Positions 1 to 64,000 of a stretch of DNA of 64,000 nt are shown piece after piece. Below the pieces are notes generated by a model. It saw nothing but the letters and a program-made list of their open reading frames with translations, was not told the origin of the DNA and searched no databases. The stretch is from Mesonia aestuariivivens. Its GTDB lineage: Bacteria; Bacteroidota; Bacteroidia; Flavobacteriales; Flavobacteriaceae. Position numbers and translations under genes: made by a program. Numbering within the stretch: the first letter of the stretch is position 1; each line of letters starts with the position of its first letter. The stretch spans positions 62,001 through 126,000 of the forward strand of contig NZ_JAHWDF010000009.1 of assembly GCF_019311235.1 (NCBI RefSeq), given 5' to 3'.

Positions 1-1242
1 GACGGAGGTTTTATTTTCACCAAAGATAAAAATAATGAAGATTGGGTAAGTGTTGCGGTACAAGGCACTGGAGCCAGCTTATGGTATCCTAATAAAGACC
101 ATTTAAGCGACGAACCAGAAGAAGCAGAAATACATATCGCTGCTCCAAAAAATTTAGTAGCAGTTTCAAACGGTCGGTTATTAGGAAAAGAAAAAGTAGA
201 TGAAAATTACACACAATGGAATTGGAAAGTTACCAACCCCATTAATAATTACAATATTATTTTAAACATTGGTGATTATGTGAATTTTTCAGATCATTAC
301 AAAGATCTAGACCTCAACTATTATGTTCTCTCTTACAACCTAGAAAAAGCAAAAAAATCATTTAAAGAAGTAACCCCTATGATGGATTGCTTTTATGAAA
401 AAATAGGTCCGTATCCATTTCCTGAAGATTCTTATAAATTAGTAGAAACTCCATTTTTAGGTATGGAACATCAAAGTGCCGTTGCCTACGGAAATGGTTT
501 TAATTTCGGATATATGGGCAGAGATTTATCTGGCACTGGAGTTGGACTAAATTGGGATTATATTATAATTCACGAATCAGGTCACGAATGGTTTGGAAAT
601 AGCATTACTGCAAAAGATATTGCCGATATGTGGATACATGAGTCGTTTACCTCTTATACCGAAGCGATCTATATTGAATGCCGCTGGGGCTTAGAAAAAG
701 CGCTCACCTACCTTAACGGTTTAAGACAAACTATGGTAAGTAACGACCGCCCCATTATTGGCGATTACGGTGTAAATTCAGAAGGCTCTGGTGATATGTA
801 TTTTAAAGGCGCTAATATGATTAATACCTTGCGCTTTATGATTAATGATGATGAAAAATGGTGGGAAATTTTAAATCATTTTACTTCAGCATTTAAACAC
901 ACGACAACAGATACAGAAGCTGTAGTTCGTTTTTTTGAAGAGGAAACCGATCTAGAATTAGCATCATTTTTCAATCAATACCTAAGGCATACAAAGCTTC
1001 CAGAACTTCAATTTAAAAAAGAAAACGCTACCATTTACTACCGTTGGAAAACCGATGTTGAAAATTTTAAAATGCCTGTAGAACTTTTAACTAATCAAAA
1101 AGAAATAAGAATTACACCTAGTAATTCTTGGCAAAAATTAGACAAGTCTATTTCTAAAGAAAATTTACAAGTAAACTTAAAAAAGTTTTATATTACCACC
1201 AATTTAAATGAAGTATTGAATAGGAGAGATCATAGAAATTAG
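1..1242 (+). CDS. M1 family metallopeptidase, 5' end cut by window
   Basis: The frame is open from the first base, so only the C-terminal 413 residues are present and the true start lies outside the window. A zinc-binding HEXXH (HESGH, nt 571-585) is followed about 18 residues later by the third ligand Glu in WIHESFTSY. A GMEHQ motif upstream stands where M1 enzymes have the exopeptidase GxMEN signature. These define a gluzincin aminopeptidase that removes N-terminal residues from peptides. Whether it is secreted cannot be seen. It converges on menE with an inverted repeat across both stop codons. Family call is firm; substrate is unknown. Confidence 0.9.
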   Translation, partial: DGGFIFTKDKNNEDWVSVAVQGTGASLWYPNKDHLSDEPEEAEIHIAAPKNLVAVSNGRLLGKEKVDENYTQWNWKVTNPINNYNIILNIGDYVNFSDHYKDLDLNYYVLSYNLEKAKKSFKEVTPMMDCFYEKIGPYPFPEDSYKLVETPFLGMEHQSAVAYGNGFNFGYMGRDLSGTGVGLNWDYIIIHESGHEWFGNSITAKDIADMWIHESFTSYTEAIYIECRWGLEKALTYLNGLRQTMVSNDRPIIGDYGVNSEGSGDMYFKGANMINTLRFMINDDEKWWEILNHFTSAFKHTTTDTEAVVRFFEEETDLELASFFNQYLRHTKLPELQFKKENATIYYRWKTDVENFKMPVELLTNQKEIRITPSNSWQKLDKSISKENLQVNLKKFYITTNLNEVLNRRDHRN

Positions 1243-1261
1243 CTTAAATTTTTTAAGCTAA
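1239..1261. terminator. inverted repeat between convergent genes
   Basis: A 10-bp perfect stem (TTAGCTTAAA / TTTAAGCTAA) with a 3-nt loop overlaps the stop codon of the aminopeptidase and that of menE. It is AT-rich and has only short T runs, so it may be a weak bidirectional terminator. Confidence 0.4.
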
Positions 1262-2356
1262 CCTTGCTTTTAAGGTATTAATTCTATTTACTTTTCCGGT
1301 ATGTGTTTCTTCAAATTTTTCTACAAAATAGATTTTTTTAGGCTTTTCAAATTTATCTATTTTTTTTGATTTTTGTATTTCTTCTTTTAAATGTTCTAGT
1401 ACTTCTTCACTAAAAGCAGCTTCTACAAATAAAATTAGCTTTTCACCTAAAGCATCATCAGGCAATGAAGTAACAAAAAAGCGTTGTAAAATAATATTTT
1501 GTAATTTTTTTTCTACTTCTTCAGGATGTATTTTTACGCCACCACTATTAATTACATTATCAATTCTTCCTTTCCAAAAAAACTTTTTATAAGTGATTAA
1601 TTCAACTACATCATTAGTAACCACCAATTGGTCTGAAACTAAAGGAGCTTTAATGGTTAGACAATTTCTATCATCTTGGGCTACGGTTACATTCGCTAAT
1701 ACTTTAAAAGGAAGTTTCTTTTTTCTACTTTTTTTAGAGTTTATTCTTCGAGCTGCTATATGAGTTACGGTTTCTGTCATTCCGTAAGTTTCATAAATTT
1801 TAGTAGGAATACCTTGCACTAATTGCTTAAGATGAACAGAAACAGCACCTCCTCCAACAATTAATTTTTGAATTAAATGAAGTCGCCCTAAAGAATTATC
1901 TAATTGAAAAGGAGTCATTGCACAAAAATCATAGCGCTTAAACACTTGGTCTATAGGGTTAGATTTGGGCTGTACACTATCTAAATGCCAACCTAATACC
2001 ATAGCTCTTACCAGCATCATCTTCCCAGCAATGTAAGAAGCAGGTAAACATAACAAGGCCGTAGTTTGTTCAGGAAGCTTAAAAAATTTACCAGTAGCCT
2101 TAGCGCTATTAACCATGTATTCTTTCTTAACCTGAACAATTTTTGGTGTTCCTGTAGAGCCTGAAGTTTTTACCTCTACATATTCTTTTTCATCTAACCA
2201 ATCTAAAATAAATTCTCCTATTGATTCTTCATAAGGTTCTCCTTCATTAATATATAAATTAGCCAATTGAATTAAGCCAGTTTCATTTAACTTATTCTTA
2301 TTAAACTGAAAATCCTCGTGTAAACGTGGCGTGTAATAATCTGCAAATTCATTCAT
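1253..2356 (-). CDS. menE: o-succinylbenzoate-CoA ligase (MenE-like AMP-binding enzyme)
   Basis: ANL-superfamily adenylating enzyme, predicted to activate o-succinylbenzoate to its CoA thioester in menaquinone synthesis. Visible motifs are the P-loop TSGSTGTPK, the YGMTET motif, the hinge region NVINSGGVKI and the C-terminal lysine motif HTGKVNR. At 367 residues it is short for the superfamily, as MenE proteins are. The frame extends upstream to 2386, but the internal ATG at 2356 (MNEFADYY) is preferred because the extra residues look non-homologous. It is the last gene of the minus-strand men cluster, which supports the substrate assignment. Confidence 0.88.
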   Translation of the reverse strand: MNEFADYYTPRLHEDFQFNKNKLNETGLIQLANLYINEGEPYEESIGEFILDWLDEKEYVEVKTSGSTGTPKIVQVKKEYMVNSAKATGKFFKLPEQTTALLCLPASYIAGKMMLVRAMVLGWHLDSVQPKSNPIDQVFKRYDFCAMTPFQLDNSLGRLHLIQKLIVGGGAVSVHLKQLVQGIPTKIYETYGMTETVTHIAARRINSKKSRKKKLPFKVLANVTVAQDDRNCLTIKAPLVSDQLVVTNDVVELITYKKFFWKGRIDNVINSGGVKIHPEEVEKKLQNIILQRFFVTSLPDDALGEKLILFVEAAFSEEVLEHLKEEIQKSKKIDKFEKPKKIYFVEKFEETHTGKVNRINTLKARLA

Positions 2357-2411
2357 AACCAAATATCTTATTTCAACTACTAGCAAATGTTAATAAAACA
2401 ATAAGAAATAT

Positions 2412-3353
2412 TTAAGATTCAGATATTGTAGTAATTTTTTCCTGCGAAGAAGAATCATAAACTCTACCAAACAATTTTTGTTTCCAGTTTTTCCAGTTAT
2501 ACATTTTCGCCATGATAAATGTAAAAATAGGATAAATAATTATTACCGGAAGTAAGATATCTAAACCAGCTTCTGGCTCTGCCATGTCTTTTAAAATTGA
2601 ATCTGACTGAAAAGCAGTCCAATTGGCAGTCACCAATAAAATACCTGTTAAGTTGTTACCAGCATGAAAACCAAGCGCTAACTCCATCCCTTCATCCATC
2701 AAGGTAATTAAGCCTAAAAAAAGACCCGTACCTATGTAATACACCATGATTATAGGACCTAATTTACCAACCTCAGGATTGCCCAAATGCATTAAGCCAA
2801 ACATAAGTGAAGTTACCAAAAATGGCAACCACCTATTTTTAAAAGTTAAGCCTAAGCCTTGCATAAGGTAACCTCTAAAAAAATATTCTTCAAAACTGGT
2901 CTGAATAGGCACCAAAATAATAGCGATAACAAATAGAATAGTAAATTTTTCTGTATTAAAATTATACAGATAATTTTCAGGATTGCTTTTATAATCTATA
3001 AATGTCATCACCACAGTAAATACACTTATCATAAAAAAACTAAACAAGATACGCTTCCAGTCAATCTTTTTTCGAGTGGTGGTTAATGATTTTAAAGTTT
3101 GCTTATGCACTAATTTAACCCACAAAAACAATAATCCTAAAAATACCACAAAAGGAATTAGTGACTCTAGCACTACCCGATTAGCTCCTTTTTTTGCCAC
3201 CTCTTGCTGCATTACCTGCCCTACATCTACTTGTAAAAGTTGGATAGCTAAATAATTTATCGCCATTAAGCCTAAAAAACCTAAAGGAGGTAAAATATAT
3301 TTCCATTTTTTAAAACTTCCCTCTTGCGCAGCAATGCTAATAAAATCTTTCAT
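2412..3353 (-). CDS. CPBP family intramembrane glutamic endopeptidase
   Basis: Multi-pass membrane protein of 313 residues with the Abi/CAAX protease signature: EEYFFRG (EExxxR), then FGLMH (FxxxH), then a third conserved His in GFHAGNN. Several hydrophobic segments surround these motifs. In this family the motifs form a membrane-embedded active site; members process prenylated or membrane peptides or act in immunity and stress. The gene lies between menC and menE with 3-nt and 55-nt gaps, so it is probably co-transcribed with them. A link to prenylquinone metabolism is only suggested by position. Confidence 0.85.
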   Translation of the reverse strand: MKDFISIAAQEGSFKKWKYILPPLGFLGLMAINYLAIQLLQVDVGQVMQQEVAKKGANRVVLESLIPFVVFLGLLFLWVKLVHKQTLKSLTTTRKKIDWKRILFSFFMISVFTVVMTFIDYKSNPENYLYNFNTEKFTILFVIAIILVPIQTSFEEYFFRGYLMQGLGLTFKNRWLPFLVTSLMFGLMHLGNPEVGKLGPIIMVYYIGTGLFLGLITLMDEGMELALGFHAGNNLTGILLVTANWTAFQSDSILKDMAEPEAGLDILLPVIIIYPIFTFIMAKMYNWKNWKQKLFGRVYDSSSQEKITTISES

Positions 3354-3356
3354 CTA

Positions 3357-4400
3357 TTATTTTAAAATTGAATGAACACCCCAAATCTCTGTGGGTATAT
3401 ATTGAATAAATTCTCCTTTTACCGCTAACGGACTTTCGATATTATTGGTATACAAACTACCAGTACCCAAACCTTGCGGCATGTTAGTTTGCTTAGTATA
3501 GGTGAATTGTGCAATAGCATTTAAACCTATATTGCTTTCTAAAGCACTCGTAATCCACCAACCAATATTATACTTTTCTGCCAAATCTATCCATTCTTGT
3601 GTTCCTCTAAAGCCACCAATTAAACTTGGCTTTAAAATAATGTATTGTGGTTGTATAGTTTGTAACAGTTCTTCTTTTTTTGTTACAGAAAATACCCCAA
3701 TTAATTCTTCATCTAAAGCAATTGGTAAGGGTGTGTGTTGACAAAGATTAGCCATTACTTGGTGCTGCCCTTGTTTAATGGGTTGTTCTATACTGTGCAA
3801 ATTTAATTCACTTAGGCGTTGAAGTTTCTCTAAAGCTTGCTCAGCAGAGAAGGCTCCGTTAGCATCTACCCGTAATTCTATTTGTGTAGCCGTATATTTT
3901 TTTCTGATGGATTGTAACAGGGCTATTTCTTTTTCAAAATCTATGGCACCAATTTTCAACTTAATACAAGAAAAACCTTGTTCTAATTTTTGCTGAATTT
4001 GCTCATGCATAAATTTTTCTTCCCCCATCCAAATAAGTCCGTTAATAGGTATTTTATCTTCTCCTTTAGTAAACTTAGAGGGAAGTAATTGAAAAGGATG
4101 TATTGCTTCAAATGACTTTAGCGCCATTTCTAACCCAAATTGAATCGAAGGAAATTCCGTTAACTCTGCTAACAACTCTTCTTTAGAAAGATGAATATTT
4201 TCACAAACCCATTTTAGCTTTTCTTCATAATCTGGACGATCATCAATACTAAGTGTTCTTAAAATGCCGCATTCTCCAATACCAAATTGTTCACCATCTT
4301 TTAAAATGATAAACCAAGTTTCTTTGGTCGTAAGAACGCCCCGCGATGTTCCGCTGGGGCGTTTAAAATTTAAAATATACTTTTTATATGTTGCTTTCAT
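3357..4400 (-). CDS. menC: o-succinylbenzoate synthase
   Basis: Enolase-superfamily dehydratase that converts SHCHC to o-succinylbenzoate in menaquinone synthesis. The 347-residue protein shows the KLKIG (KxK) catalytic motif, the metal ligands in RVDANGAF, EQPI and DEEL, and a catalytic Lys in LKPSLIGG. Its start overlaps the stop of the preceding hydrolase gene by one base, so the two are translationally coupled. Location between menA and menE agrees with the assignment rather than with another muconate-lactonising enzyme. Confidence 0.9.
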   Translation of the reverse strand: MKATYKKYILNFKRPSGTSRGVLTTKETWFIILKDGEQFGIGECGILRTLSIDDRPDYEEKLKWVCENIHLSKEELLAELTEFPSIQFGLEMALKSFEAIHPFQLLPSKFTKGEDKIPINGLIWMGEEKFMHEQIQQKLEQGFSCIKLKIGAIDFEKEIALLQSIRKKYTATQIELRVDANGAFSAEQALEKLQRLSELNLHSIEQPIKQGQHQVMANLCQHTPLPIALDEELIGVFSVTKKEELLQTIQPQYIILKPSLIGGFRGTQEWIDLAEKYNIGWWITSALESNIGLNAIAQFTYTKQTNMPQGLGTGSLYTNNIESPLAVKGEFIQYIPTEIWGVHSILK

Positions 4401-5080
4401 TAAACCTCTATACTCTCTCCTATTGGTAATAAATGAAGTTCTTTATTCTTCATCTTAAATTTATCATGTGCTAATTTATGGTCTATTTTAATTAAACCAA
4501 AGGTATCGTAGTGACATCCTAATATTTTATCGCATTCAATAAAATCACTAGCAATAACCGCATCATCTACGCCCATCGTAAAATTATCTCCTATAGGTAA
4601 AACTGCAAGATCTAATTTGGTACGCATCGGGATAAGTTTCATATCCATGGTTAGTGAAGTATCACCTGCAATATAGAGATTTCCTTCTGCTGTTTCTAGA
4701 ACAAAACCTCCTGGTTGCCCGCCATAGCTTCCATCAGGAAAAGAGCTACTGTGATGTGCTACTACATATTTTAATCTTCCAAAATCAAACTTCCAGCTTC
4801 CGCCGTGGTTCATTGGGTGAGCATTAAAACCTTTCGATTCGTAATGCGAAGCAATTTCAGCATTACTCACCATGGTAGCGCCTGTATTTTTGGCAATGGC
4901 TTCTGCGTCTAGAATATGATCTTGGTGAGCGTGGGTGAGTAAAATATAATCTGCCTTTAAAGCATCTAATGCTACTTTATCTTTTGCTAAGTCGTTTCCT
5001 GTGATAAAAGGATCTACAACAATATGCTTACCGGCCACTTCTATCGCTAATGAATTTTGACCGTAATAGGTGATTTTCAT
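4400..5080 (-). CDS. metal-dependent hydrolase, UPF0173 / MBL-fold
   Basis: A 226-residue metallo-beta-lactamase-fold protein of the UPF0173 type, with the signature THAHQDH near residue 52, a conserved HHSSS stretch in the middle and a GDTSLT motif. The cellular substrate of this family is unknown. It heads a transcription unit (hydrolase, menC, CPBP, menE) separated from menA by a strong terminator. The presence in a men unit is common in flavobacteria but does not prove a role in quinone synthesis. Confidence 0.85.
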   Translation of the reverse strand: MKITYYGQNSLAIEVAGKHIVVDPFITGNDLAKDKVALDALKADYILLTHAHQDHILDAEAIAKNTGATMVSNAEIASHYESKGFNAHPMNHGGSWKFDFGRLKYVVAHHSSSFPDGSYGGQPGGFVLETAEGNLYIAGDTSLTMDMKLIPMRTKLDLAVLPIGDNFTMGVDDAVIASDFIECDKILGCHYDTFGLIKIDHKLAHDKFKMKNKELHLLPIGESIEV

Positions 5081-5172
5081 AATTTTTATCTTTTAGTTTT
5101 TCAGGCAAAAAATAATAAATTTTATAATAATCACCTTATATCTTCACATAGAAATAACATTAAATTTTAGAC

Positions 5173-5202
5173 AAAAAAAGCCGTGAAATTAACGGCTTTT
5201 TT
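5173..5202 (-). terminator. intrinsic terminator of menA
   Basis: Stem GCCGT/ACGGC flanked by A and T runs on both sides, directly after the menA stop in the minus direction. It separates the holA-menA unit from the hydrolase-menC unit, so the latter needs its own promoter between 5081 and 5170; no good TAnnTTTG match was found there. Confidence 0.8.
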
Positions 5203-5207
5203 ATTTT

Positions 5208-6110
5208 CTAAATCAAAGCACCTATCAAAAATAAAATTGAAAATAAAAAAGTGCTTAAAGCGACTTTCTTTAATTCGGGATCTAATTCTTTTGGGACTTT
5301 ATTATTGGCCACCGTTTTTAAATGAAAGAATAACGGTAAGAATGCTATTAGACTAATAGCTAACCAATAGTTTTGCGAATAAAATATAAACTCTAGGCTA
5401 GCAAAAAAAGCAAATAGAATTAAGGCTGAATGGTATTTCTTTGATTTCTCTCCTCCTAATTTAACCACCAAGGTATGCTTACCAGCGTTAGCATCACTTA
5501 TACGATCACGCATATTATTTAAATTAAGTACTGCCGTGCTTAACAAACCTATTGAAATTGCTGGAAGAAATATTGTAAAATTTAATTGATGATGATAAAG
5601 AAAATAACTCCCAACTACACTTAATAAACCAAAAAAAAGAAAAACGAACACATCACCTAAACCTCTATAGCCATAAGCAGATTTCCCTACCGTATATTTA
5701 ATGGCAGCTCCAATAGAAGCAATCCCTAATAGAAAAAACACTATTGAATATAAAAAATTATTCCTTCCAAATGCTACATAAATTAAAGCCAGTGCAAAAA
5801 GAATAGTGATTACCGAAGTAATAATCATGGCTTTTTTCATTTCTTTATCGGTAATAATTCCGCTTTGTAAAGCCCGCATAGGTCCAATACGTTCTTCATT
5901 ATCGGTACCTTTTATTCCATCGCCATAATCGTTTGCAAAATTAGATAGAATTTGTAAACCTAAAGTGGTACAAATAGCTAAAATAAAAATATCCCAAGAG
6001 AAAAAACCGTACAAAATAGCTAAAGCAGTACCCATAATAATTCCTGCTATCGATAACGGCAAAGTTCTTAATCTTGCTGCACCTATCCATGTTTTAAATT
6101 TTGTGCTCAT
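5208..6110 (-). CDS. menA: 1,4-dihydroxy-2-naphthoate polyprenyltransferase
   Basis: UbiA-family integral membrane prenyltransferase of 300 residues that attaches the polyprenyl tail to 1,4-dihydroxy-2-naphthoate, forming demethylmenaquinone. The first Asp-rich motif appears as NFANDYGDG and the second as NNMRDRISD. About eight hydrophobic helices are apparent. It starts immediately after the holA stop (6111), so holA and menA form one unit ending at the terminator at 5173-5202. Confidence 0.9.
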   Translation of the reverse strand: MSTKFKTWIGAARLRTLPLSIAGIIMGTALAILYGFFSWDIFILAICTTLGLQILSNFANDYGDGIKGTDNEERIGPMRALQSGIITDKEMKKAMIITSVITILFALALIYVAFGRNNFLYSIVFFLLGIASIGAAIKYTVGKSAYGYRGLGDVFVFLFFGLLSVVGSYFLYHHQLNFTIFLPAISIGLLSTAVLNLNNMRDRISDANAGKHTLVVKLGGEKSKKYHSALILFAFFASLEFIFYSQNYWLAISLIAFLPLFFHLKTVANNKVPKELDPELKKVALSTFLFSILFLIGALI

Positions 6111-7118
6111 TTATTTTAAAGATACTTTTATTAATAATTCTTTAAACAGATCTGAAGTATGAGCACCATTTGCTCCTACTCCTTTACTTTTTGCATCTAC
6201 TTCTCTTAGTTTTTCCACAATCCCACTAACTTCTTTCATCTTATAATTTCTGGCAGCCACCGCATAATCTTTTACAAAAAAAGGATTCACTCCTAAAGTT
6301 TTGGCAACATTAGCTTTATCTTGATTATTTAAACTATGGTATTTTAAAATTTTAGTAAAAAAACTAAATAAAATAGCGGTTGTTTGAAGTACTGGATGTT
6401 CTCTGGGGTTTTGAGAAAAATAATCTATAATTCGAAAAGCCTTTTTAAAATCTTTTTCTCCTAAAGCTTTTTGCAACTCAAAGTTATTAAAGTCTTTACT
6501 TATCCCAATATTCTCTTCAATAAGTTCAGGAGTAATTTGAGAACCTTCGGGCAAAATTAACTGCAACTTTTCAAGTTCGTTATTAATTTTACCTAAATCT
6601 GTACCTAAAAATTCTACCAGCAGCAAAGATGCTTTTGGGGTAATGGTATAATTTTTACCTCGAAGTACTTTAGCTATCCAATCTGGAATTTGATTATCGT
6701 ATAATGGTTTACTTTCAAAAACCTCCGCAGATTTATTTAAGGTTTTATATAATGCTTTCCGCTTATCTAATTTCTTATATTTATAGCAAATCACCAACAC
6801 GGTAGAAGGTTGCGGATTTTCGGCATATTTCACTAACTTCTCGATGCTGCGAGAAAGATCTTGAGCTTCTTTTACGATTAACAGTTGATATTTAGCCATC
6901 ATCGGAAAACGCTTTGCCGATGAAACAATATCATCTATACTAACATCTCTCCCGTATAAAACCGACTGATTAAAGCCTTTTTCTTCTTCCGTAAGCAAAT
7001 TCTTTTCAAAGTAACTTGCCAAACTATCAATATAGTAAGGCTCTTCACCCATTAAAAAATAAATAGGTTTTACTTCGTCTTTTTTTATATCTGCTATAAT
7101 TTTCTTTACTTGCTCCAT
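6111..7118 (-). CDS. holA: DNA polymerase III subunit delta
   Basis: A 335-residue protein matching HolA: N-terminal AAA+-like region beginning with IKKDEVKPIYFLMGEEPYYI and ending in a helical C-terminal domain. Delta opens the beta sliding clamp within the clamp loader. Like other delta subunits it lacks a functional Walker A motif. It is the first gene of the holA-menA unit and diverges from the small HsdR-N-like gene. Confidence 0.9.
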   Translation of the reverse strand: MEQVKKIIADIKKDEVKPIYFLMGEEPYYIDSLASYFEKNLLTEEEKGFNQSVLYGRDVSIDDIVSSAKRFPMMAKYQLLIVKEAQDLSRSIEKLVKYAENPQPSTVLVICYKYKKLDKRKALYKTLNKSAEVFESKPLYDNQIPDWIAKVLRGKNYTITPKASLLLVEFLGTDLGKINNELEKLQLILPEGSQITPELIEENIGISKDFNNFELQKALGEKDFKKAFRIIDYFSQNPREHPVLQTTAILFSFFTKILKYHSLNNQDKANVAKTLGVNPFFVKDYAVAARNYKMKEVSGIVEKLREVDAKSKGVGANGAHTSDLFKELLIKVSLK

Positions 7119-7150
7119 AAAAGCGCTACAGCCTAAGTTGTACTATTTAA

Positions 7151-7597
7151 ATGATAAAACTTAACTTTCCATCCTATCAATTTCGGGTCAAAAATAGCGA
7201 AAATAAAACGGCTATTTTCGATGAACTCCGAAAAAAATTTATCATCCTCACCCCAGAAGAATGGGTTAGACAACATACCATTCAATATTTAATTCAACAA
7301 AAAAATTACCCCAAACAACTTTTAAATGCTGAAAAACAATTAAAAGTAAATGGTTTAACAAGGCGTTACGACATTGTAGCTTATAATCCCAATGGAAGTA
7401 TAAACCTTATTGTTGAATGCAAAGCTCCATCGATAAAAATTACACAAGACACCTTCGATCAAATCGCGCGTTACAATTTATCATTAAAAGCTGAACAGCT
7501 GATGGTCACCAATGGACTTGAGCATTATTATTGCCAAATGGATTATGAATTAGAAAAATATCATTTCTTAAGAGAAATCTCACCATATTCGCTTTAA
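7151..7597 (+). CDS. orphan type I restriction HsdR N-terminal domain protein
   Basis: A 148-residue protein corresponding to the nuclease-like N-terminal domain of HsdR. The PD-(D/E)xK-type core is visible as RYDIVAYN followed by LIVECKAP (D...ExK). No helicase domain follows and no methylase or specificity gene is nearby, so it is a stand-alone nuclease-fold protein. Its place beside holA is frequent in flavobacteria and suggests a housekeeping DNA role, but the function is unknown. Confidence 0.8.
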   Translation: MIKLNFPSYQFRVKNSENKTAIFDELRKKFIILTPEEWVRQHTIQYLIQQKNYPKQLLNAEKQLKVNGLTRRYDIVAYNPNGSINLIVECKAPSIKITQDTFDQIARYNLSLKAEQLMVTNGLEHYYCQMDYELEKYHFLREISPYSL

Positions 7598-7605
7598 TTT
7601 GCAAT

Positions 7606-8595
7606 GTGAAAATTGCAGTCGTCATCTTAAATTGGAATGGTAAAAAGTTATTAGAAACTTTTTTACCTTCAGTAGTGAAACATTCTACTGAAGCTAATCT
7701 TTACTTAGCAGATAATGCCTCAGAAGATAATTCTGTAGCATTTGTTCAACAAAATTTTCCTAGAGTACAACTTATTCAAAACAAAGAAAACGGAGGTTAT
7801 GCTAAGGGGTATAACGATGCGTTAAAACATTTAAAAGAAGATATTTTTATTTTATTAAATAGCGACGTTGAAGTAACTCCTAATTGGCTAACCCCTATTT
7901 TAGCACATTTTAAAACACAAGCCAATACCGCTATTATTCAACCTAAAATCTTAAATTACACAAATAAGAATAAGTTTGATTATGCGGGGGCTTGTGGTGG
8001 TTTTGTAGATCAATTAGGCTATCCTTATTGCCGCGGAAGAATTTTTGAAACTTTAGAAGAAGATAAAAATCAATATAACGAACCTCTTCAAGTAAGTTGG
8101 GCGAGCGGAGCTTGTTTTGCAATCCGAAAAGAAGTATTCTTTGAAGCAGGAAAGCTTGATGAAGATTATTTTGCCCATCAAGAAGAAATAGATTTATGCT
8201 GGCGAGTGCATCAGTTAAACTATGCTATTTGGGCACTCCCACAATCTACAGTTTATCATCTAGGAGGCGGAACATTGCATGCCATGCACCCAAAAAAAAC
8301 ATTTTTAAATTTTAGAAACAGTCTCTTTAATTTAGTAAAAAACAAACAACAATTTGTAACTTTAACTATTCTAATAAGAATGGTCTTAGACGGTGTTGCT
8401 GGTATTAAATTTTTAATCGAATTAAAACCGAAACATTTTCTAGCTATCTTAAAAGCTCATTATAGCTTTTATAAGTATTTACCAAAAATGATCAAAAAAA
8501 GAAAACCTACTTACAATAAAGAAAAATTCAGTCCGTTAAAATCAATCGTATGGCGATACTTTATTGAGAAAAAAACAACCTACAGGCAGTTATAA
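7606..8595 (+). CDS. family 2 glycosyltransferase
   Basis: GT-A fold glycosyltransferase of 329 residues: N-terminal VVILNWNGKK, a nucleotide-sugar metal motif in LLNSDVEV, and the acceptor-side ASGACFAIRKEVF and EEIDLCWR motifs typical of rhamnosyl-transferase-like GT2 proteins. The start is the GTG at 7606, eight bases after the previous stop, so the two genes are probably co-transcribed. Likely acts in surface polysaccharide or glycan assembly; donor and acceptor unknown. Confidence 0.88.
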   Translation: MKIAVVILNWNGKKLLETFLPSVVKHSTEANLYLADNASEDNSVAFVQQNFPRVQLIQNKENGGYAKGYNDALKHLKEDIFILLNSDVEVTPNWLTPILAHFKTQANTAIIQPKILNYTNKNKFDYAGACGGFVDQLGYPYCRGRIFETLEEDKNQYNEPLQVSWASGACFAIRKEVFFEAGKLDEDYFAHQEEIDLCWRVHQLNYAIWALPQSTVYHLGGGTLHAMHPKKTFLNFRNSLFNLVKNKQQFVTLTILIRMVLDGVAGIKFLIELKPKHFLAILKAHYSFYKYLPKMIKKRKPTYNKEKFSPLKSIVWRYFIEKKTTYRQL

Positions 8596-8646
8596 ACTAC
8601 TGCGCTAAATTATTGTTAATACTCAATATCAATATTGCATTTTTAA

Positions 8647-8654
8647 TAGCTTTG
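8647..8654 (+). promoter_or_regulatory. Bacteroidota -7 element (TAGCTTTG)
   Basis: A perfect TAnnTTTG, 28 bp before the start of the OmpA-family gene. No convincing -33 TTG box lies at the usual distance. Confidence 0.5.
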
Positions 8655-8682
8655 AACCCATAATTAACATTTTAATATAACT

Positions 8683-9537
8683 ATGATGAATAGAGTTTTT
8701 TTATTTTCTGTACTATCAGTATTAATGTTTACGTCTTGCGTATCTAAAAAGAAATATGCTGAACTTGAAGAACAACAGAAGGAGACTCAAGATTTGCTAA
8801 ACACTGCAACAGTGAAGCTTAATTCTTGTTTAGATGAAAAAGAAACCAGAGTTTCTTACTTAGAAGACCAAGTAAACACTTTGAAAAAGACCAATAATGC
8901 ATTATTAACGAACCAAGGTGATTTAGCTACTTTATCTAAAAAAGGAGCTGAAAATTTAGAGCGTTCATTAGAAAGCATCAAAGAAAAAGACCTTCAAATT
9001 AAAACCATGCGTGATGCTATTAACAAAAAAGACTCTGTTACTCTAGCTCTAGTAACTAGCTTAAAAGGTGCATTAAGTAATATTAATGATGAAGACATTG
9101 AAATTAATGTAGAAAAAGGAGTCGTATTTGTTTCTATCTCTGATAAACTTTTGTTTAGAAGTGGTAGCTACCAAGTTTCCAACCGTGCTAGAGAAGTATT
9201 AGGTAAAGTTGCTAAAGTAGTTAAAAACAAACCAGATTTTGAGTTTATGGTAGAAGGTCACACAGATGACGATCCTATTAAAACTGAATGTATTCAAGAC
9301 AACTGGGATTTAAGTACAAAAAGAGCAACTTCTATTGTACGTATTTTACAAAATGATTTTGATGTAGATCCTGCAAGAATGACTGCTGCTGGTAGAGGTC
9401 AATATGTACCTGTATCTTCTAATGATAATGCTGAAGGTAAAGCTGCTAACCGCAGAACAAGAATTGTAGTACTTCCTAAATTAGATCAATTTTACAATAT
9501 GATTGAAGAAGGAATGAAAGAAGCTGCTCAAAAATAA
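8683..9537 (+). CDS. OmpA-family outer membrane lipoprotein
   Basis: A 284-residue protein with a lipoprotein signal (lipobox MFTSC near residue 19), then a helical, coiled-coil-prone stretch (about residues 25-120), then an OmpA-type peptidoglycan-binding domain (about 155-270) with VEGHTDDDP, a TKRAT motif and NRRTRI. It should be anchored in the outer membrane and bind peptidoglycan non-covalently. It starts with two consecutive ATGs. It has its own -7 element and a strong terminator, so it is probably monocistronic. Confidence 0.9.
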   Translation: MMNRVFLFSVLSVLMFTSCVSKKKYAELEEQQKETQDLLNTATVKLNSCLDEKETRVSYLEDQVNTLKKTNNALLTNQGDLATLSKKGAENLERSLESIKEKDLQIKTMRDAINKKDSVTLALVTSLKGALSNINDEDIEINVEKGVVFVSISDKLLFRSGSYQVSNRAREVLGKVAKVVKNKPDFEFMVEGHTDDDPIKTECIQDNWDLSTKRATSIVRILQNDFDVDPARMTAAGRGQYVPVSSNDNAEGKAANRRTRIVVLPKLDQFYNMIEEGMKEAAQK

Positions 9538-9556
9538 TTTAGAAGTTAATAAATCA

Positions 9557-9589
9557 CAAAAAGCTACTCAAATTTGAGTAGCTTTTTTT
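9557..9589. terminator. bidirectional intrinsic terminator
   Basis: Perfect palindrome GCTACTCAAATTTGAGTAGC (9563-9582) flanked by an A run and a T run. It serves the OmpA-family gene and the convergent glycosylase-like gene, whose stop codon it overlaps. Confidence 0.9.
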
Positions 9590-10250
9590 ATGCTTTAAAA
9601 TAAGGTTCATATTGCAAAACCCTAAAATCTAAAGTATTCATCTCAGGATTTTTCTGTTTTAGATATTTGTAATAACTCATGCTTCCCACCGCTCGATTGG
9701 CAGCACCAGATGGAGCAGTTAATGAAACCGTCTTAATAATTCTTCCCTCCAAGTTAAATTCATGAATTCTTGGCACCTCATCACTAACTTTTTTAAGTTG
9801 AATTTTAGGATAATTTCGTAGGTGTTTTCTAAAAAAATATTCAGGTCCATTTTTGCTATTTCCGCCAGTAAAAAGCAATGTATCTACAAAAGAATGTTCT
9901 TGAATAATTTTTATGATATTCCTTAATTTCACCTCTTTCATTCCTAAATCTGAAGCATCAATTTTCTCCCGCATCGCATATGCTACCATATCACAAATTC
10001 CTATTTTTTGATGCTGAAGAAATTCTTTTCGTTGTAGAATAGCTTCCTCGGTAATTTCAAATTTGAGGTTTAAGTTAAAAATTCGATCTAGAATCGTCCA
10101 TAACTGCCCGTCACGACTTCCATAACAAAAATTCACATCGCCTGGCTTAAATTTACCCGTAGTAAATCTTGGAGGCGGCAAAGTACCAACTATTAGTTTT
10201 TTTGTTCCTTTAGGAATAAATGGCTGGTAAGGATGGGTATGTTTAAACAA
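9588..10250 (-). CDS. uracil-DNA glycosylase superfamily-like protein
   Basis: About 220 residues. The N-terminal LIVGTLPPPRF followed by DVNFCYGSR, and TLLFTGGNS and SLTAPSGAAN further on, resemble the nucleotide-pocket motifs of the UDG superfamily (G-x-x-P region and a distal Ser/His-type motif). A role in base-excision repair is inferred, not shown. The frame can be extended to an ATG at 10289, but that codon lies inside the pyc terminator hairpin. The TTG at 10250 (giving MFKHTHPYQP) is the more likely start. Confidence 0.6.
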   Translation of the reverse strand: MFKHTHPYQPFIPKGTKKLIVGTLPPPRFTTGKFKPGDVNFCYGSRDGQLWTILDRIFNLNLKFEITEEAILQRKEFLQHQKIGICDMVAYAMREKIDASDLGMKEVKLRNIIKIIQEHSFVDTLLFTGGNSKNGPEYFFRKHLRNYPKIQLKKVSDEVPRIHEFNLEGRIIKTVSLTAPSGAANRAVGSMSYYKYLKQKNPEMNTLDFRVLQYEPYFKA

Positions 10251-10273
10251 CGTATTTGGTTTTAGTTTGAATA

Positions 10274-10300
10274 TAAAAAAACCTTCCATTACTGGAAGGC
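10274..10300 (-). terminator. intrinsic terminator of pyruvate carboxylase
   Basis: Stem CCTTCC/GGAAGG (10282-10299) followed in the minus direction by a seven-base T run. It lies just after the pyc stop and covers the upstream candidate ATG of the glycosylase-like gene. Confidence 0.8.
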
Positions 10301-10336
10301 TTTATGTTTTAAGTTTGCTGTATAGATTGTATAAAT

Positions 10337-13300
10337 CTACTTCAACTCTACAATTAAATCATCACTAAAAACCATATCACCTGCTTTTAGATAAATCTTT
10401 TTCACTTCACCTTCATCATTAGAGGTAATGGTAGTCCCCATTTTCATGGCTTCAATTACGAATAAAGGTTGGTTTTTGGTTACTTTATCACCTTCTTTCA
10501 CCATAATTTCTGAAAGTGAACCTTGTAAGGGAGCAGCAACTTGCTTCGCATCAGATTTATCAGCTTTAACGTGTTCTACTTTTTCAACTTTAACAGATTT
10601 ATCTTGTATGCGAATATTTCTGGTCTGTCCATTAACTTTAAAGAAAACAGTCACCATTCCGGAAGCATCTGGTTTAGTGGTAGAGATTAAGGTGATTAAT
10701 AATGTTTTCCCTCGATCTAATTCAATAATAATTTCTTCTCCCGGTTTCATTCCATAAAAGAAGTTTCTAGTAGGAATATTAATTACTTTACCATACTTCA
10801 CATAATGATCGTAAAGGTCTGTAAATACTTTTGGGTACAATTTATAAGAAATAAAATCTGTAAGCTCCCATTCTCGGTCCATACCTCCACTAAACTTCTC
10901 TTTAAATTCTGCAAATTCTTTATCAAAATTTACTGGCTCTAAATGCGCGTTTGGTCTATCGGTATAAGGTTTTTCTCCTCTTAAAATAATATCTTGTACC
11001 TTTTTAGGAAAACCACCTACTGGCTGCCCTAAATCACCTTTAAAGAAACTTTTTACAGATTCTGGAAAAGATAAAGTTTCACCTTTCTCAAAAAAGTCTT
11101 CGATGGTTAAGTCATTACTCACTAAATATTGAGCCATATCTCCCACGACCTTACTACTTGGCGTCACTTTAATTACGTCACCAAAAAGCTCGTTCACTTT
11201 GCCATACATCTCGGTAATTTCGTTAAAACGATCTTTTAAGCCTAAAGATTCTGCTTGTGGTACTAAATTAGAATATTGACCACCAGGAATTTCGTGTTTG
11301 TAAACCTCTCCTGTTCCTGCTTTTAGACCAGACTCAAAAGGATAGTAATATTCGCGAACACTTGTCCAGTAATTAGAATATTCATTAAGCTTATCGATAT
11401 TCATTTTATTTTCTCGCTCACTATCGCTCATTGCTTCAACTAAAGAATTGAAATTAGGCTGAGAAGTTAAGCCAGACATTCCTGCTAAAGAAACATCGAC
11501 CACATCTACACCAGCTTCAATAGCTTTTATATAAGTTGCCGATTGAATGGATGAAGTATCGTGCGTATGTAAATGAATAGGTAAAGAAACTTCACTTTTT
11601 AAAGCAGAAATTAATTCTGATGCGGCATAAGGTTTTAGTAAACCTGCCATATCTTTAATCGCTAAAATATGTGCGCCTGCATTTTCTAAATCTTTCGCTA
11701 GCTGAACATAATATGCTAAGTTATATTTATTGTTTTTAGGCTGAAGTATATCTCCTGTATAACACATGGAAGCTTCTGCAATACCTTGTGTATTTTTACG
11801 AACGTGTTCTATACTTGGTGCTAAGGATTGCATCCAGTTTTGAGAATCGAAAATTCTAAAAATATCTACACCGTTTTCCCAAGCTTCAGCTACAAATTTT
11901 TCAATAAGGTTATCAGGATAAGCGGTATACCCTACCCCATTTGAACCACGAAGTAACATTTGTAATAATATGTTTGGCATCGCTTTTCTTAAGAGTCTTA
12001 GACGCTCCCAAGGATTCTCTTTTAAAAAACGCATACAAACATCGAACGTAGCTCCTCCCCAAACTTCTAAACTAAATACTTCTGGATGGTTTTTAGCAAA
12101 ACCTTCAGCCACTTTCATCATATCGAAAGTACGCATTCGGGTGGCTAACAAACTTTGGTGTGCATCACGAAAGGTGGTATCTGTAAAATGAATTTTTTGT
12201 TCAGATTTTAACCACTTCGCAAATTCTTCTGGTCCTTTTTCTGTTAATAAATCTTTGGTTCCTTTTGGATAAGGATCTTTATGTTCAAATTTAGGAACTT
12301 TAGGAGTCACTAACTTTTTATGTGGGTCGGTAAATTTCACATCATCATTACCATTGACAATTACATTTCCTAAAAAGTTAACCATTTTAGTCGCCCGGTT
12401 TCTTGGCTCTTTTATTTCAAAAAGCTTGGGCGTATCTTTAATGTAATTAACAGTTACTTGTCCACTTCTAAAGTTTTCATCTTTTAAAATATTATCTAAA
12501 AATGCCATATTGGTTTTTACACCACGCACTCTAAATTCAGCTAAAGCTCTACGCATTTTTCGGCAGGCTCCATCTAGGGTTCTACTATTGGCAGTTACTT
12601 TTACCAGCATCGAATCAAAGAACGGTGAAATACTTACGCCCTGATAAACACTACCGGCATCTAAACGAATTCCGAATCCGGAAGCACTTCTATAAGTCGT
12701 AATGGTTCCGTAATCGGGTTTAAAATCATTTTGTGGATCTTCCGTCGTAATTCTACATTGTACGGCATAGCCCTGCGTAGAAAGTTTATCTTGTGTTTCA
12801 ATTTTAATTTGCTGGTCTGATAATTTATAGCCGCCGGCAATAAAAAGCTGAGACTTTACAATATCAACTCCGGTCACTACTTCTGTTACCGTGTGTTCTA
12901 CCTGAACACGTGGGTTTACTTCAATAAAATAAATGCTTCCATCATCGTCTACTAAAAATTCAACGGTTCCTGCATTATTATAATTTACTGCTTTACAAAT
13001 AGACAAAGCATAGTCATATAATTTGTGTTTGGTTTCTTCTTTTAAGTTATAAGAAGGTGCTACTTCAATCACTTTTTGATAGCGGCGTTGTACCGAACAA
13101 TCTCTTTCAAAAAGGTGTACCATATTCCCGTGGTTATCGGCAATAATTTGCACCTCTATGTGTTTAGGGTTTTCTACAAATTTCTCAATAAAAACAGTAT
13201 CATCACCAAAGGCATTACCTGCTTCACGTTTAGATTCAGGAAAAGCTTTACGCAACTCATCTTCAGTTCTAATTACTCGCATTCCGCGACCACCACCTCC

Positions 13301-13789
13301 AGAAGCGGCTTTTAACATTACCGGATAACCAATTACTTTAGCTTCATCTAAAGCGATATCGACTGTGGTTAGTGCTTTTTTGTTACTCTGAATAATTGGA
13401 ACATTATTTTGTATGGCAACTTCTTTTGCTGTTACCTTGTCTCCTAACGATTTGAGTACAGAAACTCTAGGTCCTACAAATATTATCCCGTTATCTTCAC
13501 AAGCTTGGGCAAATTTTGAATTTTCAGATAAAAAACCATAACCAGGATGAATGGCATCAATATCATTCTCTTTTGCTATTTCAATAATTTTATCGATATC
13601 TAAATAAGGCTTTAAAGGATCATTATCTTCTCCAATTTGATAAGCTTCATCTGCTTTATATCGGTGTAACGAATAACGATCTTCAAAGGTGTAAATACCG
13701 ACGGTTCTTATACCTATTTCTGTACATGCACGAAAGATTCTAATAGCAATTTCACCACGGTTGGCAACGAGAACTTTATTAATTTTCAT
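10337..13789 (-). CDS. pyc: pyruvate carboxylase
   Basis: Single-chain biotin enzyme of 1150 residues, full length for the family, that carboxylates pyruvate to oxaloacetate. Domains in order: biotin carboxylase (residues 1-460, ATP-grasp with KAASGGGGRGMR and EVNPRVQVEHTVTE), carboxyltransferase (about 530-800, with TFRDAHQSLLATR), PC-tetramerisation region, and a C-terminal biotinyl domain with the lysine motif EAMKMG. It replenishes the TCA cycle. The gene stands alone with its own terminator. Confidence 0.97.
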   Translation of the reverse strand: MKINKVLVANRGEIAIRIFRACTEIGIRTVGIYTFEDRYSLHRYKADEAYQIGEDNDPLKPYLDIDKIIEIAKENDIDAIHPGYGFLSENSKFAQACEDNGIIFVGPRVSVLKSLGDKVTAKEVAIQNNVPIIQSNKKALTTVDIALDEAKVIGYPVMLKAASGGGGRGMRVIRTEDELRKAFPESKREAGNAFGDDTVFIEKFVENPKHIEVQIIADNHGNMVHLFERDCSVQRRYQKVIEVAPSYNLKEETKHKLYDYALSICKAVNYNNAGTVEFLVDDDGSIYFIEVNPRVQVEHTVTEVVTGVDIVKSQLFIAGGYKLSDQQIKIETQDKLSTQGYAVQCRITTEDPQNDFKPDYGTITTYRSASGFGIRLDAGSVYQGVSISPFFDSMLVKVTANSRTLDGACRKMRRALAEFRVRGVKTNMAFLDNILKDENFRSGQVTVNYIKDTPKLFEIKEPRNRATKMVNFLGNVIVNGNDDVKFTDPHKKLVTPKVPKFEHKDPYPKGTKDLLTEKGPEEFAKWLKSEQKIHFTDTTFRDAHQSLLATRMRTFDMMKVAEGFAKNHPEVFSLEVWGGATFDVCMRFLKENPWERLRLLRKAMPNILLQMLLRGSNGVGYTAYPDNLIEKFVAEAWENGVDIFRIFDSQNWMQSLAPSIEHVRKNTQGIAEASMCYTGDILQPKNNKYNLAYYVQLAKDLENAGAHILAIKDMAGLLKPYAASELISALKSEVSLPIHLHTHDTSSIQSATYIKAIEAGVDVVDVSLAGMSGLTSQPNFNSLVEAMSDSERENKMNIDKLNEYSNYWTSVREYYYPFESGLKAGTGEVYKHEIPGGQYSNLVPQAESLGLKDRFNEITEMYGKVNELFGDVIKVTPSSKVVGDMAQYLVSNDLTIEDFFEKGETLSFPESVKSFFKGDLGQPVGGFPKKVQDIILRGEKPYTDRPNAHLEPVNFDKEFAEFKEKFSGGMDREWELTDFISYKLYPKVFTDLYDHYVKYGKVINIPTRNFFYGMKPGEEIIIELDRGKTLLITLISTTKPDASGMVTVFFKVNGQTRNIRIQDKSVKVEKVEHVKADKSDAKQVAAPLQGSLSEIMVKEGDKVTKNQPLFVIEAMKMGTTITSNDEGEVKKIYLKAGDMVFSDDLIVELK

Positions 13790-14141
13790 TTAAAAAACTG
13801 GTTTACAATGTTTAAAAAAATACTGAATGTTTTTGTTAAATTCAGACTCGGTAATATCGTTATTTTTTAGCAGTTTTTAAAACGTTTTTAAGAAGATTAG
13901 GACTTTTATAACATTTTTATTGAATCAAATCAGATAGATTTTCAATTGAAATATTGTTTTATTCTCTACCTACTTTTCATTCACTTTCATTCTTATCTCA
14001 CTCATCATCAAATACTAATTTTTAAAAGCTATATGAAGCATATTTTTTAGTAATTAATTTTGTTAAAATAGATTAAACATTTCATTAAAACTTAAACCTT
14101 AACTAAGAAATGGAAAGTTAAAAATTGTTTATTTTTGATGT
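13790..14141. other. intergenic region between divergent pyc and sensor kinase
   Basis: Holds no gene that I can support. It is AT-rich, includes a short palindrome AAAACGTTTT (13879-13888), and must carry the promoters of both neighbours. A TATTTTTG lies at 14130-14137, only four bases before the kinase ATG. Confidence 0.5.
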
Positions 14142-15374
14142 ATGAAAAAATTTGAGGAAATCAATAAGAATAGCTTCGGAATTTTATTCGAATCTGTTTC
14201 TGAAGGAATTATTGTTGTCAATAAAAAACAAATTATTGTAGCCAGTAATATTTCTGCTAATCGCATGTTTGGTTATGATGAAGGCGAATTAAAAGGAAAA
14301 CACCTAGATATATTAATACCGCGTAAACACGTACATCATCACGATGTGCTTGTGGATAAGTTTATGCATAACAGCAGCCACCGACAAATGGGGAATGGTC
14401 GGGATTTACATGGTTTACGAAAAAATGGCAAACAATTTCCGGTAGAAGCAGGATTAAATCCTTTTCAATTAGAGGGTGAAAATTATGTCATGGCTATGGT
14501 GATAGATATTACCATTCGTAAAAACCAAGAACGCCAAATTCTAGATTTAAACAATCAGTTAGAACAAAAAATTCAAATCAGAACTGAAGAGCTTCGACAA
14601 ACCGTAATCGAGCTAGAAGATGAGATTATTAAACGAAAAGAAGCAGAAAATAAAATTAAAGAATCACTCAAGAAAGAACGAGAACTTAACGATTTAAAAA
14701 CTAAATTTCTATCGTTAGTTTCTCATGAGTTTAAAACTCCGTTAAGTGGCATTCTCACCTCAACCACGCTTATTGCAAAATACACAAAAGAAGAACATCA
14801 AGAAAAAAGAGAGAAGCATCTTAAAACCATTAAAAACAAAGTAAAATATTTAAATAATATTTTAGATGATTTTCTTTCTATAGAACGCCTCGAGACTGGA
14901 AAAGCAGCTTATAAATTTAGTAGTTTCCCGCTGAGTAAAGTAACCAACGAGGTAATTTATGATGCAAATATGCTGCTAAAAAGCGGACAAAAAATTAGTT
15001 ACCCTCAAAACATCGATGATATTGTTTTAGAATTTGATGAGAAGATTCTCGAACTTATTCTCACCAACCTCATCAATAACGCCATTAAATATTCGCCAGA
15101 AAATACAACGATTAACACTGAAGCTTTTCTAGAAGAAAATAACTTGATCTTAAAAGTTACCGATCAAGGAATTGGAATTCCAGAAAAAGAACAAAAATAT
15201 ATTTTCAAAAGGTACTTTAGAGCAGAAAATGCGCTCCTCAATCAAGGTACTGGTATTGGGTTAAACATTATTAAAAGTCATTTGGAAAACCTTGGCGGAA
15301 CTATTATTTTTACCAGCAAAGAAAACCAAGGAAGCACCTTTACGGTAAGTCTTCCTATGAATACAAACCAATAA
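14142..15374 (+). CDS. soluble FixL-like PAS sensor histidine kinase
   Basis: A 410-residue kinase with no transmembrane segment: PAS domain (about 10-125), coiled coil (130-185), HisKA with the phosphoacceptor in SHEFKTP (His195), and HATPase with NLINNAIKYS, DQGIGIP and GTGIGLNI. The PAS F-helix region reads HHHDVLVDKF (His65-67) followed by GNGRD (Arg87). It can be aligned with the haem-ligand His and distal Arg of rhizobial FixL (RHDGYIARY...GIGR), so oxygen sensing through haem is plausible but unproven; non-haem PAS proteins also carry similar segments. It is followed after 9 nt by its likely partner regulator. Confidence 0.92.
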   Translation: MKKFEEINKNSFGILFESVSEGIIVVNKKQIIVASNISANRMFGYDEGELKGKHLDILIPRKHVHHHDVLVDKFMHNSSHRQMGNGRDLHGLRKNGKQFPVEAGLNPFQLEGENYVMAMVIDITIRKNQERQILDLNNQLEQKIQIRTEELRQTVIELEDEIIKRKEAENKIKESLKKERELNDLKTKFLSLVSHEFKTPLSGILTSTTLIAKYTKEEHQEKREKHLKTIKNKVKYLNNILDDFLSIERLETGKAAYKFSSFPLSKVTNEVIYDANMLLKSGQKISYPQNIDDIVLEFDEKILELILTNLINNAIKYSPENTTINTEAFLEENNLILKVTDQGIGIPEKEQKYIFKRYFRAENALLNQGTGIGLNIIKSHLENLGGTIIFTSKENQGSTFTVSLPMNTNQ

Positions 15375-15383
15375 CCCTACTTT

Positions 15384-16436
15384 ATGAAAACTATTCTTCT
15401 CATTGAAGATGATACGGCACTCCGTGAAAATACTGCAGAACTTTTAGAACTTTCAGATTACCAAGTCACAACAGCTCCTAACGGAAAATTAGGAATAGAG
15501 AAAGCTTTACAAGAGCATCCAGACATTGTCATTTGCGATATTATGATGCCAGAAGTAGATGGCTATGGCGTGTTAGAAGCTTTAGCAAAAAATCAACAGA
15601 CACAACATATTCCATTTATATTTCTTTCAGCTAAAACAGAACACAAAGAAATTAGAAAAGGAATGGATTTAGGCGCTGATGATTACCTCACCAAACCTTT
15701 TGATGAAGAAGAGTTAATTAGCGCCGTAGAAAGTAGATTAGCAAAATCTAAAATTATTGCGCAAAACACAACTAAAAACGCTCAAACTGAAGTAGAAAAA
15801 GAAGACGAAGTTAGAAATCTAAATGAACTCAAAAACCTTTTTGATGATGAAGGTGAAGTGACTACGTATAAAAAAGGAGCGACCATTTATAAAGAAGGTG
15901 ATCATTCTAATTATATCTTTCTAATCTTAGACGGGGTGGTAAAAACTCACCAAATGGATGAAAATGGAAAAGAATTAATCACTGCGCTTTTTAAAGCAGA
16001 TGAATTTTTAGGCTTCACCTCTTTTGAAGAAAACATTCCTTACCAAGAATCTGCTACCGCAGTAAAAAAAGTAGAGCTTGCGGGTATTTCTAAGCAAAGC
16101 TTAAAGTTAATTTTAGAAAGCAACAAAAAAGTTTCGTTAGAATTAATGAACGTGCTAACCGATAACTTATCAGAAATTAAGCAACAATTACTGCAAATGG
16201 CTTATAGTTCTGTAAAAAGAAAAACAGCACAAACCATCCTTCAATTTGTAAAAATATTAGATAAAAAACCTTCAGAAAATATTAAAATTTCCCGGGGTGA
16301 TTTAGCTAGCGTTGCTGGTATTGCCACAGAAAGCTTAATTAGAACACTTTCTGCTTTTAAAAAAGAAGGCTTAATTGAAATTGAAGGAAGAAATATTAAA
16401 ATATTAGATATTGAAGGTTTAGAAATGATGGAGTAA
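15384..16436 (+). CDS. response regulator fused to a CRP/FNR-type activator
   Basis: A 350-residue protein combining two regulators. Residues 1-120 are a receiver with acidic pocket Glu8-Asp10, phosphoacceptor Asp52 (VICDIMMPE) and Lys104 (TKPFD). About 145-265 is a cyclic-nucleotide-binding-like beta roll, and about 275-345 a CRP-type winged helix. The recognition helix (ASVAGIATESLIRTLSAF) keeps the Glu and Arg that in FNR and CRP read the G:C pairs of TGA half-sites. The effector part contains no cysteine, so it is not an iron-sulphur FNR; control should come through phosphorylation by the adjacent kinase. Candidate binder of the TGA-N6-TCA boxes in this window. Confidence 0.92.
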   Translation: MKTILLIEDDTALRENTAELLELSDYQVTTAPNGKLGIEKALQEHPDIVICDIMMPEVDGYGVLEALAKNQQTQHIPFIFLSAKTEHKEIRKGMDLGADDYLTKPFDEEELISAVESRLAKSKIIAQNTTKNAQTEVEKEDEVRNLNELKNLFDDEGEVTTYKKGATIYKEGDHSNYIFLILDGVVKTHQMDENGKELITALFKADEFLGFTSFEENIPYQESATAVKKVELAGISKQSLKLILESNKKVSLELMNVLTDNLSEIKQQLLQMAYSSVKRKTAQTILQFVKILDKKPSENIKISRGDLASVAGIATESLIRTLSAFKKEGLIEIEGRNIKILDIEGLEMME

Positions 16437-16442
16437 TTTTTA

Positions 16443-16491
16443 TAGAGAATAGAGAATAGAGAATAGAGAATAGAGAATAGAGAATAGAGAA
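16443..16491. repeat. heptanucleotide microsatellite (TAGAGAA)7
   Basis: Seven exact tandem copies of TAGAGAA begin seven bases after the stop of the fusion regulator. Copy number may vary between strains. No coding consequence is evident. Confidence 0.95.
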
Positions 16492-16581
16492 AATTAAAAA
16501 AACTCAATCAATTCCCATATAGATTAACTTCATCTTTTATGATTAACTCAAAAATTTTACTAGCCTGCAACTAAACAAAAA

Positions 16582-16836
16582 ATGTGGACTCCATTTCAAT
16601 ATAAAAACCCTTTTTATTTTAATAATGAAAAAGATGAGTTTCTGTATGGTTGGCAGCAATACACTTCTAATGGAGAAATTTCATACGGCTTTACGGGAGG
16701 TTTAGTGACAGGCTACAGAAAATTTATTCATCAAGATATGACCATTATTGTCTTAACTAATGGCTTAAAAGAAAAACCTATTCACAATAAAATTATCAGC
16801 AAAATTGCCGGAATCGTTGATTCTGAACTCAACTAA
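16582..16836 (+). pseudogene. C-terminal remnant of a serine hydrolase (beta-lactamase-related)
   Basis: The 84 residues resemble only the extreme C-terminal part of the beta-lactamase/PBP-like serine hydrolase family, around the motif YGFTGGLVTGYR (position of the HxG/KTG-like third motif) and the strand MTIIVLTNG. The SxxK and YxN parts are absent, and in-frame stops lie just upstream (TAG at 16561). It is best read as a gene remnant, although a short expressed ORF cannot be excluded. Confidence 0.65.
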
Positions 16837-16925
16837 TTAAATACTCCCCTTTCTTTAAAAACCGATAACCTTTGCTGGTTGAAGGCTTGTACAAATCACA
16901 CTTTTCTTTCATAAAAAATTGAAAA

Positions 16926-16970
16926 CCTGATTTTTGTCATTTTTCAACAAGTACTCCTCTTCTATTTTTG
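16926..16970 (+). promoter_or_regulatory. FNR/CRP-type operator and -7 element of usp-hemN
   Basis: Operator CCTGATTTTTGTCATT (16926-16941, TGA-N6-TCA) is followed after exactly 21 nt by the -7 element TATTTTTG (16963-16970). The start codon is 25 nt further. No -33 box sits in between, as expected for a class II activator-dependent promoter centred near -41. Confidence 0.75.
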
Positions 16971-16995
16971 CTTCAAAATATAATGTACGAGGAAG

Positions 16996-17814
16996 ATGAA
17001 TATTTTAATGCCTACTGATTTTTCTGAAAACTCATGGAATGCGATTAGCTATGCTTTATCGTTCTTTAAGAATGTGTACTCTAATTTTTATTTTGTACAC
17101 GTTAACTCTCCTGAATGGGAGCAGAAAAACGAAAACTTATCACCCACGTTAGTAGCTTCTAAAAACGCTACAGTGGCTTTTCAACATTTACTAGAACGTT
17201 TGGGAAAGGAAAAACTGAATAAAAAACATCAGTTTTTTACTTCTATAGAAAGCGGTCATTTTGTAGATACGCTTCGAGCACATGTGAGTGAACGTGAAAT
17301 AGATTTTATTGTGATGGGTACCCAAGGTGCTAGTGGTTATCAAGAAGCGACTGTAGGAAGCCATTCTACAGAAGTAATTACAAGGGTTAAATGCCCTGTG
17401 TTAGTTATTCCTGAAAACGCTACTTATCGTGAGCCTAGACATATTACATTTCCTACAGATTTTAATATTTCTTATAAAAATAAAGTGATACACACCTTAA
17501 AACAGGTTTGTCATTTTAATGAATCTGCATTAAATGTACTTTACCTTTCTAAGAAAAGCGAAGACCTTACCGAAAGACAAGAAAGTAATCGGGTATACTT
17601 AAAAGAACAACTGATGGAAATTGAACACGGTTTTCATTTTACCAGAAACGATACGTTAGAAGAAGCAGTAGAGTCGTTTGTCACCTCTCACGACACGCAA
17701 ATGATCACTATGATGGCAAAAAATTTGAATTTCTTTCAGCATATTTTATTTCATCCTTTAGCCCATAGAATTAGCTATCATAAAGAGGTTCCGTTTTTAG
17801 TTTTACACGAATAA
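16996..17814 (+). CDS. two-domain universal stress protein
   Basis: A 272-residue tandem UspA protein. The first domain starts MNILMPTDFSENSW and carries the ATP-binding motif GTQGASG...GSHST (around residues 107-125). The second domain (about 148-272) lacks a clear copy of that motif. Usp proteins of this form accompany low-oxygen and stationary-phase regulons. It is preceded by an FNR/CRP-type box and followed after 10 nt by hemN, so the two form an operon likely to be induced under low oxygen. Confidence 0.92.
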   Translation: MNILMPTDFSENSWNAISYALSFFKNVYSNFYFVHVNSPEWEQKNENLSPTLVASKNATVAFQHLLERLGKEKLNKKHQFFTSIESGHFVDTLRAHVSEREIDFIVMGTQGASGYQEATVGSHSTEVITRVKCPVLVIPENATYREPRHITFPTDFNISYKNKVIHTLKQVCHFNESALNVLYLSKKSEDLTERQESNRVYLKEQLMEIEHGFHFTRNDTLEEAVESFVTSHDTQMITMMAKNLNFFQHILFHPLAHRISYHKEVPFLVLHE

Positions 17815-17824
17815 AAAAATAATT

Positions 17825-19186
17825 ATGTGCCAACCGCTCATTCAAAAATATAATATTCCAGGGCCTAGATATACGAGTTATCCTACCGTACCATATTGGG
17901 ACAGCAATACATTTTCGGCTCGACAATGGAAAAAATCTGTGCTTAACTCTTTTGAAGAAACAAATATTTCTGAAGGGATAAGCCTTTATATTCATTTACC
18001 TTATTGTGAAAGTATGTGTACTTTTTGTGGTTGCAACAAACGCATCACCAAACGTCACGAAGTAGAAGAACCTTATATAACTTCTGTATTAAAAGAATGG
18101 CAGTTATACCTTGACTTTCTACCCAATAGACCCTTAATTAAAGAAATACATTTAGGGGGTGGCACACCTACGTTCTTTTCTCCTGAAAATTTACAACAGC
18201 TTATTAAAGGAATTTTAAAGCATGCTGAATTAGCCAATAATTATCAGTTTAGTTTTGAAGGTCACCCCAACAATACCACCAAAGCACATTTAGAAGCACT
18301 TTATGAGGTTGGTTTTAGACGAGTAAGCTACGGCGTACAAGATTATGATGTTAAAGTACAACAAGCCATTCATCGTATTCAACCTTTCGAGAAAGTTGAA
18401 AAAGCTACGCAATTGGCTCGAGAAATTGGTTATACTTCTATTAGCCACGATATTATTTTCGGGTTGCCTTTTCAAAGTATCGATGCGGTTGAAAATACCA
18501 TTCTAAAGACTAAAGCTTTAATGCCAGATCGTATTGCCTTTTATAGTTATGCTCACGTACCTTGGATTAAAGGCAACGGACAACGAGGTTACAGCGAACA
18601 ACATTTACCAAGTGCAGAAACAAAACGTACCCAATACCAACTCGGGAAAGAATTGTTAGAAGAAATGGGCTATGTAGAAATAGGTATGGATCATTTTGGA
18701 CTTAAAACCGACGAACTTTACCAGTCATTAAAAACCAATAACTTGCACCGAAATTTTATGGGCTACTCTGCTTCAAAAACGCAATTAATGATAGGCTTAG
18801 GAGTGTCTGCTATAAGTGATAGTTGGTATGGTTTTGCACAAAATTCTAAAAGTATAGAAGAATATCAAGAAATGGTAGGCAGAGGAGATTTACCTGTTTT
18901 TAGAGGTCATGTATTAAACGATGAAGACCTTATGATTAGAAAACACATTTTAAATTTAATGTGCCATTTACAAACAGATCTGAATGAAGAAAATCGCTTT
19001 TTCGAACTTCCCGAAACCTTACACCGTTTACAGGAAATGGAAAAAGATGGACTTATTAAAATAAATCCAGATTCATTACAAATTACAGAAAAAGGAAGAC
19101 CTTTTGTTAGAAATATATGCATGGCGTTTGATTTGCGCCTGCAACGAAAAAAACCAGAAACAAGATTATTCTCGATGACGGTTTAA
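17825..19186 (+). CDS. hemN: oxygen-independent coproporphyrinogen III oxidase
   Basis: Radical-SAM enzyme of 453 residues that decarboxylates coproporphyrinogen III to protoporphyrinogen IX without oxygen. The cluster motif CESMCTFCGC (CxxxCxxC plus the extra Cys typical of HemN) follows the start PRYTSYPTVPYW. GGGTPTF and the C-terminal HemN domain are present. It supplies haem for the cbb3 oxidase and truncated haemoglobin encoded nearby when oxygen is scarce. Second gene of the usp-hemN operon, ending at a strong terminator. Confidence 0.96.
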   Translation: MCQPLIQKYNIPGPRYTSYPTVPYWDSNTFSARQWKKSVLNSFEETNISEGISLYIHLPYCESMCTFCGCNKRITKRHEVEEPYITSVLKEWQLYLDFLPNRPLIKEIHLGGGTPTFFSPENLQQLIKGILKHAELANNYQFSFEGHPNNTTKAHLEALYEVGFRRVSYGVQDYDVKVQQAIHRIQPFEKVEKATQLAREIGYTSISHDIIFGLPFQSIDAVENTILKTKALMPDRIAFYSYAHVPWIKGNGQRGYSEQHLPSAETKRTQYQLGKELLEEMGYVEIGMDHFGLKTDELYQSLKTNNLHRNFMGYSASKTQLMIGLGVSAISDSWYGFAQNSKSIEEYQEMVGRGDLPVFRGHVLNDEDLMIRKHILNLMCHLQTDLNEENRFFELPETLHRLQEMEKDGLIKINPDSLQITEKGRPFVRNICMAFDLRLQRKKPETRLFSMTV

Positions 19187-19222
19187 TAATTAAGTTAAAG
19201 TAGGTTAAGTTTTTAGTAGGCG

Positions 19223-19271
19223 GCCAGCACCCTAAGGTTTTTAAGTAAACTGAAGGGTGTTGGCTTTTTTT
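19223..19271 (+). terminator. intrinsic terminator of usp-hemN
   Basis: Stem GCCAGCACCCT / AGGGTGTTGGC (one G-T wobble) with a 20-nt loop and a seven-base T run. Confidence 0.85.
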
Positions 19272-19417
19272 GAAAAATTCACCTTCTATCCTAAAAATAG
19301 AAATTTAGTGGTATTCTGAAGAGATTAAAGCTTTGAAGCTATTTAATGTTTTTCGCTTGATCGGAATCAAGAGCTTTTATAAAACATCAAAAACGACTGC
19401 CGAAAAGCCAAGCCCCG

Positions 19418-19798
19418 TTAAGGCCTTGCCATAAAAATTTTCATATGAAAATTGGTGGCCATATTTCTCGCATGAAACTTAGCACGTTCAGCCATTTCTC
19501 CTTCAAAATATTCGTCTAAGGTATTTATCCAAAGGTTAAGCCATACACCAAAATGTTTAGCTTCAATTTGGTGATTAAATTGATGATCTACCATAATATG
19601 AGCCCTTCCTGGTCGCCCTCGGAAGGTTCCTGCATAAAATAAATTACTATCCCAGAAATCTGTTAGTTTTTCTAAATGATCACCCCAATTGGTAATCGTC
19701 TCATTAAAAAAAAAGCCAATCTCGGGATTGGCTCTTACTTTATCGTAAAACCGATGCACGAGTAATTGTACATCGGCTCTGTTTTCTAATTCTTTCAT
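19418..19798 (-). CDS. group III truncated haemoglobin
   Basis: A 126-residue globin of the TrHbIII class, recognised by LVHRFYDKVRANPEIG, KLTDFWDS, the region FRGRPGRAH and the proximal-His segment HFGVWLNLW. Group III globins are linked to microaerobic growth and nitric-oxide or oxygen handling. It follows a 97-residue membrane protein with a 2-nt gap, downstream of an FNR/CRP-type box, so it belongs to the putative low-oxygen regulon. Confidence 0.9.
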   Translation of the reverse strand: MKELENRADVQLLVHRFYDKVRANPEIGFFFNETITNWGDHLEKLTDFWDSNLFYAGTFRGRPGRAHIMVDHQFNHQIEAKHFGVWLNLWINTLDEYFEGEMAERAKFHARNMATNFHMKIFMARP

Positions 19799-19800
19799 AA

Positions 19801-20094
19801 TTAAATCATCATCATAATTCCGTAGTACAAAATAAATAATAAATTTACAGATACACTACCTACTAAAGCGTTAAAAACTTGTTTTGAGGGCAAACAAGAC
19901 AATACTGCAGTATTATACCCCATGCTAATCATAACCACTAAAAATAACTGTAGCATTTGCCAAACTCCGTGATCGGTCATTAGAATAAGCATCGCTGCAA
20001 TGGCTCCTAAACAACTCGAAGCAATAATACCTATTGATGCACTACCGTAATACATTTCTTTAAATTCACCGTAACATTTTTGATATACAGACAT
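19801..20094 (-). CDS. small three-helix membrane protein, unknown function
   Basis: I do not recognise this 97-residue protein. It has three strongly hydrophobic segments (about residues 20-38, 45-62 and 75-95), a cytosolic-looking N-terminus MSVYQKCYGEFKEMYYG and a mid-chain SCLPSKQ loop. It is translated immediately before the truncated haemoglobin and shares its promoter. A partner or membrane anchor for haemoglobin function is only an inference from context. Confidence 0.75.
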   Translation of the reverse strand: MSVYQKCYGEFKEMYYGSASIGIIASSCLGAIAAMLILMTDHGVWQMLQLFLVVMISMGYNTAVLSCLPSKQVFNALVGSVSVNLLFILYYGIMMMI

Positions 20095-20119
20095 CTTCTC
20101 TTGTTTTTAAATTACACTA

Positions 20120-20164
20120 TAAAATTACAGAGGAAGAGCGTTTTGAAAAATGATATTAATCAGG
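20120..20164 (-). promoter_or_regulatory. FNR/CRP-type operator and -7 element of the membrane protein-trHb unit
   Basis: In gene orientation the operator is CCTGATTAATATCATT (20149-20164). After exactly 21 nt comes TAATTTTA (20120-20127), a one-base deviation from TAnnTTTG. Distance to the start codon is 25 nt, as for usp. Confidence 0.7.
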
Positions 20165-20260
20165 TTAAAAAATCACATCCATTTAAAATAAATACATTTA
20201 ATTTTTAACTTTATTATTATTAACTTAACTTTATTAATATTAAATTAAATTTTATAAAAA

Positions 20261-20524
20261 ATGGCTCAACTTCCTATTAAATGTCCCAGCTGTCAAGACA
20301 CGCTCGAGGTAAGTGAACTTTCTTGTGCTAGCTGTGCTACAAAAATTTCAGGAACATATGCACTTCCTGCCTTAATGCAACTGCCTGTAGAAGATCAAGA
20401 ATTTATATTGGCTTTCGTGATAACTGGCGGTAGCTTAAAAAAAATGGCTTCACAATTAGGTAAAAGTTACCCTACCGTGAGAAACAAATTAGATGATATT
20501 ATTAATCAATTAAATTCAAAATAG
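20261..20524 (+). CDS. DUF2089-like zinc-ribbon/HTH protein
   Basis: An 87-residue protein with two CxxC knuckles (CPSC near residue 9 and CASC near 22) forming a zinc ribbon, followed by a helix-turn-helix-like segment (SLKKMASQLGKSYPTVRNKL). This layout matches DUF2089 proteins, probably small DNA-binding regulators. It leads a tight operon with a membrane protein (2-nt gap) and a secreted hydrolase, which it may regulate. Confidence 0.8.
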   Translation: MAQLPIKCPSCQDTLEVSELSCASCATKISGTYALPALMQLPVEDQEFILAFVITGGSLKKMASQLGKSYPTVRNKLDDIINQLNSK

Positions 20525-20526
20525 AA

Positions 20527-21111
20527 ATGAAAAAAGTATTACTTGAGCCTTTTGAACATTATACTGAAAAGAAACTTTTAGGCATTGGCATTCTTGGTAC
20601 CCTTATCGGTTGTTTTATAGCTTATGTATTTCATGCTCGATTTGACGGAGTTTTGGATGTTCATTTTGTAAAAGCTATAGAAATCTACCATCCGTTTTTA
20701 GATAACAGCATCAACATTATTACGCTTTCTTTATTACTATTTATCACTGGAAAAATAATCAATAAGAAAACTCGATGTATCGATATTTTAAATGCTTGTT
20801 TAATTGCAAGATTACCGTATTACCTCATCAGCTTCGGGAACATTAATAATTATATGCTAATGCTTTCTCAAAAACTTCTAAACTTTGATCCTTCACAACC
20901 TCAACTTATGCCTATTGGCGGAGTTGACTTGCTCCTACTTTTAGCTTTCGCTTTCATCTCATTACTTCTACTCATTTACTTTTTGTATTTGCTTTATAAA
21001 GGGTATCAGATTGCCACCAATGCTAAAGGTGCTTTAGCGATTGGTTTATTTATCTTGGCTGTTTTAATTGCTGAAGTAATTTCAAAATACCTCATTTATA
21101 CCCTCTACTAA
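20527..21111 (+). CDS. Yip1-like multi-pass membrane protein
   Basis: A 194-residue protein with about five hydrophobic segments and an N-terminal soluble start MKKVLLEPFEHYTEKK. Pattern and length fit YIP1-family membrane proteins, but no diagnostic motif is visible. It lies between the DUF2089-like regulator and an alpha/beta hydrolase, each with a 2-nt spacing, so the three are one operon. Role unknown. Confidence 0.7.
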   Translation: MKKVLLEPFEHYTEKKLLGIGILGTLIGCFIAYVFHARFDGVLDVHFVKAIEIYHPFLDNSINIITLSLLLFITGKIINKKTRCIDILNACLIARLPYYLISFGNINNYMLMLSQKLLNFDPSQPQLMPIGGVDLLLLLAFAFISLLLLIYFLYLLYKGYQIATNAKGALAIGLFILAVLIAEVISKYLIYTLY

Positions 21112-21113
21112 TC

Positions 21114-22496
21114 ATGAAAAAACTCCTATTAATACTCCTTTTATTTACTTGTCAATTAAGCTTTACCCAATCTATAGAAGGTGATTGGAAAGGAAGTTTA
21201 AACGTACAAGGAACCACGCTCCCTACTGTTTTTCATATTGAAAAAATAGACAGCAGCTATACCGCAACAATGGATAGTCCAAAACAAAATGCGTTCGGCA
21301 TTCCGCTTGATGAGGTAAAACTTACAGATAACCATCTTAGTATTACTCATGCAGCAGCTCAACTTAGTTATGAAGCAACATTAGTTGATGATACTCATTT
21401 AGAAGGAACATTCGAGCAACGTGGTTTTAGTATCTCGCTAAATCTTGAAAAATTTTCTACGGAAGAGAAACAAACTTCTGCCGTAAAACCAAATCGACCA
21501 CAAACACCAATGGCGCCTTATGCTTATCGCGTAGAAGAGGTTACTTTTTATAACCCGAAAGCAAAAATAAATTTAGCAGGAACGCTTACGATTCCTCAAG
21601 GAAAAGGAAAATTTCCAGCAGTTATTTTAATTTCAGGTAGTGGCCCTCAAGACCGAAATGAAGAAATTTTTAATCATCAACCTTTTAAAGTTTTAGCCGA
21701 TCACCTGACCAAAAACGGAATTGCAGTATTGCGTTACGATGACCGAGGAACGGCTGCTTCTGAAGGAGATTTCGCCAGCGCTACAACTTTTGATTTTACT
21801 GATGATGCACAAGCAGCTATCGAATACTTAAAAAGCAGAAAAGAAATCAATAAGAAAAAAATTGGGGCGATTGGTCACAGTGAAGGTGGTGCCATTGCTC
21901 CTATTCTAGCTTCGAAAAATATTTTAGATTTTATCGTATTAATGGCTGCTCCTGGACTTCGTGGAGATCTACTTTTAAACCTTCAGCGTAAAAAGCAAGA
22001 AGAGTTATTAGGTATTAATCCTGAAGCTACCCAAAAACGACTTGATATTTTTAGTGAAGTCTATGAAGTGATTTTAGATACCAGTTTAACTTCCGAAGCA
22101 ACAGAACAACAAACCCTTGCCGTTTTTGAAAAACATTGGAAAGGAATGGTTCCTGAATCAAAATTAGCACAAATAAACGAACAACATAATTCTGAATGGC
22201 TCAAAACTTTTATTCGCTTTGACCCTTCACCTTATCTTCAAAAAGTAAATAGTGGGGTTTTGGCTTTAAATGGCGAAAAAGACACGCAAGTTCCTGCAAA
22301 AGAAAATTTAGCGGCGATTGAAAAAAGTGTTCAACAATCTAGTGAAAAGCTAACCCTAAAATCATATCCAAAACTGAATCACTTATTTCAAGAAGCAACT
22401 ACTGGAAGTGTACAGGAATATGAAGAAATTGAACAAACAATTTCGCCAAAAGTTTTAGCAGATATTAGTACGTGGATTTTAGAGACGACCCGCTAA
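21114..22496 (+). CDS. secreted alpha/beta hydrolase with N-terminal beta domain
   Basis: A 460-residue protein with signal peptide (MKKLLLILLLFTCQLSFTQ), a beta-rich N-terminal domain (about 20-120, starting IEGDWKGSL) and an alpha/beta hydrolase domain (about 140-460). The nucleophile elbow is GHSEGGA and the likely catalytic His is in LNHLFQEA. The GSGPQDRNE motif forms the oxyanion side. Probably a periplasmic or outer-surface esterase or peptidase; substrate unknown. Confidence 0.88.
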   Translation: MKKLLLILLLFTCQLSFTQSIEGDWKGSLNVQGTTLPTVFHIEKIDSSYTATMDSPKQNAFGIPLDEVKLTDNHLSITHAAAQLSYEATLVDDTHLEGTFEQRGFSISLNLEKFSTEEKQTSAVKPNRPQTPMAPYAYRVEEVTFYNPKAKINLAGTLTIPQGKGKFPAVILISGSGPQDRNEEIFNHQPFKVLADHLTKNGIAVLRYDDRGTAASEGDFASATTFDFTDDAQAAIEYLKSRKEINKKKIGAIGHSEGGAIAPILASKNILDFIVLMAAPGLRGDLLLNLQRKKQEELLGINPEATQKRLDIFSEVYEVILDTSLTSEATEQQTLAVFEKHWKGMVPESKLAQINEQHNSEWLKTFIRFDPSPYLQKVNSGVLALNGEKDTQVPAKENLAAIEKSVQQSSEKLTLKSYPKLNHLFQEATTGSVQEYEEIEQTISPKVLADISTWILETTR

Positions 22497-22565
22497 AATT
22501 GTAATTTTGTTGTGTCATGACCGACTTAGTCTTGGTAATGCTTATAAAAACTCACTCCGTTGATA

Positions 22566-23402
22566 ATGAACAATCTTAAAGATTTAGAAAAATTTAGTCA
22601 GCATTTAAAAAATTCTCCAAAAATGCCGGCTTTTTTTATAGGCCACGGTAGCCCCATGAATGCGATTGAAGATAATGAGTTTGTACAACAATTTAAAAAA
22701 TTGGGAGCACATATACCAATACCGCAAGCTATTATTTGTGTTTCGGCACATTGGCTCACGCAAGGCACCAAAGTAACTGCGATGCCCAATCCAAAAACCA
22801 TTCATGATTTTGGAGGTTTCCCAAGACCTCTTTTTGAAGTACAATACCCAGCTCTGGGCGACCCCGAACTCGCGAAAATCACCAAAGAAATTTTGAGTCC
22901 GTTTGAGGTGGAGTTAGATGAACATTGGGGTTTGGATCACGGCTCTTGGACGGTTTTACGTCATATTTATCCAGCAGCTAACATTCCAGTGATTGAGCTG
23001 AGTTTAGATTATAGTCAGCCGCTTTCGTATCATTATGAGTTAGCCAAAAAATTGGCACTTTTGCGACATAAAGGAGTGCTTATTATAGGCAGCGGAAATA
23101 TTGTACACAACCTTCGCTATGTAGATTTTCAGCATATTAATAAATTAAATCACGGTTATGACTGGGCGTTTAATATTCAAGAAAAAGTAAATCAACTCCT
23201 TTTAGCAGGTAATTTTCAAGATTTGATTAACGTTCAAAACTTAGGAAACGATTTTAAAATGGCCGTACCTAGTTACGATCATTACCTCCCGCTTATTTAT
23301 AGCTTAGCGCTTAAAGATAAGCAAGACCAAATCGAATTATTTAACGATTATGTGATTGGGGGTTCCTTGAGTATGACTTCGGTAAAAATTAGTGCTTCAT
23401 GA
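22566..23402 (+). CDS. ygiD: 4,5-DOPA dioxygenase extradiol family (YgiD-like)
   Basis: A class III extradiol ring-cleavage dioxygenase-fold protein of 278 residues. Metal-binding residues appear in FIGHGSP, SAHWLT and DHGSW. Members of the YgiD family cleave catechols such as DOPA in vitro; the natural substrate here is unknown. The frame can start at a TTG at 22560, but the ATG six bases later is preferred. The 3' end overlaps the next gene by 4 nt. Confidence 0.9.
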   Translation: MNNLKDLEKFSQHLKNSPKMPAFFIGHGSPMNAIEDNEFVQQFKKLGAHIPIPQAIICVSAHWLTQGTKVTAMPNPKTIHDFGGFPRPLFEVQYPALGDPELAKITKEILSPFEVELDEHWGLDHGSWTVLRHIYPAANIPVIELSLDYSQPLSYHYELAKKLALLRHKGVLIIGSGNIVHNLRYVDFQHINKLNHGYDWAFNIQEKVNQLLLAGNFQDLINVQNLGNDFKMAVPSYDHYLPLIYSLALKDKQDQIELFNDYVIGGSLSMTSVKISAS

Positions 23403-24040
23403 AGAGAACCCTCAGTTACCTCTGGCCTTTAACCAAAAAAGTAAGCTCTGAATTTAGTGGAGAGTTGGAAGTTACTTGGCTTAACGGAAAGAAAATTCTA
23501 GACACTAAAAATGCCAACTATTCTTATGGCACTTTACACCAAATTTTGGATGTGGCCTTGCAAAAAACCAATGCAAATCGTGGCGGTCATACCTTAATCT
23601 TAGGCTTAGGCGGCGGAAGTATTTTACAATTGCTTCGGAAAAAATATAATTTCTACGGAAAAATTACTGCGGTCGAACTCGACCCTAAAATTATTGAAAT
23701 TGCAAAAAAAGAATTCAACATTCAGCAATATGAACCTTTGGAAGTGATTGGTGAAGATGCTGAAAAATTCGTCAAACAAAACGATAAGAAATTCGATACG
23801 GTAATTGTCGATCTTTTTATAGATATAAAAGTTCCTGAACAATTTTATGAAATAGAATTCTGGCAGAATGTTTCAATATTACTTCAACCTAAAGCTACCA
23901 TTATTTTTAACGCTGGCATTGGCGAAAATCAGCAAGCAAAAATTAATCAGCTTCAGCAGCAAATCGCTCAATCTATTTCATTTGAAAAAATAGAACACGT
24001 TAAAGGCACCAATACACTTTTACTGGGAAATAAAATTTAA
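23399..24040 (+). CDS. spermidine synthase-like methyltransferase-fold protein
   Basis: A 213-residue Rossmann-fold protein. It shows the nucleotide-binding GLGGGS motif, an acidic residue after beta-2 (AVELDPKIIEIAKK), and VIVDLF corresponding to the catalytic-loop Asp of spermidine synthases. It lacks the N-terminal beta domain of full synthases (about 280 residues), so polyamine synthesis is uncertain. ATGA overlap with ygiD indicates coupling. Confidence 0.8.
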   Translation: MKRTLSYLWPLTKKVSSEFSGELEVTWLNGKKILDTKNANYSYGTLHQILDVALQKTNANRGGHTLILGLGGGSILQLLRKKYNFYGKITAVELDPKIIEIAKKEFNIQQYEPLEVIGEDAEKFVKQNDKKFDTVIVDLFIDIKVPEQFYEIEFWQNVSILLQPKATIIFNAGIGENQQAKINQLQQQIAQSISFEKIEHVKGTNTLLLGNKI

Positions 24041-24106
24041 ATCTTTTGCTAGAAGATGATTTCCTTTTTAAATTAAACTCATATTTTTACAAAAAATTAT
24101 TGATTT

Positions 24107-24832
24107 ATGAACTCTAACTTTTCTGAAGCTGCTACATACCAAGCTCCTTCACTTACGCAAGACGAGATTAAAAAAGCTCAAGCTGGCTTTATCACCAAAG
24201 TGTATAGCTGGATGACTTTAGCCTTAATGATTACCGGATTGGTTGCTATTATAACGGCCTCTACCCCAAGTTTATTAAATGCCATTTTTGCCAATAAAAT
24301 TGTATTTTTCGGACTTATTATTGGTGAGTTTGCTTTAGTAGCTTACTTAAGTTCTGCTATCAAAAATATGTCGGCAAGCACAGCAATAGCCCTATTTATT
24401 GCCTATGCCTCGCTTAATGGGCTAACCTTATCGTTTATCTTTTTGGCATACACCTCAGGATCTATCGCTTCTACATTTTTTGTAACTGCAGGAACTTTTG
24501 GGGCGATGAGCGCTTATGGTTATTTCACCAAAAAAGATTTAACCAAAATCGGAAACCTGTGCTTTATGGCACTTATAGGTATAGTGATTGCTTCTATCGT
24601 AAATTTATTCTTTCAAAATGAAATCTTATATTGGATTGTCACTTATGCAGGTGTACTTATTTTCGTAGGTTTAACGGCTTGGGATACGCAAAAGTTAAAA
24701 CGAATTGCTGTTGAAGGAAATGAAAATTCTGAATCAGGACAAAAGCTTTCTATTATTGGGGCATTGACTTTATATCTAGATTTTATCAACTTGTTCTTGT
24801 TTTTACTTCGCATCTTAGGAAATAGAAGATAA
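24107..24832 (+). CDS. Bax inhibitor-1/YccA family membrane protein
   Basis: A 241-residue protein with seven hydrophobic helices and the family hallmarks FITKVYSWMTLAL at the N-terminus and GALTLYLDFINLFLFLLRI at the C-terminus (conserved Asp of the pH-sensing pair). Members form calcium-permeable or stress-related membrane proteins (YbhL/YetJ type). A TATTTTTA at 24082-24089 is a possible -7 element. It ends at a bidirectional terminator. Confidence 0.93.
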   Translation: MNSNFSEAATYQAPSLTQDEIKKAQAGFITKVYSWMTLALMITGLVAIITASTPSLLNAIFANKIVFFGLIIGEFALVAYLSSAIKNMSASTAIALFIAYASLNGLTLSFIFLAYTSGSIASTFFVTAGTFGAMSAYGYFTKKDLTKIGNLCFMALIGIVIASIVNLFFQNEILYWIVTYAGVLIFVGLTAWDTQKLKRIAVEGNENSESGQKLSIIGALTLYLDFINLFLFLLRILGNRR

Positions 24833-24944
24833 TTTTCAAAATAATCTTTTCGTATTCCTGAATTTATTTCAGAATCACATCAAATTCTTCTACTGACTCA
24901 GATGAGATTCCAGATCAGTTCTAGAATAACACAAAATAAATTAT

Positions 24945-24980
24945 AAAAAAATCCCTAGCTTAAAAACTAGGGATTTTTTT
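24945..24980. terminator. bidirectional intrinsic terminator
   Basis: Stem ATCCCTAG/CTAGGGAT with 8-nt loop, A run before and T run after. It serves the BI-1 gene (+) and possibly the convergent CoA-transferase gene (-). Confidence 0.85.
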
Positions 24981-24999
24981 ATAATTGATTGTCTGTTCG

Positions 25000-25012
25000 A
25001 GCGGAGTCGAGA
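25000..25012. repeat. dispersed intergenic repeat, copy 1 (AGCGGAGTCGAGA)
   Basis: The 13-mer AGCGGAGTCGAGA recurs exactly at 27383-27395 and inverted at 27425-27437, always in spacers. REP-like. Confidence 0.7.
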
Positions 25013-25082
25013 ACTCAATTTAGATTAAAAAATTAAAACTAAAGACCTTTCAAATCAAATCCGCTCAAGAAACCAATTCATT

Positions 25083-26351
25083 TTATCTAAAACGTTCGAA
25101 CATCGCTTTATCTAAACTTTCTTGATGATCTGGATGCGCTATAGATATTAAGGCTTTTGCACGTTGCTTTAAACTTTTTCCGTATAAATTTACCACTCCA
25201 TTTTCTGTAGCAATATAATGAACGTGAGCTCTTGTTGTAGTGACTCCTGCGCCCTCTTTTAAGTAAGGAACTATTTTTGTAATTCCTTTAGCGGTAGCAG
25301 ATGGCATGGCAATAATCGCTTTTCCTCCTTCAGAAAGGGATGCTCCACGAATAAAGTCCATTTGGCCGCCAACGCCAGAATATTGCATTTTACCAATGGT
25401 ATCTGCACAAACTTGACCGGTTAAATCTATTTCTATGGCACTATTAATGGCGGTCACTTTTGGGTTTCGACGAATAATAGAAGTATCGTTGGTATAAGCT
25501 GCTTCTTTAAAATGCACTAACGGATTGTCATCTAAAAACTGATATAATTTAGGAGAGCCTATAGCAAAACAGGTAACTAGTTTTCCATTTTTCACCACTT
25601 TATTTTCACCGGTAATAATGCCTTTTTCTATAAGCGGTAAAACTCCGTCTGAAAACATTTCAGTATGGATTCCTAAATTTTTATGGTTGTATAAATTATT
25701 CAACACTACATTAGGGATTCCGCCAATTCCCATCTGCAAAGTAGCGCCATCTTCAACTAATTGAGCTACATGGTAACCAATTTGTTTTTCAACTTCAGAA
25801 GGTTCTACAGTAAATACTTCATGAATAGGCTCATTTACTTCTACGGCAGCATCAATTTTACTCATATGTATAATGCCATCACCATGTGTTCTTGGCACTT
25901 GCGGATTTACCTGTGCAATTACTTGTTTAGCACATTGTATAGCAGTTAGCGTTACATCTATAGAAGTCCCTAAGGAACAGTAACCGTGCTTATCTGGTGG
26001 TGATACTTGAATAAAAGCGACATCTAATGGTAAAATTCCGCGTTTAAACAACAGGTGCATTTCGCTTAAGAAAATAGGAATATAATCACCGTGTTCAGAA
26101 TTTACCGTGCGTCTTACGTTACCACCTACAAAACAACTATTTACGTGAAAACTTTTGTTGTAAGGATCTTGAGCATACAAAGCATCACCTTCCGTATGCA
26201 TCTGCACCAGTTCTATATCTTTAATTTCTTGATAACGTTCGCATAGCGCTTTAATAATTACCTTAGGGGTCATTGCGGCTCCCTGAAAAAATACACGATT
26301 TCCCGATTGCACATTTGCTACAGCATCTTCTGCCGAAATAAATGGTATCAT
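25083..26351 (-). CDS. acetyl-CoA hydrolase/CoA-transferase family protein
   Basis: A 422-residue enzyme of the Cat1/4-hydroxybutyrate CoA-transferase family. The N-terminal MIPFISAEDAVANVQSG, the glycine motif GIGGIPNVVL and the active-site Glu in GIHTEMFSDG are visible, as is FAIGSPKLY. It would move CoA between acetate and another acid, or hydrolyse acetyl-CoA; the acceptor is unknown. Upstream, a -7 element with a degenerate FNR/CRP-type box at the same 21-nt spacing as in the cbb3 genes suggests low-oxygen control. Confidence 0.88.
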   Translation of the reverse strand: MIPFISAEDAVANVQSGNRVFFQGAAMTPKVIIKALCERYQEIKDIELVQMHTEGDALYAQDPYNKSFHVNSCFVGGNVRRTVNSEHGDYIPIFLSEMHLLFKRGILPLDVAFIQVSPPDKHGYCSLGTSIDVTLTAIQCAKQVIAQVNPQVPRTHGDGIIHMSKIDAAVEVNEPIHEVFTVEPSEVEKQIGYHVAQLVEDGATLQMGIGGIPNVVLNNLYNHKNLGIHTEMFSDGVLPLIEKGIITGENKVVKNGKLVTCFAIGSPKLYQFLDDNPLVHFKEAAYTNDTSIIRRNPKVTAINSAIEIDLTGQVCADTIGKMQYSGVGGQMDFIRGASLSEGGKAIIAMPSATAKGITKIVPYLKEGAGVTTTRAHVHYIATENGVVNLYGKSLKQRAKALISIAHPDHQESLDKAMFERFR

Positions 26352-26376
26352 AACTCTTCTTTTTTAATTTCTACGA

Positions 26377-26421
26377 CAAAATTAGTACACTAGTAGCATT
26401 TAAAATATGATATTTAGCATA
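26377..26421 (-). promoter_or_regulatory. possible weak FNR/CRP-type operator and -7 element of the CoA-transferase gene
   Basis: TAATTTTG in gene orientation (26377-26384) matches TAnnTTTG. Exactly 21 nt upstream lies a 16-mer that reads TATGATATTTAGCATA on the plus strand (26406-26421) and matches the other boxes at about 12 of 16 positions, with one half-site reading GCA instead of TCA. Confidence 0.4.
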
Positions 26422-26503
26422 CTTCAACAAAAAGAAGTTTTTGATGAAAAAATATTGGGCGCAACCCAAGGCTCGGACTATTTGTTATCTCTTTTTTGCT
26501 TTG

Positions 26504-26526
26504 CTTCGACAAGCTCAACATGACAA
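26504..26526. repeat. dispersed intergenic repeat fragment
   Basis: The stretch around TTCGACAAGCTCAACATGAC resembles short repeats common in flavobacterial spacers and is related in flavour, not identical, to the AGCGGAGTCGAGA copies nearby. Confidence 0.4.
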
Positions 26527-26530
26527 TAAA

Positions 26531-26577
26531 AAAGGATAAATATATTCTGAGCGAAAGTTGAAGGGCTACTATCCTTT
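26531..26577 (-). terminator. candidate terminator of the cbb3 operon
   Basis: AAAGGATA (26531-26538 on the plus strand) pairs with TATCCTTT (26570-26577), and the minus-strand transcript ends the stem in a T run. The hairpin overlaps the end of the SafE-like gene; the loop is long (31 nt). Confidence 0.45.
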
Positions 26578-27291
26578 ACGCGGAACGTGACAATCTATTT
26601 GTGAAGAAATTTTTTCTGTGGTATGAATTGCTTTAGGAGAAACATACGGAATTCCTAATCCTAAACCGCGAAGTATAAATAATAATCCCACGATCACTAC
26701 AAATACAGGAATGGCTTTTTGTATTTTTTGCCGAAAAGAAACGCTTAGAAAATTACCGGCTAACACCACAGTCGTCATTAACGGGATTGTACCTAAACCA
26801 AATAAAAGCATGTACACTAAACTCATAGGTACACTTTCATAAGCAAATGAACCAAAAATAGCCATATAAAGCAGCCCACAAGGTAAGAAACCATTTAAAA
26901 AACCAATGGTTAAAAATGTATCGGGAGTCTTCTTTTGAAGTTCTTTTCCTAAGGCTGATTTCACTTTAGAAATGAGTTGAAATACAGGTCTTGAGAAATT
27001 ATATTTATTGAATTTTTGATGCGGAATTATTACGACTAAAATCATAAGCACACCAATTGCTATCGATATGTTCTGCTGAATCCCAAATAAAAATAAGCCC
27101 TTACCTAAAAGTCCAAATAGCAACCCTATAAAGCTATACGTGAACAACCTACCCACATGGTAAAGGCTTAATTGTAGTAGTGTTTTAAATTTATTTTTTC
27201 TATCCAGCGGAAGCATAAAAGCGATGGGGCCACACATGCCTACGCAGTGAAAACTTCCTAACAATCCTAATATGAAAGCTGAATAAAGCAT
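26569..27291 (-). CDS. sulfite exporter TauE/SafE-type membrane protein of the cbb3 locus
   Basis: A 240-residue membrane protein with about six helices. The first helix contains a Cys pair in FHCVGMCGP, and a second conserved motif GFLNGFLPCGLLYMA follows; both are typical of the DsbD/UreH-like members encoded beside ccoGHIS. Family members near cbb3 genes are thought to help copper or metal delivery during oxidase maturation. It lies downstream of ccoH after a 321-nt spacer filled with repeats, so its co-transcription is uncertain. Confidence 0.85.
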   Translation of the reverse strand: MLYSAFILGLLGSFHCVGMCGPIAFMLPLDRKNKFKTLLQLSLYHVGRLFTYSFIGLLFGLLGKGLFLFGIQQNISIAIGVLMILVVIIPHQKFNKYNFSRPVFQLISKVKSALGKELQKKTPDTFLTIGFLNGFLPCGLLYMAIFGSFAYESVPMSLVYMLLFGLGTIPLMTTVVLAGNFLSVSFRQKIQKAIPVFVVIVGLLFILRGLGLGIPYVSPKAIHTTEKISSQIDCHVPRKG

Positions 27292-27612
27292 GATTCTTTT
27301 TATTGTCGCTCTGAAATTGCCTGTTGGCAGACAGGTTTATTTTCAGGATTTTATTACTTATTTTTTGAAAATTGTCAAGTCAAGCGGAGTCGAGAACTTT
27401 TTATTTTTGTAATTTCAAAAAACCTCTCGACTCCGCTAGAGGTGACCAATTCATTAATTTTCAATTTTTCCTTGTAAATTATAAAGAGATACCATCACCT
27501 TGAAATCGATTCAGGACTTCATTTCGCAAGATTTTATTTTTCTATTTGTTATGTGGTTCCAAATCAAGTCTGGAATGACGAAAGCATCAATGAGAACAAA
27601 AAAACATTATCG
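27292..27612. other. repeat-filled spacer between ccoH and the SafE-like gene
   Basis: No gene is visible. It contains two copies of the dispersed 13-mer in opposite orientation and other degenerate repeat-like text (for example AAGTCTGGAATGACG near 27565). Confidence 0.6.
27383..27437. repeat. inverted pair of dispersed repeats forming a 13-bp stem
   Basis: AGCGGAGTCGAGA (27383-27395) and its exact complement TCTCGACTCCGCT (27425-27437) are separated by 29 nt. In RNA this gives a stable stem-loop in the ccoH-SafE spacer. Confidence 0.75.
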
Positions 27613-28062
27613 CTAAGGTCTAATTTGTAAATCTTCAGTATACAAATAGCTTTCACCACCTGATGTCCAGTTCACCGACAAGATATATTTTCCTTCCACT
27701 AAAGTTTTTGCAGCTACAAACATTTGCTGATTTTCTAAAGTAATAGGTATTTCTACATCTAATTTTTTACTTGAAGGTCTGTAAAAATTAACTGTGCCTT
27801 CAATATTTTTCTTTTCTGCTGGAAAAACAATTTTTATTCCTTGTTCATCTACGTTAACATGAATATTATTAACCAAATTAGCTGAATTTTGTTTAGCATT
27901 TATTTCATCTTGAAAAGCTAATTCTTGTTTGTAATATTCTTCAGTCACCAAATCATGATCAAATTTTTTATCGGTACTCATGCGTACGATAAAAAACATG
28001 ATAAAACTTATAAAACATACAATGGCAATTAAAATGCCGGTTCCCCAATTTATTTTTTTCAT
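27613..28062 (-). CDS. ccoH: cbb3 oxidase assembly protein CcoH/FixH
   Basis: A 149-residue protein with one N-terminal transmembrane helix (about residues 8-27) and a periplasmic beta domain. The stretch FDHDLVTEEYYKQELAFQDE is the typical FixH start after the anchor. FixH is needed for assembly of the cbb3 oxidase. It follows ccoG after 144 nt in the same direction. Confidence 0.9.
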   Translation of the reverse strand: MKKINWGTGILIAIVCFISFIMFFIVRMSTDKKFDHDLVTEEYYKQELAFQDEINAKQNSANLVNNIHVNVDEQGIKIVFPAEKKNIEGTVNFYRPSSKKLDVEIPITLENQQMFVAAKTLVEGKYILSVNWTSGGESYLYTEDLQIRP

Positions 28063-28091
28063 CGCTATTTATTTTTTAATTTTCTAAAACA

Positions 28092-28118
28092 CACTTCGAC
28101 TAGAGCTCAAAGTAACAT
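28092..28118. repeat. degenerate dispersed repeat in the ccoG-ccoH spacer
   Basis: CACTTCGACTAGAGCTCAAA and following bases resemble the other spacer repeats in 25-28 kb. Low sequence identity; may be coincidental. Confidence 0.3.
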
Positions 28119-28206
28119 GTATAGTTCAACTTTAAAACCGTCGATTCTCGTCCCAATTTTTCTTAGTTATCATAGCGCCAAATCACTCGAACTGACAAGT
28201 TTCCTA

Positions 28207-29628
28207 TCACCTAAAACTACGTGGGCCTAAAAATGAAGCTTTTGTTTTTTCGATTAATTCATCTCCACTATAAACTCCAATTTCCACGCGCTCTTTATCA
28301 CTTTCTAATGCGGACTGATTAATATCTATAAATAATGTTCCTTTAGACAAACCTTGTTCTGGCACTTCAAAATTAGCATGTGTCACCAATTCTATTTTTC
28401 CTTGATGAGATAATAATTTAAAATGAACATCTTCAATACTTTTTACTGTTTTATTGACCAGCTTAAAGGTGTACACGTTTCTAATCACATTATTATCCTT
28501 TTTTTCATACAACTGGCCTGGCAAACGTAATAAAGAAGCTTCTACATCATTTCTTAAAAATAGCATTCCAGTTAAAACACCGATAAGAATAATTAAAACG
28601 GCGGTATAAGCTTTTAGACGAGGACTAAAAGTAACTTTCTTTTTTTCTGCAATATTCTCTTCACTAGCATACCGAATTAAGCCTTTAGGTAAATCTACCT
28701 TTTCCATTATAGCATCACAGGCATCAATACAGGCGGTACAATTAACACATTCTAATTGGGTACCGTTTCTAATATCTATTCCGGTAGGACAAACATGTAC
28801 ACATTGAGAACAATCTATACAATCACCTTTACCTGTAGCTTCACGGTCTTCGTTTTTTCTAAATTTAGCTCTTCCTTTTTCTTTCTCTCCGCGTTTATAA
28901 TCATACGCAACCACAATAGATTTTTGATCTAATAAAACGCCTTGCAATCTACCATAAGGACAGGCAATAATACACACTTGCTCTCTAAACCATGCGAAAA
29001 TAAAATAGAAGACCCCAGTAAATATAAGAAGAGAGATGAGTGTGCTTTTGTGAGTACCGGGGCCTTCTGTTACATATCTTAAAAGTTGATCACTCCCAAT
29101 TAAATAAGCTAAAAATACATTGGCGATAAGAAAACTAATGATAAAATAGATACTCCATTTTAAAGCTCTTTTTCTAATCTTTTCTGCATTCCAATCTTGT
29201 TTAGCTAAACGAATTTGCTTTCCACGATCGCCATCTATCCAATATTCAATCTTTCTAAATACCATTTCTAAAAAAATGGTCTGCGGACAAATCCATCCAC
29301 AAAATATTCGACCAAAAGCTACGGTAAACAAGATAATAAAGACAATACCGGTGAGCATCGATATGACAAACAAGTAAAAATCTTGGGGCCAAAAAGGAAA
29401 TCCAAAAATATTAAAGCGACGTTCCATCACATTAAATAACAAAAACTGGTTTCCATTCACCTTTATAAAAGGAGCTGAAATTAAAAACAGCAGAAGAATG
29501 TAACTTACCCAGGTTCTATATTTATAAAATTTCCCACTAGGCTTTTTAGGAAAAACCCAAGATCGTTTTCCTTCTTTGTCGATTGTACCTATAGAATCTC
29601 TGAATCTTTCGTTATCTGAAGTTTCCAA
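28207..29628 (-). CDS. ccoG: cbb3 oxidase accessory ferredoxin-type membrane protein CcoG
   Basis: A 473-residue protein with about five transmembrane helices and a polyferredoxin core. Motifs are CGWICPQTIF, CIIACPYGRLQG and two cluster-binding sets, CIDCSQCVHVCPTGID and CVNCTACIDACD. A C-terminal Ig-like FixG domain follows (about 365-473). CcoG is a copper(II) reductase needed for metal insertion into the oxidase. It lies 78 nt after ccoP with a hairpin in the spacer. Confidence 0.95.
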   Translation of the reverse strand: METSDNERFRDSIGTIDKEGKRSWVFPKKPSGKFYKYRTWVSYILLLFLISAPFIKVNGNQFLLFNVMERRFNIFGFPFWPQDFYLFVISMLTGIVFIILFTVAFGRIFCGWICPQTIFLEMVFRKIEYWIDGDRGKQIRLAKQDWNAEKIRKRALKWSIYFIISFLIANVFLAYLIGSDQLLRYVTEGPGTHKSTLISLLIFTGVFYFIFAWFREQVCIIACPYGRLQGVLLDQKSIVVAYDYKRGEKEKGRAKFRKNEDREATGKGDCIDCSQCVHVCPTGIDIRNGTQLECVNCTACIDACDAIMEKVDLPKGLIRYASEENIAEKKKVTFSPRLKAYTAVLIILIGVLTGMLFLRNDVEASLLRLPGQLYEKKDNNVIRNVYTFKLVNKTVKSIEDVHFKLLSHQGKIELVTHANFEVPEQGLSKGTLFIDINQSALESDKERVEIGVYSGDELIEKTKASFLGPRSFR

Positions 29629-29679
29629 TGTGTTGAGTTTTGGGATTAATGAATTCGAATTAGAAATTGAAGCATAAAA

Positions 29680-29697
29680 CCCCGGAACGAGTCCGGG
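29680..29697 (-). other. intra-operon hairpin between ccoP and ccoG
   Basis: CCCGGA / TCCGGG with a 5-nt loop, followed in the minus direction by GTTTT only. It may attenuate transcription or protect the ccoP mRNA 3' end, lowering accessory-gene expression relative to structural genes. Confidence 0.55.
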
Positions 29698-29706
29698 ATA
29701 ATTTAT

Positions 29707-30666
29707 CTAAATTTCATCGGTTACTTTTATGGTATCTAATGAAGTGGTGTTTTCTGCTCTTTCTAAATGATCTGCTTTAGGAGCATCACCTTCTTCAACC
29801 CAAAGATCTCCTTGAGGTTCTTTTGGTTCTGCGGGCGTGGTTCCTTGTAATGAAATTACATAACTGGCTACTTGTGCTCTTTCTACAGGTTTTAGCGTTC
29901 CTTCCCAAGCTACCATTCCTTTACTAGAACGGCCTCCTTTGGTTACGGTTTTAAATACATTTTTAATTCCTCCTCCTAAAATCCAATATTTATCGGTTAG
30001 GTTAGGGCCAATACCACCACCACCATCAGGTTTGTGGCAAGCAGCACAATTGGTTTGAAAAATATTTTTCCCTGCGGCTAAATCTGAAGCTTCTGTTAAC
30101 AATTCAACCGTATTAACATCTACTAAGTTTTTAGCGGTTTTTTTGTATTCTGCAATAGCTATTTTTGCTTCGACCACTTCAGCTTCATATTCTTCAATTT
30201 GATTATAGTCTTGAAAAATATGAAATCTTACTAAATACACTCCTGCAAAAAGTATGGTAGCATAGAAAAGATAGATCCACCAAGGTGGTAAATTATTATC
30301 TAACTCTTTTATACCATCATAATCATGATCTAAAACAATTTCATCTTCTTGATCTAAGGGTTTACGACCTACTAACTTATGATAAGTTTTCTTAAACCAT
30401 ACAAAACGTTGGGCTCTACTTTCTTTTTCTGCAGCTAAGTAGCGTTCTTTTGCTTCGGCATCTAAAGATTTAAAAAGCACATTCTGTAGGGCAGCTATAC
30501 AAAACTCTACAGCGATGGCAAACAAACCTGCAATTCCTAAAACCAACCAAGCCAACGGATAAGTGGTAAACACAGAGCCTGTTTTTACTTCTACCGTGTA
30601 TTCTATTAATAAGTAGCCAATTAGTAAAAATAAAACTACTCTAAGGTATGATGCAAAACTTCTCAT
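29707..30666 (-). CDS. ccoP: cbb3 oxidase cytochrome c subunit, mono-haem
   Basis: A 319-residue subunit with an N-terminal membrane region (two helices within about 10-60), the cbb3 N-terminal domain with NNLPPWWIYLFYATI (about 124-138) and one C-type haem domain (CAACH, 207-211; distal Met likely in KGMVAWEG). Proteobacterial CcoP usually binds two haems; only one CxxCH is present here. A Pro/Glu-rich tail of about 40 residues follows. The 5' end overlaps ccoQ by 4 nt. Confidence 0.93.
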   Translation of the reverse strand: MRSFASYLRVVLFLLIGYLLIEYTVEVKTGSVFTTYPLAWLVLGIAGLFAIAVEFCIAALQNVLFKSLDAEAKERYLAAEKESRAQRFVWFKKTYHKLVGRKPLDQEDEIVLDHDYDGIKELDNNLPPWWIYLFYATILFAGVYLVRFHIFQDYNQIEEYEAEVVEAKIAIAEYKKTAKNLVDVNTVELLTEASDLAAGKNIFQTNCAACHKPDGGGGIGPNLTDKYWILGGGIKNVFKTVTKGGRSSKGMVAWEGTLKPVERAQVASYVISLQGTTPAEPKEPQGDLWVEEGDAPKADHLERAENTTSLDTIKVTDEI

Positions 30667-30848
30667 AAGGCAGAATCTTTATCGGTTTCTAACGGAAGGC
30701 TACTTACTTCGTTGATGTAATCTTTTTTAGCAGTGAATACCCACCAAAATAGAGCTACAAAAAATAGAAAAAATATGAGTAAGGAAATTATAGGATAAAT
30801 CTCTATCCCAGCTATAGTTTCCATATGTCCTTTTATAAACTTCAACAT
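30663..30848 (-). CDS. ccoQ: cbb3 oxidase small subunit CcoQ
   Basis: A 61-residue protein with one transmembrane helix containing LLIFFLFFVALFWWVFTAKK, the FixQ pattern, and a short acidic tail. CcoQ stabilises the oxidase core. It lies 11 nt after ccoNO and overlaps ccoP. Confidence 0.9.
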   Translation of the reverse strand: MLKFIKGHMETIAGIEIYPIISLLIFFLFFVALFWWVFTAKKDYINEVSSLPLETDKDSAL

Positions 30849-30859
30849 GGTTTTTGGTT

Positions 30860-33058
30860 TTAGTTTGAACTTGTTTCTTGGTTAGCGTCTTTAATTTTTA
30901 TATCGGTTCCTAATCGTTGAAGGTATGCGATAAGAGCTACAACTTCACGATTTTTCATATCTACAAACTCGATCCCGTTTTCTTTTGCAAACTTTTTATC
31001 TGCTTCATAGCTGTCTGCAAAATCTGGATCTGAGTAAAGGTTTTGCTCAATTTGTGCTGCCTGCTCGTCCATCCATTTTTGTGCATTTGCTATTTCTTCA
31101 TCGGTATAAGGCACTCCTAAAGAAACCATCGCACGCATTTTAGCTTCTGTTTGGCTACGATCGTGCTCGTCTTTGGTTAGCCATTTGTAACTAGGCATAA
31201 TTGAACCTGAAGAAGTGGTTTGCGGATCGTAAAGGTGATTAAAGTGCCAGTTGTCTGAATATTTACCACCTACTCTAAATAAGTCTGGTCCTGTTCGTTT
31301 ACTTCCCCATAAAAATGGGTGATCATATACATATTCTCCAGCTTTAGAATATTCTCCATAACGTTCTACTTCACTTCGGAAAGGTCTAATCATTTGAGAG
31401 TGACAAGAAACACAACCTTCACGAATGTATATATCTCTACCTTCTAGTTCTAATGGTGTATAAGGCTTGACACTTGAAATCGTTGGAATGTTAGAATCGA
31501 TCATCAAAGTAGGTACAATTTGAACAGCACCCCCTATTAAAATTGCAATTGTCGCATAAATAGTTAAACGTACTGGTCTTCTTTCTAACCAAGTATGGTA
31601 ACCTTCACCTGAAACTCGTTTTTGAGTTACTTTTGTTAATGGAGCTGCTTCTGCTAACTCATCAGTTACTTCATTTCCTGCTTTAATGGTTCTTACAATA
31701 TTATAAAGCATAACGAAAGCTCCTAAAATGTATAAACTACCACCGATAGCTCTCATCCAATACATGGGTATAATTTCTTGTAAGGTTTCTAAGAAATTAC
31801 CATAAGTTAAACTTCCATCGGGATTAAATTGTTTCCACATTGAAGCTTGCGTAAAACCAGCTACATACATAGGCAACGCATACATAATGATTCCTAAAGT
31901 ACCTACCCAAAAATGTACATTAGCTAATTTGGTAGACCATAAAGTAGATTTCACTAATCGAGGCACTAACCAATATACCATTCCGAAGGTTAAAAAGCCA
32001 TTCCAAGCTAAAGCGCCCACGTGAACATGTGCAATAATCCAATCACTATAATGAGCGATGGCATTAATGTTTTTTAAAGCGAGCATAGGACCTTCAAACG
32101 TAGCCATCCCATAACCGGTGATTGCAACCACCATAAATTTAAGAACAGGATCTGTTCTTACTTTATCCCAAGCTCCTCTTAAAGTTAACAAACCATTAAT
32201 CATCCCTCCCCAAGACGGTGCAAGCAACATAATAGAAAAAGCAACTCCTAGGTTTTGTGCCCAATCTGGTAAAGCTGTGTATAATAAATGGTGAGGACCA
32301 GCCCAGATATAAATGAATATTAAAGACCAAAAGTGAACAATTGATAATCGGTAAGAATATACCGGACGATTAGCCGCTTTAGGCACAAAGTAATACATTA
32401 AACCTAAAAATGGAGTCGTTAAGAAAAAGGCTACCGCATTATGCCCATACCACCATTGTACCAGTGCATCTTGTACACCTGCATAGACAGAGTAACTTTT
32501 TAATGCACTTACCGGCAACTCTATATTATTAAAAATATGAAGTACCGCTACCGTTACAAACGTAGCTAAATAAAACCAAATTGCTACATACAAATGACGC
32601 TGTCTTCTTTTGAAGATAGTCCATATCATATTTACCCCAAAGGCTACCCAAACCAAAGCAATAGCAATATCAATAGGCCACTCTAATTCGGCATATTCTT
32701 TAGAAGAAGTATAACCTAACGGAAGGGTAATTGCTGCAGCGACTATAATTAACTGCCAGCCCCAAAAATTAAAGTTACTTAATGCATCACTAGCCATTCT
32801 AGCCTTTAATAAACGCTGTAAAGAATAATAAACCCCAGCAAAAATTGCATTCCCTACAAAAGCAAAAATTACGGCGTTGGTATGCAATGGACGTAATCGT
32901 CCAAAACTCAGCCAGGAGATTCCATCGGTAACGTTAGGGAATAAAAACATAAACGCTAAAAGAAGTCCTACAGACATCCCTACGATTCCCCAGAAAATCG
33001 TAGCGTACAAGAATTTTTTTACGATCTTATTGTCGTAATAAAACTGATCCATTTCCAT
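30860..33058 (-). CDS. ccoNO: fused cbb3 oxidase subunits I and II
   Basis: A 732-residue fusion. Residues about 1-480 are CcoN, the 12-helix haem-copper subunit, with the copper-site His pair in GAGPHHLLYTALP and the haem ligands in AHVHVGALAWNG. The C-terminal part is CcoO, a membrane-anchored mono-haem cytochrome c with CVSCH (549-553) and IMPSYKWL. It reduces oxygen with high affinity and pumps protons. The N-O fusion is characteristic of Bacteroidota. It follows ccoS with a 2-nt gap. Confidence 0.96.
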   Translation of the reverse strand: MEMDQFYYDNKIVKKFLYATIFWGIVGMSVGLLLAFMFLFPNVTDGISWLSFGRLRPLHTNAVIFAFVGNAIFAGVYYSLQRLLKARMASDALSNFNFWGWQLIIVAAAITLPLGYTSSKEYAELEWPIDIAIALVWVAFGVNMIWTIFKRRQRHLYVAIWFYLATFVTVAVLHIFNNIELPVSALKSYSVYAGVQDALVQWWYGHNAVAFFLTTPFLGLMYYFVPKAANRPVYSYRLSIVHFWSLIFIYIWAGPHHLLYTALPDWAQNLGVAFSIMLLAPSWGGMINGLLTLRGAWDKVRTDPVLKFMVVAITGYGMATFEGPMLALKNINAIAHYSDWIIAHVHVGALAWNGFLTFGMVYWLVPRLVKSTLWSTKLANVHFWVGTLGIIMYALPMYVAGFTQASMWKQFNPDGSLTYGNFLETLQEIIPMYWMRAIGGSLYILGAFVMLYNIVRTIKAGNEVTDELAEAAPLTKVTQKRVSGEGYHTWLERRPVRLTIYATIAILIGGAVQIVPTLMIDSNIPTISSVKPYTPLELEGRDIYIREGCVSCHSQMIRPFRSEVERYGEYSKAGEYVYDHPFLWGSKRTGPDLFRVGGKYSDNWHFNHLYDPQTTSSGSIMPSYKWLTKDEHDRSQTEAKMRAMVSLGVPYTDEEIANAQKWMDEQAAQIEQNLYSDPDFADSYEADKKFAKENGIEFVDMKNREVVALIAYLQRLGTDIKIKDANQETSSN

Positions 33059-33060
33059 TT

Positions 33061-33270
33061 TTATGATTGTTTATCTTTAGTTAATATTTGTTTTTGATTT
33101 TTCTCTTTTTTCAGATCTTCATCTTTCACTAACTCATCTTCAAAAAGCATTCGCACCGATGGCGTATATACATCGTCATACTGCCCACTCTTTACTGAAA
33201 AAATGAAAATAACGAAGAATAATACCGCAACGGTGACGCTAATGGCTAATAAAACATACATGACACTCAT
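33061..33270 (-). CDS. ccoS: cbb3 oxidase assembly protein CcoS
   Basis: A 69-residue protein with one transmembrane helix and the FixS hallmark KSGQYDDVYTPSVRMLFEDE. The ATG at 33270 (MSVMYVLLAIS) is chosen over the one at 33297, because the upper ATG lies inside the predicted -7 element. CcoS is needed for cofactor insertion. It is the first gene of the ccoS-NO-Q-P-G-H unit. Confidence 0.9.
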   Translation of the reverse strand: MSVMYVLLAISVTVAVLFFVIFIFSVKSGQYDDVYTPSVRMLFEDELVKDEDLKKEKNQKQILTKDKQS

Positions 33271-33294
33271 ACTAAAACTCTTCTTATTAGAGTT

Positions 33295-33339
33295 CAAAAA
33301 TAAATGTGAAGACTTTCTTAAAAAATGACATTTGTCAGG
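33295..33339 (-). promoter_or_regulatory. FNR/CRP-type operator and -7 element of the cbb3 operon
   Basis: In gene orientation the operator is CCTGACAAATGTCATT (33324-33339, perfect TGACA-N2-TGTCA symmetry), then exactly 21 nt, then TATTTTTG (33295-33302). The ccoS start is 24 nt downstream. Confidence 0.8.
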
Positions 33340-33412
33340 GTTTGAAAAATAGGCTTCTAAAATTAGGTTTAGGTTTTAGGGAATTTTTAATGCGGTGAGT
33401 AGTTAGTGAAGT

Positions 33413-33431
33413 AGTGAGTGAGTGAGTGAGT
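33413..33431. repeat. tetranucleotide microsatellite (AGTG)
   Basis: Four tandem AGTG units plus a partial one, in the spacer between the cbb3 promoter region and the PdxH-like gene. Likely length-variable; no visible coding effect. Confidence 0.85.
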
Positions 33432-33463
33432 TCTAAGATAAAAGATAAAAAACAATTTCAATT

Positions 33464-34072
33464 TCATAATTCAAACAAATCGAAACCATGTTGTACGTGC
33501 TTGCTCCAAGTATAATTTTTCTCTAATTGATAATGGATGGTTTTTCTTATACCTACGGAAGAATAGCATATAAAATCAAATGATTTGGGTTTTACTAAAT
33601 AACCACCCCAATGTTTTGGCATAGGAATGGGTTTATTTTTAAATTTCTTTTCAAAATATAACAACCTGTCTTCTAAAGCTATTCGTGAGTTTAATTGACT
33701 TCCTTGTGCTGATGCCCAAGCTCCTAATTGGCTTCCTGCAGGTCGTTGTAAAAAATAAGCTTCTGATACTGATCGTGGTAATTTTTCTGCCTTTCCTTGA
33801 ATATGAATTTCGCAATCTATTTCTTGCCAGTTAAAATGCAAACTTACATTAGGGTTTCGTGCAATAGCCCTTCCTTTTTCACTCGTGTAATTGGTGAAAA
33901 ATAAAAAACCTTCCCAAGTAAAGCGTTTTAACAATACCATTCTACTCTTAGGAGATGCGTCTTCCCCTATAGTCGTTAATAACATGGCATTCACCTCTCC
34001 TATTTCATCAGACTGTTCTGCTTGGTAAAACCAATGTTGGAATTCTTGTATAGGGTTGTGATCTAGATCCAT
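33464..34072 (-). CDS. pyridoxamine 5'-phosphate oxidase-like protein, divergent C-terminus
   Basis: A 202-residue flavin-dependent split-barrel protein. The FMN-site region SRMVLLKRF and FFTNYTSEKG and the LGAWAS motif match PdxH. The C-terminal substrate-binding segment that in PdxH reads EFWQG...RLHDR is here DFICYSSVGIRKTIHY, without the RxH pair that binds the substrate phosphate. No frameshift explains this. It may have a different substrate, or another PdxH elsewhere may do the vitamin B6 reaction. Confidence 0.75.
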   Translation of the reverse strand: MDLDHNPIQEFQHWFYQAEQSDEIGEVNAMLLTTIGEDASPKSRMVLLKRFTWEGFLFFTNYTSEKGRAIARNPNVSLHFNWQEIDCEIHIQGKAEKLPRSVSEAYFLQRPAGSQLGAWASAQGSQLNSRIALEDRLLYFEKKFKNKPIPMPKHWGGYLVKPKSFDFICYSSVGIRKTIHYQLEKNYTWSKHVQHGFDLFEL

Positions 34073-34083
34073 ACCTTCACTTT

Positions 34084-34113
34084 ATTTCTTAAAAACACTT
34101 TATTTTAAGAAAT
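34084..34113. other. AT-rich inverted repeat between ccoI and the PdxH-like gene
   Basis: An 11-bp perfect stem (ATTTCTTAAAA / TTTTAAGAAAT) with an 8-nt loop. No T run follows, so it may be a weak terminator of ccoI or an operator for the next gene. Confidence 0.45.
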
Positions 34114-34174
34114 TATTTATAAATTATTCTTGCATTTCAACTTCCAAATATCCAACCTCAATGCTAAAAATTAA

Positions 34175-36565
34175 TTACAATTTCTTAAACAATTTTCTAC
34201 CTTTTAGATTGGTAAGTACCGTTACAAATACCAATACCGTAATAGAACTTAAGGGCATTAAGATAGCTGCAATAATAGGCGACAACTGTCCGGTTACTGC
34301 AAAATACAATCCAATAACATTATAAATAAAAGATAGTACAATGCTCGATTTAATAATACCTACAGTTTGTTTAGCGGCTTGAATAAATGCACCAATCTGC
34401 TGAAACTGCCCAGCTTCTAAAATAGCATCACAAGCCGGTGAAAACACATTTACATTTTCGGCGATAGAAATTCCTACCTCACTCTGCGCTAAAGCTCCGG
34501 CATCATTTAAGCCATCGCCGACCATCATTACTTTTCGACCTTCTTTTTGGAGTGTATGTATATAATTGAGTTTATCTTCTGGTTTTTGATGAAACAGCAT
34601 ATCTGTTCCTAAAGGTAATAATTGCTGCAAGTATTTTTTTTCTCCTTGATTATCTCCAGAAAGAATCATTAAATGAAATCCTTTTTTTAATTGCTGAAAA
34701 AGTTCTTTTACTCCTTTTCTATATTGATTATGAAACACATATTTACCTTTATAATGATTACCTGTCTTTACATGAACAGCGGTAGCTAAAGTCTCGGTTT
34801 CAGTTTCATTGCCTACAAATTTAGCAGAACCTACGGCGATAGATTTATTGGCTTTTATAGCGTGCATTCCTTTTCCTGTAATTTCTTGAAAATCGTCTAA
34901 GGTTTGTATATCTTGTTCTGCTAGAAAATCATACAATGCTCTGCTTAACGGATGGTTGGAAGAACGCAATGTGTTTTTTAGTAATGAAGCTTCTTCATTA
35001 GAAAGTGGCATTCCTTCGTAAGCGATACTTGCTTTTTTATTCGTGGTAATGGTTCCTGTTTTATCAAAAATAAGCGTATCAATTCTTGCTATTTTTTCAA
35101 TTACGTTTGCGTTTTTTAAGTAGAATTTTTGTTTACCAAAAATACGCAGCATATTCCCCAAGGCAAAAGGGGTGGCTAATGCCAAAGCACAAGGGCATGC
35201 AATAATAAGTACAGAAGTAAGTACATTTATCGCTAAACTACTATCGACCATTAACCAATAAGATGTCGCAACTACCGCAATGCTCAACACTGCCCAAGTA
35301 AAATGTTTACTTATGGTGTTAATTAAACCCACAAAACCCTGTTCTCGATCTTTTGAAAACACCGCATTGCTCCATAATTGTGTTAAATAACTCTGTTCTA
35401 CAGATTTAATGGCCTCCACTTCAATAGCACCTGCCAACTGTTTTCCTCCGGCAAAAAGTTGATCTCCAGAATTTTTAGCTACTGTTTCACTCTCTCCAGT
35501 TACAAAACTGTAATCTATTTGTCCATTTCCTGAAATTAAAATACTATCTACTGGGAGTAACTCTGCATTTCTTATGAGTAATCGATCTCCTTTTTTAATC
35601 TTATATACTTGAATATTTTCTTCTTCAACTCCACCTTCAATTTTAGAAATTTTAGTCACCGCAATTGGGAAATACGATTTATAATCGCGCTCAAAAGAAA
35701 GAAATGAATAGGTTTTTTGCTGAAAAAATTTACCTAACAATAAAAAGAAAACCAAACCAGTAAGGCTATCAAAAAAACCAGAACCCGTATTGGTCAGCAC
35801 TTCATAAGTACTTCTTAAAAAAAGAACCGAAATCCCTAAAGCAATAGGTACATCTATATTTAAAATCTTAGAACGTACACCTTTATAGGCCGAAATAAAA
35901 TACTCTTGTGCAGCATAAAATACTACGGGTAATGAAAAAGCAAAGGTAAGTCCGCGAAACAAATACTTGTATTTTTCTAACCAAAAATCAGAAACTTCAA
36001 AATATTCAGGAAAAGAAAGAAACATCACATTTCCAAAAGCAAAACCAGCTACTCCCAATTTATAAATTAAACTACGGTCTACTTTTTTCTTTCCCTTTGA
36101 ATAATCGTTTAAACTAATGTAAGGCTCATAGCCTATAGCACTAAGAAGCTTAACCACTTCTTTTAGTGAAACTGTATCAGTTTTAAAAGTTATACGTACG
36201 GTTTTCTTTGGAAAATTAACCTGTGACGTTTTTATGGCTGATTGTAACTGATTTAAATTTTCTAAAATCCAAATGCACGAACTACAATGCATATGTGGGA
36301 TGTACAGGTTAACTACCTGAATATTTCCAGCGTTAAACTCTATTAATTTTTTAATAATATCAGGATGATCGAGATAATCGTATTTTCCTTCAATTTCCTG
36401 CGGAATAGCTCCAGGAGACGATTGCAAATCGTAATAGCTGGATAAATTATTAGTTGAAAAAATCTCATAAACCGTTTGGCAACCATGACAGCAAAAGTTT
36501 TTCTCGTCAAACAAAATAGGCGATTTCACACAATCATTTCCACAATGATAACAAGGTTGTTGCAT
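34175..36565 (-). CDS. ccoI: copper-transporting P1B ATPase of the cbb3 locus
   Basis: A 796-residue P-type ATPase. An N-terminal Cys-rich domain (CYHCGNDC, FCCHGC), an HMA domain with HMHCSSC, eight membrane helices with the transport motif CPCALA, the phosphorylation motif DKTGTIT, the HP motif in SSNHPLSRAL and the hinge GDGLNDAGAL are all present. It exports copper for insertion into the cbb3 binuclear centre. The ATG at 36565 (MQQPCYHCG) is chosen over 36604, which lies upstream of the predicted transcript start. Confidence 0.93.
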   Translation of the reverse strand: MQQPCYHCGNDCVKSPILFDEKNFCCHGCQTVYEIFSTNNLSSYYDLQSSPGAIPQEIEGKYDYLDHPDIIKKLIEFNAGNIQVVNLYIPHMHCSSCIWILENLNQLQSAIKTSQVNFPKKTVRITFKTDTVSLKEVVKLLSAIGYEPYISLNDYSKGKKKVDRSLIYKLGVAGFAFGNVMFLSFPEYFEVSDFWLEKYKYLFRGLTFAFSLPVVFYAAQEYFISAYKGVRSKILNIDVPIALGISVLFLRSTYEVLTNTGSGFFDSLTGLVFFLLLGKFFQQKTYSFLSFERDYKSYFPIAVTKISKIEGGVEEENIQVYKIKKGDRLLIRNAELLPVDSILISGNGQIDYSFVTGESETVAKNSGDQLFAGGKQLAGAIEVEAIKSVEQSYLTQLWSNAVFSKDREQGFVGLINTISKHFTWAVLSIAVVATSYWLMVDSSLAINVLTSVLIIACPCALALATPFALGNMLRIFGKQKFYLKNANVIEKIARIDTLIFDKTGTITTNKKASIAYEGMPLSNEEASLLKNTLRSSNHPLSRALYDFLAEQDIQTLDDFQEITGKGMHAIKANKSIAVGSAKFVGNETETETLATAVHVKTGNHYKGKYVFHNQYRKGVKELFQQLKKGFHLMILSGDNQGEKKYLQQLLPLGTDMLFHQKPEDKLNYIHTLQKEGRKVMMVGDGLNDAGALAQSEVGISIAENVNVFSPACDAILEAGQFQQIGAFIQAAKQTVGIIKSSIVLSFIYNVIGLYFAVTGQLSPIIAAILMPLSSITVLVFVTVLTNLKGRKLFKKL

Positions 36566-36591
36566 CTTCTTTTCTAAAATATTTACAACTA

Positions 36592-36636
36592 CAAAGTTGC
36601 ACAAGAAGCCTTGGTTTAAAAATGATAATTGTCAGG
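36592..36636 (-). promoter_or_regulatory. FNR/CRP-type operator and -7 element of ccoI
   Basis: In gene orientation the operator is CCTGACAATTATCATT (36621-36636), then 21 nt, then CAACTTTG (36592-36599), one base off TAnnTTTG. The start codon chosen for ccoI is 26 nt downstream. The divergent DUF6134-like gene has a TACCTTTC at 36669-36676, 32 nt from the box on the other side. Confidence 0.7.
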
Positions 36637-36696
36637 ATCTCTAAAATTTAATTTTAAAATTTTTATACTACCTTTCGGTATCTAAATTAAATTTCA

Positions 36697-37287
36697 ATGA
36701 AAAGACTTGTTATTATAGTTTACCTGCTAAGTACGATTAGCTTCGCTGTTTGTGCACAAGCAGAACAAAACGTATTCAATATTTTGCACAAAGGCAAAGA
36801 CATTGGTACCTTATATGCTAAAAAAGAGAACGTAGGAGGCAAAACCATTTATAGCAACCGTACTGAAATTGATACGCGTATGATTACTAAAATTGAAGTA
36901 GACTACAATTACAAAGTAGTATATGAAAATGAACTCTTATCGCATGCACACGTATTGATACTATTTAACGGAAAAGAGAAAACTAATACCTACACAGACC
37001 ATAACAAAACCGGATATATTTTTTACGAAGACGATAAAGAAGAAAACCGTATTCATGAAAATATTAGGTACTCTACGGTAAATTTAATGTTTGAAGAACC
37101 AGACGGCATCGAAAAAGTTTATGCTGAAGAACATGGTATTTTTCATCAGATTAAAAAAATAGGAGTTCATCAATATGAAAAGACCAATCATAAAGGAAAA
37201 TCTAGCATCTATACCTATAAAGACGGACATTTAACCGAAGCCGAAATTGATGCTGGACTTATAAGTTTTAGAATAATAATGAAATAA
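36697..37287 (+). CDS. secreted DUF6134-like protein
   Basis: A 196-residue protein with a signal peptide (cleavage near CAQAEQN) and a beta-rich body with repeated strands (FNILHKGKDIGTLYAKKE, EIDTRMITKIEVDYNYKVVYE). This matches the DUF6134 type, function unknown, periplasmic or surface. It diverges from ccoI and may share the FNR/CRP-type box; the promoter would be one helical turn further from the box than at the other genes. Confidence 0.75.
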   Translation: MKRLVIIVYLLSTISFAVCAQAEQNVFNILHKGKDIGTLYAKKENVGGKTIYSNRTEIDTRMITKIEVDYNYKVVYENELLSHAHVLILFNGKEKTNTYTDHNKTGYIFYEDDKEENRIHENIRYSTVNLMFEEPDGIEKVYAEEHGIFHQIKKIGVHQYEKTNHKGKSSIYTYKDGHLTEAEIDAGLISFRIIMK

Positions 37288-37320
37288 AAAAAACACCACA
37301 ATTGCTTGTGGCGTCTTTAA
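37286..37320. terminator. bidirectional terminator between convergent genes
   Basis: Stem CCACAA/TTGTGG with a 4-nt loop, A run on one side, TCTTT on the other. Confidence 0.65.
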
Positions 37321-37337
37321 AAATTTGGGGAAAATTT

Positions 37338-37919
37338 TTATTTGGTACGAATTGATTTGTAAAAACTTCTTTCTGAAGATACTACTGCTAGCATATAATT
37401 TCCTGCAGGAACCTTAGAAAAATCAAATGTTTTTTTAATCACTAAATCATTATTTTTTAGAGAAGTAACAATATTCCCTTTTTCATCATACACATATAAA
37501 TGCATAATCTCTTCATTAGGGTTAGTAAACGCTACTTTTAATTGGTTGTTTTCTTCTTTAAAAGTTGGCTTGAAGATAATTTTTGAAGCTTCATTTACAG
37601 TTATTGTTTGTTTTCTTTTTACAATCTCTCTTGCATAAATACTATTTTCATCTTCTAAATGAAGAAAATATTTACCATCTGGTACCATCTCTAAGCTTAA
37701 TTGCTTTTGAAAATCACTCGTTAAATTCATTTCTTTAAACAATACTTTTCCTTCTGCATCTAATAAAGTTAACATATCTCCTGCCTGGGCATCATTCAAC
37801 TCTACCATTAAAATTTGATTCTTAGCGACCGCTACCTCAAAATTCTTTGCTGCATTTGCATTGTAACTTACAATAAGCAATAATGTAAATACGATTGTTT
37901 TAATTGTTTTCTGCATCAT
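37338..37919 (-). CDS. secreted protein, unknown function, tandem beta domains
   Basis: A 193-residue protein with a signal peptide (MMQKTIKTIVFTLLLIVSYNANAA). Two beta-sandwich-like halves end in PDGKYFLHLED and PAGNYMLAVVSSE, similar in layout to secretion-sorting or Ig-like domains that report extracellular context. No enzymatic motif is seen. Monocistronic between the terminator at 37286-37320 and an AT-rich spacer before the AraC regulator. Confidence 0.7.
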   Translation of the reverse strand: MMQKTIKTIVFTLLLIVSYNANAAKNFEVAVAKNQILMVELNDAQAGDMLTLLDAEGKVLFKEMNLTSDFQKQLSLEMVPDGKYFLHLEDENSIYAREIVKRKQTITVNEASKIIFKPTFKEENNQLKVAFTNPNEEIMHLYVYDEKGNIVTSLKNNDLVIKKTFDFSKVPAGNYMLAVVSSERSFYKSIRTK

Positions 37920-38143
37920 CTTTAGTTTTAATGGTTACTAAAAAATTTCTTTTATAATTACATGACAAATGTACGAGCATAAGTAAGTTTATTTTAGCAC
38001 GCATTAAACTTAAATATGTGCTATATTAACCCTTAACCTTTGCTTAATGTTAATTTAATGATCAATTACATACATAATAATGTTGATGCAATATTTTTAG
38101 TATATTCATAAATTAAAGTTTAATTTTTTTTCAGAATCATAAT

Positions 38144-39028
38144 ATGCCTACAAAAAAAAATTCTAAACCTATTTTTGAGAAAGTTGAACCCTTATTTGGG
38201 AACTCTTTTTCTTACAAACATTTTAATCAAGATAACCTCAATAAGAGTGAAAAGTTTTGGCATTACCATCCAGAATTAGAATTGGTATACGTGAATAGAG
38301 GATCGGGAAAACGCCAAATAGGAAGCCACGTATCTCATTATAGGAATGGAGATTTAATTTTAATTGGTGCCAATTTACCGCATTGTGGTTTTACCGATCA
38401 AATGAGAGAAGAACAACAAGAAACAATTATTCAGTTTCTTCCTGATTTTTTAGGGCAATACTTTTTTGATATTCCAGAAATGTCGCCTATTAAAAATTTA
38501 TTTGAACGTGCAGCCAAAGGCATTGTTTTTCATGGTCAATATAAACGTACCATTGGAGCTAAAATTCAGGGCTTGCGTTATGAAGACAGTTATCATAAAC
38601 TCTTGGGGTTATTAGAAATTCTCAAACTTTTAGAAGAAGCTAAAAACTACACGGTTTTAAATGCCGAAGGTTTTATGCTCGAAACCAAATTAGAAGACAA
38701 CAATCGTATCAATACCGTTTTTAATTTTGTGAAAGAGGAGTTTCAACGTCCCATTTCATTAGAAGAAATTGCAGAATTGGTCAATATGACGGTTCCTGCA
38801 TTTTGTAGGTATTTTAAAAAAATTACCGGTAAAACTTTTGTTCAATTTGTAAATGAATACAGACTTACGCATGCAGCGAAACTACTTCATGAAAAACAAA
38901 TTAGCATTACCGACGTATGTTTTCAAAGCGGATTTAATAATTTTAGTTATTTCAACAAAAAGTTTAAAAGCTTAACCGGAAGATCGCCGTCTACGTATAG
39001 AAATGAGTTAAATTTTACGCTGAGTTAA
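38144..39028 (+). CDS. AraC-family transcriptional regulator
   Basis: A 294-residue regulator: cupin-type sensor domain at the N-terminus (FWHYHPELELVYVNRGSG, GDLILIGANLPHCG; about 25-110) and an AraC double helix-turn-helix at the C-terminus (about 195-294, with ISITDVCFQSGFNNFSYFNK). The cupin His residues suggest a sugar or small-molecule ligand. No target is visible in the adjacent genes. Confidence 0.92.
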   Translation: MPTKKNSKPIFEKVEPLFGNSFSYKHFNQDNLNKSEKFWHYHPELELVYVNRGSGKRQIGSHVSHYRNGDLILIGANLPHCGFTDQMREEQQETIIQFLPDFLGQYFFDIPEMSPIKNLFERAAKGIVFHGQYKRTIGAKIQGLRYEDSYHKLLGLLEILKLLEEAKNYTVLNAEGFMLETKLEDNNRINTVFNFVKEEFQRPISLEEIAELVNMTVPAFCRYFKKITGKTFVQFVNEYRLTHAAKLLHEKQISITDVCFQSGFNNFSYFNKKFKSLTGRSPSTYRNELNFTLS

Positions 39029-39186
39029 TCAATTGTAATCAAATGATTATTCGCTATAAAACCAAGCTATCCTAAAGATGAGTGCATATGCTCTGTAATA
39101 ACTAATGCGCTGTCGTAGCACTTTTTTGTTTACTACGGGTTGACTAAAGAAACATTTTTACAATTTATTGATAATCAAAAAAAAAA

Positions 39187-39744
39187 CTATTTTAAATCAT
39201 CTGAAAAATGTCCTGTATGCTTACCCTTTAAAAATTTCTGCTGATTAAAATCGGTAGATTTTCCTTTAGGTATGCTTAAACTTTTCCATTCTTCTCCTTT
39301 TATCATTCTACCTATATATACAATTTGCCCTAAGTGGTAAGCATAATGTGCTAACTGTCTATTGATTGCATCGAGTACGGAGTGTTCTTGATTTCGAATG
39401 TAAATTTTGGTATCAAAATTCTCTTCTGTGATGGTATTTAAAGCGCTAAAAAGGCACGTCCAACCTTTTTCCCATTTCTCAAGCAATTCTTTTTTAGTCG
39501 TGATCACTTCTTCAAACTCTGAGTCTCTATTTCTCCACCATTTCTCTCCATCTGTAGTTAAAAAATCGGTCCACCTAGATTGCATATTTCCCCATAGGTG
39601 ATTTACGATAATTCCAATAGAATTTGAGGCTTCATTATATTGCCAAAAAAGTTCTTTTTCTGAAAGCTGATCAAAAGTTTTCTCGCCCACAGATTTATAG
39701 TATTCAAATTGCTTAAAGACACTTTCTAAATATTCGGTTTTCAT
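39187..39744 (-). CDS. DUF1572 family (DinB-like) protein
   Basis: A 185-residue four-helix-bundle protein of the DinB/YfiT superfamily. Probable metal-binding histidines are in IIVNHLWGN (about residue 48) and AHYAYHLGQIVY (about 132-136). Members are putative thiol-dependent metalloenzymes; no substrate is known here. Stands alone. Confidence 0.8.
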   Translation of the reverse strand: MKTEYLESVFKQFEYYKSVGEKTFDQLSEKELFWQYNEASNSIGIIVNHLWGNMQSRWTDFLTTDGEKWWRNRDSEFEEVITTKKELLEKWEKGWTCLFSALNTITEENFDTKIYIRNQEHSVLDAINRQLAHYAYHLGQIVYIGRMIKGEEWKSLSIPKGKSTDFNQQKFLKGKHTGHFSDDLK

Positions 39745-39924
39745 TTTATTTTGGTTTTAAAAGAATAACGTCACAGCATCTCAATTTTGTTCTAATTGAT
39801 TATTCTCTAAAATAATAAAATTGAATAAGAACCTTGGGGTTTGAAGAATTATTAATTTTGAATTTGATGAAACCTAATGATAAGTTGTTTTATTTCGGCA
39901 TTGCTCACCAACTGTTTATTGGCT

Positions 39925-40830
39925 TTAATTTATTGCCTGCTTTATCAAACTCATTATATACTCCAAATCTTTAGTATGTTTAATCATGGTTTCATAATCA
40001 CCATTACCCCAATGACCAGTATTAGATACATCCCGCATTATTTTTTTGGGGTCCTCAAGTTTCCCTATTGGCAGATTAATAAAAAGCTTTAGCCCTTTTT
40101 TAAGAATAACAATATCTGATATGTTTTTGTCTTTTTTAAAGGCTATATAAAGTTTTTTAGGTTCTATCTCAATGTCATCTGCTAGGTTTAAAATAGCTTC
40201 CTTAAATGCTTCATACAATTCAATGACCTCGTCACAGGTATTGCTTAAATGATCTTCTTCAGTATACACTTTTATTTCTTTGGTTACTGATTCTAGTTTT
40301 GAGTTAGAAGCTGTAATTGGTTTGATACTTTCGGCAGCTTTGCTTTTCTTGATTTCGTTTACGCTTATTAAATCATTCTCGTAACGTTTAACCTCCCATA
40401 ACTCAATAGCGATGTCTTTAAAATTGGTTGCTGTTTTTTGGTTTTCTGTAAAGCTTGTAGAAACAAAAACTACCCTAGTCTGACTCCAATCTACTTCAGA
40501 ACGTTTTAAATGAGTTTTTAGAGTTTCATTATACTCTATAATAAAATCTGCTTTATTTTCGAGCATTAGGCTTAAATAGGTAAAGCCCTGGTCTACGACA
40601 CTTATATTTTTGCTTCTTTTGTATTCTATAATAATAAATGCCTTTGATTGTGTATCGTAGGCTAAGGTGTCTATACGCTTGTTTTTTATGGAGAATTCAG
40701 ATTTTACCAACTGTAAATTCATCAACTCACTTAAATTAGTTTCAAAAACCTGCTGAATTTCCTTTTCTAACTTGAAAGGTTTTTCTTTTAGACTACTTAT
40801 ACTGTTTGAATGTAATTTATATAAATTCAT
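39925..40830 (-). CDS. PD-(D/E)xK-type nuclease-like protein with DUF5655 domain
   Basis: A 301-residue protein. The N-terminal half has a restriction-like core: RIDTLAYD followed by FIIIEYKRS (D...ExK). The C-terminal half (about 195-301) resembles DUF5655 (YIAFKKDKNISDIVILKKGLKL). It lies 31 nt downstream of hsdR on the same strand, so it is likely part of the type I restriction operon. Function unknown; a DNA-binding or nuclease accessory role is inferred. Confidence 0.75.
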   Translation of the reverse strand: MNLYKLHSNSISSLKEKPFKLEKEIQQVFETNLSELMNLQLVKSEFSIKNKRIDTLAYDTQSKAFIIIEYKRSKNISVVDQGFTYLSLMLENKADFIIEYNETLKTHLKRSEVDWSQTRVVFVSTSFTENQKTATNFKDIAIELWEVKRYENDLISVNEIKKSKAAESIKPITASNSKLESVTKEIKVYTEEDHLSNTCDEVIELYEAFKEAILNLADDIEIEPKKLYIAFKKDKNISDIVILKKGLKLFINLPIGKLEDPKKIMRDVSNTGHWGNGDYETMIKHTKDLEYIMSLIKQAIN

Positions 40831-40861
40831 TAGATACTTTTTCTATTGACTAATCTCCCTA

Positions 40862-43800
40862 TTAGAGTTGACCACCTACTCCTTTAAACTTTTCGACAAA
40901 GCCTGCTATTTTTTGAAACACGCTTTGTTTTTTGGTGAGGTATTGCGGGTTTAACGGACTCATTTTTGGTAAAATCGAATTTAACTCTGTGCCGTTTTCA
41001 CTAGCATATTCACGTTTTAGAGAAGATAACATATAGCGTTTGGCTGCTGCTTCATTTAAGTTATCGTCTTTAATTAATTCTTCGGCTTCTTTCTTTTGCT
41101 TCTTTTGAGCAAATGCAAAAAAAGCTTCTATAATACCAGATTTGTCTTCTATCGCATCTAAGTCTGTTGAATTGATAAAATCTACCACTAAGCTTTCTTT
41201 GGCTCTATTGCCAATACTCGCACGAATTACGCGTCTTATTTCTTCTACTAAATCGGCTTTACTTTTTGTTTTCTTATTGTTTTCAAAAATCAACTCAATA
41301 ATATAGTCTAAGTTGATTTCTTGTGATTTCAATAAATCAATTTCAAAAACTACATCGTCCCAATCAATACTAGATTCTTCTGCTTCTTTGCCTTGTTTAT
41401 CTCTTCTTAGCCAATCACGAATATCATTATAGGTAGAGCGATAATCTTGTACGGTTCGTTCTTCCAGTACATCAAGGCCTTGCATATTTTCTAGATCTGC
41501 ATCGGTTAAGAAGTTGTTTTCTTTAAATTCTTCTACAGCCTCTTTATCATCTTTGTCTATTTTTTGAAGTGCTTTCAGGTACGTAAATTCATCGTAGTTC
41601 TGCAAGATGTTTTCTACACGTAAGTATTCCCCAAAGAGTTTAGAAAATTCTTTTTTATCTTTTTCGGTTTCTATCTGGTCTGTATTTGGGAACTTCTCGT
41701 TTAACTCGTTTACGATTTCTATATAACCACGACGTGCTTTCCCTGTAGCGATATCTGCAAAACCTTCTAAATATTCTTTATAGCTTTTTTCTAAAACAAC
41801 ATTCTTGGTTTTGCTATCTCCAAATAGCGTAATCGCATCTACCGTAGCTTTTTCTAAATCTCTAAACGTGACAATATTTCCAAAGGTTTTGGTGGCATCG
41901 TAAATACGATTGGTACGCGAAAAGGCTTGCATTAAACCGTGGTAACGTAAGTTTTTATCTACAAACAAAGTATTTAAAGTAGGTGCATCAAAACCGGTTA
42001 AGAACATCCCTACCACAATTAAAAAGTCGATATCCTGATTTTTAACTCGCTTGGCTAAATCGCGATAATAGTTTTGAAATTCTTTACTATCTACTCCAAA
42101 ACTGGTTTTAAATAGTTGGTTGTAGTCGTTAATCGCTTTGGTTAAAAATTCTTTAGCACTCATATCCATTGCTGAAACTTCAAAACTTTCGTCTTGAATT
42201 TCGCCTATGGCATTTTGCTCTTCATTAGCTGCAAAAGAAAAGATAGTGGCAATTTTTAAAGGTTTGTCGCTATCTTTTTGCAACGCATTAAGCATCTCGT
42301 AATAAGATTTTGCTGCATCTATACTACTTACCGCGAACATGGCGTTAAACCCGCTATTGCCGCCTTTTGTTCTATGCGTTTTTCGCCTAAAATTATTTAA
42401 TATGTATTGTGATATTTCTTTTATACGTGTAGGGTGTAATAAAGCCTTTTTGTTTTCAGCTGCACTTAGTTTTTCTAAATCCTGTTCGGTTTCTATTCCT
42501 TTAAATTGAGGACGAACATCATTATAATCTACCTTAAACTTTAATACTTTTTCATCCCGAATAGCATCGGTAATCACATAAGAATGTAACTCTGTGCCAA
42601 ATACGCCTGCGGTTGTATCTGCGCCCAACGCATTTTCAGGAAATATTGGCGTACCAGTAAAGCCAAATTGATAGTATTTTTTAAACTTCTTTTGAAGATT
42701 TTTTTGAGCTTCCCCAAATTGTGAGCGATGCGCTTCATCAAAAATGAACACGACTTGCTTTTGGTAAAGCTCTAAGTCTTTTTCACTTTTAATGAGGTTG
42801 TTTAATTTCTGAATGGTCGTGACAATAATCTTATTATCGTCTTTTTCGATATTTCTTTTTAAACCAGCTGTGCTATCAGAACCGTTTACACTATCTGGAG
42901 AGAATCGCTGATACTCCTTCATGGTCTGAAAGTCTAAATCTTTACGGTCTACTACAAAAAATACTTTATCTATAAAGTCTAATTCTGTGGCTAGGCGGGC
43001 TGCCTTAAAACTGGTTAAGGTTTTTCCCGATCCTGTGGTGTGCCATATAAAACCGCCACTTTCTGTAGTTGCCCATTTTTTAGCTTCGTAACTACTTTTT
43101 ATTTTCCATAAAATACGCTCGGTGGCTGCGATTTGATAAGGACGCATGATCAGCAAGATATTACTAACATCGAATACAGAATAATTCAGCAGAATATTAA
43201 GTAATACATTTCTTTGAAAAAAGGTAGCGGTAAAATCTTTTAAATCGAAAATCCGTTGGTTATCTGCCAATGCCCAATTCATCGTAAAATCAAAACTATT
43301 TTTATTTCGTTCTACGGTATTGGCAAAATAACGCGTATCTGAACCGTTAGTAATGACAAAAAGCTGTAAATATTTGAATAACGAATTTGTGGTATTAAAA
43401 CTCTCTTTGGTATACCGATGTACTTGGTTAAAAGCTTCACGAATGGCAATGCCTCTTTTTTTAAGCTCTATTTGCACCAAGGGCAAACCATTCACTAAAA
43501 TAGTAACATCATAACGATTGGCGTGTGTGCCTTTTTGCTCGAATTGCGAAATAACTTGCAATTTATTTCGTGTTATATTTTGCTTATCGACCAGGTAGAT
43601 GTTTTGGATATGCCCATCATCAAACACGAAATCGTAGATATAATCGTCGTGTATTTTTCTGGTTTTATCGACAAGGTTATCGCTAGGTTTATCTAAATAC
43701 TCAACTACAAAACGCTGCCACTCTTTATCGGTAAATTGCATATCATTTAGGTTTTGCAATTGTACCCGTACATTGGCTAACATGGTTTGTTGATTAAGCT

Positions 43801-43960
43801 GCGGAAGTAACTCGTAACCTTGGTTGTTTAGATCTTGAATAAGTTCTTTTTCTAAAGCCGCTTCGGTTTGATAGCTTACCGGGGCTTCGTTAACTTCTGA
43901 AAACTTTTGGTATCTATCTAAAATAATAAAGTTTTTAGATTCTGCGATGGGTTTATACAT
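40862..43960 (-). CDS. hsdR: type I restriction enzyme, R subunit
   Basis: A 1032-residue motor and nuclease subunit. Nuclease core: [20 protein letters not shown] (about 149-168). Helicase motif I in [11 protein letters not shown], motif [11 protein letters not shown], and motif VI in [13 protein letters not shown]-terminal coiled region follows (about 800-1032). With HsdM and HsdS it cuts DNA lacking the cognate methylation. The gene follows the four-helix-bundle gene by 22 nt. Confidence 0.96.
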
Positions 43961-43963
43961 AAT

Positions 43964-43996
43964 AATGGTTAATTATTAATGGTTAGTTGTTAATGT
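43964..43996. repeat. short inverted relative of the heptamer array
   Basis: The stretch between hsdR and the four-helix-bundle gene reads ATGGTTAATTATTAATGGTT on the plus strand, the reverse complement of the ATTAACC units on the other side of that gene. It overlaps the gene's stop codon. Confidence 0.6.
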
Positions 43997-44342
43997 TGGT
44001 TTTAGTTGTTTTTATAATGGTTGTGATTAACTTTATAATTTCAACAGCCTTATTATTTAGACTCATAAATTCTTCACTTGTAAGATAATTTGTAGCTTTT
44101 AATAGCTCTAACCAATATATCGTTTCATTAATTTCTTTTTGAGCAATAGCCATTTTATGGATAAAGTCTTTTTTTGTTTCTGCGTGTTCTGCCTCACGCA
44201 GCATTGCGCCTACACTTGTACCAGAACGTAATAATTGTTTTGATAAAACAAACTCCTTTTTCTGTTCGCATAAATATTGATAAAGCTTTACGATACGCAC
44301 CGCAAACTCAAAACTCTTATCCTTTACAATATTCTTCTTCAT
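43983..44342 (-). CDS. four-helix bundle protein (S23/IVP type)
   Basis: A 119-residue all-helical protein of the 23S rRNA-intervening-sequence family: FEFAVRIVKLYQYL, LRSGTSVGAMLREAEHAE and KMAIAQKEINETIYWLELL are typical. Such proteins are often inserted in restriction or glycan loci; their molecular role is unresolved. Here it is flanked on one side by the 84-unit heptamer array and on the other by the inverted short copy. Confidence 0.85.
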   Translation of the reverse strand: MKKNIVKDKSFEFAVRIVKLYQYLCEQKKEFVLSKQLLRSGTSVGAMLREAEHAETKKDFIHKMAIAQKEINETIYWLELLKATNYLTSEEFMSLNNKAVEIIKLITTIIKTTKTNINN

Positions 44343-44358
44343 TCTTTAATTATTAGTA

Positions 44359-44957
44359 GTCAACCATTAACCATTTATCATTAACCATTTATCATTAACC
44401 ATTTATCATTAACCATCAACCATTAACCATTTATCATCAACCATTAACCATTAACCATTTATCATTAACCATTTATCATCAATCATTTATCATCAACCAT
44501 TAACCATTTATCATTAATCATTAACCATTTATCATTAACCATTTATCATCAACCATTTATCATTAACCATTTATCATCAACCATTTATCATCAACCATTA
44601 ATCATCAACCATTAACCATTTATCATTAACCATTAATCATCAACCATCAACCATTTATCATTAACCATCAACCATTAACCATTTATCATCAACCATTAAC
44701 CATTAACCATTAATCATTAACCATTTATCATCAACCATTTATCATTAACCATCAACCATTAACCATTTATCATCAACCATTAACCATCAACCATTAACCA
44801 TTTATCATCAACCATTAACCATCAACCATTAACCATTTATCATCAACCATCAACCATTAACCATTAACCATTAATCATTAACCATTTATCATCAACCATT
44901 AACCATTTATCATTAACCATTAATCATTAACCATTTATCATTAACCATTAACCATTA
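44359..44957. repeat. heptanucleotide array of 84 in-register units
   Basis: From 44366 to 44953 the sequence is 588 bp of 7-bp units without an indel. On the plus strand the units are ATTAACC, ATTTATC, ATCAACC, ATTAATC and rare ATCAATC (consensus ATYWAYC), arranged in higher-order runs such as ATTAACC-ATTTATC-ATCAACC. It lies between hsdS and the four-helix-bundle gene, stops abound in all frames, and it reaches the hsdS stop codon. Its length separates hsdMS from hsdR. Confidence 0.95.
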
Positions 44958-44961
44958 AAAC

Positions 44962-46239
44962 TTAACCATTACCAAACGCTAACAATTGATTGCGATAATA
45001 CTCATATTGCTTTTGCCGTAACGCTATTTCTTTAGGTAACCCCTCGCTGATAGAAGTGGTAATTATATCGAACTTATCCAGAATAGATACGATGCGTTCT
45101 TGTTCTTTCGGTGAAGGAATGGGTATTAAATAATCCATTATCTTCGTTTTATTACCACGAGGCATTTTAGCTCCTTTTGAGTACTTCATATTGAATGCAA
45201 AGAAATTATCATCTGCTAAAACTTGATATAGAAATTTTGGACTTATATTTTCGTTAATTAGTCTAATAGTTAAAACGTCTCCATTAGTTCCGCCTATGCT
45301 ATCAGACAACCAAATTTTCTTTAAATACGGTCTTATATTTCCAATTAGTATATCATTAATTTGAAATCGTGTAGAATTTCCTTTAGTAGGTACTCTGGTC
45401 GAAATTGTCTTACCTAACTTATCTTGTAATAGATTGTCGACACCTACGTAATTATTCTCATCTAACTCTTCAAAACCGATACGATCTTTAGAATATTCTC
45501 CAATTTCTCCCAAAGTCTTCCACTCAACCTCATTTTCATCAAAACTCAACAACTGTTCCCGATAGTAGCTAAACTGCTGTTTACGGGCGGTAAGCTCTGC
45601 GGTAAGCTCTGCGGTAAGCTCTGCGGTAAGCTCGGTAAACGTATCGAGAATGTCAACTATCTTTTGTTGAATTTCTAAAGATTTTTTTGGGTTTTCCGGG
45701 CAAGGGATGGGGATTTTATACTCTTTAAGTTTCTTAACACCTATAATACCGAGACTACCATTCTTATTAGCGTTTTCTTTACACCAATTACTGAATTTAA
45801 AGAAATAATGAAACATAAATTTGATACTCAAAATTTCTTTATAGGCATCTTTTAGACTAAAACTGGTAATTTGTTGATTAGTTAAAAATGGAGTTAAAAC
45901 TAAAGCGTGCTCACCTATTGTTGCAGTAGTAGACATAAATAGAGAGTTTGCAGGAATTAGGTCACCTTTAACTGCTGATTTCGTGACTTGTTGAAACGCA
46001 GTATTTAAAATTCTCCCATTTTGTCTAATATCCTCTAAACGGAACCACGGTATATCCCCATTTTGCCAAAATTCCTTTTTCTTTTTTGAAGGTGTATATC
46101 CATTTTTCACATTAAATATTTCATCAACTGTTTTCCATTCCACTTCAACCCCATCTAATAAATTCTCTAAAAATGGGAGATTATCTTGGCTATTAGTATT
46201 TGCTTCTGCATTATCCATTTTTAATTTTTCTTTATCCAT
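44962..46239 (-). CDS. hsdS: type I restriction-modification specificity subunit
   Basis: A 425-residue HsdS with two target-recognition domains (about 30-200 and 235-400), each followed by a conserved helical spacer. The central spacer contains TAEL repeats (TELTAELTAELTAELTA, about residues 202-218) encoded by tandem 12-bp units. The C-terminal spacer ends LRQKQYEYYRNQLLAF. It fixes the sequence recognised by both methylase and restriction complex. The start overlaps rhuM by 8 nt. Confidence 0.95.
   Translation of the reverse strand: MDKEKLKMDNAEANTNSQDNLPFLENLLDGVEVEWKTVDEIFNVKNGYTPSKKKKEFWQNGDIPWFRLEDIRQNGRILNTAFQQVTKSAVKGDLIPANSLFMSTTATIGEHALVLTPFLTNQQITSFSLKDAYKEILSIKFMFHYFFKFSNWCKENANKNGSLGIIGVKKLKEYKIPIPCPENPKKSLEIQQKIVDILDTFTELTAELTAELTAELTARKQQFSYYREQLLSFDENEVEWKTLGEIGEYSKDRIGFEELDENNYVGVDNLLQDKLGKTISTRVPTKGNSTRFQINDILIGNIRPYLKKIWLSDSIGGTNGDVLTIRLINENISPKFLYQVLADDNFFAFNMKYSKGAKMPRGNKTKIMDYLIPIPSPKEQERIVSILDKFDIITTSISEGLPKEIALRQKQYEYYRNQLLAFGNG
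45589..45633 (-). repeat. 12-bp tandem repeat in hsdS (TAEL units)
   Basis: Three exact copies of GGTAAGCTCTGC (plus strand) and a 9-bp partial fourth. Each unit adds four residues (TAEL) to the helix joining the two recognition domains. Confidence 0.95.
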
Positions 46240-47248
46240 TAGGCTTGCGGCTTTCTTTTTTGGCTTTCTTTTCTAAGGCAGCAAGGGTGTTTAAATAGTC
46301 TTTTTCTACGGTACTTAGTGTTTTGGCTTTGTACTTTTTGTATTCTTGGCTTGCTTTTTCTTTAGCTTTTTCTGAAGATATTTTACCGGCATCGCCCAGC
46401 ACTTTACGGCCTGTAGTGGCTAAGATATTGTCTAGTTCTTGTACATAATCTGCCATACGCATTTCTTTTTCTTCAATCGCATTTAATTCGGCTAAATCAA
46501 AATAAGCGGCTACCAGATTATTGAGTACTTTAAGTTCTTTTTCGGCTAAAAAATTTTTGGCGACCATGGCTTCTGCCTGGGTGGGTTGTTCTCCCTTAAA
46601 ATTGGTGAGGCCAGCAAAAGGTTTATTACTGTCTACTCTTAAAAAAATAACTTCACTAGCCGTATTGCCGTGGGCGGCATAGTGTAGTTTGTTTTGTACA
46701 ATTTTAAAGAAGGTAGTGCTTTCTTGGCTTTTGGGGTTGTAGTCTGTAGCGGTAGCATATAAATCTAATACTTGCCTATACATTACTTTTTCGCTAGAAC
46801 GTATATCGCGTATGCGGTTTAATAACTCTTTCCAGTAATTGCCACCGCCAAGGTTTTTAAGGCGGTCATCATCTATGGTAAAACCTTTTACGATATATTC
46901 TTTTAAGCGTTGGGTTGCCCAGATACGAAATTGTGTTGCAATTTTAGAATTAATTCTATACCCTAAAGCTATAATCATATCTAGGTTATAATAGTCTAGA
47001 TGCCTAGTAACCTCCCGATTACCTTCTGTTTGAACTGTTCGGATTTTCCGAACAGTTGCTTCTGGCATTAGTTCTTCATCGGTATAAATATTCTTTATAT
47101 GCTCACTTACTGTAGACTTTGAAGTTTGATAGAGTTCTACCAATTGCTTCTGGGTTAACCAAACATCTTCATCTTCTAGATGAACGGATAGTTGAGCAAG
47201 ACCATCATCACTTTTGTAAATTATAAGGTTACTATTTATTTTACTCAT
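46232..47248 (-). CDS. rhuM: RhuM family protein
   Basis: A 338-residue protein of the RhuM family: N-terminal wHTH-like region ([23 protein letters not shown], motif split here by position about 32-54), [15 protein letters not shown], and the C-terminal [20 protein letters not shown]. RhuM genes occur inside type I restriction operons and pathogenicity islands; function unknown. It overlaps hsdM by 4 nt (ATGA) and hsdS by 8 nt, so it is fully part of this operon. Confidence 0.9.
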
Positions 47249-48792
47249 CCTTCAATTTCTTTTACGATGGCATCAATTTCTGACCTTAGCTTATCTATTT
47301 TTTTTACGGTTTGTTCAACTTCTTTATTGAGTACCTTAATATCTATTTTCTCTCGGGTATCTTTTGGTGCTACATAAGAACTGACCGATAGGTTATAGTC
47401 GTTGTCTGCTATTTTCTTATTATCGATAGTCGTCGCTACGTGAGCTACTTCCTTCTTATTATCAAACATCTCAATAATGGTATCAATATGCTTATCGAGC
47501 AACACATTATTATTGGTTTCTTTTTTAAAGAAGTCTTCCCCACTTACGTCTATAAATTGGGTTTTCGTATCGGTTTTACTTTTTGAAAGCACCAAAATAT
47601 TTACGGCTATAGAAGTCCCAAAAAACAAATTAGGCGCTAAAGAAATAACGGTTTCTACAAAGTTGTTTTCTACCAAATATTTTCTAATTTTTTGCTCGGC
47701 ACCGCCACGGTAAAAAATACCCGGAAAACAAACTAAAGCCGCTCTACCTTTACTTGATAAATAACTTAAGGCGTGTAGTACAAAAGCAAAATCTGCCTTC
47801 GATTTAGGTGCTAACACACCAGCGGGCGCAAAACGATCGTCGTTAATCATGGTAGGATCATCGTTACCAATCCATTTTACCGAATAGGGCGGATTGGAAA
47901 CAATGGCTTCAAAAGGTTTTTCATCTCCCAATTCAGGAGTTATCAGCGTATCACCGTGTACCAAATGAAACTTGTCGTAATTGATGTTATGCAAAAACAT
48001 ATTCATCCGCGCCAGGTTATAGGTGGTATAGTTAATTTCTTGGCCGTAAAAACCTTCTTGTATGATATGATTTTTAAAATAAGGTTTCGCTTGCAATAAT
48101 AATGAACCCGAACCCGCCGCAGGATCATAGATTTTATTAACCGTCTCTTGTTTATGTAATGCTAATTTTGCAATAAGATGCGAAACATTGGGAGGCGTAA
48201 AAAACTCTCCACCAGATTTCCCTGCATTGGCCGCATAATTGGAGATTAAAAATTCATAGGCATCTCCGAAGAAATCGATTTTATTGTCTTCAAAACTACC
48301 AAATTTTAAACCGGCCACTCCTTTTAAAACTTTTGCTAAACGGCTGTTTTTACTTTCTACCGTGCTTCCCAGTCGGCTACTGGTAGTGTCAAAATCTGCA
48401 AATAAGCCCTTAATATCTTCCTCAGAAGGGAAACCGTTGGCAGAACTTTCAATAGCAGAAAAAATGGCGGCTAAATCTGTATTTAAGTTTTCGTTAGAGT
48501 TAGCATTCTTTACGATATTTTTAAAAAGCTGGCTTGGGTAAATAAAATAGCCTTTGGTTTTTATCGCATCTTCTTTAATTTCTGGGGTAATTACCTCATC
48601 TGATAAACTGGCATAATCTATACTTTCATCACCACCCTCAATGTAAATGGTGAAATTTTCACTAATAAAACGATAGAAAAGACTTCCTAAAACAAAATGC
48701 TTAAAATCCCAACCATCTACTGAACCTCGAACGTCATTGGCTATTTTCCAAATTTGGCTCTGTAATTCGGCTCTTTGTGCTGTACTTGTCAT
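47245..48792 (-). CDS. hsdM: type I restriction-modification methylase subunit
   Basis: A 515-residue N6-adenine methyltransferase: N-terminal helical HsdM domain (about 1-150), SAM motif [12 protein letters not shown] and catalytic motif NPPYSVKW. First gene of the restriction operon (hsdM-rhuM-hsdS-array-four-helix bundle-hsdR-DUF5655). Forms the M2S1 methylase with HsdS. Confidence 0.96.
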
Positions 48793-49137
48793 TTATTAAA
48801 TTTAGATGTTTTATTCCCTATAGTGGAATATTTTTTCAACAAAACTTAGTTTTCAACGCTACAAAGTTTTTTTTAATTGAAGAGGTTAAAAATATAAATC
48901 TTTTTTGACAAGTTAATAAGTATTAAAGCTTATCCCTAGGAAGTTTTATAACCTACTTAAAGCAAGCCTTTAACCAACGTTAGTTTTTGTTTGTAGAAGA
49001 AAAAAGGTATTAGGTTAGAAAATAGATGATAAACAAAGTATAGAAGCAAAAGAAGCTTAAGTTTCTTTTGCATCCTAAAAAAAATCCGCAGTCTAATTAA
49101 AGACTACGGATTCCAACTTACGTGGGGTAAAAAGTTT
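48793..49137. other. intergenic region upstream of hsdM
   Basis: No gene seen. It includes a 9-bp inverted repeat (GCAAAAGAA / TTCTTTTGC, 49046-49071) and the terminator of the phosphatase gene (49076-49112). The part next to hsdM must hold its promoter; no clear TAnnTTTG was found. Confidence 0.6.
49076..49112 (-). terminator. intrinsic terminator of the SusCD-phosphatase unit
   Basis: Stem ATCCG-AGTCT / AGACT-CGGAT (one unpaired base per arm) with a T run in the minus direction, directly after the phosphatase stop. Confidence 0.8.
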
Positions 49138-50910
49138 TTAGTTGAGAAGTGATAAAATTTTATGGTAAATTTCGTTATTTTCATACACTCCGGTAAATTT
49201 TTGAGCTTGGGGTCCGTATGCAAAAACCGGCACCATGGTAGCGGTATGATCATGGGTGGTAAAGTCACCTTCTATCATGTGATTTTCTAGATTTCCTTGC
49301 GGAACGCTAAATCCTGAAGTTTCATGATCTGCGGTAATAACCACCAAAGTTCCGGGGTGAGTATCTGCAAATTGCAAAGCTCTTGAAATTGCTTTATCAA
49401 AATCTATACCTTCGCTGACTATCCCACCTACTTCATTAAAATGTCCAAATTTATCGATCTGGGCACCTTCAATCATCACAAAGAAAGGTTGTTTTTGTTT
49501 TTCTAAAAACTTAAGACTATGCTCAACAACTTTTGGAAATTGCTCACCACGACCTTTTAATACAGAAGGCACCCCAGCATTCGCCATAAAATAACCTACA
49601 CGTGCTGCTGTTGATGAAGAAATAGCTTCTGGAGTTTCGACCAACTGAAAAGGCATTTCTACTTCAAAATATTTTTTCCCTCCTCCAGCAAAAAGCGTAA
49701 GTTCACTCTCATATAAGTCTGAAGCTATGGCTTGCGTCATGCCACGATCTTTTTGGTGTGCATAAAAAGAACTAGGTGTTGCTCCTGTAATTTCATCGGT
49801 AGTGATCACTGCGGTATTAAAATTTCTTTGTTGTAAAACTTCACAAATACTTGAGATTTTATTGCCTGAAACATCAACCCCAATGGCACGGTTATAAGTT
49901 TTTTCACCTGTAGCCAAAGCAGTTCCCGCAGCAGCAGAATCGGTTGTAAAATCGTCTGCAGAAGAAGTTTTAATTAATCCCACGTGTTTTAGTTGTGTTA
50001 GACTAAGCTCGCCTCCATTAGCTAAAGTTGAAGCAGAAATTTGAGAAAGCCCATTACCATCTCCTATTAACAAAATAATATTTTTCACTGCTGTTTCTTC
50101 TCCATCAGTGGCATAAGTAGGCTGGTATACTTTTGAAAATATTTCATTTTTATAGATACGTTTGGGCAGAGTTTCTATATAGTTTACACAGGTAAAAGGT
50201 TGGTCTGTATTAATTACTTCTACACCTAAATCTACAAACGCTTTCCAAGCACTTTTAGAATCTGGAGTTCCCCAAAAGCGAAAAGGTTTTCCATAAGCCT
50301 GAGCTTTTTTAATCACTTGTGTTACCTGTTGCAGGTCTTGTTCTGTAAATCTACCTTTCCCATTCCAGTTAGCATAGTTGGGGTAAGGAAGACTAATCAT
50401 GGCAACACGTTCCCATTGAGCAGAGGTTAGTGGCGCTAACGATTGATAATCAAATTGAATAAAATTAGGGTAGTTATGAAATTGTTTTGGTGAAGGTTGA
50501 TTTCCTGAAATGATAATTTTAATAGTATTCTCTGCCAACAACGCTTTATAATTGGCTAAAACCTTTACTAACTCTTTTAGTGTTTGATGCGCATCGGTTT
50601 TAACATCTATTAATAATTGAAGTGGCTCATTAGTTAGCATTTGTAATGATGCCGCCTCTTTTAAAGGTTGTAAGTAAAGACTTTCTAGTGTTCTAGTTTC
50701 TGAAATTTCATCTTCTCTGTGGGCTACACAAAGCTTTTTGTGTTTATAAAAAACATCAATTTCTATAGAACGAGCTCCTGCAGCATAAGCTTGCCAAAAT
50801 GGAATTTGCTGTTCATAATCATTATGAGAATGAACTATTGGATATTGCTGTGCGTACAGACTACCAAAGCCTGTAATTAGGATCCAAAAACTTAGTATTA
50901 AATTTTTCAT
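49138..50910 (-). CDS. fused glycerophosphodiester phosphodiesterase and alkaline phosphatase
   Basis: A 590-residue secreted protein (signal peptide 1-20). Residues about 22-245 form a GDPD/PLC-like TIM barrel: HSHND (27-31), EIDVF (Glu50, Asp52), AHR (His64), NTDQP near 234. Residues about 275-590 are an alkaline phosphatase: metal Asp284 (IGDGNG), nucleophile Ser325 (TTDSAAAGTA), Glu481/Asp486/His490, Asp528-His529 (TADHETSG), His555. It could cut a phosphodiester and then release phosphate. Last gene of a SusC-SusD unit. Confidence 0.9.
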   Translation of the reverse strand: MKNLILSFWILITGFGSLYAQQYPIVHSHNDYEQQIPFWQAYAAGARSIEIDVFYKHKKLCVAHREDEISETRTLESLYLQPLKEAASLQMLTNEPLQLLIDVKTDAHQTLKELVKVLANYKALLAENTIKIIISGNQPSPKQFHNYPNFIQFDYQSLAPLTSAQWERVAMISLPYPNYANWNGKGRFTEQDLQQVTQVIKKAQAYGKPFRFWGTPDSKSAWKAFVDLGVEVINTDQPFTCVNYIETLPKRIYKNEIFSKVYQPTYATDGEETAVKNIILLIGDGNGLSQISASTLANGGELSLTQLKHVGLIKTSSADDFTTDSAAAGTALATGEKTYNRAIGVDVSGNKISSICEVLQQRNFNTAVITTDEITGATPSSFYAHQKDRGMTQAIASDLYESELTLFAGGGKKYFEVEMPFQLVETPEAISSSTAARVGYFMANAGVPSVLKGRGEQFPKVVEHSLKFLEKQKQPFFVMIEGAQIDKFGHFNEVGGIVSEGIDFDKAISRALQFADTHPGTLVVITADHETSGFSVPQGNLENHMIEGDFTTHDHTATMVPVFAYGPQAQKFTGVYENNEIYHKILSLLN

Positions 50911-50981
50911 AGTATAAAATAGAGGTAGTAAAAGCTGCTATTTTAAGAATAGCAGCTTTACATGAAACAAACAATCAAATA

Positions 50982-52568
50982 TTACCAACCTAGGTTTTGA
51001 GGTATTCCTGAGCTTTCAATCACTGTAGTTGGTAGTGGCCAAACGTGCATATAAGAACTATCGTAATTTCTTGCACTCCATACTTCTTGTATGCTATAAT
51101 TAGAGTTAGGATCTGTACGATCTTCGTGTATTCTTCCGTGTAAGGGTTGAGCATATACTTCTTCGGCATCGCCCCAACGCACTAAATCAAAATGGCGGTT
51201 GGCAAATTCTCCTGCCAATTCTACACGACGTTCATGCTTTACATCTTCTAAAGTAGCTCCTGAAATTGCAGCTAAGCCTGCTCTATCGCGAACCGCATTT
51301 AAGGGTGCATCACCATTTTGTCCTTGCATGATTAAAGCTTCAGATTTCATCAATAATACTTCGGCATAACGTAAAAGTGGTATATTATAAACTGTAGATG
51401 GATCGTCACCATTGCTATTTACATAAGTTCCAATAGGGTTTTCATACCCAAACTCATACATGTATTTGTTAAACTGAAATCCAGATAAAGAATTTTCTGA
51501 GTAGTATCTTCTATCTTCTCCAAAATAAGAGAACTCGTCTCCATACGCTAAGATAGTTACTTCTTTACGGGCATCATTTGCTTCAAAAGCTTCATACAAT
51601 TCTAAAGTGGGTTGGTAGTAACCCCAACCATTATATTTACTCCATCCTTTATTTTCTAACATCACACCAGATAATATACTACCCCCATTTACACCAGAGT
51701 TGACCGACCAAATGTATTCGCTCGTCCAATTGTTTAAATGACTGTGCAATAATCTAAAATCTTCTGCTGGTTGATCGGTATCAATTAAAGCTCTTCCTGA
51801 ACCTGAATTGGTCACTTTATCACTAAATTTAACCACATTTTCATATTGACTAGCATCATATTGTGCCCAGTATAAATACGTTTTCGCGATATAAGCGTAA
51901 GCAGCATCTTTATGCGCATGCCCATAATCTGCTCCAGACATTTCTGTAAATAGCGGTAATAATTCTGCTGCAGCTTCTAGGTCTTGCACAATTTGATCGT
52001 AATTTTCTACTACACTTGAGGGACGCTCATAAGTTCCTGCCGAAGCATCCATATTATCTACAGTAACAATAGGAATCCCCCCGTTTTGACCATCATCACC
52101 ATAGGTATGGGCTAACCAGAAATAGAAAAAACCACGCATAAAATAAGCTTCTCCCATTGCTTGATTTTTTAAATCTTCACTAATATTCATTGCTGGAATA
52201 TTTTTTAAAATATCATTCGCTCTACGAATTACTTTAAAAGCCCTAGGGTACATATTACCGGTATACCCTTCATCGCCAGTACATACAAAGTTTTTCACAT
52301 TATCGGCATCGGCTTTAATACGCCCCGTAATCATATCGTCGGAGGCATTGATGTACCAAAAGAAGCCACGCCCAAACATTTCTGAAGTTTTCATTTCTTC
52401 ATACATACCATTAACCGCAAGATTTACATCATCTGCTGTTTTCCAGAAATTTCCGTAAGAAACGCTTCCTTTAGAGTTTACATCTGTAAAATCATCTGAG
52501 CACGAAGTAAACATTAACGCTGCTATAGAAAAAAGCGCAATGCTTTTAAGTTTGATATAGTTTATCAT
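50982..52568 (-). CDS. SusD/RagB-type outer membrane lipoprotein
   Basis: A 528-residue surface lipoprotein (lipobox MFTSC near residue 23) with the TPR-like SusD fold: NFWKTADDVNLAVNGMYEEM, FMRGFFYFWLAHTYGD, and the C-terminal VRDRAGL and ERRVELAGE motifs. It binds substrate above its SusC pore. It pairs with the SusC-like gene (24-nt gap) and is followed by the phosphodiesterase/phosphatase, suggesting that the substrate carries phosphate. Confidence 0.94.
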   Translation of the reverse strand: MINYIKLKSIALFSIAALMFTSCSDDFTDVNSKGSVSYGNFWKTADDVNLAVNGMYEEMKTSEMFGRGFFWYINASDDMITGRIKADADNVKNFVCTGDEGYTGNMYPRAFKVIRRANDILKNIPAMNISEDLKNQAMGEAYFMRGFFYFWLAHTYGDDGQNGGIPIVTVDNMDASAGTYERPSSVVENYDQIVQDLEAAAELLPLFTEMSGADYGHAHKDAAYAYIAKTYLYWAQYDASQYENVVKFSDKVTNSGSGRALIDTDQPAEDFRLLHSHLNNWTSEYIWSVNSGVNGGSILSGVMLENKGWSKYNGWGYYQPTLELYEAFEANDARKEVTILAYGDEFSYFGEDRRYYSENSLSGFQFNKYMYEFGYENPIGTYVNSNGDDPSTVYNIPLLRYAEVLLMKSEALIMQGQNGDAPLNAVRDRAGLAAISGATLEDVKHERRVELAGEFANRHFDLVRWGDAEEVYAQPLHGRIHEDRTDPNSNYSIQEVWSARNYDSSYMHVWPLPTTVIESSGIPQNLGW

Positions 52569-52592
52569 AATTTTCTTTTTATGTATTTGATA

Positions 52593-55500
52593 TTAAAATG
52601 ACAAGGATAATCCAAGAACATATTTAGAAGACAATGGGTATCTACCTATATCTAAGCCATTATTGCCTACCTCAGGATCCATCCCTTCATAATCGGTAAT
52701 TGTGAGTACGTTATCTGCAGATGCGTAAATACGCAAAGAAGAACCTTTAAAAATATGATTCATCGTAGTAGTGGGTAGTGTATAGCCTAGGGTGATGTTT
52801 TTAACTCGTAAATAAGAAGCATTTTCTAGGTACCAACTAGAGGTAGTCCCAAAATTACCGTTAGCATCACTTGTAGATAATCTAGGAATCGTAGCTCCTG
52901 TATTTTGTGGACTCCAAGCATTTAACACACGATTATCTAAATTATACCCCTGTAAGGAAGCATTGTAAGTAGAATATTTATAAGCATTAAAAGCTTTAGC
53001 TCCCGATACTCCTTGAAATAAAGCACTTAAATCCCAATTTTTAAAATTCAAATTCATCCCAAAACTATAGGTAAAATCTGGCAAATAACTTCCTGAGAAT
53101 TTACGGTCACCACTATCTATTTTACCATCGCCATTGGTATCTTCAAATCTAAAATCTCCTGGTTGCGCATTGGGTTGAATTAATGCTCCATTACTATTAG
53201 TGTAGGCATTAATTTCTTCTTGAGATTGAAATATTCCCGTTTGAGGTACCAAAAAGTAAGAATATAAATTCTCTCCTACGGCAGATCTTAACGGTCTTAA
53301 CACACCTCTTACATCATCGCTATGTTGGATAAAATCTATTCCTGCATCATTATAACCATCTAAGTTGACTAACTCATTATCAATATGACTCATGTTACCA
53401 AAGATGTTATAACTAAAATCTTTAACTTTACCTGCATAAGAAAGCGCTAATTCCCATCCAGTATTTTTTACTTCTCCTCCATTTACATCGGGGGCTTCAA
53501 AACCTTGATGAGCATCGGCTAAACCAGGTATAATCATTCCCTTGGTTGTTTTTGAGAAATAATCTGCCGTGATCGTTAGTTTATTCTTAAATAAACTGGC
53601 ATCTAAGCCTAGATCAAAAGATTCTGAAGTTTCCCATTTTAAATTTGGATTGGATTGTCTATTTACATACAAACCATTGGCATCATTCGTTCCTCCTTCT
53701 CCCATTACCGCTAAACTATTTTCTAGAGGCACATCAAAAGAGTAATAACCTACCGTATTAATATTACCTATTTCTCCCCACGAGGCTCTTAATTTTAAAT
53801 CGTCTAAAGGATTAATGTTTTCAATTACGGGTAAGTTAGATAAACGTACCGCTCCAGAAACCGACGGGAAATAATCTGCACGATTAGCTGGCGTAAGCCT
53901 AGAAGTTTCGTCACGACGAATACTTGCCGACAAATAATAAGTATGATCATAATTATACATGGCTCTACCTATAGCAGAAGTTAATACATCTTCATACACA
54001 TCGGTTTGTGCAGGCTGTAAAGAAGTGGCATTTCCCATATATTGGTTAAAGGCGCCTTCACTAGCAAAACCTCTTCCCTCTTGGTAGTAATATTCATAAT
54101 CGGTATGCTGAGAAGAATAAATAGCTGTTAAGGCTAGATTGTGCTTTCCAAAAGATTTTTTATAGTTTAATTGATTGTCCCAGATCCAACGATTTTGGTC
54201 ACTATAACTTTGGTATAAATAATTTTGAGCATCTGATCTTCCTATTTCTGGCACTCTAGGCTTAAATTGCTTATTTTTCTTATTGGTTAAAGCATACGAA
54301 TAATTCGTTTTAAATTTTAATCCTTCAATAATCTCATAATCCAAATAAACATTTGCATTTAGATAAGTTACGGGATTGTTGGTGGTTGGTCTTTTTAATA
54401 AAGCTACTGGATTATAAACATCTCCATAAGCGCCACCAAAATCTGATAATTCCTGCGGAACCACACCTTGATAACTTCCGTCTTCATTGTACACCGAAGC
54501 TGCAGCCGGCATATAAATCGCATTGATAATAGCTCCTGAATAACCATTAGACGTATTAGTGCCTACGGCTTCACTTTTAGAAAAATAAACATTTTCTCCT
54601 ATCGTAATTTTATCATTAAAATCATAATCCGATTTTACGCGAAATGAGTAACGATCTTTACTGGTGCCTACTAATACACCATCTACTTTATTATAACCAA
54701 AAGAAGTTAAATAACTTGCATTTTCTGAAGCTCCACTAACACTAGCATTTACATTATATAAGGCTGCATCTCTAAAGATTTCATCCATCCAATTGGTTCT
54801 AGTAACCGCTCCCCATGGGTTTTGTGCTGGATCATGAGCTGATAATGGAGAAGCACCTGAATTATTTGCAGCGGTGTTATATACAAAATTGTTTTCTTCA
54901 GCATTTAGTGGTGTTGGTAAATTGTTTGCCGATTGAATCCCTGTATAGGTATCAATACTTACACGCATTTTACCTTTTTCTCCTTTTTTTGTTTCAATTA
55001 CAATTACTCCTGAAGCAGCTTGCGCCCCATAAATCGCTGCCGATGCAGCATCTTTTAAGACACTAACAGATGCTATATCGTTAGGGTTAATTGGCGGCCC
55101 ATAGTAAGGTACACCATCTACCACAGTTAAAGGAGTTTGACCATTTAAAGTTCCTAAACCTCTAATTGTGATGCCCGCAGAAGAAGCAGGGTCTCCTCCA
55201 TCTTGGGTAACGGTAACTCCTGGTAAGTTTCCTTGTAAAAAATCAGAAAAATTAGAAACGGGTCTACTTTTAATATTCTCTATATTTTTAACACTCGCTA
55301 CTGCAGAAGTTAAATCTCTTTTTTCTGAAGAGCCATAGCCTATTAATACAATTTCATTTAAGGCACTTACCTCTTCTACTAATGAGACGGTAAGTTCAGT
55401 ATTCCCTTGGTAGCTTACTTGTTGAGTTGCAAACCCCATATAGCTTACACGAAGTGCTCCTGAATTTTGATTAAGGTTTAATTCAAAATTACCATCAAAG

Positions 55501-55664
55501 TCGGTTAACGTTCCCTTTGCTTCTTGCCCGTTAGGTACAATAGTTACTCCTGGGATTGGCAAACCATCTGATTTAGATACAACGGTACCGTTGACGATGG
55601 TTTGAGCCATCACTCCTGACATTCCTAGTACAAAAGTCAGCATACATAAATAAATCTGTTTCAT
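52593..55664 (-). CDS. SusC/RagA-type TonB-dependent transporter
   Basis: A 1023-residue outer membrane transporter: signal peptide, carboxypeptidase-like domain (NGTVVSKSDGLPIPGVTI, about 25-105), TonB-box-containing linker and plug (VLIGYGSSEKRDLTSAV; VVDGVPYYGPP), then the 22-strand barrel ending in a terminal aromatic residue (LGLSLSF). It imports the substrate bound by SusD, powered by TonB. First gene of the SusC-SusD-phosphatase unit, 180 nt after its likely regulator. Confidence 0.95.
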   Translation of the reverse strand: MKQIYLCMLTFVLGMSGVMAQTIVNGTVVSKSDGLPIPGVTIVPNGQEAKGTLTDFDGNFELNLNQNSGALRVSYMGFATQQVSYQGNTELTVSLVEEVSALNEIVLIGYGSSEKRDLTSAVASVKNIENIKSRPVSNFSDFLQGNLPGVTVTQDGGDPASSAGITIRGLGTLNGQTPLTVVDGVPYYGPPINPNDIASVSVLKDAASAAIYGAQAASGVIVIETKKGEKGKMRVSIDTYTGIQSANNLPTPLNAEENNFVYNTAANNSGASPLSAHDPAQNPWGAVTRTNWMDEIFRDAALYNVNASVSGASENASYLTSFGYNKVDGVLVGTSKDRYSFRVKSDYDFNDKITIGENVYFSKSEAVGTNTSNGYSGAIINAIYMPAAASVYNEDGSYQGVVPQELSDFGGAYGDVYNPVALLKRPTTNNPVTYLNANVYLDYEIIEGLKFKTNYSYALTNKKNKQFKPRVPEIGRSDAQNYLYQSYSDQNRWIWDNQLNYKKSFGKHNLALTAIYSSQHTDYEYYYQEGRGFASEGAFNQYMGNATSLQPAQTDVYEDVLTSAIGRAMYNYDHTYYLSASIRRDETSRLTPANRADYFPSVSGAVRLSNLPVIENINPLDDLKLRASWGEIGNINTVGYYSFDVPLENSLAVMGEGGTNDANGLYVNRQSNPNLKWETSESFDLGLDASLFKNKLTITADYFSKTTKGMIIPGLADAHQGFEAPDVNGGEVKNTGWELALSYAGKVKDFSYNIFGNMSHIDNELVNLDGYNDAGIDFIQHSDDVRGVLRPLRSAVGENLYSYFLVPQTGIFQSQEEINAYTNSNGALIQPNAQPGDFRFEDTNGDGKIDSGDRKFSGSYLPDFTYSFGMNLNFKNWDLSALFQGVSGAKAFNAYKYSTYNASLQGYNLDNRVLNAWSPQNTGATIPRLSTSDANGNFGTTSSWYLENASYLRVKNITLGYTLPTTTMNHIFKGSSLRIYASADNVLTITDYEGMDPEVGNNGLDIGRYPLSSKYVLGLSLSF

Positions 55665-55844
55665 CGAAATAAAATGTTTAACGTTCGTTGCTAAACTAGA
55701 TTGAACTGCAAATTATCAGTAGGATTATGGTTTCAAAAAGGTGAAGTTTAGATGCAAAAAACACCACTTTAACGACCTAATACGTATCTTTTTGTTGCAA
55801 TAACATTCCCATAACAATGCAGTATTCTCACGTTAACATAAGGA

Positions 55845-58800
55845 TTAGTGATTTTGTTTTAACTGAAAGTTTTTTGGACTAGAACCATAGTGCTTTTTAA
55901 ACATTCTCGAGAAGTATTTTGGATCTTTAAAACCGCATTCAAAACTAATTTCAGAGACATTAAGGTTGCCTTCTCCTAGTAATTTTTCTGCATTCTGCAA
56001 GCGTAAACCAATAATCACCTCTGACGGAGATTGATGAAGTACTTCTTTAAACACACGGTAACATTTGGTGCGTGAAATTTCTAGTTCGCTAATAAGCCTA
56101 TCAACATTAAATTCAGCATTACCAATTTCTTCACGAATAAGCGCTAACGCTTGCTTTACTAATTTTTGGTGAGGGTTTAAGTTTAAAGCTTCAGTTTTAG
56201 CGGTAGGCAATAATTTATCTAAAAAGCCCGTATGATGCGTTTTTTGATATTGCTGAATAAGATGATTCATTTTCTTTTGTAGAAAACTTTTATCGATAGG
56301 AAGATAAATTACCGTTTTTAAACCATAATCTAAGGCTTGTTCTTCGAGTGCTAAATCTATTTGCTCAGCAATATAAGCACTTGGAAGAATTTTAAAAGCA
56401 GGTTGAGAAATTACCTCTACAAACGCCGACGTTAATTGTGCATTGTAAACAACCAAGGCTTTCACATTAATTTGCTGTAATGCTGAGGGGAGCGCATTCA
56501 CTTCATGTTCAAAGATGATAGGCTCTGCCATACCTTCTAACAAGTGATGTACCAATTGTACTTCTTCTTCTTCACAATATACTAAAATTGAAGGTTGAAG
56601 TTTGGCGGCATCATCTTCTAGGTGCTTTAACAAGACAATGCCCGATCTTGAAGCTACTTTAGTAACATTTAATATTGGGAGGTGTATGCGCAGTTTAAAT
56701 TCGTTAGTATTTTTCACCAACTCCCCCCCTAAGTCGTTGATTAATACTTTTACAGCTTTGTAATACGGACTATAATTAATAATATTTTCCCACTGCTCAT
56801 TTAATAAAGAAGAAGAACTAGAAAGCTCAATCAACATTTCATTTTCTGTTAACGAAGTATGCAGTATTAAAGAAGCCTCTTGCTCTACATATTTTATTAC
56901 TTCATGAATTAAATATTGAAACAAAAGTTTTACGCGTAATACATCTAATGAAATTAAATCTGAAACAGTTAAAATTTGATACTTCAATGTAAAATCAAAT
57001 GAAAATGAAAAAGATTGAAGTTGTCTATAAATAGTTTGAATTAGTTTTTTAAAATGAATTTCTGACGGCACGAGCGTTCCTAATTCTGCTATTTGATCTA
57101 AATAATCCCATTCAGAAATTTTTCTAATAAGCTGTGTTAATTCTTGCTCTAATTGTTTGCTTTCAGGAGATTTTTTTAAGCTGTGTGTAATGGCTACTAA
57201 ATTTGCTAATTTGGGCTTAAAGCTATTAAGCACAAACGTTTTAAATTTATCTACCTCAAAATCGCGATCTTTAAGTTGATGGTGCAGCTCTAAAACCTGT
57301 TGTTGTTGAGCGTTCAATTCTTTATGGCGTTCTTCTAGGTGTTGATTTGCTTGTAACAATTCTAATTTCTGCGTTTCAATCATTCTAGTACGCGCTTCAA
57401 TTTTTGCTTCCATAATTTTATGAAGTCGCTTCGCTAACCAGTTTTTTCGGAGTATAATCATCACCCCTATTAATAAAATAGCTCCGAAAATTAATAGATA
57501 AAAAGGGCTGGTTTGGTAAAATGGAGTTTCAATTTCGAGAATTATATGCTTTTTAGATTTGCTGCCTTTTGTATTCATTTTAGTCAGCAAGCTATACCGT
57601 CCTGGTTCTAAATTTTTATAGGTTATTCTTTTATTTTGGTATAACTTCCAATCTTTATCTACTCCTTCTAGCTGGTAATAAATTTTTGGAGCTACTCCTG
57701 AAAATTGAATAGGAATAGCGCTAAATGTAAATGTATTCTCTTGATAAGCTTTGGTTAATACGTTGGGGTATAACTCTTTTCCGTCTATGTTGATCTGTAA
57801 TTTAGGAGTTTTAACTGCATAATGATAAGCATTAGGCTGTAAGTAACTCAACCCGCTTATGCCGCCAAAAAAAAGCATTCCCTTTTCATCTTGATAAACG
57901 GCACCTTCAGAAAACTCTTCTGCTTGCCAGCCTTGATCTTTGGGTAGTTGTGCAACTTCATAGCCCTTTTTTTGTATGGTTGCAATACCTTTTGTGGTAC
58001 TCAACCAAACCTTATTTTTGTTTTCTAACAAGCCATAAACCATATGACTAGGCAAGCCAGATTCTTCGGTAATGTTTTTAATTACCCCATGCGGAAAATC
58101 ATAAATACTTACTCCTCCTAACGTAGCTATCCAATAATAACCTGTATGCTGATCGTGATAAAGTTTATAAATACTATTTCCTGTAATCCCATCTTTGGTC
58201 GTTAATCGCTTAATAACACCTTGAGCTTCGGTAAAAAAGATCACCCCCTGATTTTCGGTGGCCATCACCAAAGTATCTTGATGTTTAATTACATGCCGAA
58301 CGTGAAATGGTGCTAAGTCTTTTTGGTGTGGGAAAGCTTCAAAAGTATCGGTATTTAAATTCAACTTTGCTAAACCTCCCCAACAAGCAATCCACAACTT
58401 TTGCTGCTCATCTTCTTGAAAAGCATAATTTCTATTATTCGGAAAATCTGCATGCGTTTCTGCTTTAAACAATTGATAGCCTTTTGGAGTAATTTTAACC
58501 AATCCAGCATAGGTTCCTACCCATAAATGACCATTACTATCGGTATAAAAACTTCGAATACGGTACCAATCTGGATTTGCTTTAGCCTCTTGAATTTGAT
58601 ACGCTAAATAACACTTGGTTTTTTCGCTATAATGATAGATACCTTTGGTATAATAGCCTAACCAAATATTACTTTGATTGTCTTTAGTAATCGCTCGAAT
58701 ACTCTCATTGGGTAAATGCGGAAATTTAGTGGGATGCGGAAATATAGTCGTAATTTGTTCTGAACCAGCATACGCCATACTTATCCCACCATCTTTATGG

Positions 58801-59546
58801 GCTAACCAAATATTTCCAAAATCATCTTGATAAATTTTTTCAATTTCATTGCTGTTAAATGAATAGGGGGAATAGGTATCGTGCGTATAATGCTCAATTA
58901 ATTCATTCTTTACATTTTGAGGCGTGTTCGGGATAATATAAAGTCCGTTTCTTTTAGTGGCATACCATATATTTCCTTTACTGTCTTTTAGAATATCATT
59001 AATTTGAAGATCAGGATGATTTTGTAATAAAAAGTTTTTAAGCACTCCTAAACGATCTGAATTTTTAATATTCTCTTTTGAAATTTCTTTAAACTGATTA
59101 TGAGAAAAAACACGATAACCATTAGGCATTTTTACCGCTATTTCACCAGTATGCGTTAGGGCTAAGCTAAGCGGTTGCTTTTGAAAATGAAACTGCTGAA
59201 ATACTCCATCTCCTATGTAACGAGAGACACTTTTATTATCGGTAAGAATCCAAATATTTTGATGTATATCTCTATTTAAGTCTTTAATCACATTGCCAGA
59301 AATACCAGTATTGTCTTGCAAATCGTACTTAAAAACTGTGATGTTTTGCCCATCATACCTGTTCAAACCATCCCAAGTTCCTATCCATAAACGCCCCTGT
59401 TTATCACTACTCATGTTTTTTACAGAGTTGTTAGAAAGTCCTTCTTTTGTCGTAAAAGATTTAAATTTTAAGTGTTGTGCAAAAGCAACACTTCCAATAA
59501 GAAAGCAAAGAAGGTAAGAAATATGAAGTGATGGGGATTTAATCAT
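55845..59546 (-). CDS. hybrid two-component-like sensor with degenerate phosphorelay and intact AraC domain
   Basis: A 1233-residue protein: signal peptide, two seven-bladed propeller halves (about 25-600, repeated GNIWLA/GHLWVGT motifs), Y_Y_Y domain, one transmembrane helix (about 682-700), coiled coil, then relics of HisKA, HATPase and receiver, and an AraC helix-turn-helix (about 1125-1233). At the HisKA site the residue aligned with the phosphoacceptor His is Asn774 (LNSFKPKL). The ATPase G boxes are missing, and the receiver Asp and Lys positions read Asn1035 (VVYNAQL) and Leu (YLPID). Signalling may be direct or allosteric. Confidence 0.88.
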   Translation of the reverse strand: MIKSPSLHISYLLCFLIGSVAFAQHLKFKSFTTKEGLSNNSVKNMSSDKQGRLWIGTWDGLNRYDGQNITVFKYDLQDNTGISGNVIKDLNRDIHQNIWILTDNKSVSRYIGDGVFQQFHFQKQPLSLALTHTGEIAVKMPNGYRVFSHNQFKEISKENIKNSDRLGVLKNFLLQNHPDLQINDILKDSKGNIWYATKRNGLYIIPNTPQNVKNELIEHYTHDTYSPYSFNSNEIEKIYQDDFGNIWLAHKDGGISMAYAGSEQITTIFPHPTKFPHLPNESIRAITKDNQSNIWLGYYTKGIYHYSEKTKCYLAYQIQEAKANPDWYRIRSFYTDSNGHLWVGTYAGLVKITPKGYQLFKAETHADFPNNRNYAFQEDEQQKLWIACWGGLAKLNLNTDTFEAFPHQKDLAPFHVRHVIKHQDTLVMATENQGVIFFTEAQGVIKRLTTKDGITGNSIYKLYHDQHTGYYWIATLGGVSIYDFPHGVIKNITEESGLPSHMVYGLLENKNKVWLSTTKGIATIQKKGYEVAQLPKDQGWQAEEFSEGAVYQDEKGMLFFGGISGLSYLQPNAYHYAVKTPKLQINIDGKELYPNVLTKAYQENTFTFSAIPIQFSGVAPKIYYQLEGVDKDWKLYQNKRITYKNLEPGRYSLLTKMNTKGSKSKKHIILEIETPFYQTSPFYLLIFGAILLIGVMIILRKNWLAKRLHKIMEAKIEARTRMIETQKLELLQANQHLEERHKELNAQQQQVLELHHQLKDRDFEVDKFKTFVLNSFKPKLANLVAITHSLKKSPESKQLEQELTQLIRKISEWDYLDQIAELGTLVPSEIHFKKLIQTIYRQLQSFSFSFDFTLKYQILTVSDLISLDVLRVKLLFQYLIHEVIKYVEQEASLILHTSLTENEMLIELSSSSSLLNEQWENIINYSPYYKAVKVLINDLGGELVKNTNEFKLRIHLPILNVTKVASRSGIVLLKHLEDDAAKLQPSILVYCEEEEVQLVHHLLEGMAEPIIFEHEVNALPSALQQINVKALVVYNAQLTSAFVEVISQPAFKILPSAYIAEQIDLALEEQALDYGLKTVIYLPIDKSFLQKKMNHLIQQYQKTHHTGFLDKLLPTAKTEALNLNPHQKLVKQALALIREEIGNAEFNVDRLISELEISRTKCYRVFKEVLHQSPSEVIIGLRLQNAEKLLGEGNLNVSEISFECGFKDPKYFSRMFKKHYGSSPKNFQLKQNH

Positions 59547-59682
59547 GTCGCGAAATTAAAACCCCCCGAATATTAAACGTTAATTTAGTATTACCTTTTT
59601 AGATCGATAGGTTATGATTGAGTAAGGATATTAATAAGAAGAAAGACTTTTAATATTTTATTCTCCATGTGGGGTTGAAAGC

Positions 59683-59722
59683 AAAAAAGGTTGAGTTTAA
59701 AAAATTAAACTCAACCTTTTTT
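59683..59722 (-). terminator. intrinsic terminator of the DUF4494 gene
   Basis: Stem GGTTGAGTTTA / TAAACTCAACC with 5-nt loop, A run before and T run after. Confidence 0.9.
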
Positions 59723-59741
59723 ATATGGAATAAACTTTTGT

Positions 59742-60305
59742 TTAAGCCTGTTCTTCGCTCACTAACGAATCTTCCTGCGCTAAGGCCTCGTCTTCGTCGT
59801 TCGCAAAAGGAACTGAATTCTTTAAACGCATAAATTCTTCTGCCCGTGCTGTATCTTCTTCTTCTCCTGTAAAATAAGGAAATACATCCATAATGGGCGA
59901 TTCCGCTACCGCAGGAATACTATATTCACTCATCGTATCTTTCATCACGTGCTCGGTATTTTCAAAAGCTTCTTTTACATCATTGGCTTGCACTAAAAGG
60001 TATTGATTGGTTTTGCGCTCTTTCCCACTCTCTTCATCAAAGGCAATGAGTGAAATTTTAGACTTAAACCAACGGTCTGCATTTTCAAAGGGATGAATTT
60101 CTGCATAATTTGCCACCTTAATATTGGTAATCAAAATTTCTTCTCCATCACTAAGGTAAACCGACATTTCTTCTGTAATTCGCTTTTCAGCTTCAGTGTA
60201 AGAAATGGCATCGACCAAAAAAGGTTCTGTTTTTACTTTTCGGGTTCCGGAAGCTTCATCCGTTTTTCTATATTTCACTTTACATTCATACCAAGTTGCG
60301 CTCAT
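59742..60305 (-). CDS. DUF4494 domain protein
   Basis: A 187-residue acidic protein of the Bacteroidota family DUF4494 (WYECKVKYRKTDEASG at the start, RWFKSKISLIAFDEESGKER in the middle). No catalytic motif or signal peptide is seen; function unknown. The last 35 residues are Glu/Asp-rich. Monocistronic, with its own terminator. Confidence 0.85.
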   Translation of the reverse strand: MSATWYECKVKYRKTDEASGTRKVKTEPFLVDAISYTEAEKRITEEMSVYLSDGEEILITNIKVANYAEIHPFENADRWFKSKISLIAFDEESGKERKTNQYLLVQANDVKEAFENTEHVMKDTMSEYSIPAVAESPIMDVFPYFTGEEEDTARAEEFMRLKNSVPFANDEDEALAQEDSLVSEEQA

Positions 60306-60837
60306 AATTATCTGTCTTTAGATCGCAAAAATAAAATTTAAGCACTTGGAATCAAGCTATCGCTACAGATAGATATTCACAATTTAACGCCAAGTTCGAT
60401 AGTTCATTTATGCTAAGCAGTTTAACTGAAGATTATTCTGATTTTTCAGTTAGCTCTTCTTGGGTTAATTCAAGATTAACTATTCTATAAAATATCTTCC
60501 TTAATTTACAAAGTCTTTTTTTATTAACTTAAATACAAAAAAGGAACAACTACGCTACTAATTTTTCAAAAAAAGGCTGCTAAATTAATTAAATAGACAA
60601 ATTACTTTTTATCAAATCAATTTTCAAGCATAGGTAAATAATTAATAAACAAGAAGCTACAAATATTAAACATGCATATTTTATTTATTTATACGTATAA
60701 AAACAATGGGATTAATAATTAATGCTTACAAAATAAGAAGACCTAGTAAATTCAATTTTGTTAAAAAATCACTTCAACCCAAGTGAGTTAATTTAGCTTA
60801 TGTCGCATATTATTACCCTAAAAATTTTATTGAATTT
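60306..60837. other. 532-bp AT-rich intergenic region
   Basis: I see no gene, RNA or repeat in it. It should contain the promoters of DUF4494 and of the glycosidase unit; no clear TAnnTTTG was found in a good position. Confidence 0.5.
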
Positions 60838-62987
60838 ATGAAAAAACGTACGACTACTTCACTCTCTTATATTTTAAGTCTAAACCTAATTTTTGTATTT
60901 CTATCGAGTTGGGCAAAACCTCAACAAAATATTACGATTTCAGCAGACACTAGCTCTCCACAAATTCAATTTGCGGTAACTCATATTCAAAATGCCTTAA
61001 CCAAAAAAGGAATGAGTTCTCAAATAACTCAAAGTAAAAGCGCAAGAATTATTTTCAGTATAGATGCAAATGAAAATGGTATCGAAAAAGAAGGTTTCAT
61101 ACTTCGCAACATTCTAAAGAACCAAATAAAAATTACAGCTTTAGATGAAGCAGGTGCGATGTATGGCGGTTTAGAACTTGCCGAACAAATCGCCATTTAT
61201 GGTTTAAATGGAGTGAAAGAGACAACTCAACATCCATATATGGCTATGCGCGGTCCTAAATTTAATATTCCGCTAGATGCTAGAAGCCCCAGTTATTCCA
61301 GACATGAGTGATGTGGGATATGGAATTCTGGAAAAATTATATTGATAAACTCGCACGAGATCGTTATAATTATGTTTCGATATGGAGTTTAAACCCGTAT
61401 CCTTCAATGGTTCGCACACCCGGTTACGAAGATATCGCCTTAGACAATGTTTTACGATCTACCGGTAAATTTAAAGATCATTATCCTTTAAAAGGTAAAA
61501 AATTTGACGGCCCAGAAATTTTAGACCCTACCGAAGTGGTGGTTGAAATCACGATGGATGAAAAAATTGAATTTTGGCGAGCGGTGATGAAATATGCCAA
61601 AAGCAAAAACATTAAATTCTACATGGTAAACTGGAATATTTACGATTACGGAATCTTTGGTAAACATGGCATCACTACTGATCAAGATAACGAAGTGACC
61701 AAAGATTATTTCCGAAAAAGTGTAAAAGCAATGCTCTTAACCTATCCAGATTTAGCCGGTTTTGGATTAACGACAGGAGAAAACATGAATCCGCACGACC
61801 CGATTGCTGCTGAAAATTGGGCTTTTGAAACCTACGGACAAGGAATGTTAGATGCCGCTAAAGAAATGCCAAACCGAAAATTCACCTTAATTCATCGTCA
61901 ACACTGGACAAAAGCAAAAGATGTAAAAGCAAGTTTTGGACCGGTGATTAAAAACAAGAACATCGATTTAATTTTCTGCTACAAATATGCAGGAGCTCAT
62001 TCTTATAGTAGCACTCAGCATAATTTTGATGAAGATTTTTTAAAAGATATTGAGCTGGTCGAAATGGAAACCATTTGGGGAATTAGAAATGACGATAATT
62101 ATATGTTTCGTTGGGGAGCAGCCGACTTTGTTCGAGAATTTGTAGAATATATTCCTAAAAAAGTTACTAGAGGATATTATTTTGGATCAGATCAATGGGT
62201 TTGGGGACGTGATTTTATAAGTAAAGATCCTGAGGTTTTAGGAAGTTTAGAAATTGAAAAGCATTGGTATTCTTGGATGTTATGGGGAAGATTAGGCTAC
62301 AATCCTAAACTGTCTAACGATAGAATTACAGGTATTATTCAAAATCATTTTCCTGAAACAAATGCCGAAAAATTATTCCGTGCTTGGCAAGCAGCGTCGA
62401 TGACCTATCCCGTCACCACTGGTTTTCATTTTTTTGGTCACGATATGCAATGGTCTATTGAAGGCTGTATGAGCGAACCTCGTGCGGCACGAAATAAAAA
62501 AGGATTTCATGATGTAAAACGGTTTATTGCTTCATCACCACATCCGTTAGCAGGCTATCAGTCGATTCATGAATTTATTAATATGCAAAAAAATGGGACC
62601 ACTACCCAACTAAAAACTCCTTTAGAAGTCGCACAACTATTGCACGAGAATTCTGAAAAAGCACTGCAATTAACAGAAGAATTGTTAACCGCGAAAGATC
62701 CGGAACTAATACGCACCTTAACCGATATAAAACTGATGGCTCTTCTAGGAGAGTATTATTCACTAAAAATTGAAGCAGCTACCACTTTATCAGTATACTC
62801 AAGATGAATGCTACAAAAAAGCTTCCGTTACTCAACTTACAAAAGCATTTAACCTTTTCAAAACCTATGCTAAGCTAGCTCAAAACATTATATCAATCCT
62901 ATTTGGATGAATCGTGTAAGAACTTTTGAATGGACTCCATTAATTGAGGAAGCTAAAAAAGATATCGAGATTGCCAAGAACTATTAA
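60838..62987 (+). pseudogene. secreted glycoside hydrolase, broken by frameshifts
   Basis: The reading frame is spread over four pieces: 60838-61311, 61308-62807, about 62794-62900 and about 62890-62987. The first breaks at SPSYS, where some ten residues also seem missing. The second needs removal of one T in the TTT near 62790, after which YQYTQDECYKKAS continues. The third needs one inserted base near 62888 before INPIWMNRVRTFEW. The N-terminal part resembles the zincin-like fold of GH20/GH67-type enzymes; the rest (YNYVSIWSLNPYP) fits a uronidase-like family. With uxu genes next to it, a glucuronide or galacturonide substrate is inferred. Confidence 0.75.
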
Positions 62988-63065
62988 TAAAAAAAGCAAA
63001 GCGGCAAATTATGACAACTTTCTTTTTTAAATTTATATGAATAAAAACAACAACCATAAAGAAAA

Positions 63066-63893
63066 ATGAATAAAATAGTAGTAATCACAGGAGCTGGAGG
63101 CATTTTATGCAGCACGTTAGCCAAAGCTCTGGCAAAAAAAGACTATCAAATTGCGGTATTAGATTTAAAGCTTGCTGCTGCCGAAAAAATAGTTGATGAG
63201 ATTAAAGCGGAAGGCGGAACTGCAATAGCTATCGAAAGTAATGTATTAGAAAGAAAATCTTTAGAAGTAGCCAGAGAAAAAGTAAATTCTTTATTAGGCA
63301 CATGTGATTTATTAATCAATGGCGCAGGTGGTAATCATCCGCTAGGTACCACTTCAAATCCTTATTTACAAAAAGAAGATCTAGCCAATACTCAAGAAGG
63401 TTTTAAAACTTTTTTCGATTTAGATACGCAAGGAATTGAATTTGTTTTCAATCTAAATTTTATAGGTACATTGTTACCTACTCAAGTTTTCGCCAAAGAT
63501 ATGGTGGGTAAAAAAGGCTGTAGCATCTTAAACATATCGTCTATGAATGCTTTTACGCCATTAACTAAAATACCGGCATATAGTGGTGCTAAAGCAGCAG
63601 TGTCTAATTTTACACAGTGGCTAGCCGTTCATTTTTCAAAAGTAGGTATTCGTGTTAATGCCTTAGCACCCGGATTTTTTCTCACCGATCAAAACCGAGC
63701 ACTGTTAACCAATAACGATGGAAGTTTAACTCAACGCGGACAACAAATTATAGATCAGACTCCTATGGGTCGTTATGGAGAACCCGAAGACTTAATAAGT
63801 ACTACTTTGTACTTGTGTGATGAAGCTTCTTCATTTGTCACTGGAGTGGTCATTCCTATTGACGGTGGATTTTCAGCCTACAGTGGAGTTTAA
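63066..63893 (+). CDS. uxuB: SDR family D-mannonate oxidoreductase (fructuronate reductase)
   Basis: A 275-residue short-chain dehydrogenase: cofactor motif GAGGIL at residues 9-14, NGAGGNHP, catalytic Ser-Tyr-Lys in ISSMNAF and YSGAKAA, and GFFLTDQNR. The GGNHP loop and length agree with the SDR-type UxuB that interconverts fructuronate and mannonate, and uxuA starts 22 nt downstream. Step in glucuronate catabolism. Confidence 0.88.
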   Translation: MNKIVVITGAGGILCSTLAKALAKKDYQIAVLDLKLAAAEKIVDEIKAEGGTAIAIESNVLERKSLEVAREKVNSLLGTCDLLINGAGGNHPLGTTSNPYLQKEDLANTQEGFKTFFDLDTQGIEFVFNLNFIGTLLPTQVFAKDMVGKKGCSILNISSMNAFTPLTKIPAYSGAKAAVSNFTQWLAVHFSKVGIRVNALAPGFFLTDQNRALLTNNDGSLTQRGQQIIDQTPMGRYGEPEDLISTTLYLCDEASSFVTGVVIPIDGGFSAYSGV

Positions 63894-63914
63894 CGAATTC
63901 AAATAAAAAACCTT

Positions 63915-64000
63915 ATGGAACAAACATGGCGTTGGTACGGGCCAAAAGATCCCGTATCCTTAACAGATATCAAACAAGCAGGAGCAACAGGTGTTGTTTC
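63915..64000 (+). CDS. uxuA: mannonate dehydratase, 3' part outside window
   Basis: The frame from the ATG at 63915 encodes [20 protein letters not shown] and then QAGATGVVS, the characteristic N-terminus of UxuA, which dehydrates D-mannonate to 2-keto-3-deoxygluconate. Only 28 residues are present. It follows the mannonate oxidoreductase gene in the same operon. Confidence 0.93.

Follow-up and report, generated by a model that had tools for sequence, protein, structure and literature searches.

The window analysed here, a stretch of 64,000 nucleotides from Mesonia aestuariivivens, harbours four CRP/FNR-type operators that stand at one fixed distance from the -7 element of their promoters and precede genes of a low-oxygen set. 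It is considered quite probable that a FixL-like kinase and a receiver-CRP activator serve the FNR regulon of this genome through an unchanged operator. The box would probably be read by a two-component-type fusion coupled to a haem-type oxygen sensor, and not by a sensor of the customary iron-sulphur type.

Predicted operators, promoters and target genes in the window

All four 16-mers described in an earlier note on this DNA were found at the positions given there, and the 21-nt gap between operator and -7 element claimed for them was reproduced at 4/4 sites (Table 1). The composite pattern CCTGA-N6-TCATT-N21-TAnnTTTG fits operators 1 to 4 with 0, 1, 0 and 1 mismatches, respectively, and inspection by eye agreed with the claimed absence of a -33 box, with TTG found 17-24 nt before the -7 element at 0/4 window sites. 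The standard Bacteroidota promoter combines a -33 TTTG or TTG with a -7 TAnnTTTG, of which the -7 element alone is present here. In a study of Flavobacterium psychrophilum, the -7 box is placed at -12 to -5 (PMC9723704), and this placement together with the 21-nt gap locates the operator centre at -41.5, over the -33 region. The class II activator geometry suggested previously fits this arrangement, in which the operator is in fixed phase to the -7 box from which the transcript start was deduced. The boxes are thereby supported as predicted class II activator sites at Bacteroidota-type promoters, with the operator replacing the -33 element, and the promoters are, as judged from their bases, an activator-type variant of the Bacteroidota primary-sigma promoter. 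At ccoI promoters, a non-T first base of the -7 element is conserved. The sequence TTTTTnAA, which runs across the operator edge, is common to all four window spacers.

The operator alone was dropped as evidence, since the bare core TGA-N6-TCA occurs at chance level in the window (20 observed, 17.0 expected) and the 16-mer by itself is not rare in the genome. When operator, spacing and -7 element were searched together in the whole genome, 18 matches were recovered at ≤2 mismatches, against 2 for a reversed control. Scanning the window with a matrix derived from 83 promoters, all of other genera, upheld the four sites singled out earlier, which ranked first to fourth and were followed by a fifth at 20.7; the next-best site scored 4.6, and the highest score in 30 simulated windows was 10.1. 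For the underlying alignment, the window, loci L049-L053 and near-identical promoters were left out; of the remaining 114, another 31 were then removed, 28 because no downstream gene was recognised and the other three from L110, L113 and L116 (one per locus). The fifth, weaker operator has an acetyl-CoA hydrolase/transferase gene as its candidate target. A further TGA-N6-TCA site near a DsbD_2 gene (27366-27377) was treated as a chance occurrence, its -7-like TATTTTTG being one base too distant and lying, relative to the gene, on the opposite strand.

The cbb3 oxidase, ccoI, the oxygen-independent hemN, the truncated globin and ompW constitute a low-oxygen gene set, which supports the earlier reading of the sites as a regulon that would respond to low oxygen. 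The truncated haemoglobin reached 17.7 bits with Pfam Bac_globin, under the cut-off of 21, and the 97-aa membrane protein that precedes it matched no Pfam family above cut-off; the same arrangement of membrane protein and globin is present in locus L116. The first gene after operator 3 is taken to be ccoS by resemblance. For ccoI, a TTG start at 36604 was rejected, as it adjoins the -7 element and would put the beginning of the reading frame ahead of the transcript; translation probably starts at the ATG at 36565.

Table 1. Operators, -7 elements and genes in the window, with the evidence for each.
Feature	Position	Strand	Evidence or remark
Operator 1 CCTGATTTTTGTCATT	16926-16941	+	before usp-hemN; genome search E 1.7e-5; matrix score 34.6
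-7 element TATTTTTG of operator 1	16963..16970	+	gap 21 nt
Operator 2 CCTGATTAATATCATT	20149-20164	-	before membrane protein and truncated haemoglobin; E 5.8e-4; matrix score 24.8
-7 element TAATTTTA of operator 2	20120..20127	-	gap 21 nt
Operator 3 CCTGACAAATGTCATT	33324-33339	-	before ccoS-ccoN/O-ccoP-ccoG; E 3.4e-7, best of the genome; matrix score 37.1
-7 element TATTTTTG of operator 3	33295..33302	-	gap 21 nt
Operator 4 CCTGACAATTATCATT	36621-36636	-	before ccoI; E 0.014 (partial match, -7 not included); matrix score 23.3
-7 element CAACTTTG of operator 4	36592..36599	-	gap 21 nt
Fifth, weaker operator (core ATGCTAAATATCAT)	26406..26421	-	1 mismatch; E 0.015; matrix score 20.7
-7 element TAATTTTG of fifth site	26377..26384	-	
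Histidine kinase with one FixL-like PAS, proposed oxygen sensor	14142..15374	+	Pfam PAS, HisKA, HATPase_c
Receiver-CRP fusion regulator, proposed activator	15384..16436	+	Pfam Response_reg, cNMP_binding, HTH_Crp_2
usp, universal stress protein	16996..17814	+	Pfam Usp
hemN, oxygen-independent coproporphyrinogen III oxidase	17825..19186	+	NCBIfam TIGR00538 above cut-off
Truncated haemoglobin, group III like	19418..19798	-	PDB 2ig3 (group III truncated haemoglobin), E 1.6e-9
Small membrane protein, 97 aa	19801..20094	-	open reading frame
Acetyl-CoA hydrolase/transferase, candidate fifth target	25083..26351	-	Pfam AcetylCoA_hydro, AcetylCoA_hyd_C
ccoG	28207..29628	-	Pfam FixG_C, Fer4_18
ccoP	29707..30666	-	Pfam FixP_N
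ccoN/ccoO, fused cbb3 oxidase subunits I/II	30860..33058	-	NCBIfam PRK14485; Pfam COX1, FixO
ccoS-like small gene, first after operator 3	33061..33270	-	translation
ccoI, heavy-metal (copper-type) P-type ATPase, probable ATG start	34175..36565	-	

Operator and spacing across relatives

The box is conserved across Flavobacteriaceae. In 80 related loci, a single core-to--7 gap was found 149 times, many of these sites being orthologous promoters and hence not independent, and the other 39 gaps tested total 67, the largest accounting for 11; the strict FNR operator form TTGA-N6-TCAA was matched 0 times at the equivalent gap in the same loci. The family operator is MTGAY-N4-RTCAT. Over 151 sites, the conserved core also takes in the base following TGA, a pyrimidine in 97%, and the base preceding TCA, a purine in 99%. 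On the distal side, the inner base is mostly C (56%) or A (33%), and C makes up 11% at the outer base. The conservation of the outer bases, as claimed earlier, held for the T after TCA (98%); it did not extend to the second T (58%), nor to the outer CC, which is local and no family feature. The base before the distal TGA was also considered as a label of the regulator, C for the fusion and A for FNR; this was rejected on account of several genomes of family f7 in which no full-length fusion is listed and only CTGA sites occur (G033, 3/3; G059, 4/4; G067, 3/3; G105, 3/3).

In the interval 17-24 nt before the -7 element, the related promoters contain TTTG in 0/83 and TTG in 2/83 cases, against 6.2% and 16.9%, respectively, of 1793 other TAnnTTTG sites, a depletion that is partly by construction, as about half of the positions are blocked by bases fixed in the operator. 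Order-wide, the strict pattern was detected in 135/296 genomes, with the reversed control matching 7 genomes once each. A hand tally of the phylum scan found the strict pattern in 11/11 genomes of the family, 2/2 others of the order, 10/16 in other orders of the class (1-6 matches each) and 12/89 in other classes (1-2 matches each); a control pattern matched 3/118 genomes.

The receiver-CRP fusion and the adjacent kinase

The fusion that the earlier note named as regulator of the boxes emerged as the probable one, its binding being predicted from the best score among six HTH_Crp_2 matches in the genome and from the ATESxIR recognition helix, which it alone among the six carries. This helix is common to the fusion and to a stand-alone FNR-like protein encoded near cco genes in other genomes, and G-x-A-T-E-S-x-I-R is present in most sequences of both regulator types. 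In 27 aligned sequences, E316, I319 and R320 of the recognition helix are invariant, as are D52, the phospho-acceptor, and K104 of the receiver (Pfam Response_reg E 1.3e-30). The previous designation of the sites as FNR/CRP boxes stood with respect to the CRP/FNR type of operator and did not stand in the strict sense of FNR: at E ≤1e-15, no FNR orthologue was found in this genome except the fusion itself (6.2e-30), in which cysteine ligands for a [4Fe-4S] cluster were not found and the single cysteine, C51, lies in the receiver. Oxygen sensing, if any, must therefore lie elsewhere, most likely in the adjacent FixL-like kinase. In cAMP-CRP, an arginine holds the cAMP phosphate; the aligned segment of the fusion, NIPYQESATAV, contains none.

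With any protein that an FNR query matched at E ≤1e-15 taken as a CRP relative, the motif was counted by hand in 125/140 genomes with such a relative versus 10/156 without, an association confounded by kinship and genome size; the exceptions are 10 genomes in which the motif but no regulator was detected and 15 with the regulator and no motif. A stand-alone FNR is absent in 22 of the 49 named fusion-bearing genomes (from 49 of the 80 loci), and the fusion is the only match in 19 of these 22. The cco genes keep the operator in all 22 FNR-lacking genomes with the fusion, 20 times at ccoN and twice, in Mangrovimonas, at ccoI, where ccoS and ccoN lie behind the operator. All 20 ccoN operators are at gap 21, as assigned by a script that gives a single gap for each operator and chooses the largest that fits.

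The kinase gene adjoins the fusion gene in 75/79 related loci, as counted by script, L066 being excluded from the kinase counts for its overlapping start call. It was observed that the nine best PDB sequence matches of the PAS domain are FixL or DosP/DOS haem domains (top FixL, E 2e-13) and that Foldseek ranks 1-15 for the predicted fold are all FixL (Z 16.0 and rmsd 2.0 over 114 residues against 1d06); the model also resembles, less closely, unassigned PAS domains and flavin LOV domains. With the rhizobial FixL equivalog NF041777, the kinase scored 96.8 bits, below the cut-off of 850. H67, which aligns with the FixL haem-ligand histidine, is kept in 44/48 genomes, comprising 21/21 FNR-lacking and 23/27 FNR-bearing ones, and R87, which aligns with the FixL arginine near bound oxygen, is missing in 2/21 FNR-lacking genomes. 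In raw counts, an intact haem-type kinase signature occurs in 18/21 FNR-lacking versus 14/27 FNR-bearing genomes (p 0.016); decay of the signature where FNR is present was rejected, as this link vanishes on a tree.

Proposed mechanism, known systems and evolution

In the proposed mechanism, a CRP/FNR-family dimer bound to the boxes would act as a class II activator at Bacteroidota-type primary-sigma promoters, where, at -41.5 and over the -33 place, it would aid RNA polymerase in using the -7 element. The dimer in this genome would be the receiver-CRP fusion. Upon loss of oxygen from haem in the PAS domain, the adjacent kinase would phosphorylate the fusion at D52, and the phosphorylated fusion would turn on the cbb3 oxidase, the copper-type ATPase and oxygen-independent haem synthesis, along with ompW, the truncated globin and a small number of further genes. 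These operators would in many relatives be served, alone or jointly, by the stand-alone FNR-like protein, whose recognition helix is the same.

Other readings were weighed, of which one concerns the signal. The regulon could be real and respond not to oxygen via a haem PAS but to redox, NO, flavin state or another cue, a possible though doubtful explanation: PAS domains take many ligands, LOV domains are among the fold matches, and genes such as the globin and hemN would also suit NO or redox stress; however, FixL/DosP domains make up the nine top PDB sequence matches, haem PAS domains lead the fold ranks, and the retention of H67 in all FNR-lacking and most FNR-bearing genomes argues for haem. 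It is unlikely that another CRP-family protein binds the boxes and that the fusion gene lies beside operator 1 by coincidence. The genome does encode four more CRP-like proteins, three of them short (open frames of 197-200 aa) with the helix near the C-terminus, but their helices (SSRVVISR, TPETISR, QPESLSR and SLRSLNR) differ from the one that the fusion has in common with the FNR type, and none matches the FNR query at E 1e-15.

The effect of the bound dimer and the meaning of the shared geometry were considered likewise. A factor at -41.5 might in principle block polymerase, and the dimer would then be a repressor; this is very unlikely, as the lack of -33 at the four sites and the conserved imperfect -7 at ccoI suggest help-dependent promoters, and known FNR/FixK class II sites activate. 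That the box and spacing are copies of one promoter with no regulatory meaning is extremely improbable: orthologous promoters are alike and the window spacers have a common stretch, but promoters elsewhere have diverged to a mean column identity of 59% (83 sequences, with fixed columns counted, 12 of 13 of which were set by the selection pattern), and the same geometry precedes the unrelated genes usp, hemN, ccoN, ccoI, the globin pair, ompW and yceI.

The favoured system of kinase and fusion resembles E. coli FNR and FNR-type regulators in CRP/FNR fold, helix type, low-oxygen genes, TGA-N6-TCA core and class II position. It differs from them in that this genome yielded no FNR and the fusion has a receiver domain and no cysteine cluster, in the operator, MTGAY-N4-RTCAT instead of TTGAT-N4-ATCAA, and in the promoter, with a TAnnTTTG-type -7 and without -35/-33. 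The rhizobial FixL-FixJ-FixK cascade and the hFixL-FxkR-FixK system (PMC7888657) are alike in the FixL-like PAS kinase and the CRP-family activator of cbb3 genes, and FixK and FnrN use one box there, as two regulators would here. However, the present system, which belongs to Bacteroidota, combines receiver and CRP activator in a single protein, so that the steps of FixJ and FixK would merge into one. In F. psychrophilum, oxygen limitation strongly raises the cbb3 oxidase, and haem-synthesis enzymes rise also (PMC9723704); the same TAnnTTTG -7 box is found, whereas no operator or regulator of this response is named in the accessible part of that report, and neither Crp nor FNR occurs in its main text. 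CRP/FNR homologues of Flavobacteriales MAGs were predicted to be carbon-sensing and MalR-like (PMC8510549); such homologues are shared, but an oxygen box of the present kind is absent from the part of that source at hand. Searches of open-licence PMC articles gave no title or displayed abstract with a description of the operator or of a FixL/receiver-CRP pair in Bacteroidota, which is weak evidence of absence.

With modest confidence, we favour the view that the FNR-type regulator was replaced more than once in Flavobacteriaceae by a FixL-like haem kinase and a receiver-CRP fusion with the same helix, the cco operators and their -41.5 position staying fixed. On the fusion-protein tree, presence and absence of FNR requires at least six changes, undirected, three of which are forced by well-supported branches. 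If true, the sensor would have been exchanged beneath an unchanged regulon. Any genome of the family can now be scanned for the low-oxygen operator, for which two regulator types are named, and the operator position suggests how, in a Bacteroidota promoter, an activator substitutes for the -33 element. Related species offer a natural experiment in network evolution, in which FNR-type and kinase-driven regulators appear to act on these boxes, either by themselves or jointly. In one genome, the genes for kinase, fusion, usp and FNR are clustered, divergent from ccoI.

Operators, spacing and promoters

It was claimed in an earlier note that four boxes, located before usp-hemN, a membrane protein-globin pair, cco and ccoI, each lie exactly 21 nt upstream of a -7 element (Bacteroidota type, TAnnTTTG), and the sequence bore out the positions, the strands and this gap at each box. 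The core TGA-N6-TCA by itself was worthless as evidence, since 20 matches were found in the window versus 17.0 expected. Operator, spacing and -7 element together gave 18 matches in the 3.33-Mb genome with at most 2 mismatches versus 2 for a reversed control, and only operators 1 and 3 matched exactly.

In 80 loci fetched around orthologues of the fusion regulator (receiver-CRP), a core gap of 23 nt, equivalent to 21 nt after the 16-mer, separated the core from a downstream TAnnTTTG in 149 instances, and the remaining 39 core gaps tested (range 5 to 44) accounted for 67 in total. The resulting 151 sites, two of them from the window, gave the consensus MTGAY-N4-RTCAT, in which Y (97%), R (99%) and the T after TCA (98%) were conserved and TGA was preceded by C (56%) or A (33%); the outer C, which the note had taken as conserved, was kept in only 11%. 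Genes up to 1.5 kb downstream were identified by their homology to those of the window. With the window's two sites counted in, the first one recognised was a USP-like gene 104 times (though it did not always open its operon), ccoN 8 times, hemN 6 times and the globin-pair membrane protein twice, and 31 sites had none. The strict operator and -7 pattern also had 1-6 matches each in 10 of 16 genomes from other orders of the class, in which a related regulon may exist.

The -7 box of F. psychrophilum spans -12 to -5, according to PMC9723704; with a gap of 21 nt, the operator centre is therefore placed at -41.5, over the -33 region. Between 17 and 24 nt upstream of the -7 element, TTTG was found in 0 and TTG in 2 of the 83 promoters, whereas their shares among 1793 other TAnnTTTG sites were 6.2% and 16.9%. 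The contrast is partly by construction, as fixed bases of the operator make about half of those positions unavailable. An initial T in the -7 element was observed in all 27 operator matches at ccoN (27/30 loci) and in none of the 33 at ccoI (31/32 loci); two of the ccoI matches are so far upstream that they cannot be genuine. Thus, the CAACTTTG of the window is in keeping with ccoI promoters elsewhere and not a defect of this genome. The ccoI promoter is a conserved and apparently weakened one.

A matrix derived from a gap-free alignment of 83 promoters from other genera, all preselected by exact core and TAnnTTTG, placed the same four sites first in the window (37.1, 34.6, 24.8 and 23.3), followed by a new fifth site (20.7); the next score was 4.6, and the top score in 30 simulated windows was 10.1. 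The same alignment, run as a sequence model over the whole genome, gave 54 matches at E <= 10, its E-values being rough (see table). The 597-aa protein, encoded behind a good operator and with zero Pfam matches, is a candidate new low-oxygen protein.

Operators and other features, with window positions unless marked otherwise and results of the whole-genome model
Feature	Position	Genome model rank	E-value
Kinase gene (PAS histidine kinase)	14142-15374 (+)
Fusion gene	15384-16436 (+)
Seven perfect ATAGAGA copies	16442-16491
Small ORF	16582-16836
Operator 1, usp-hemN	16926-16941	2	1.7e-5
Operator 2, membrane protein-globin	20149-20164	5	5.8e-4
Operator 3, cco	33324-33339	1	3.4e-7
ompW		3	8.7e-5
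yceI		4	3.2e-4
Unannotated 597-aa protein	L239 513-2303 (G000:C1:171012-172802)	6	0.004
Two weaker sites, clear -7 absent		between 597-aa protein and ccoI
Operator 4, ccoI	36621-36636	next after the weaker sites	0.014 (match without its -7)
ccoI -7 element	36592-36599
Fifth site, acetyl-CoA hydrolase	26406-26421	after ccoI	0.015
Second usp		after acetyl-CoA hydrolase	0.027
KAS III gene		after second usp	0.055
FNR-like gene, example locus	L165 14007-14687

Candidate regulators of the operator

HTH_Crp_2 matched six proteins in the window's genome at E <= 0.01, namely the fusion, four other CRP-like proteins, whose recognition helices are different, and one ParB-like protein. Other Flavobacteriales encode a stand-alone FNR-like protein of ~226 aa with an N-terminal CxxC, for which Fnr ranks first in NCBIfam (80.9 bits, below the cut-off of 228). 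The recognition helices of this protein (GTATESxIRxLSxF) and of the fusion (GIATESLIRTLSAF) match. In most of 20 inspected stretches, picked for an FNR-like or motif match, its gene adjoins ccoI, and boxes are located upstream of ccoI, ccoN and usually also hemN where this gene occurs. At E <= 1e-15, the FNR query retrieved nothing from the window's genome except the fusion itself. In the FNR-like proteins of loci L165-L184, CxxC is kept and the cysteine in EVCFIP mostly so, while the main series, by eye, carries Ser or Asn where E. coli FNR has its third cysteine.

Of 296 genomes of the order, 135 had the strict motif and 140 had a CRP relative of the FNR query. By a hand tally, 125 had both, 10 only the motif and 15 only the regulator (Fisher p 5e-53). 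Kinship confounds this association, as do the many genomes with a size of 0.3-0.6 Mb. Comparison within fusion bearers is a stronger test. FNR is also present in 27 of 49 such genomes and absent from 22, and in 20 of these 22 the ccoN promoter carries the operator at gap 21, one free -7 base being allowed. The two exceptions are both Mangrovimonas, in which ccoI, ccoS and ccoN are consecutive and the operator, absent at ccoN (L208, L214, L237, L238), lies before ccoI at gap 21, followed by AACCTTTG. On the fusion protein tree, the distribution of FNR requires six changes between presence and absence, three of them forced by starred branches, although draft genomes may inflate this figure. A second receiver-CRP type, with 41-44% identity to the window's fusion, occurs in genomes such as G177, G110, G018 and G087. 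Of the 35 genomes in the order sample that bear a fusion, 18 have this type as the sole full-length one listed, by a hand tally.

Proposed sensor kinase and mechanism

In 75 of 79 loci, a script found the kinase gene immediately 5′ of the fusion gene; the four missed include two fusion genes near a contig end and one overlapping start call. The best PDB match of the kinase PAS was FixL (E 2e-13), and ranks 1-11 were FixL, DosP or DOS haem PAS. With the predicted PAS model (pLDDT 80, with low values for residues 79-86), Foldseek placed FixL closest (ranks 1-15) and VIA-align placed haem PAS closest (10jx, Z 16.5; 1v9z, Z 16.3; 1d06, Z 16.0), with unassigned PAS domains from Z 14.1 and LOV from Z 13.7 down. 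H67, which aligns with the haem-binding histidine of FixL, is kept in 44/48 genomes and R87 in 35/48; the arginine aligned to FixL R220 is missing from the kinases of the two Mangrovimonas genomes. Receiver D52 and K104 were found in 27/27 aligned fusion sequences, and the CRP part has no arginine at the site where cAMP-binding members carry the one that serves in cAMP binding.

The system would most likely work as follows. At low oxygen, the putative PAS haem would lose oxygen and the kinase would phosphorylate D52 of the fusion, whose dimer would then bind MTGAY-N4-RTCAT at -41.5 and recruit polymerase to promoters that lack a -33 box, leading to production of cbb3 oxidase and its copper-type ATPase, oxygen-independent haem synthesis, globin and OmpW. 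Indirect support comes from F. psychrophilum, in which cbb3 oxidase was strongly and haem-synthesis enzymes were also upregulated when oxygen was limiting (PMC9723704).

The mode of action would resemble FNR/FixK class II control, with a FixL-like input. The fusion falls outside FNR, lacking the cluster cysteines and having a different operator, and the kinase scores below the NCBI equivalog cut-off for FixL. In rhizobia too, FixK and FnrN use one box (PMC7888657), and FixJ or FxkR is a protein separate from FixK, whereas receiver and CRP are fused in the window. Neither this operator nor a pairing of FixL with a receiver-CRP protein in Bacteroidota turned up in a literature search.

The ATAGAGA repeat and the small ORF, for which no Pfam family exceeded its cut-off, separate operator 1 from the fusion gene; the distance from fusion gene to operator is within ~10-70 nt in many relatives.
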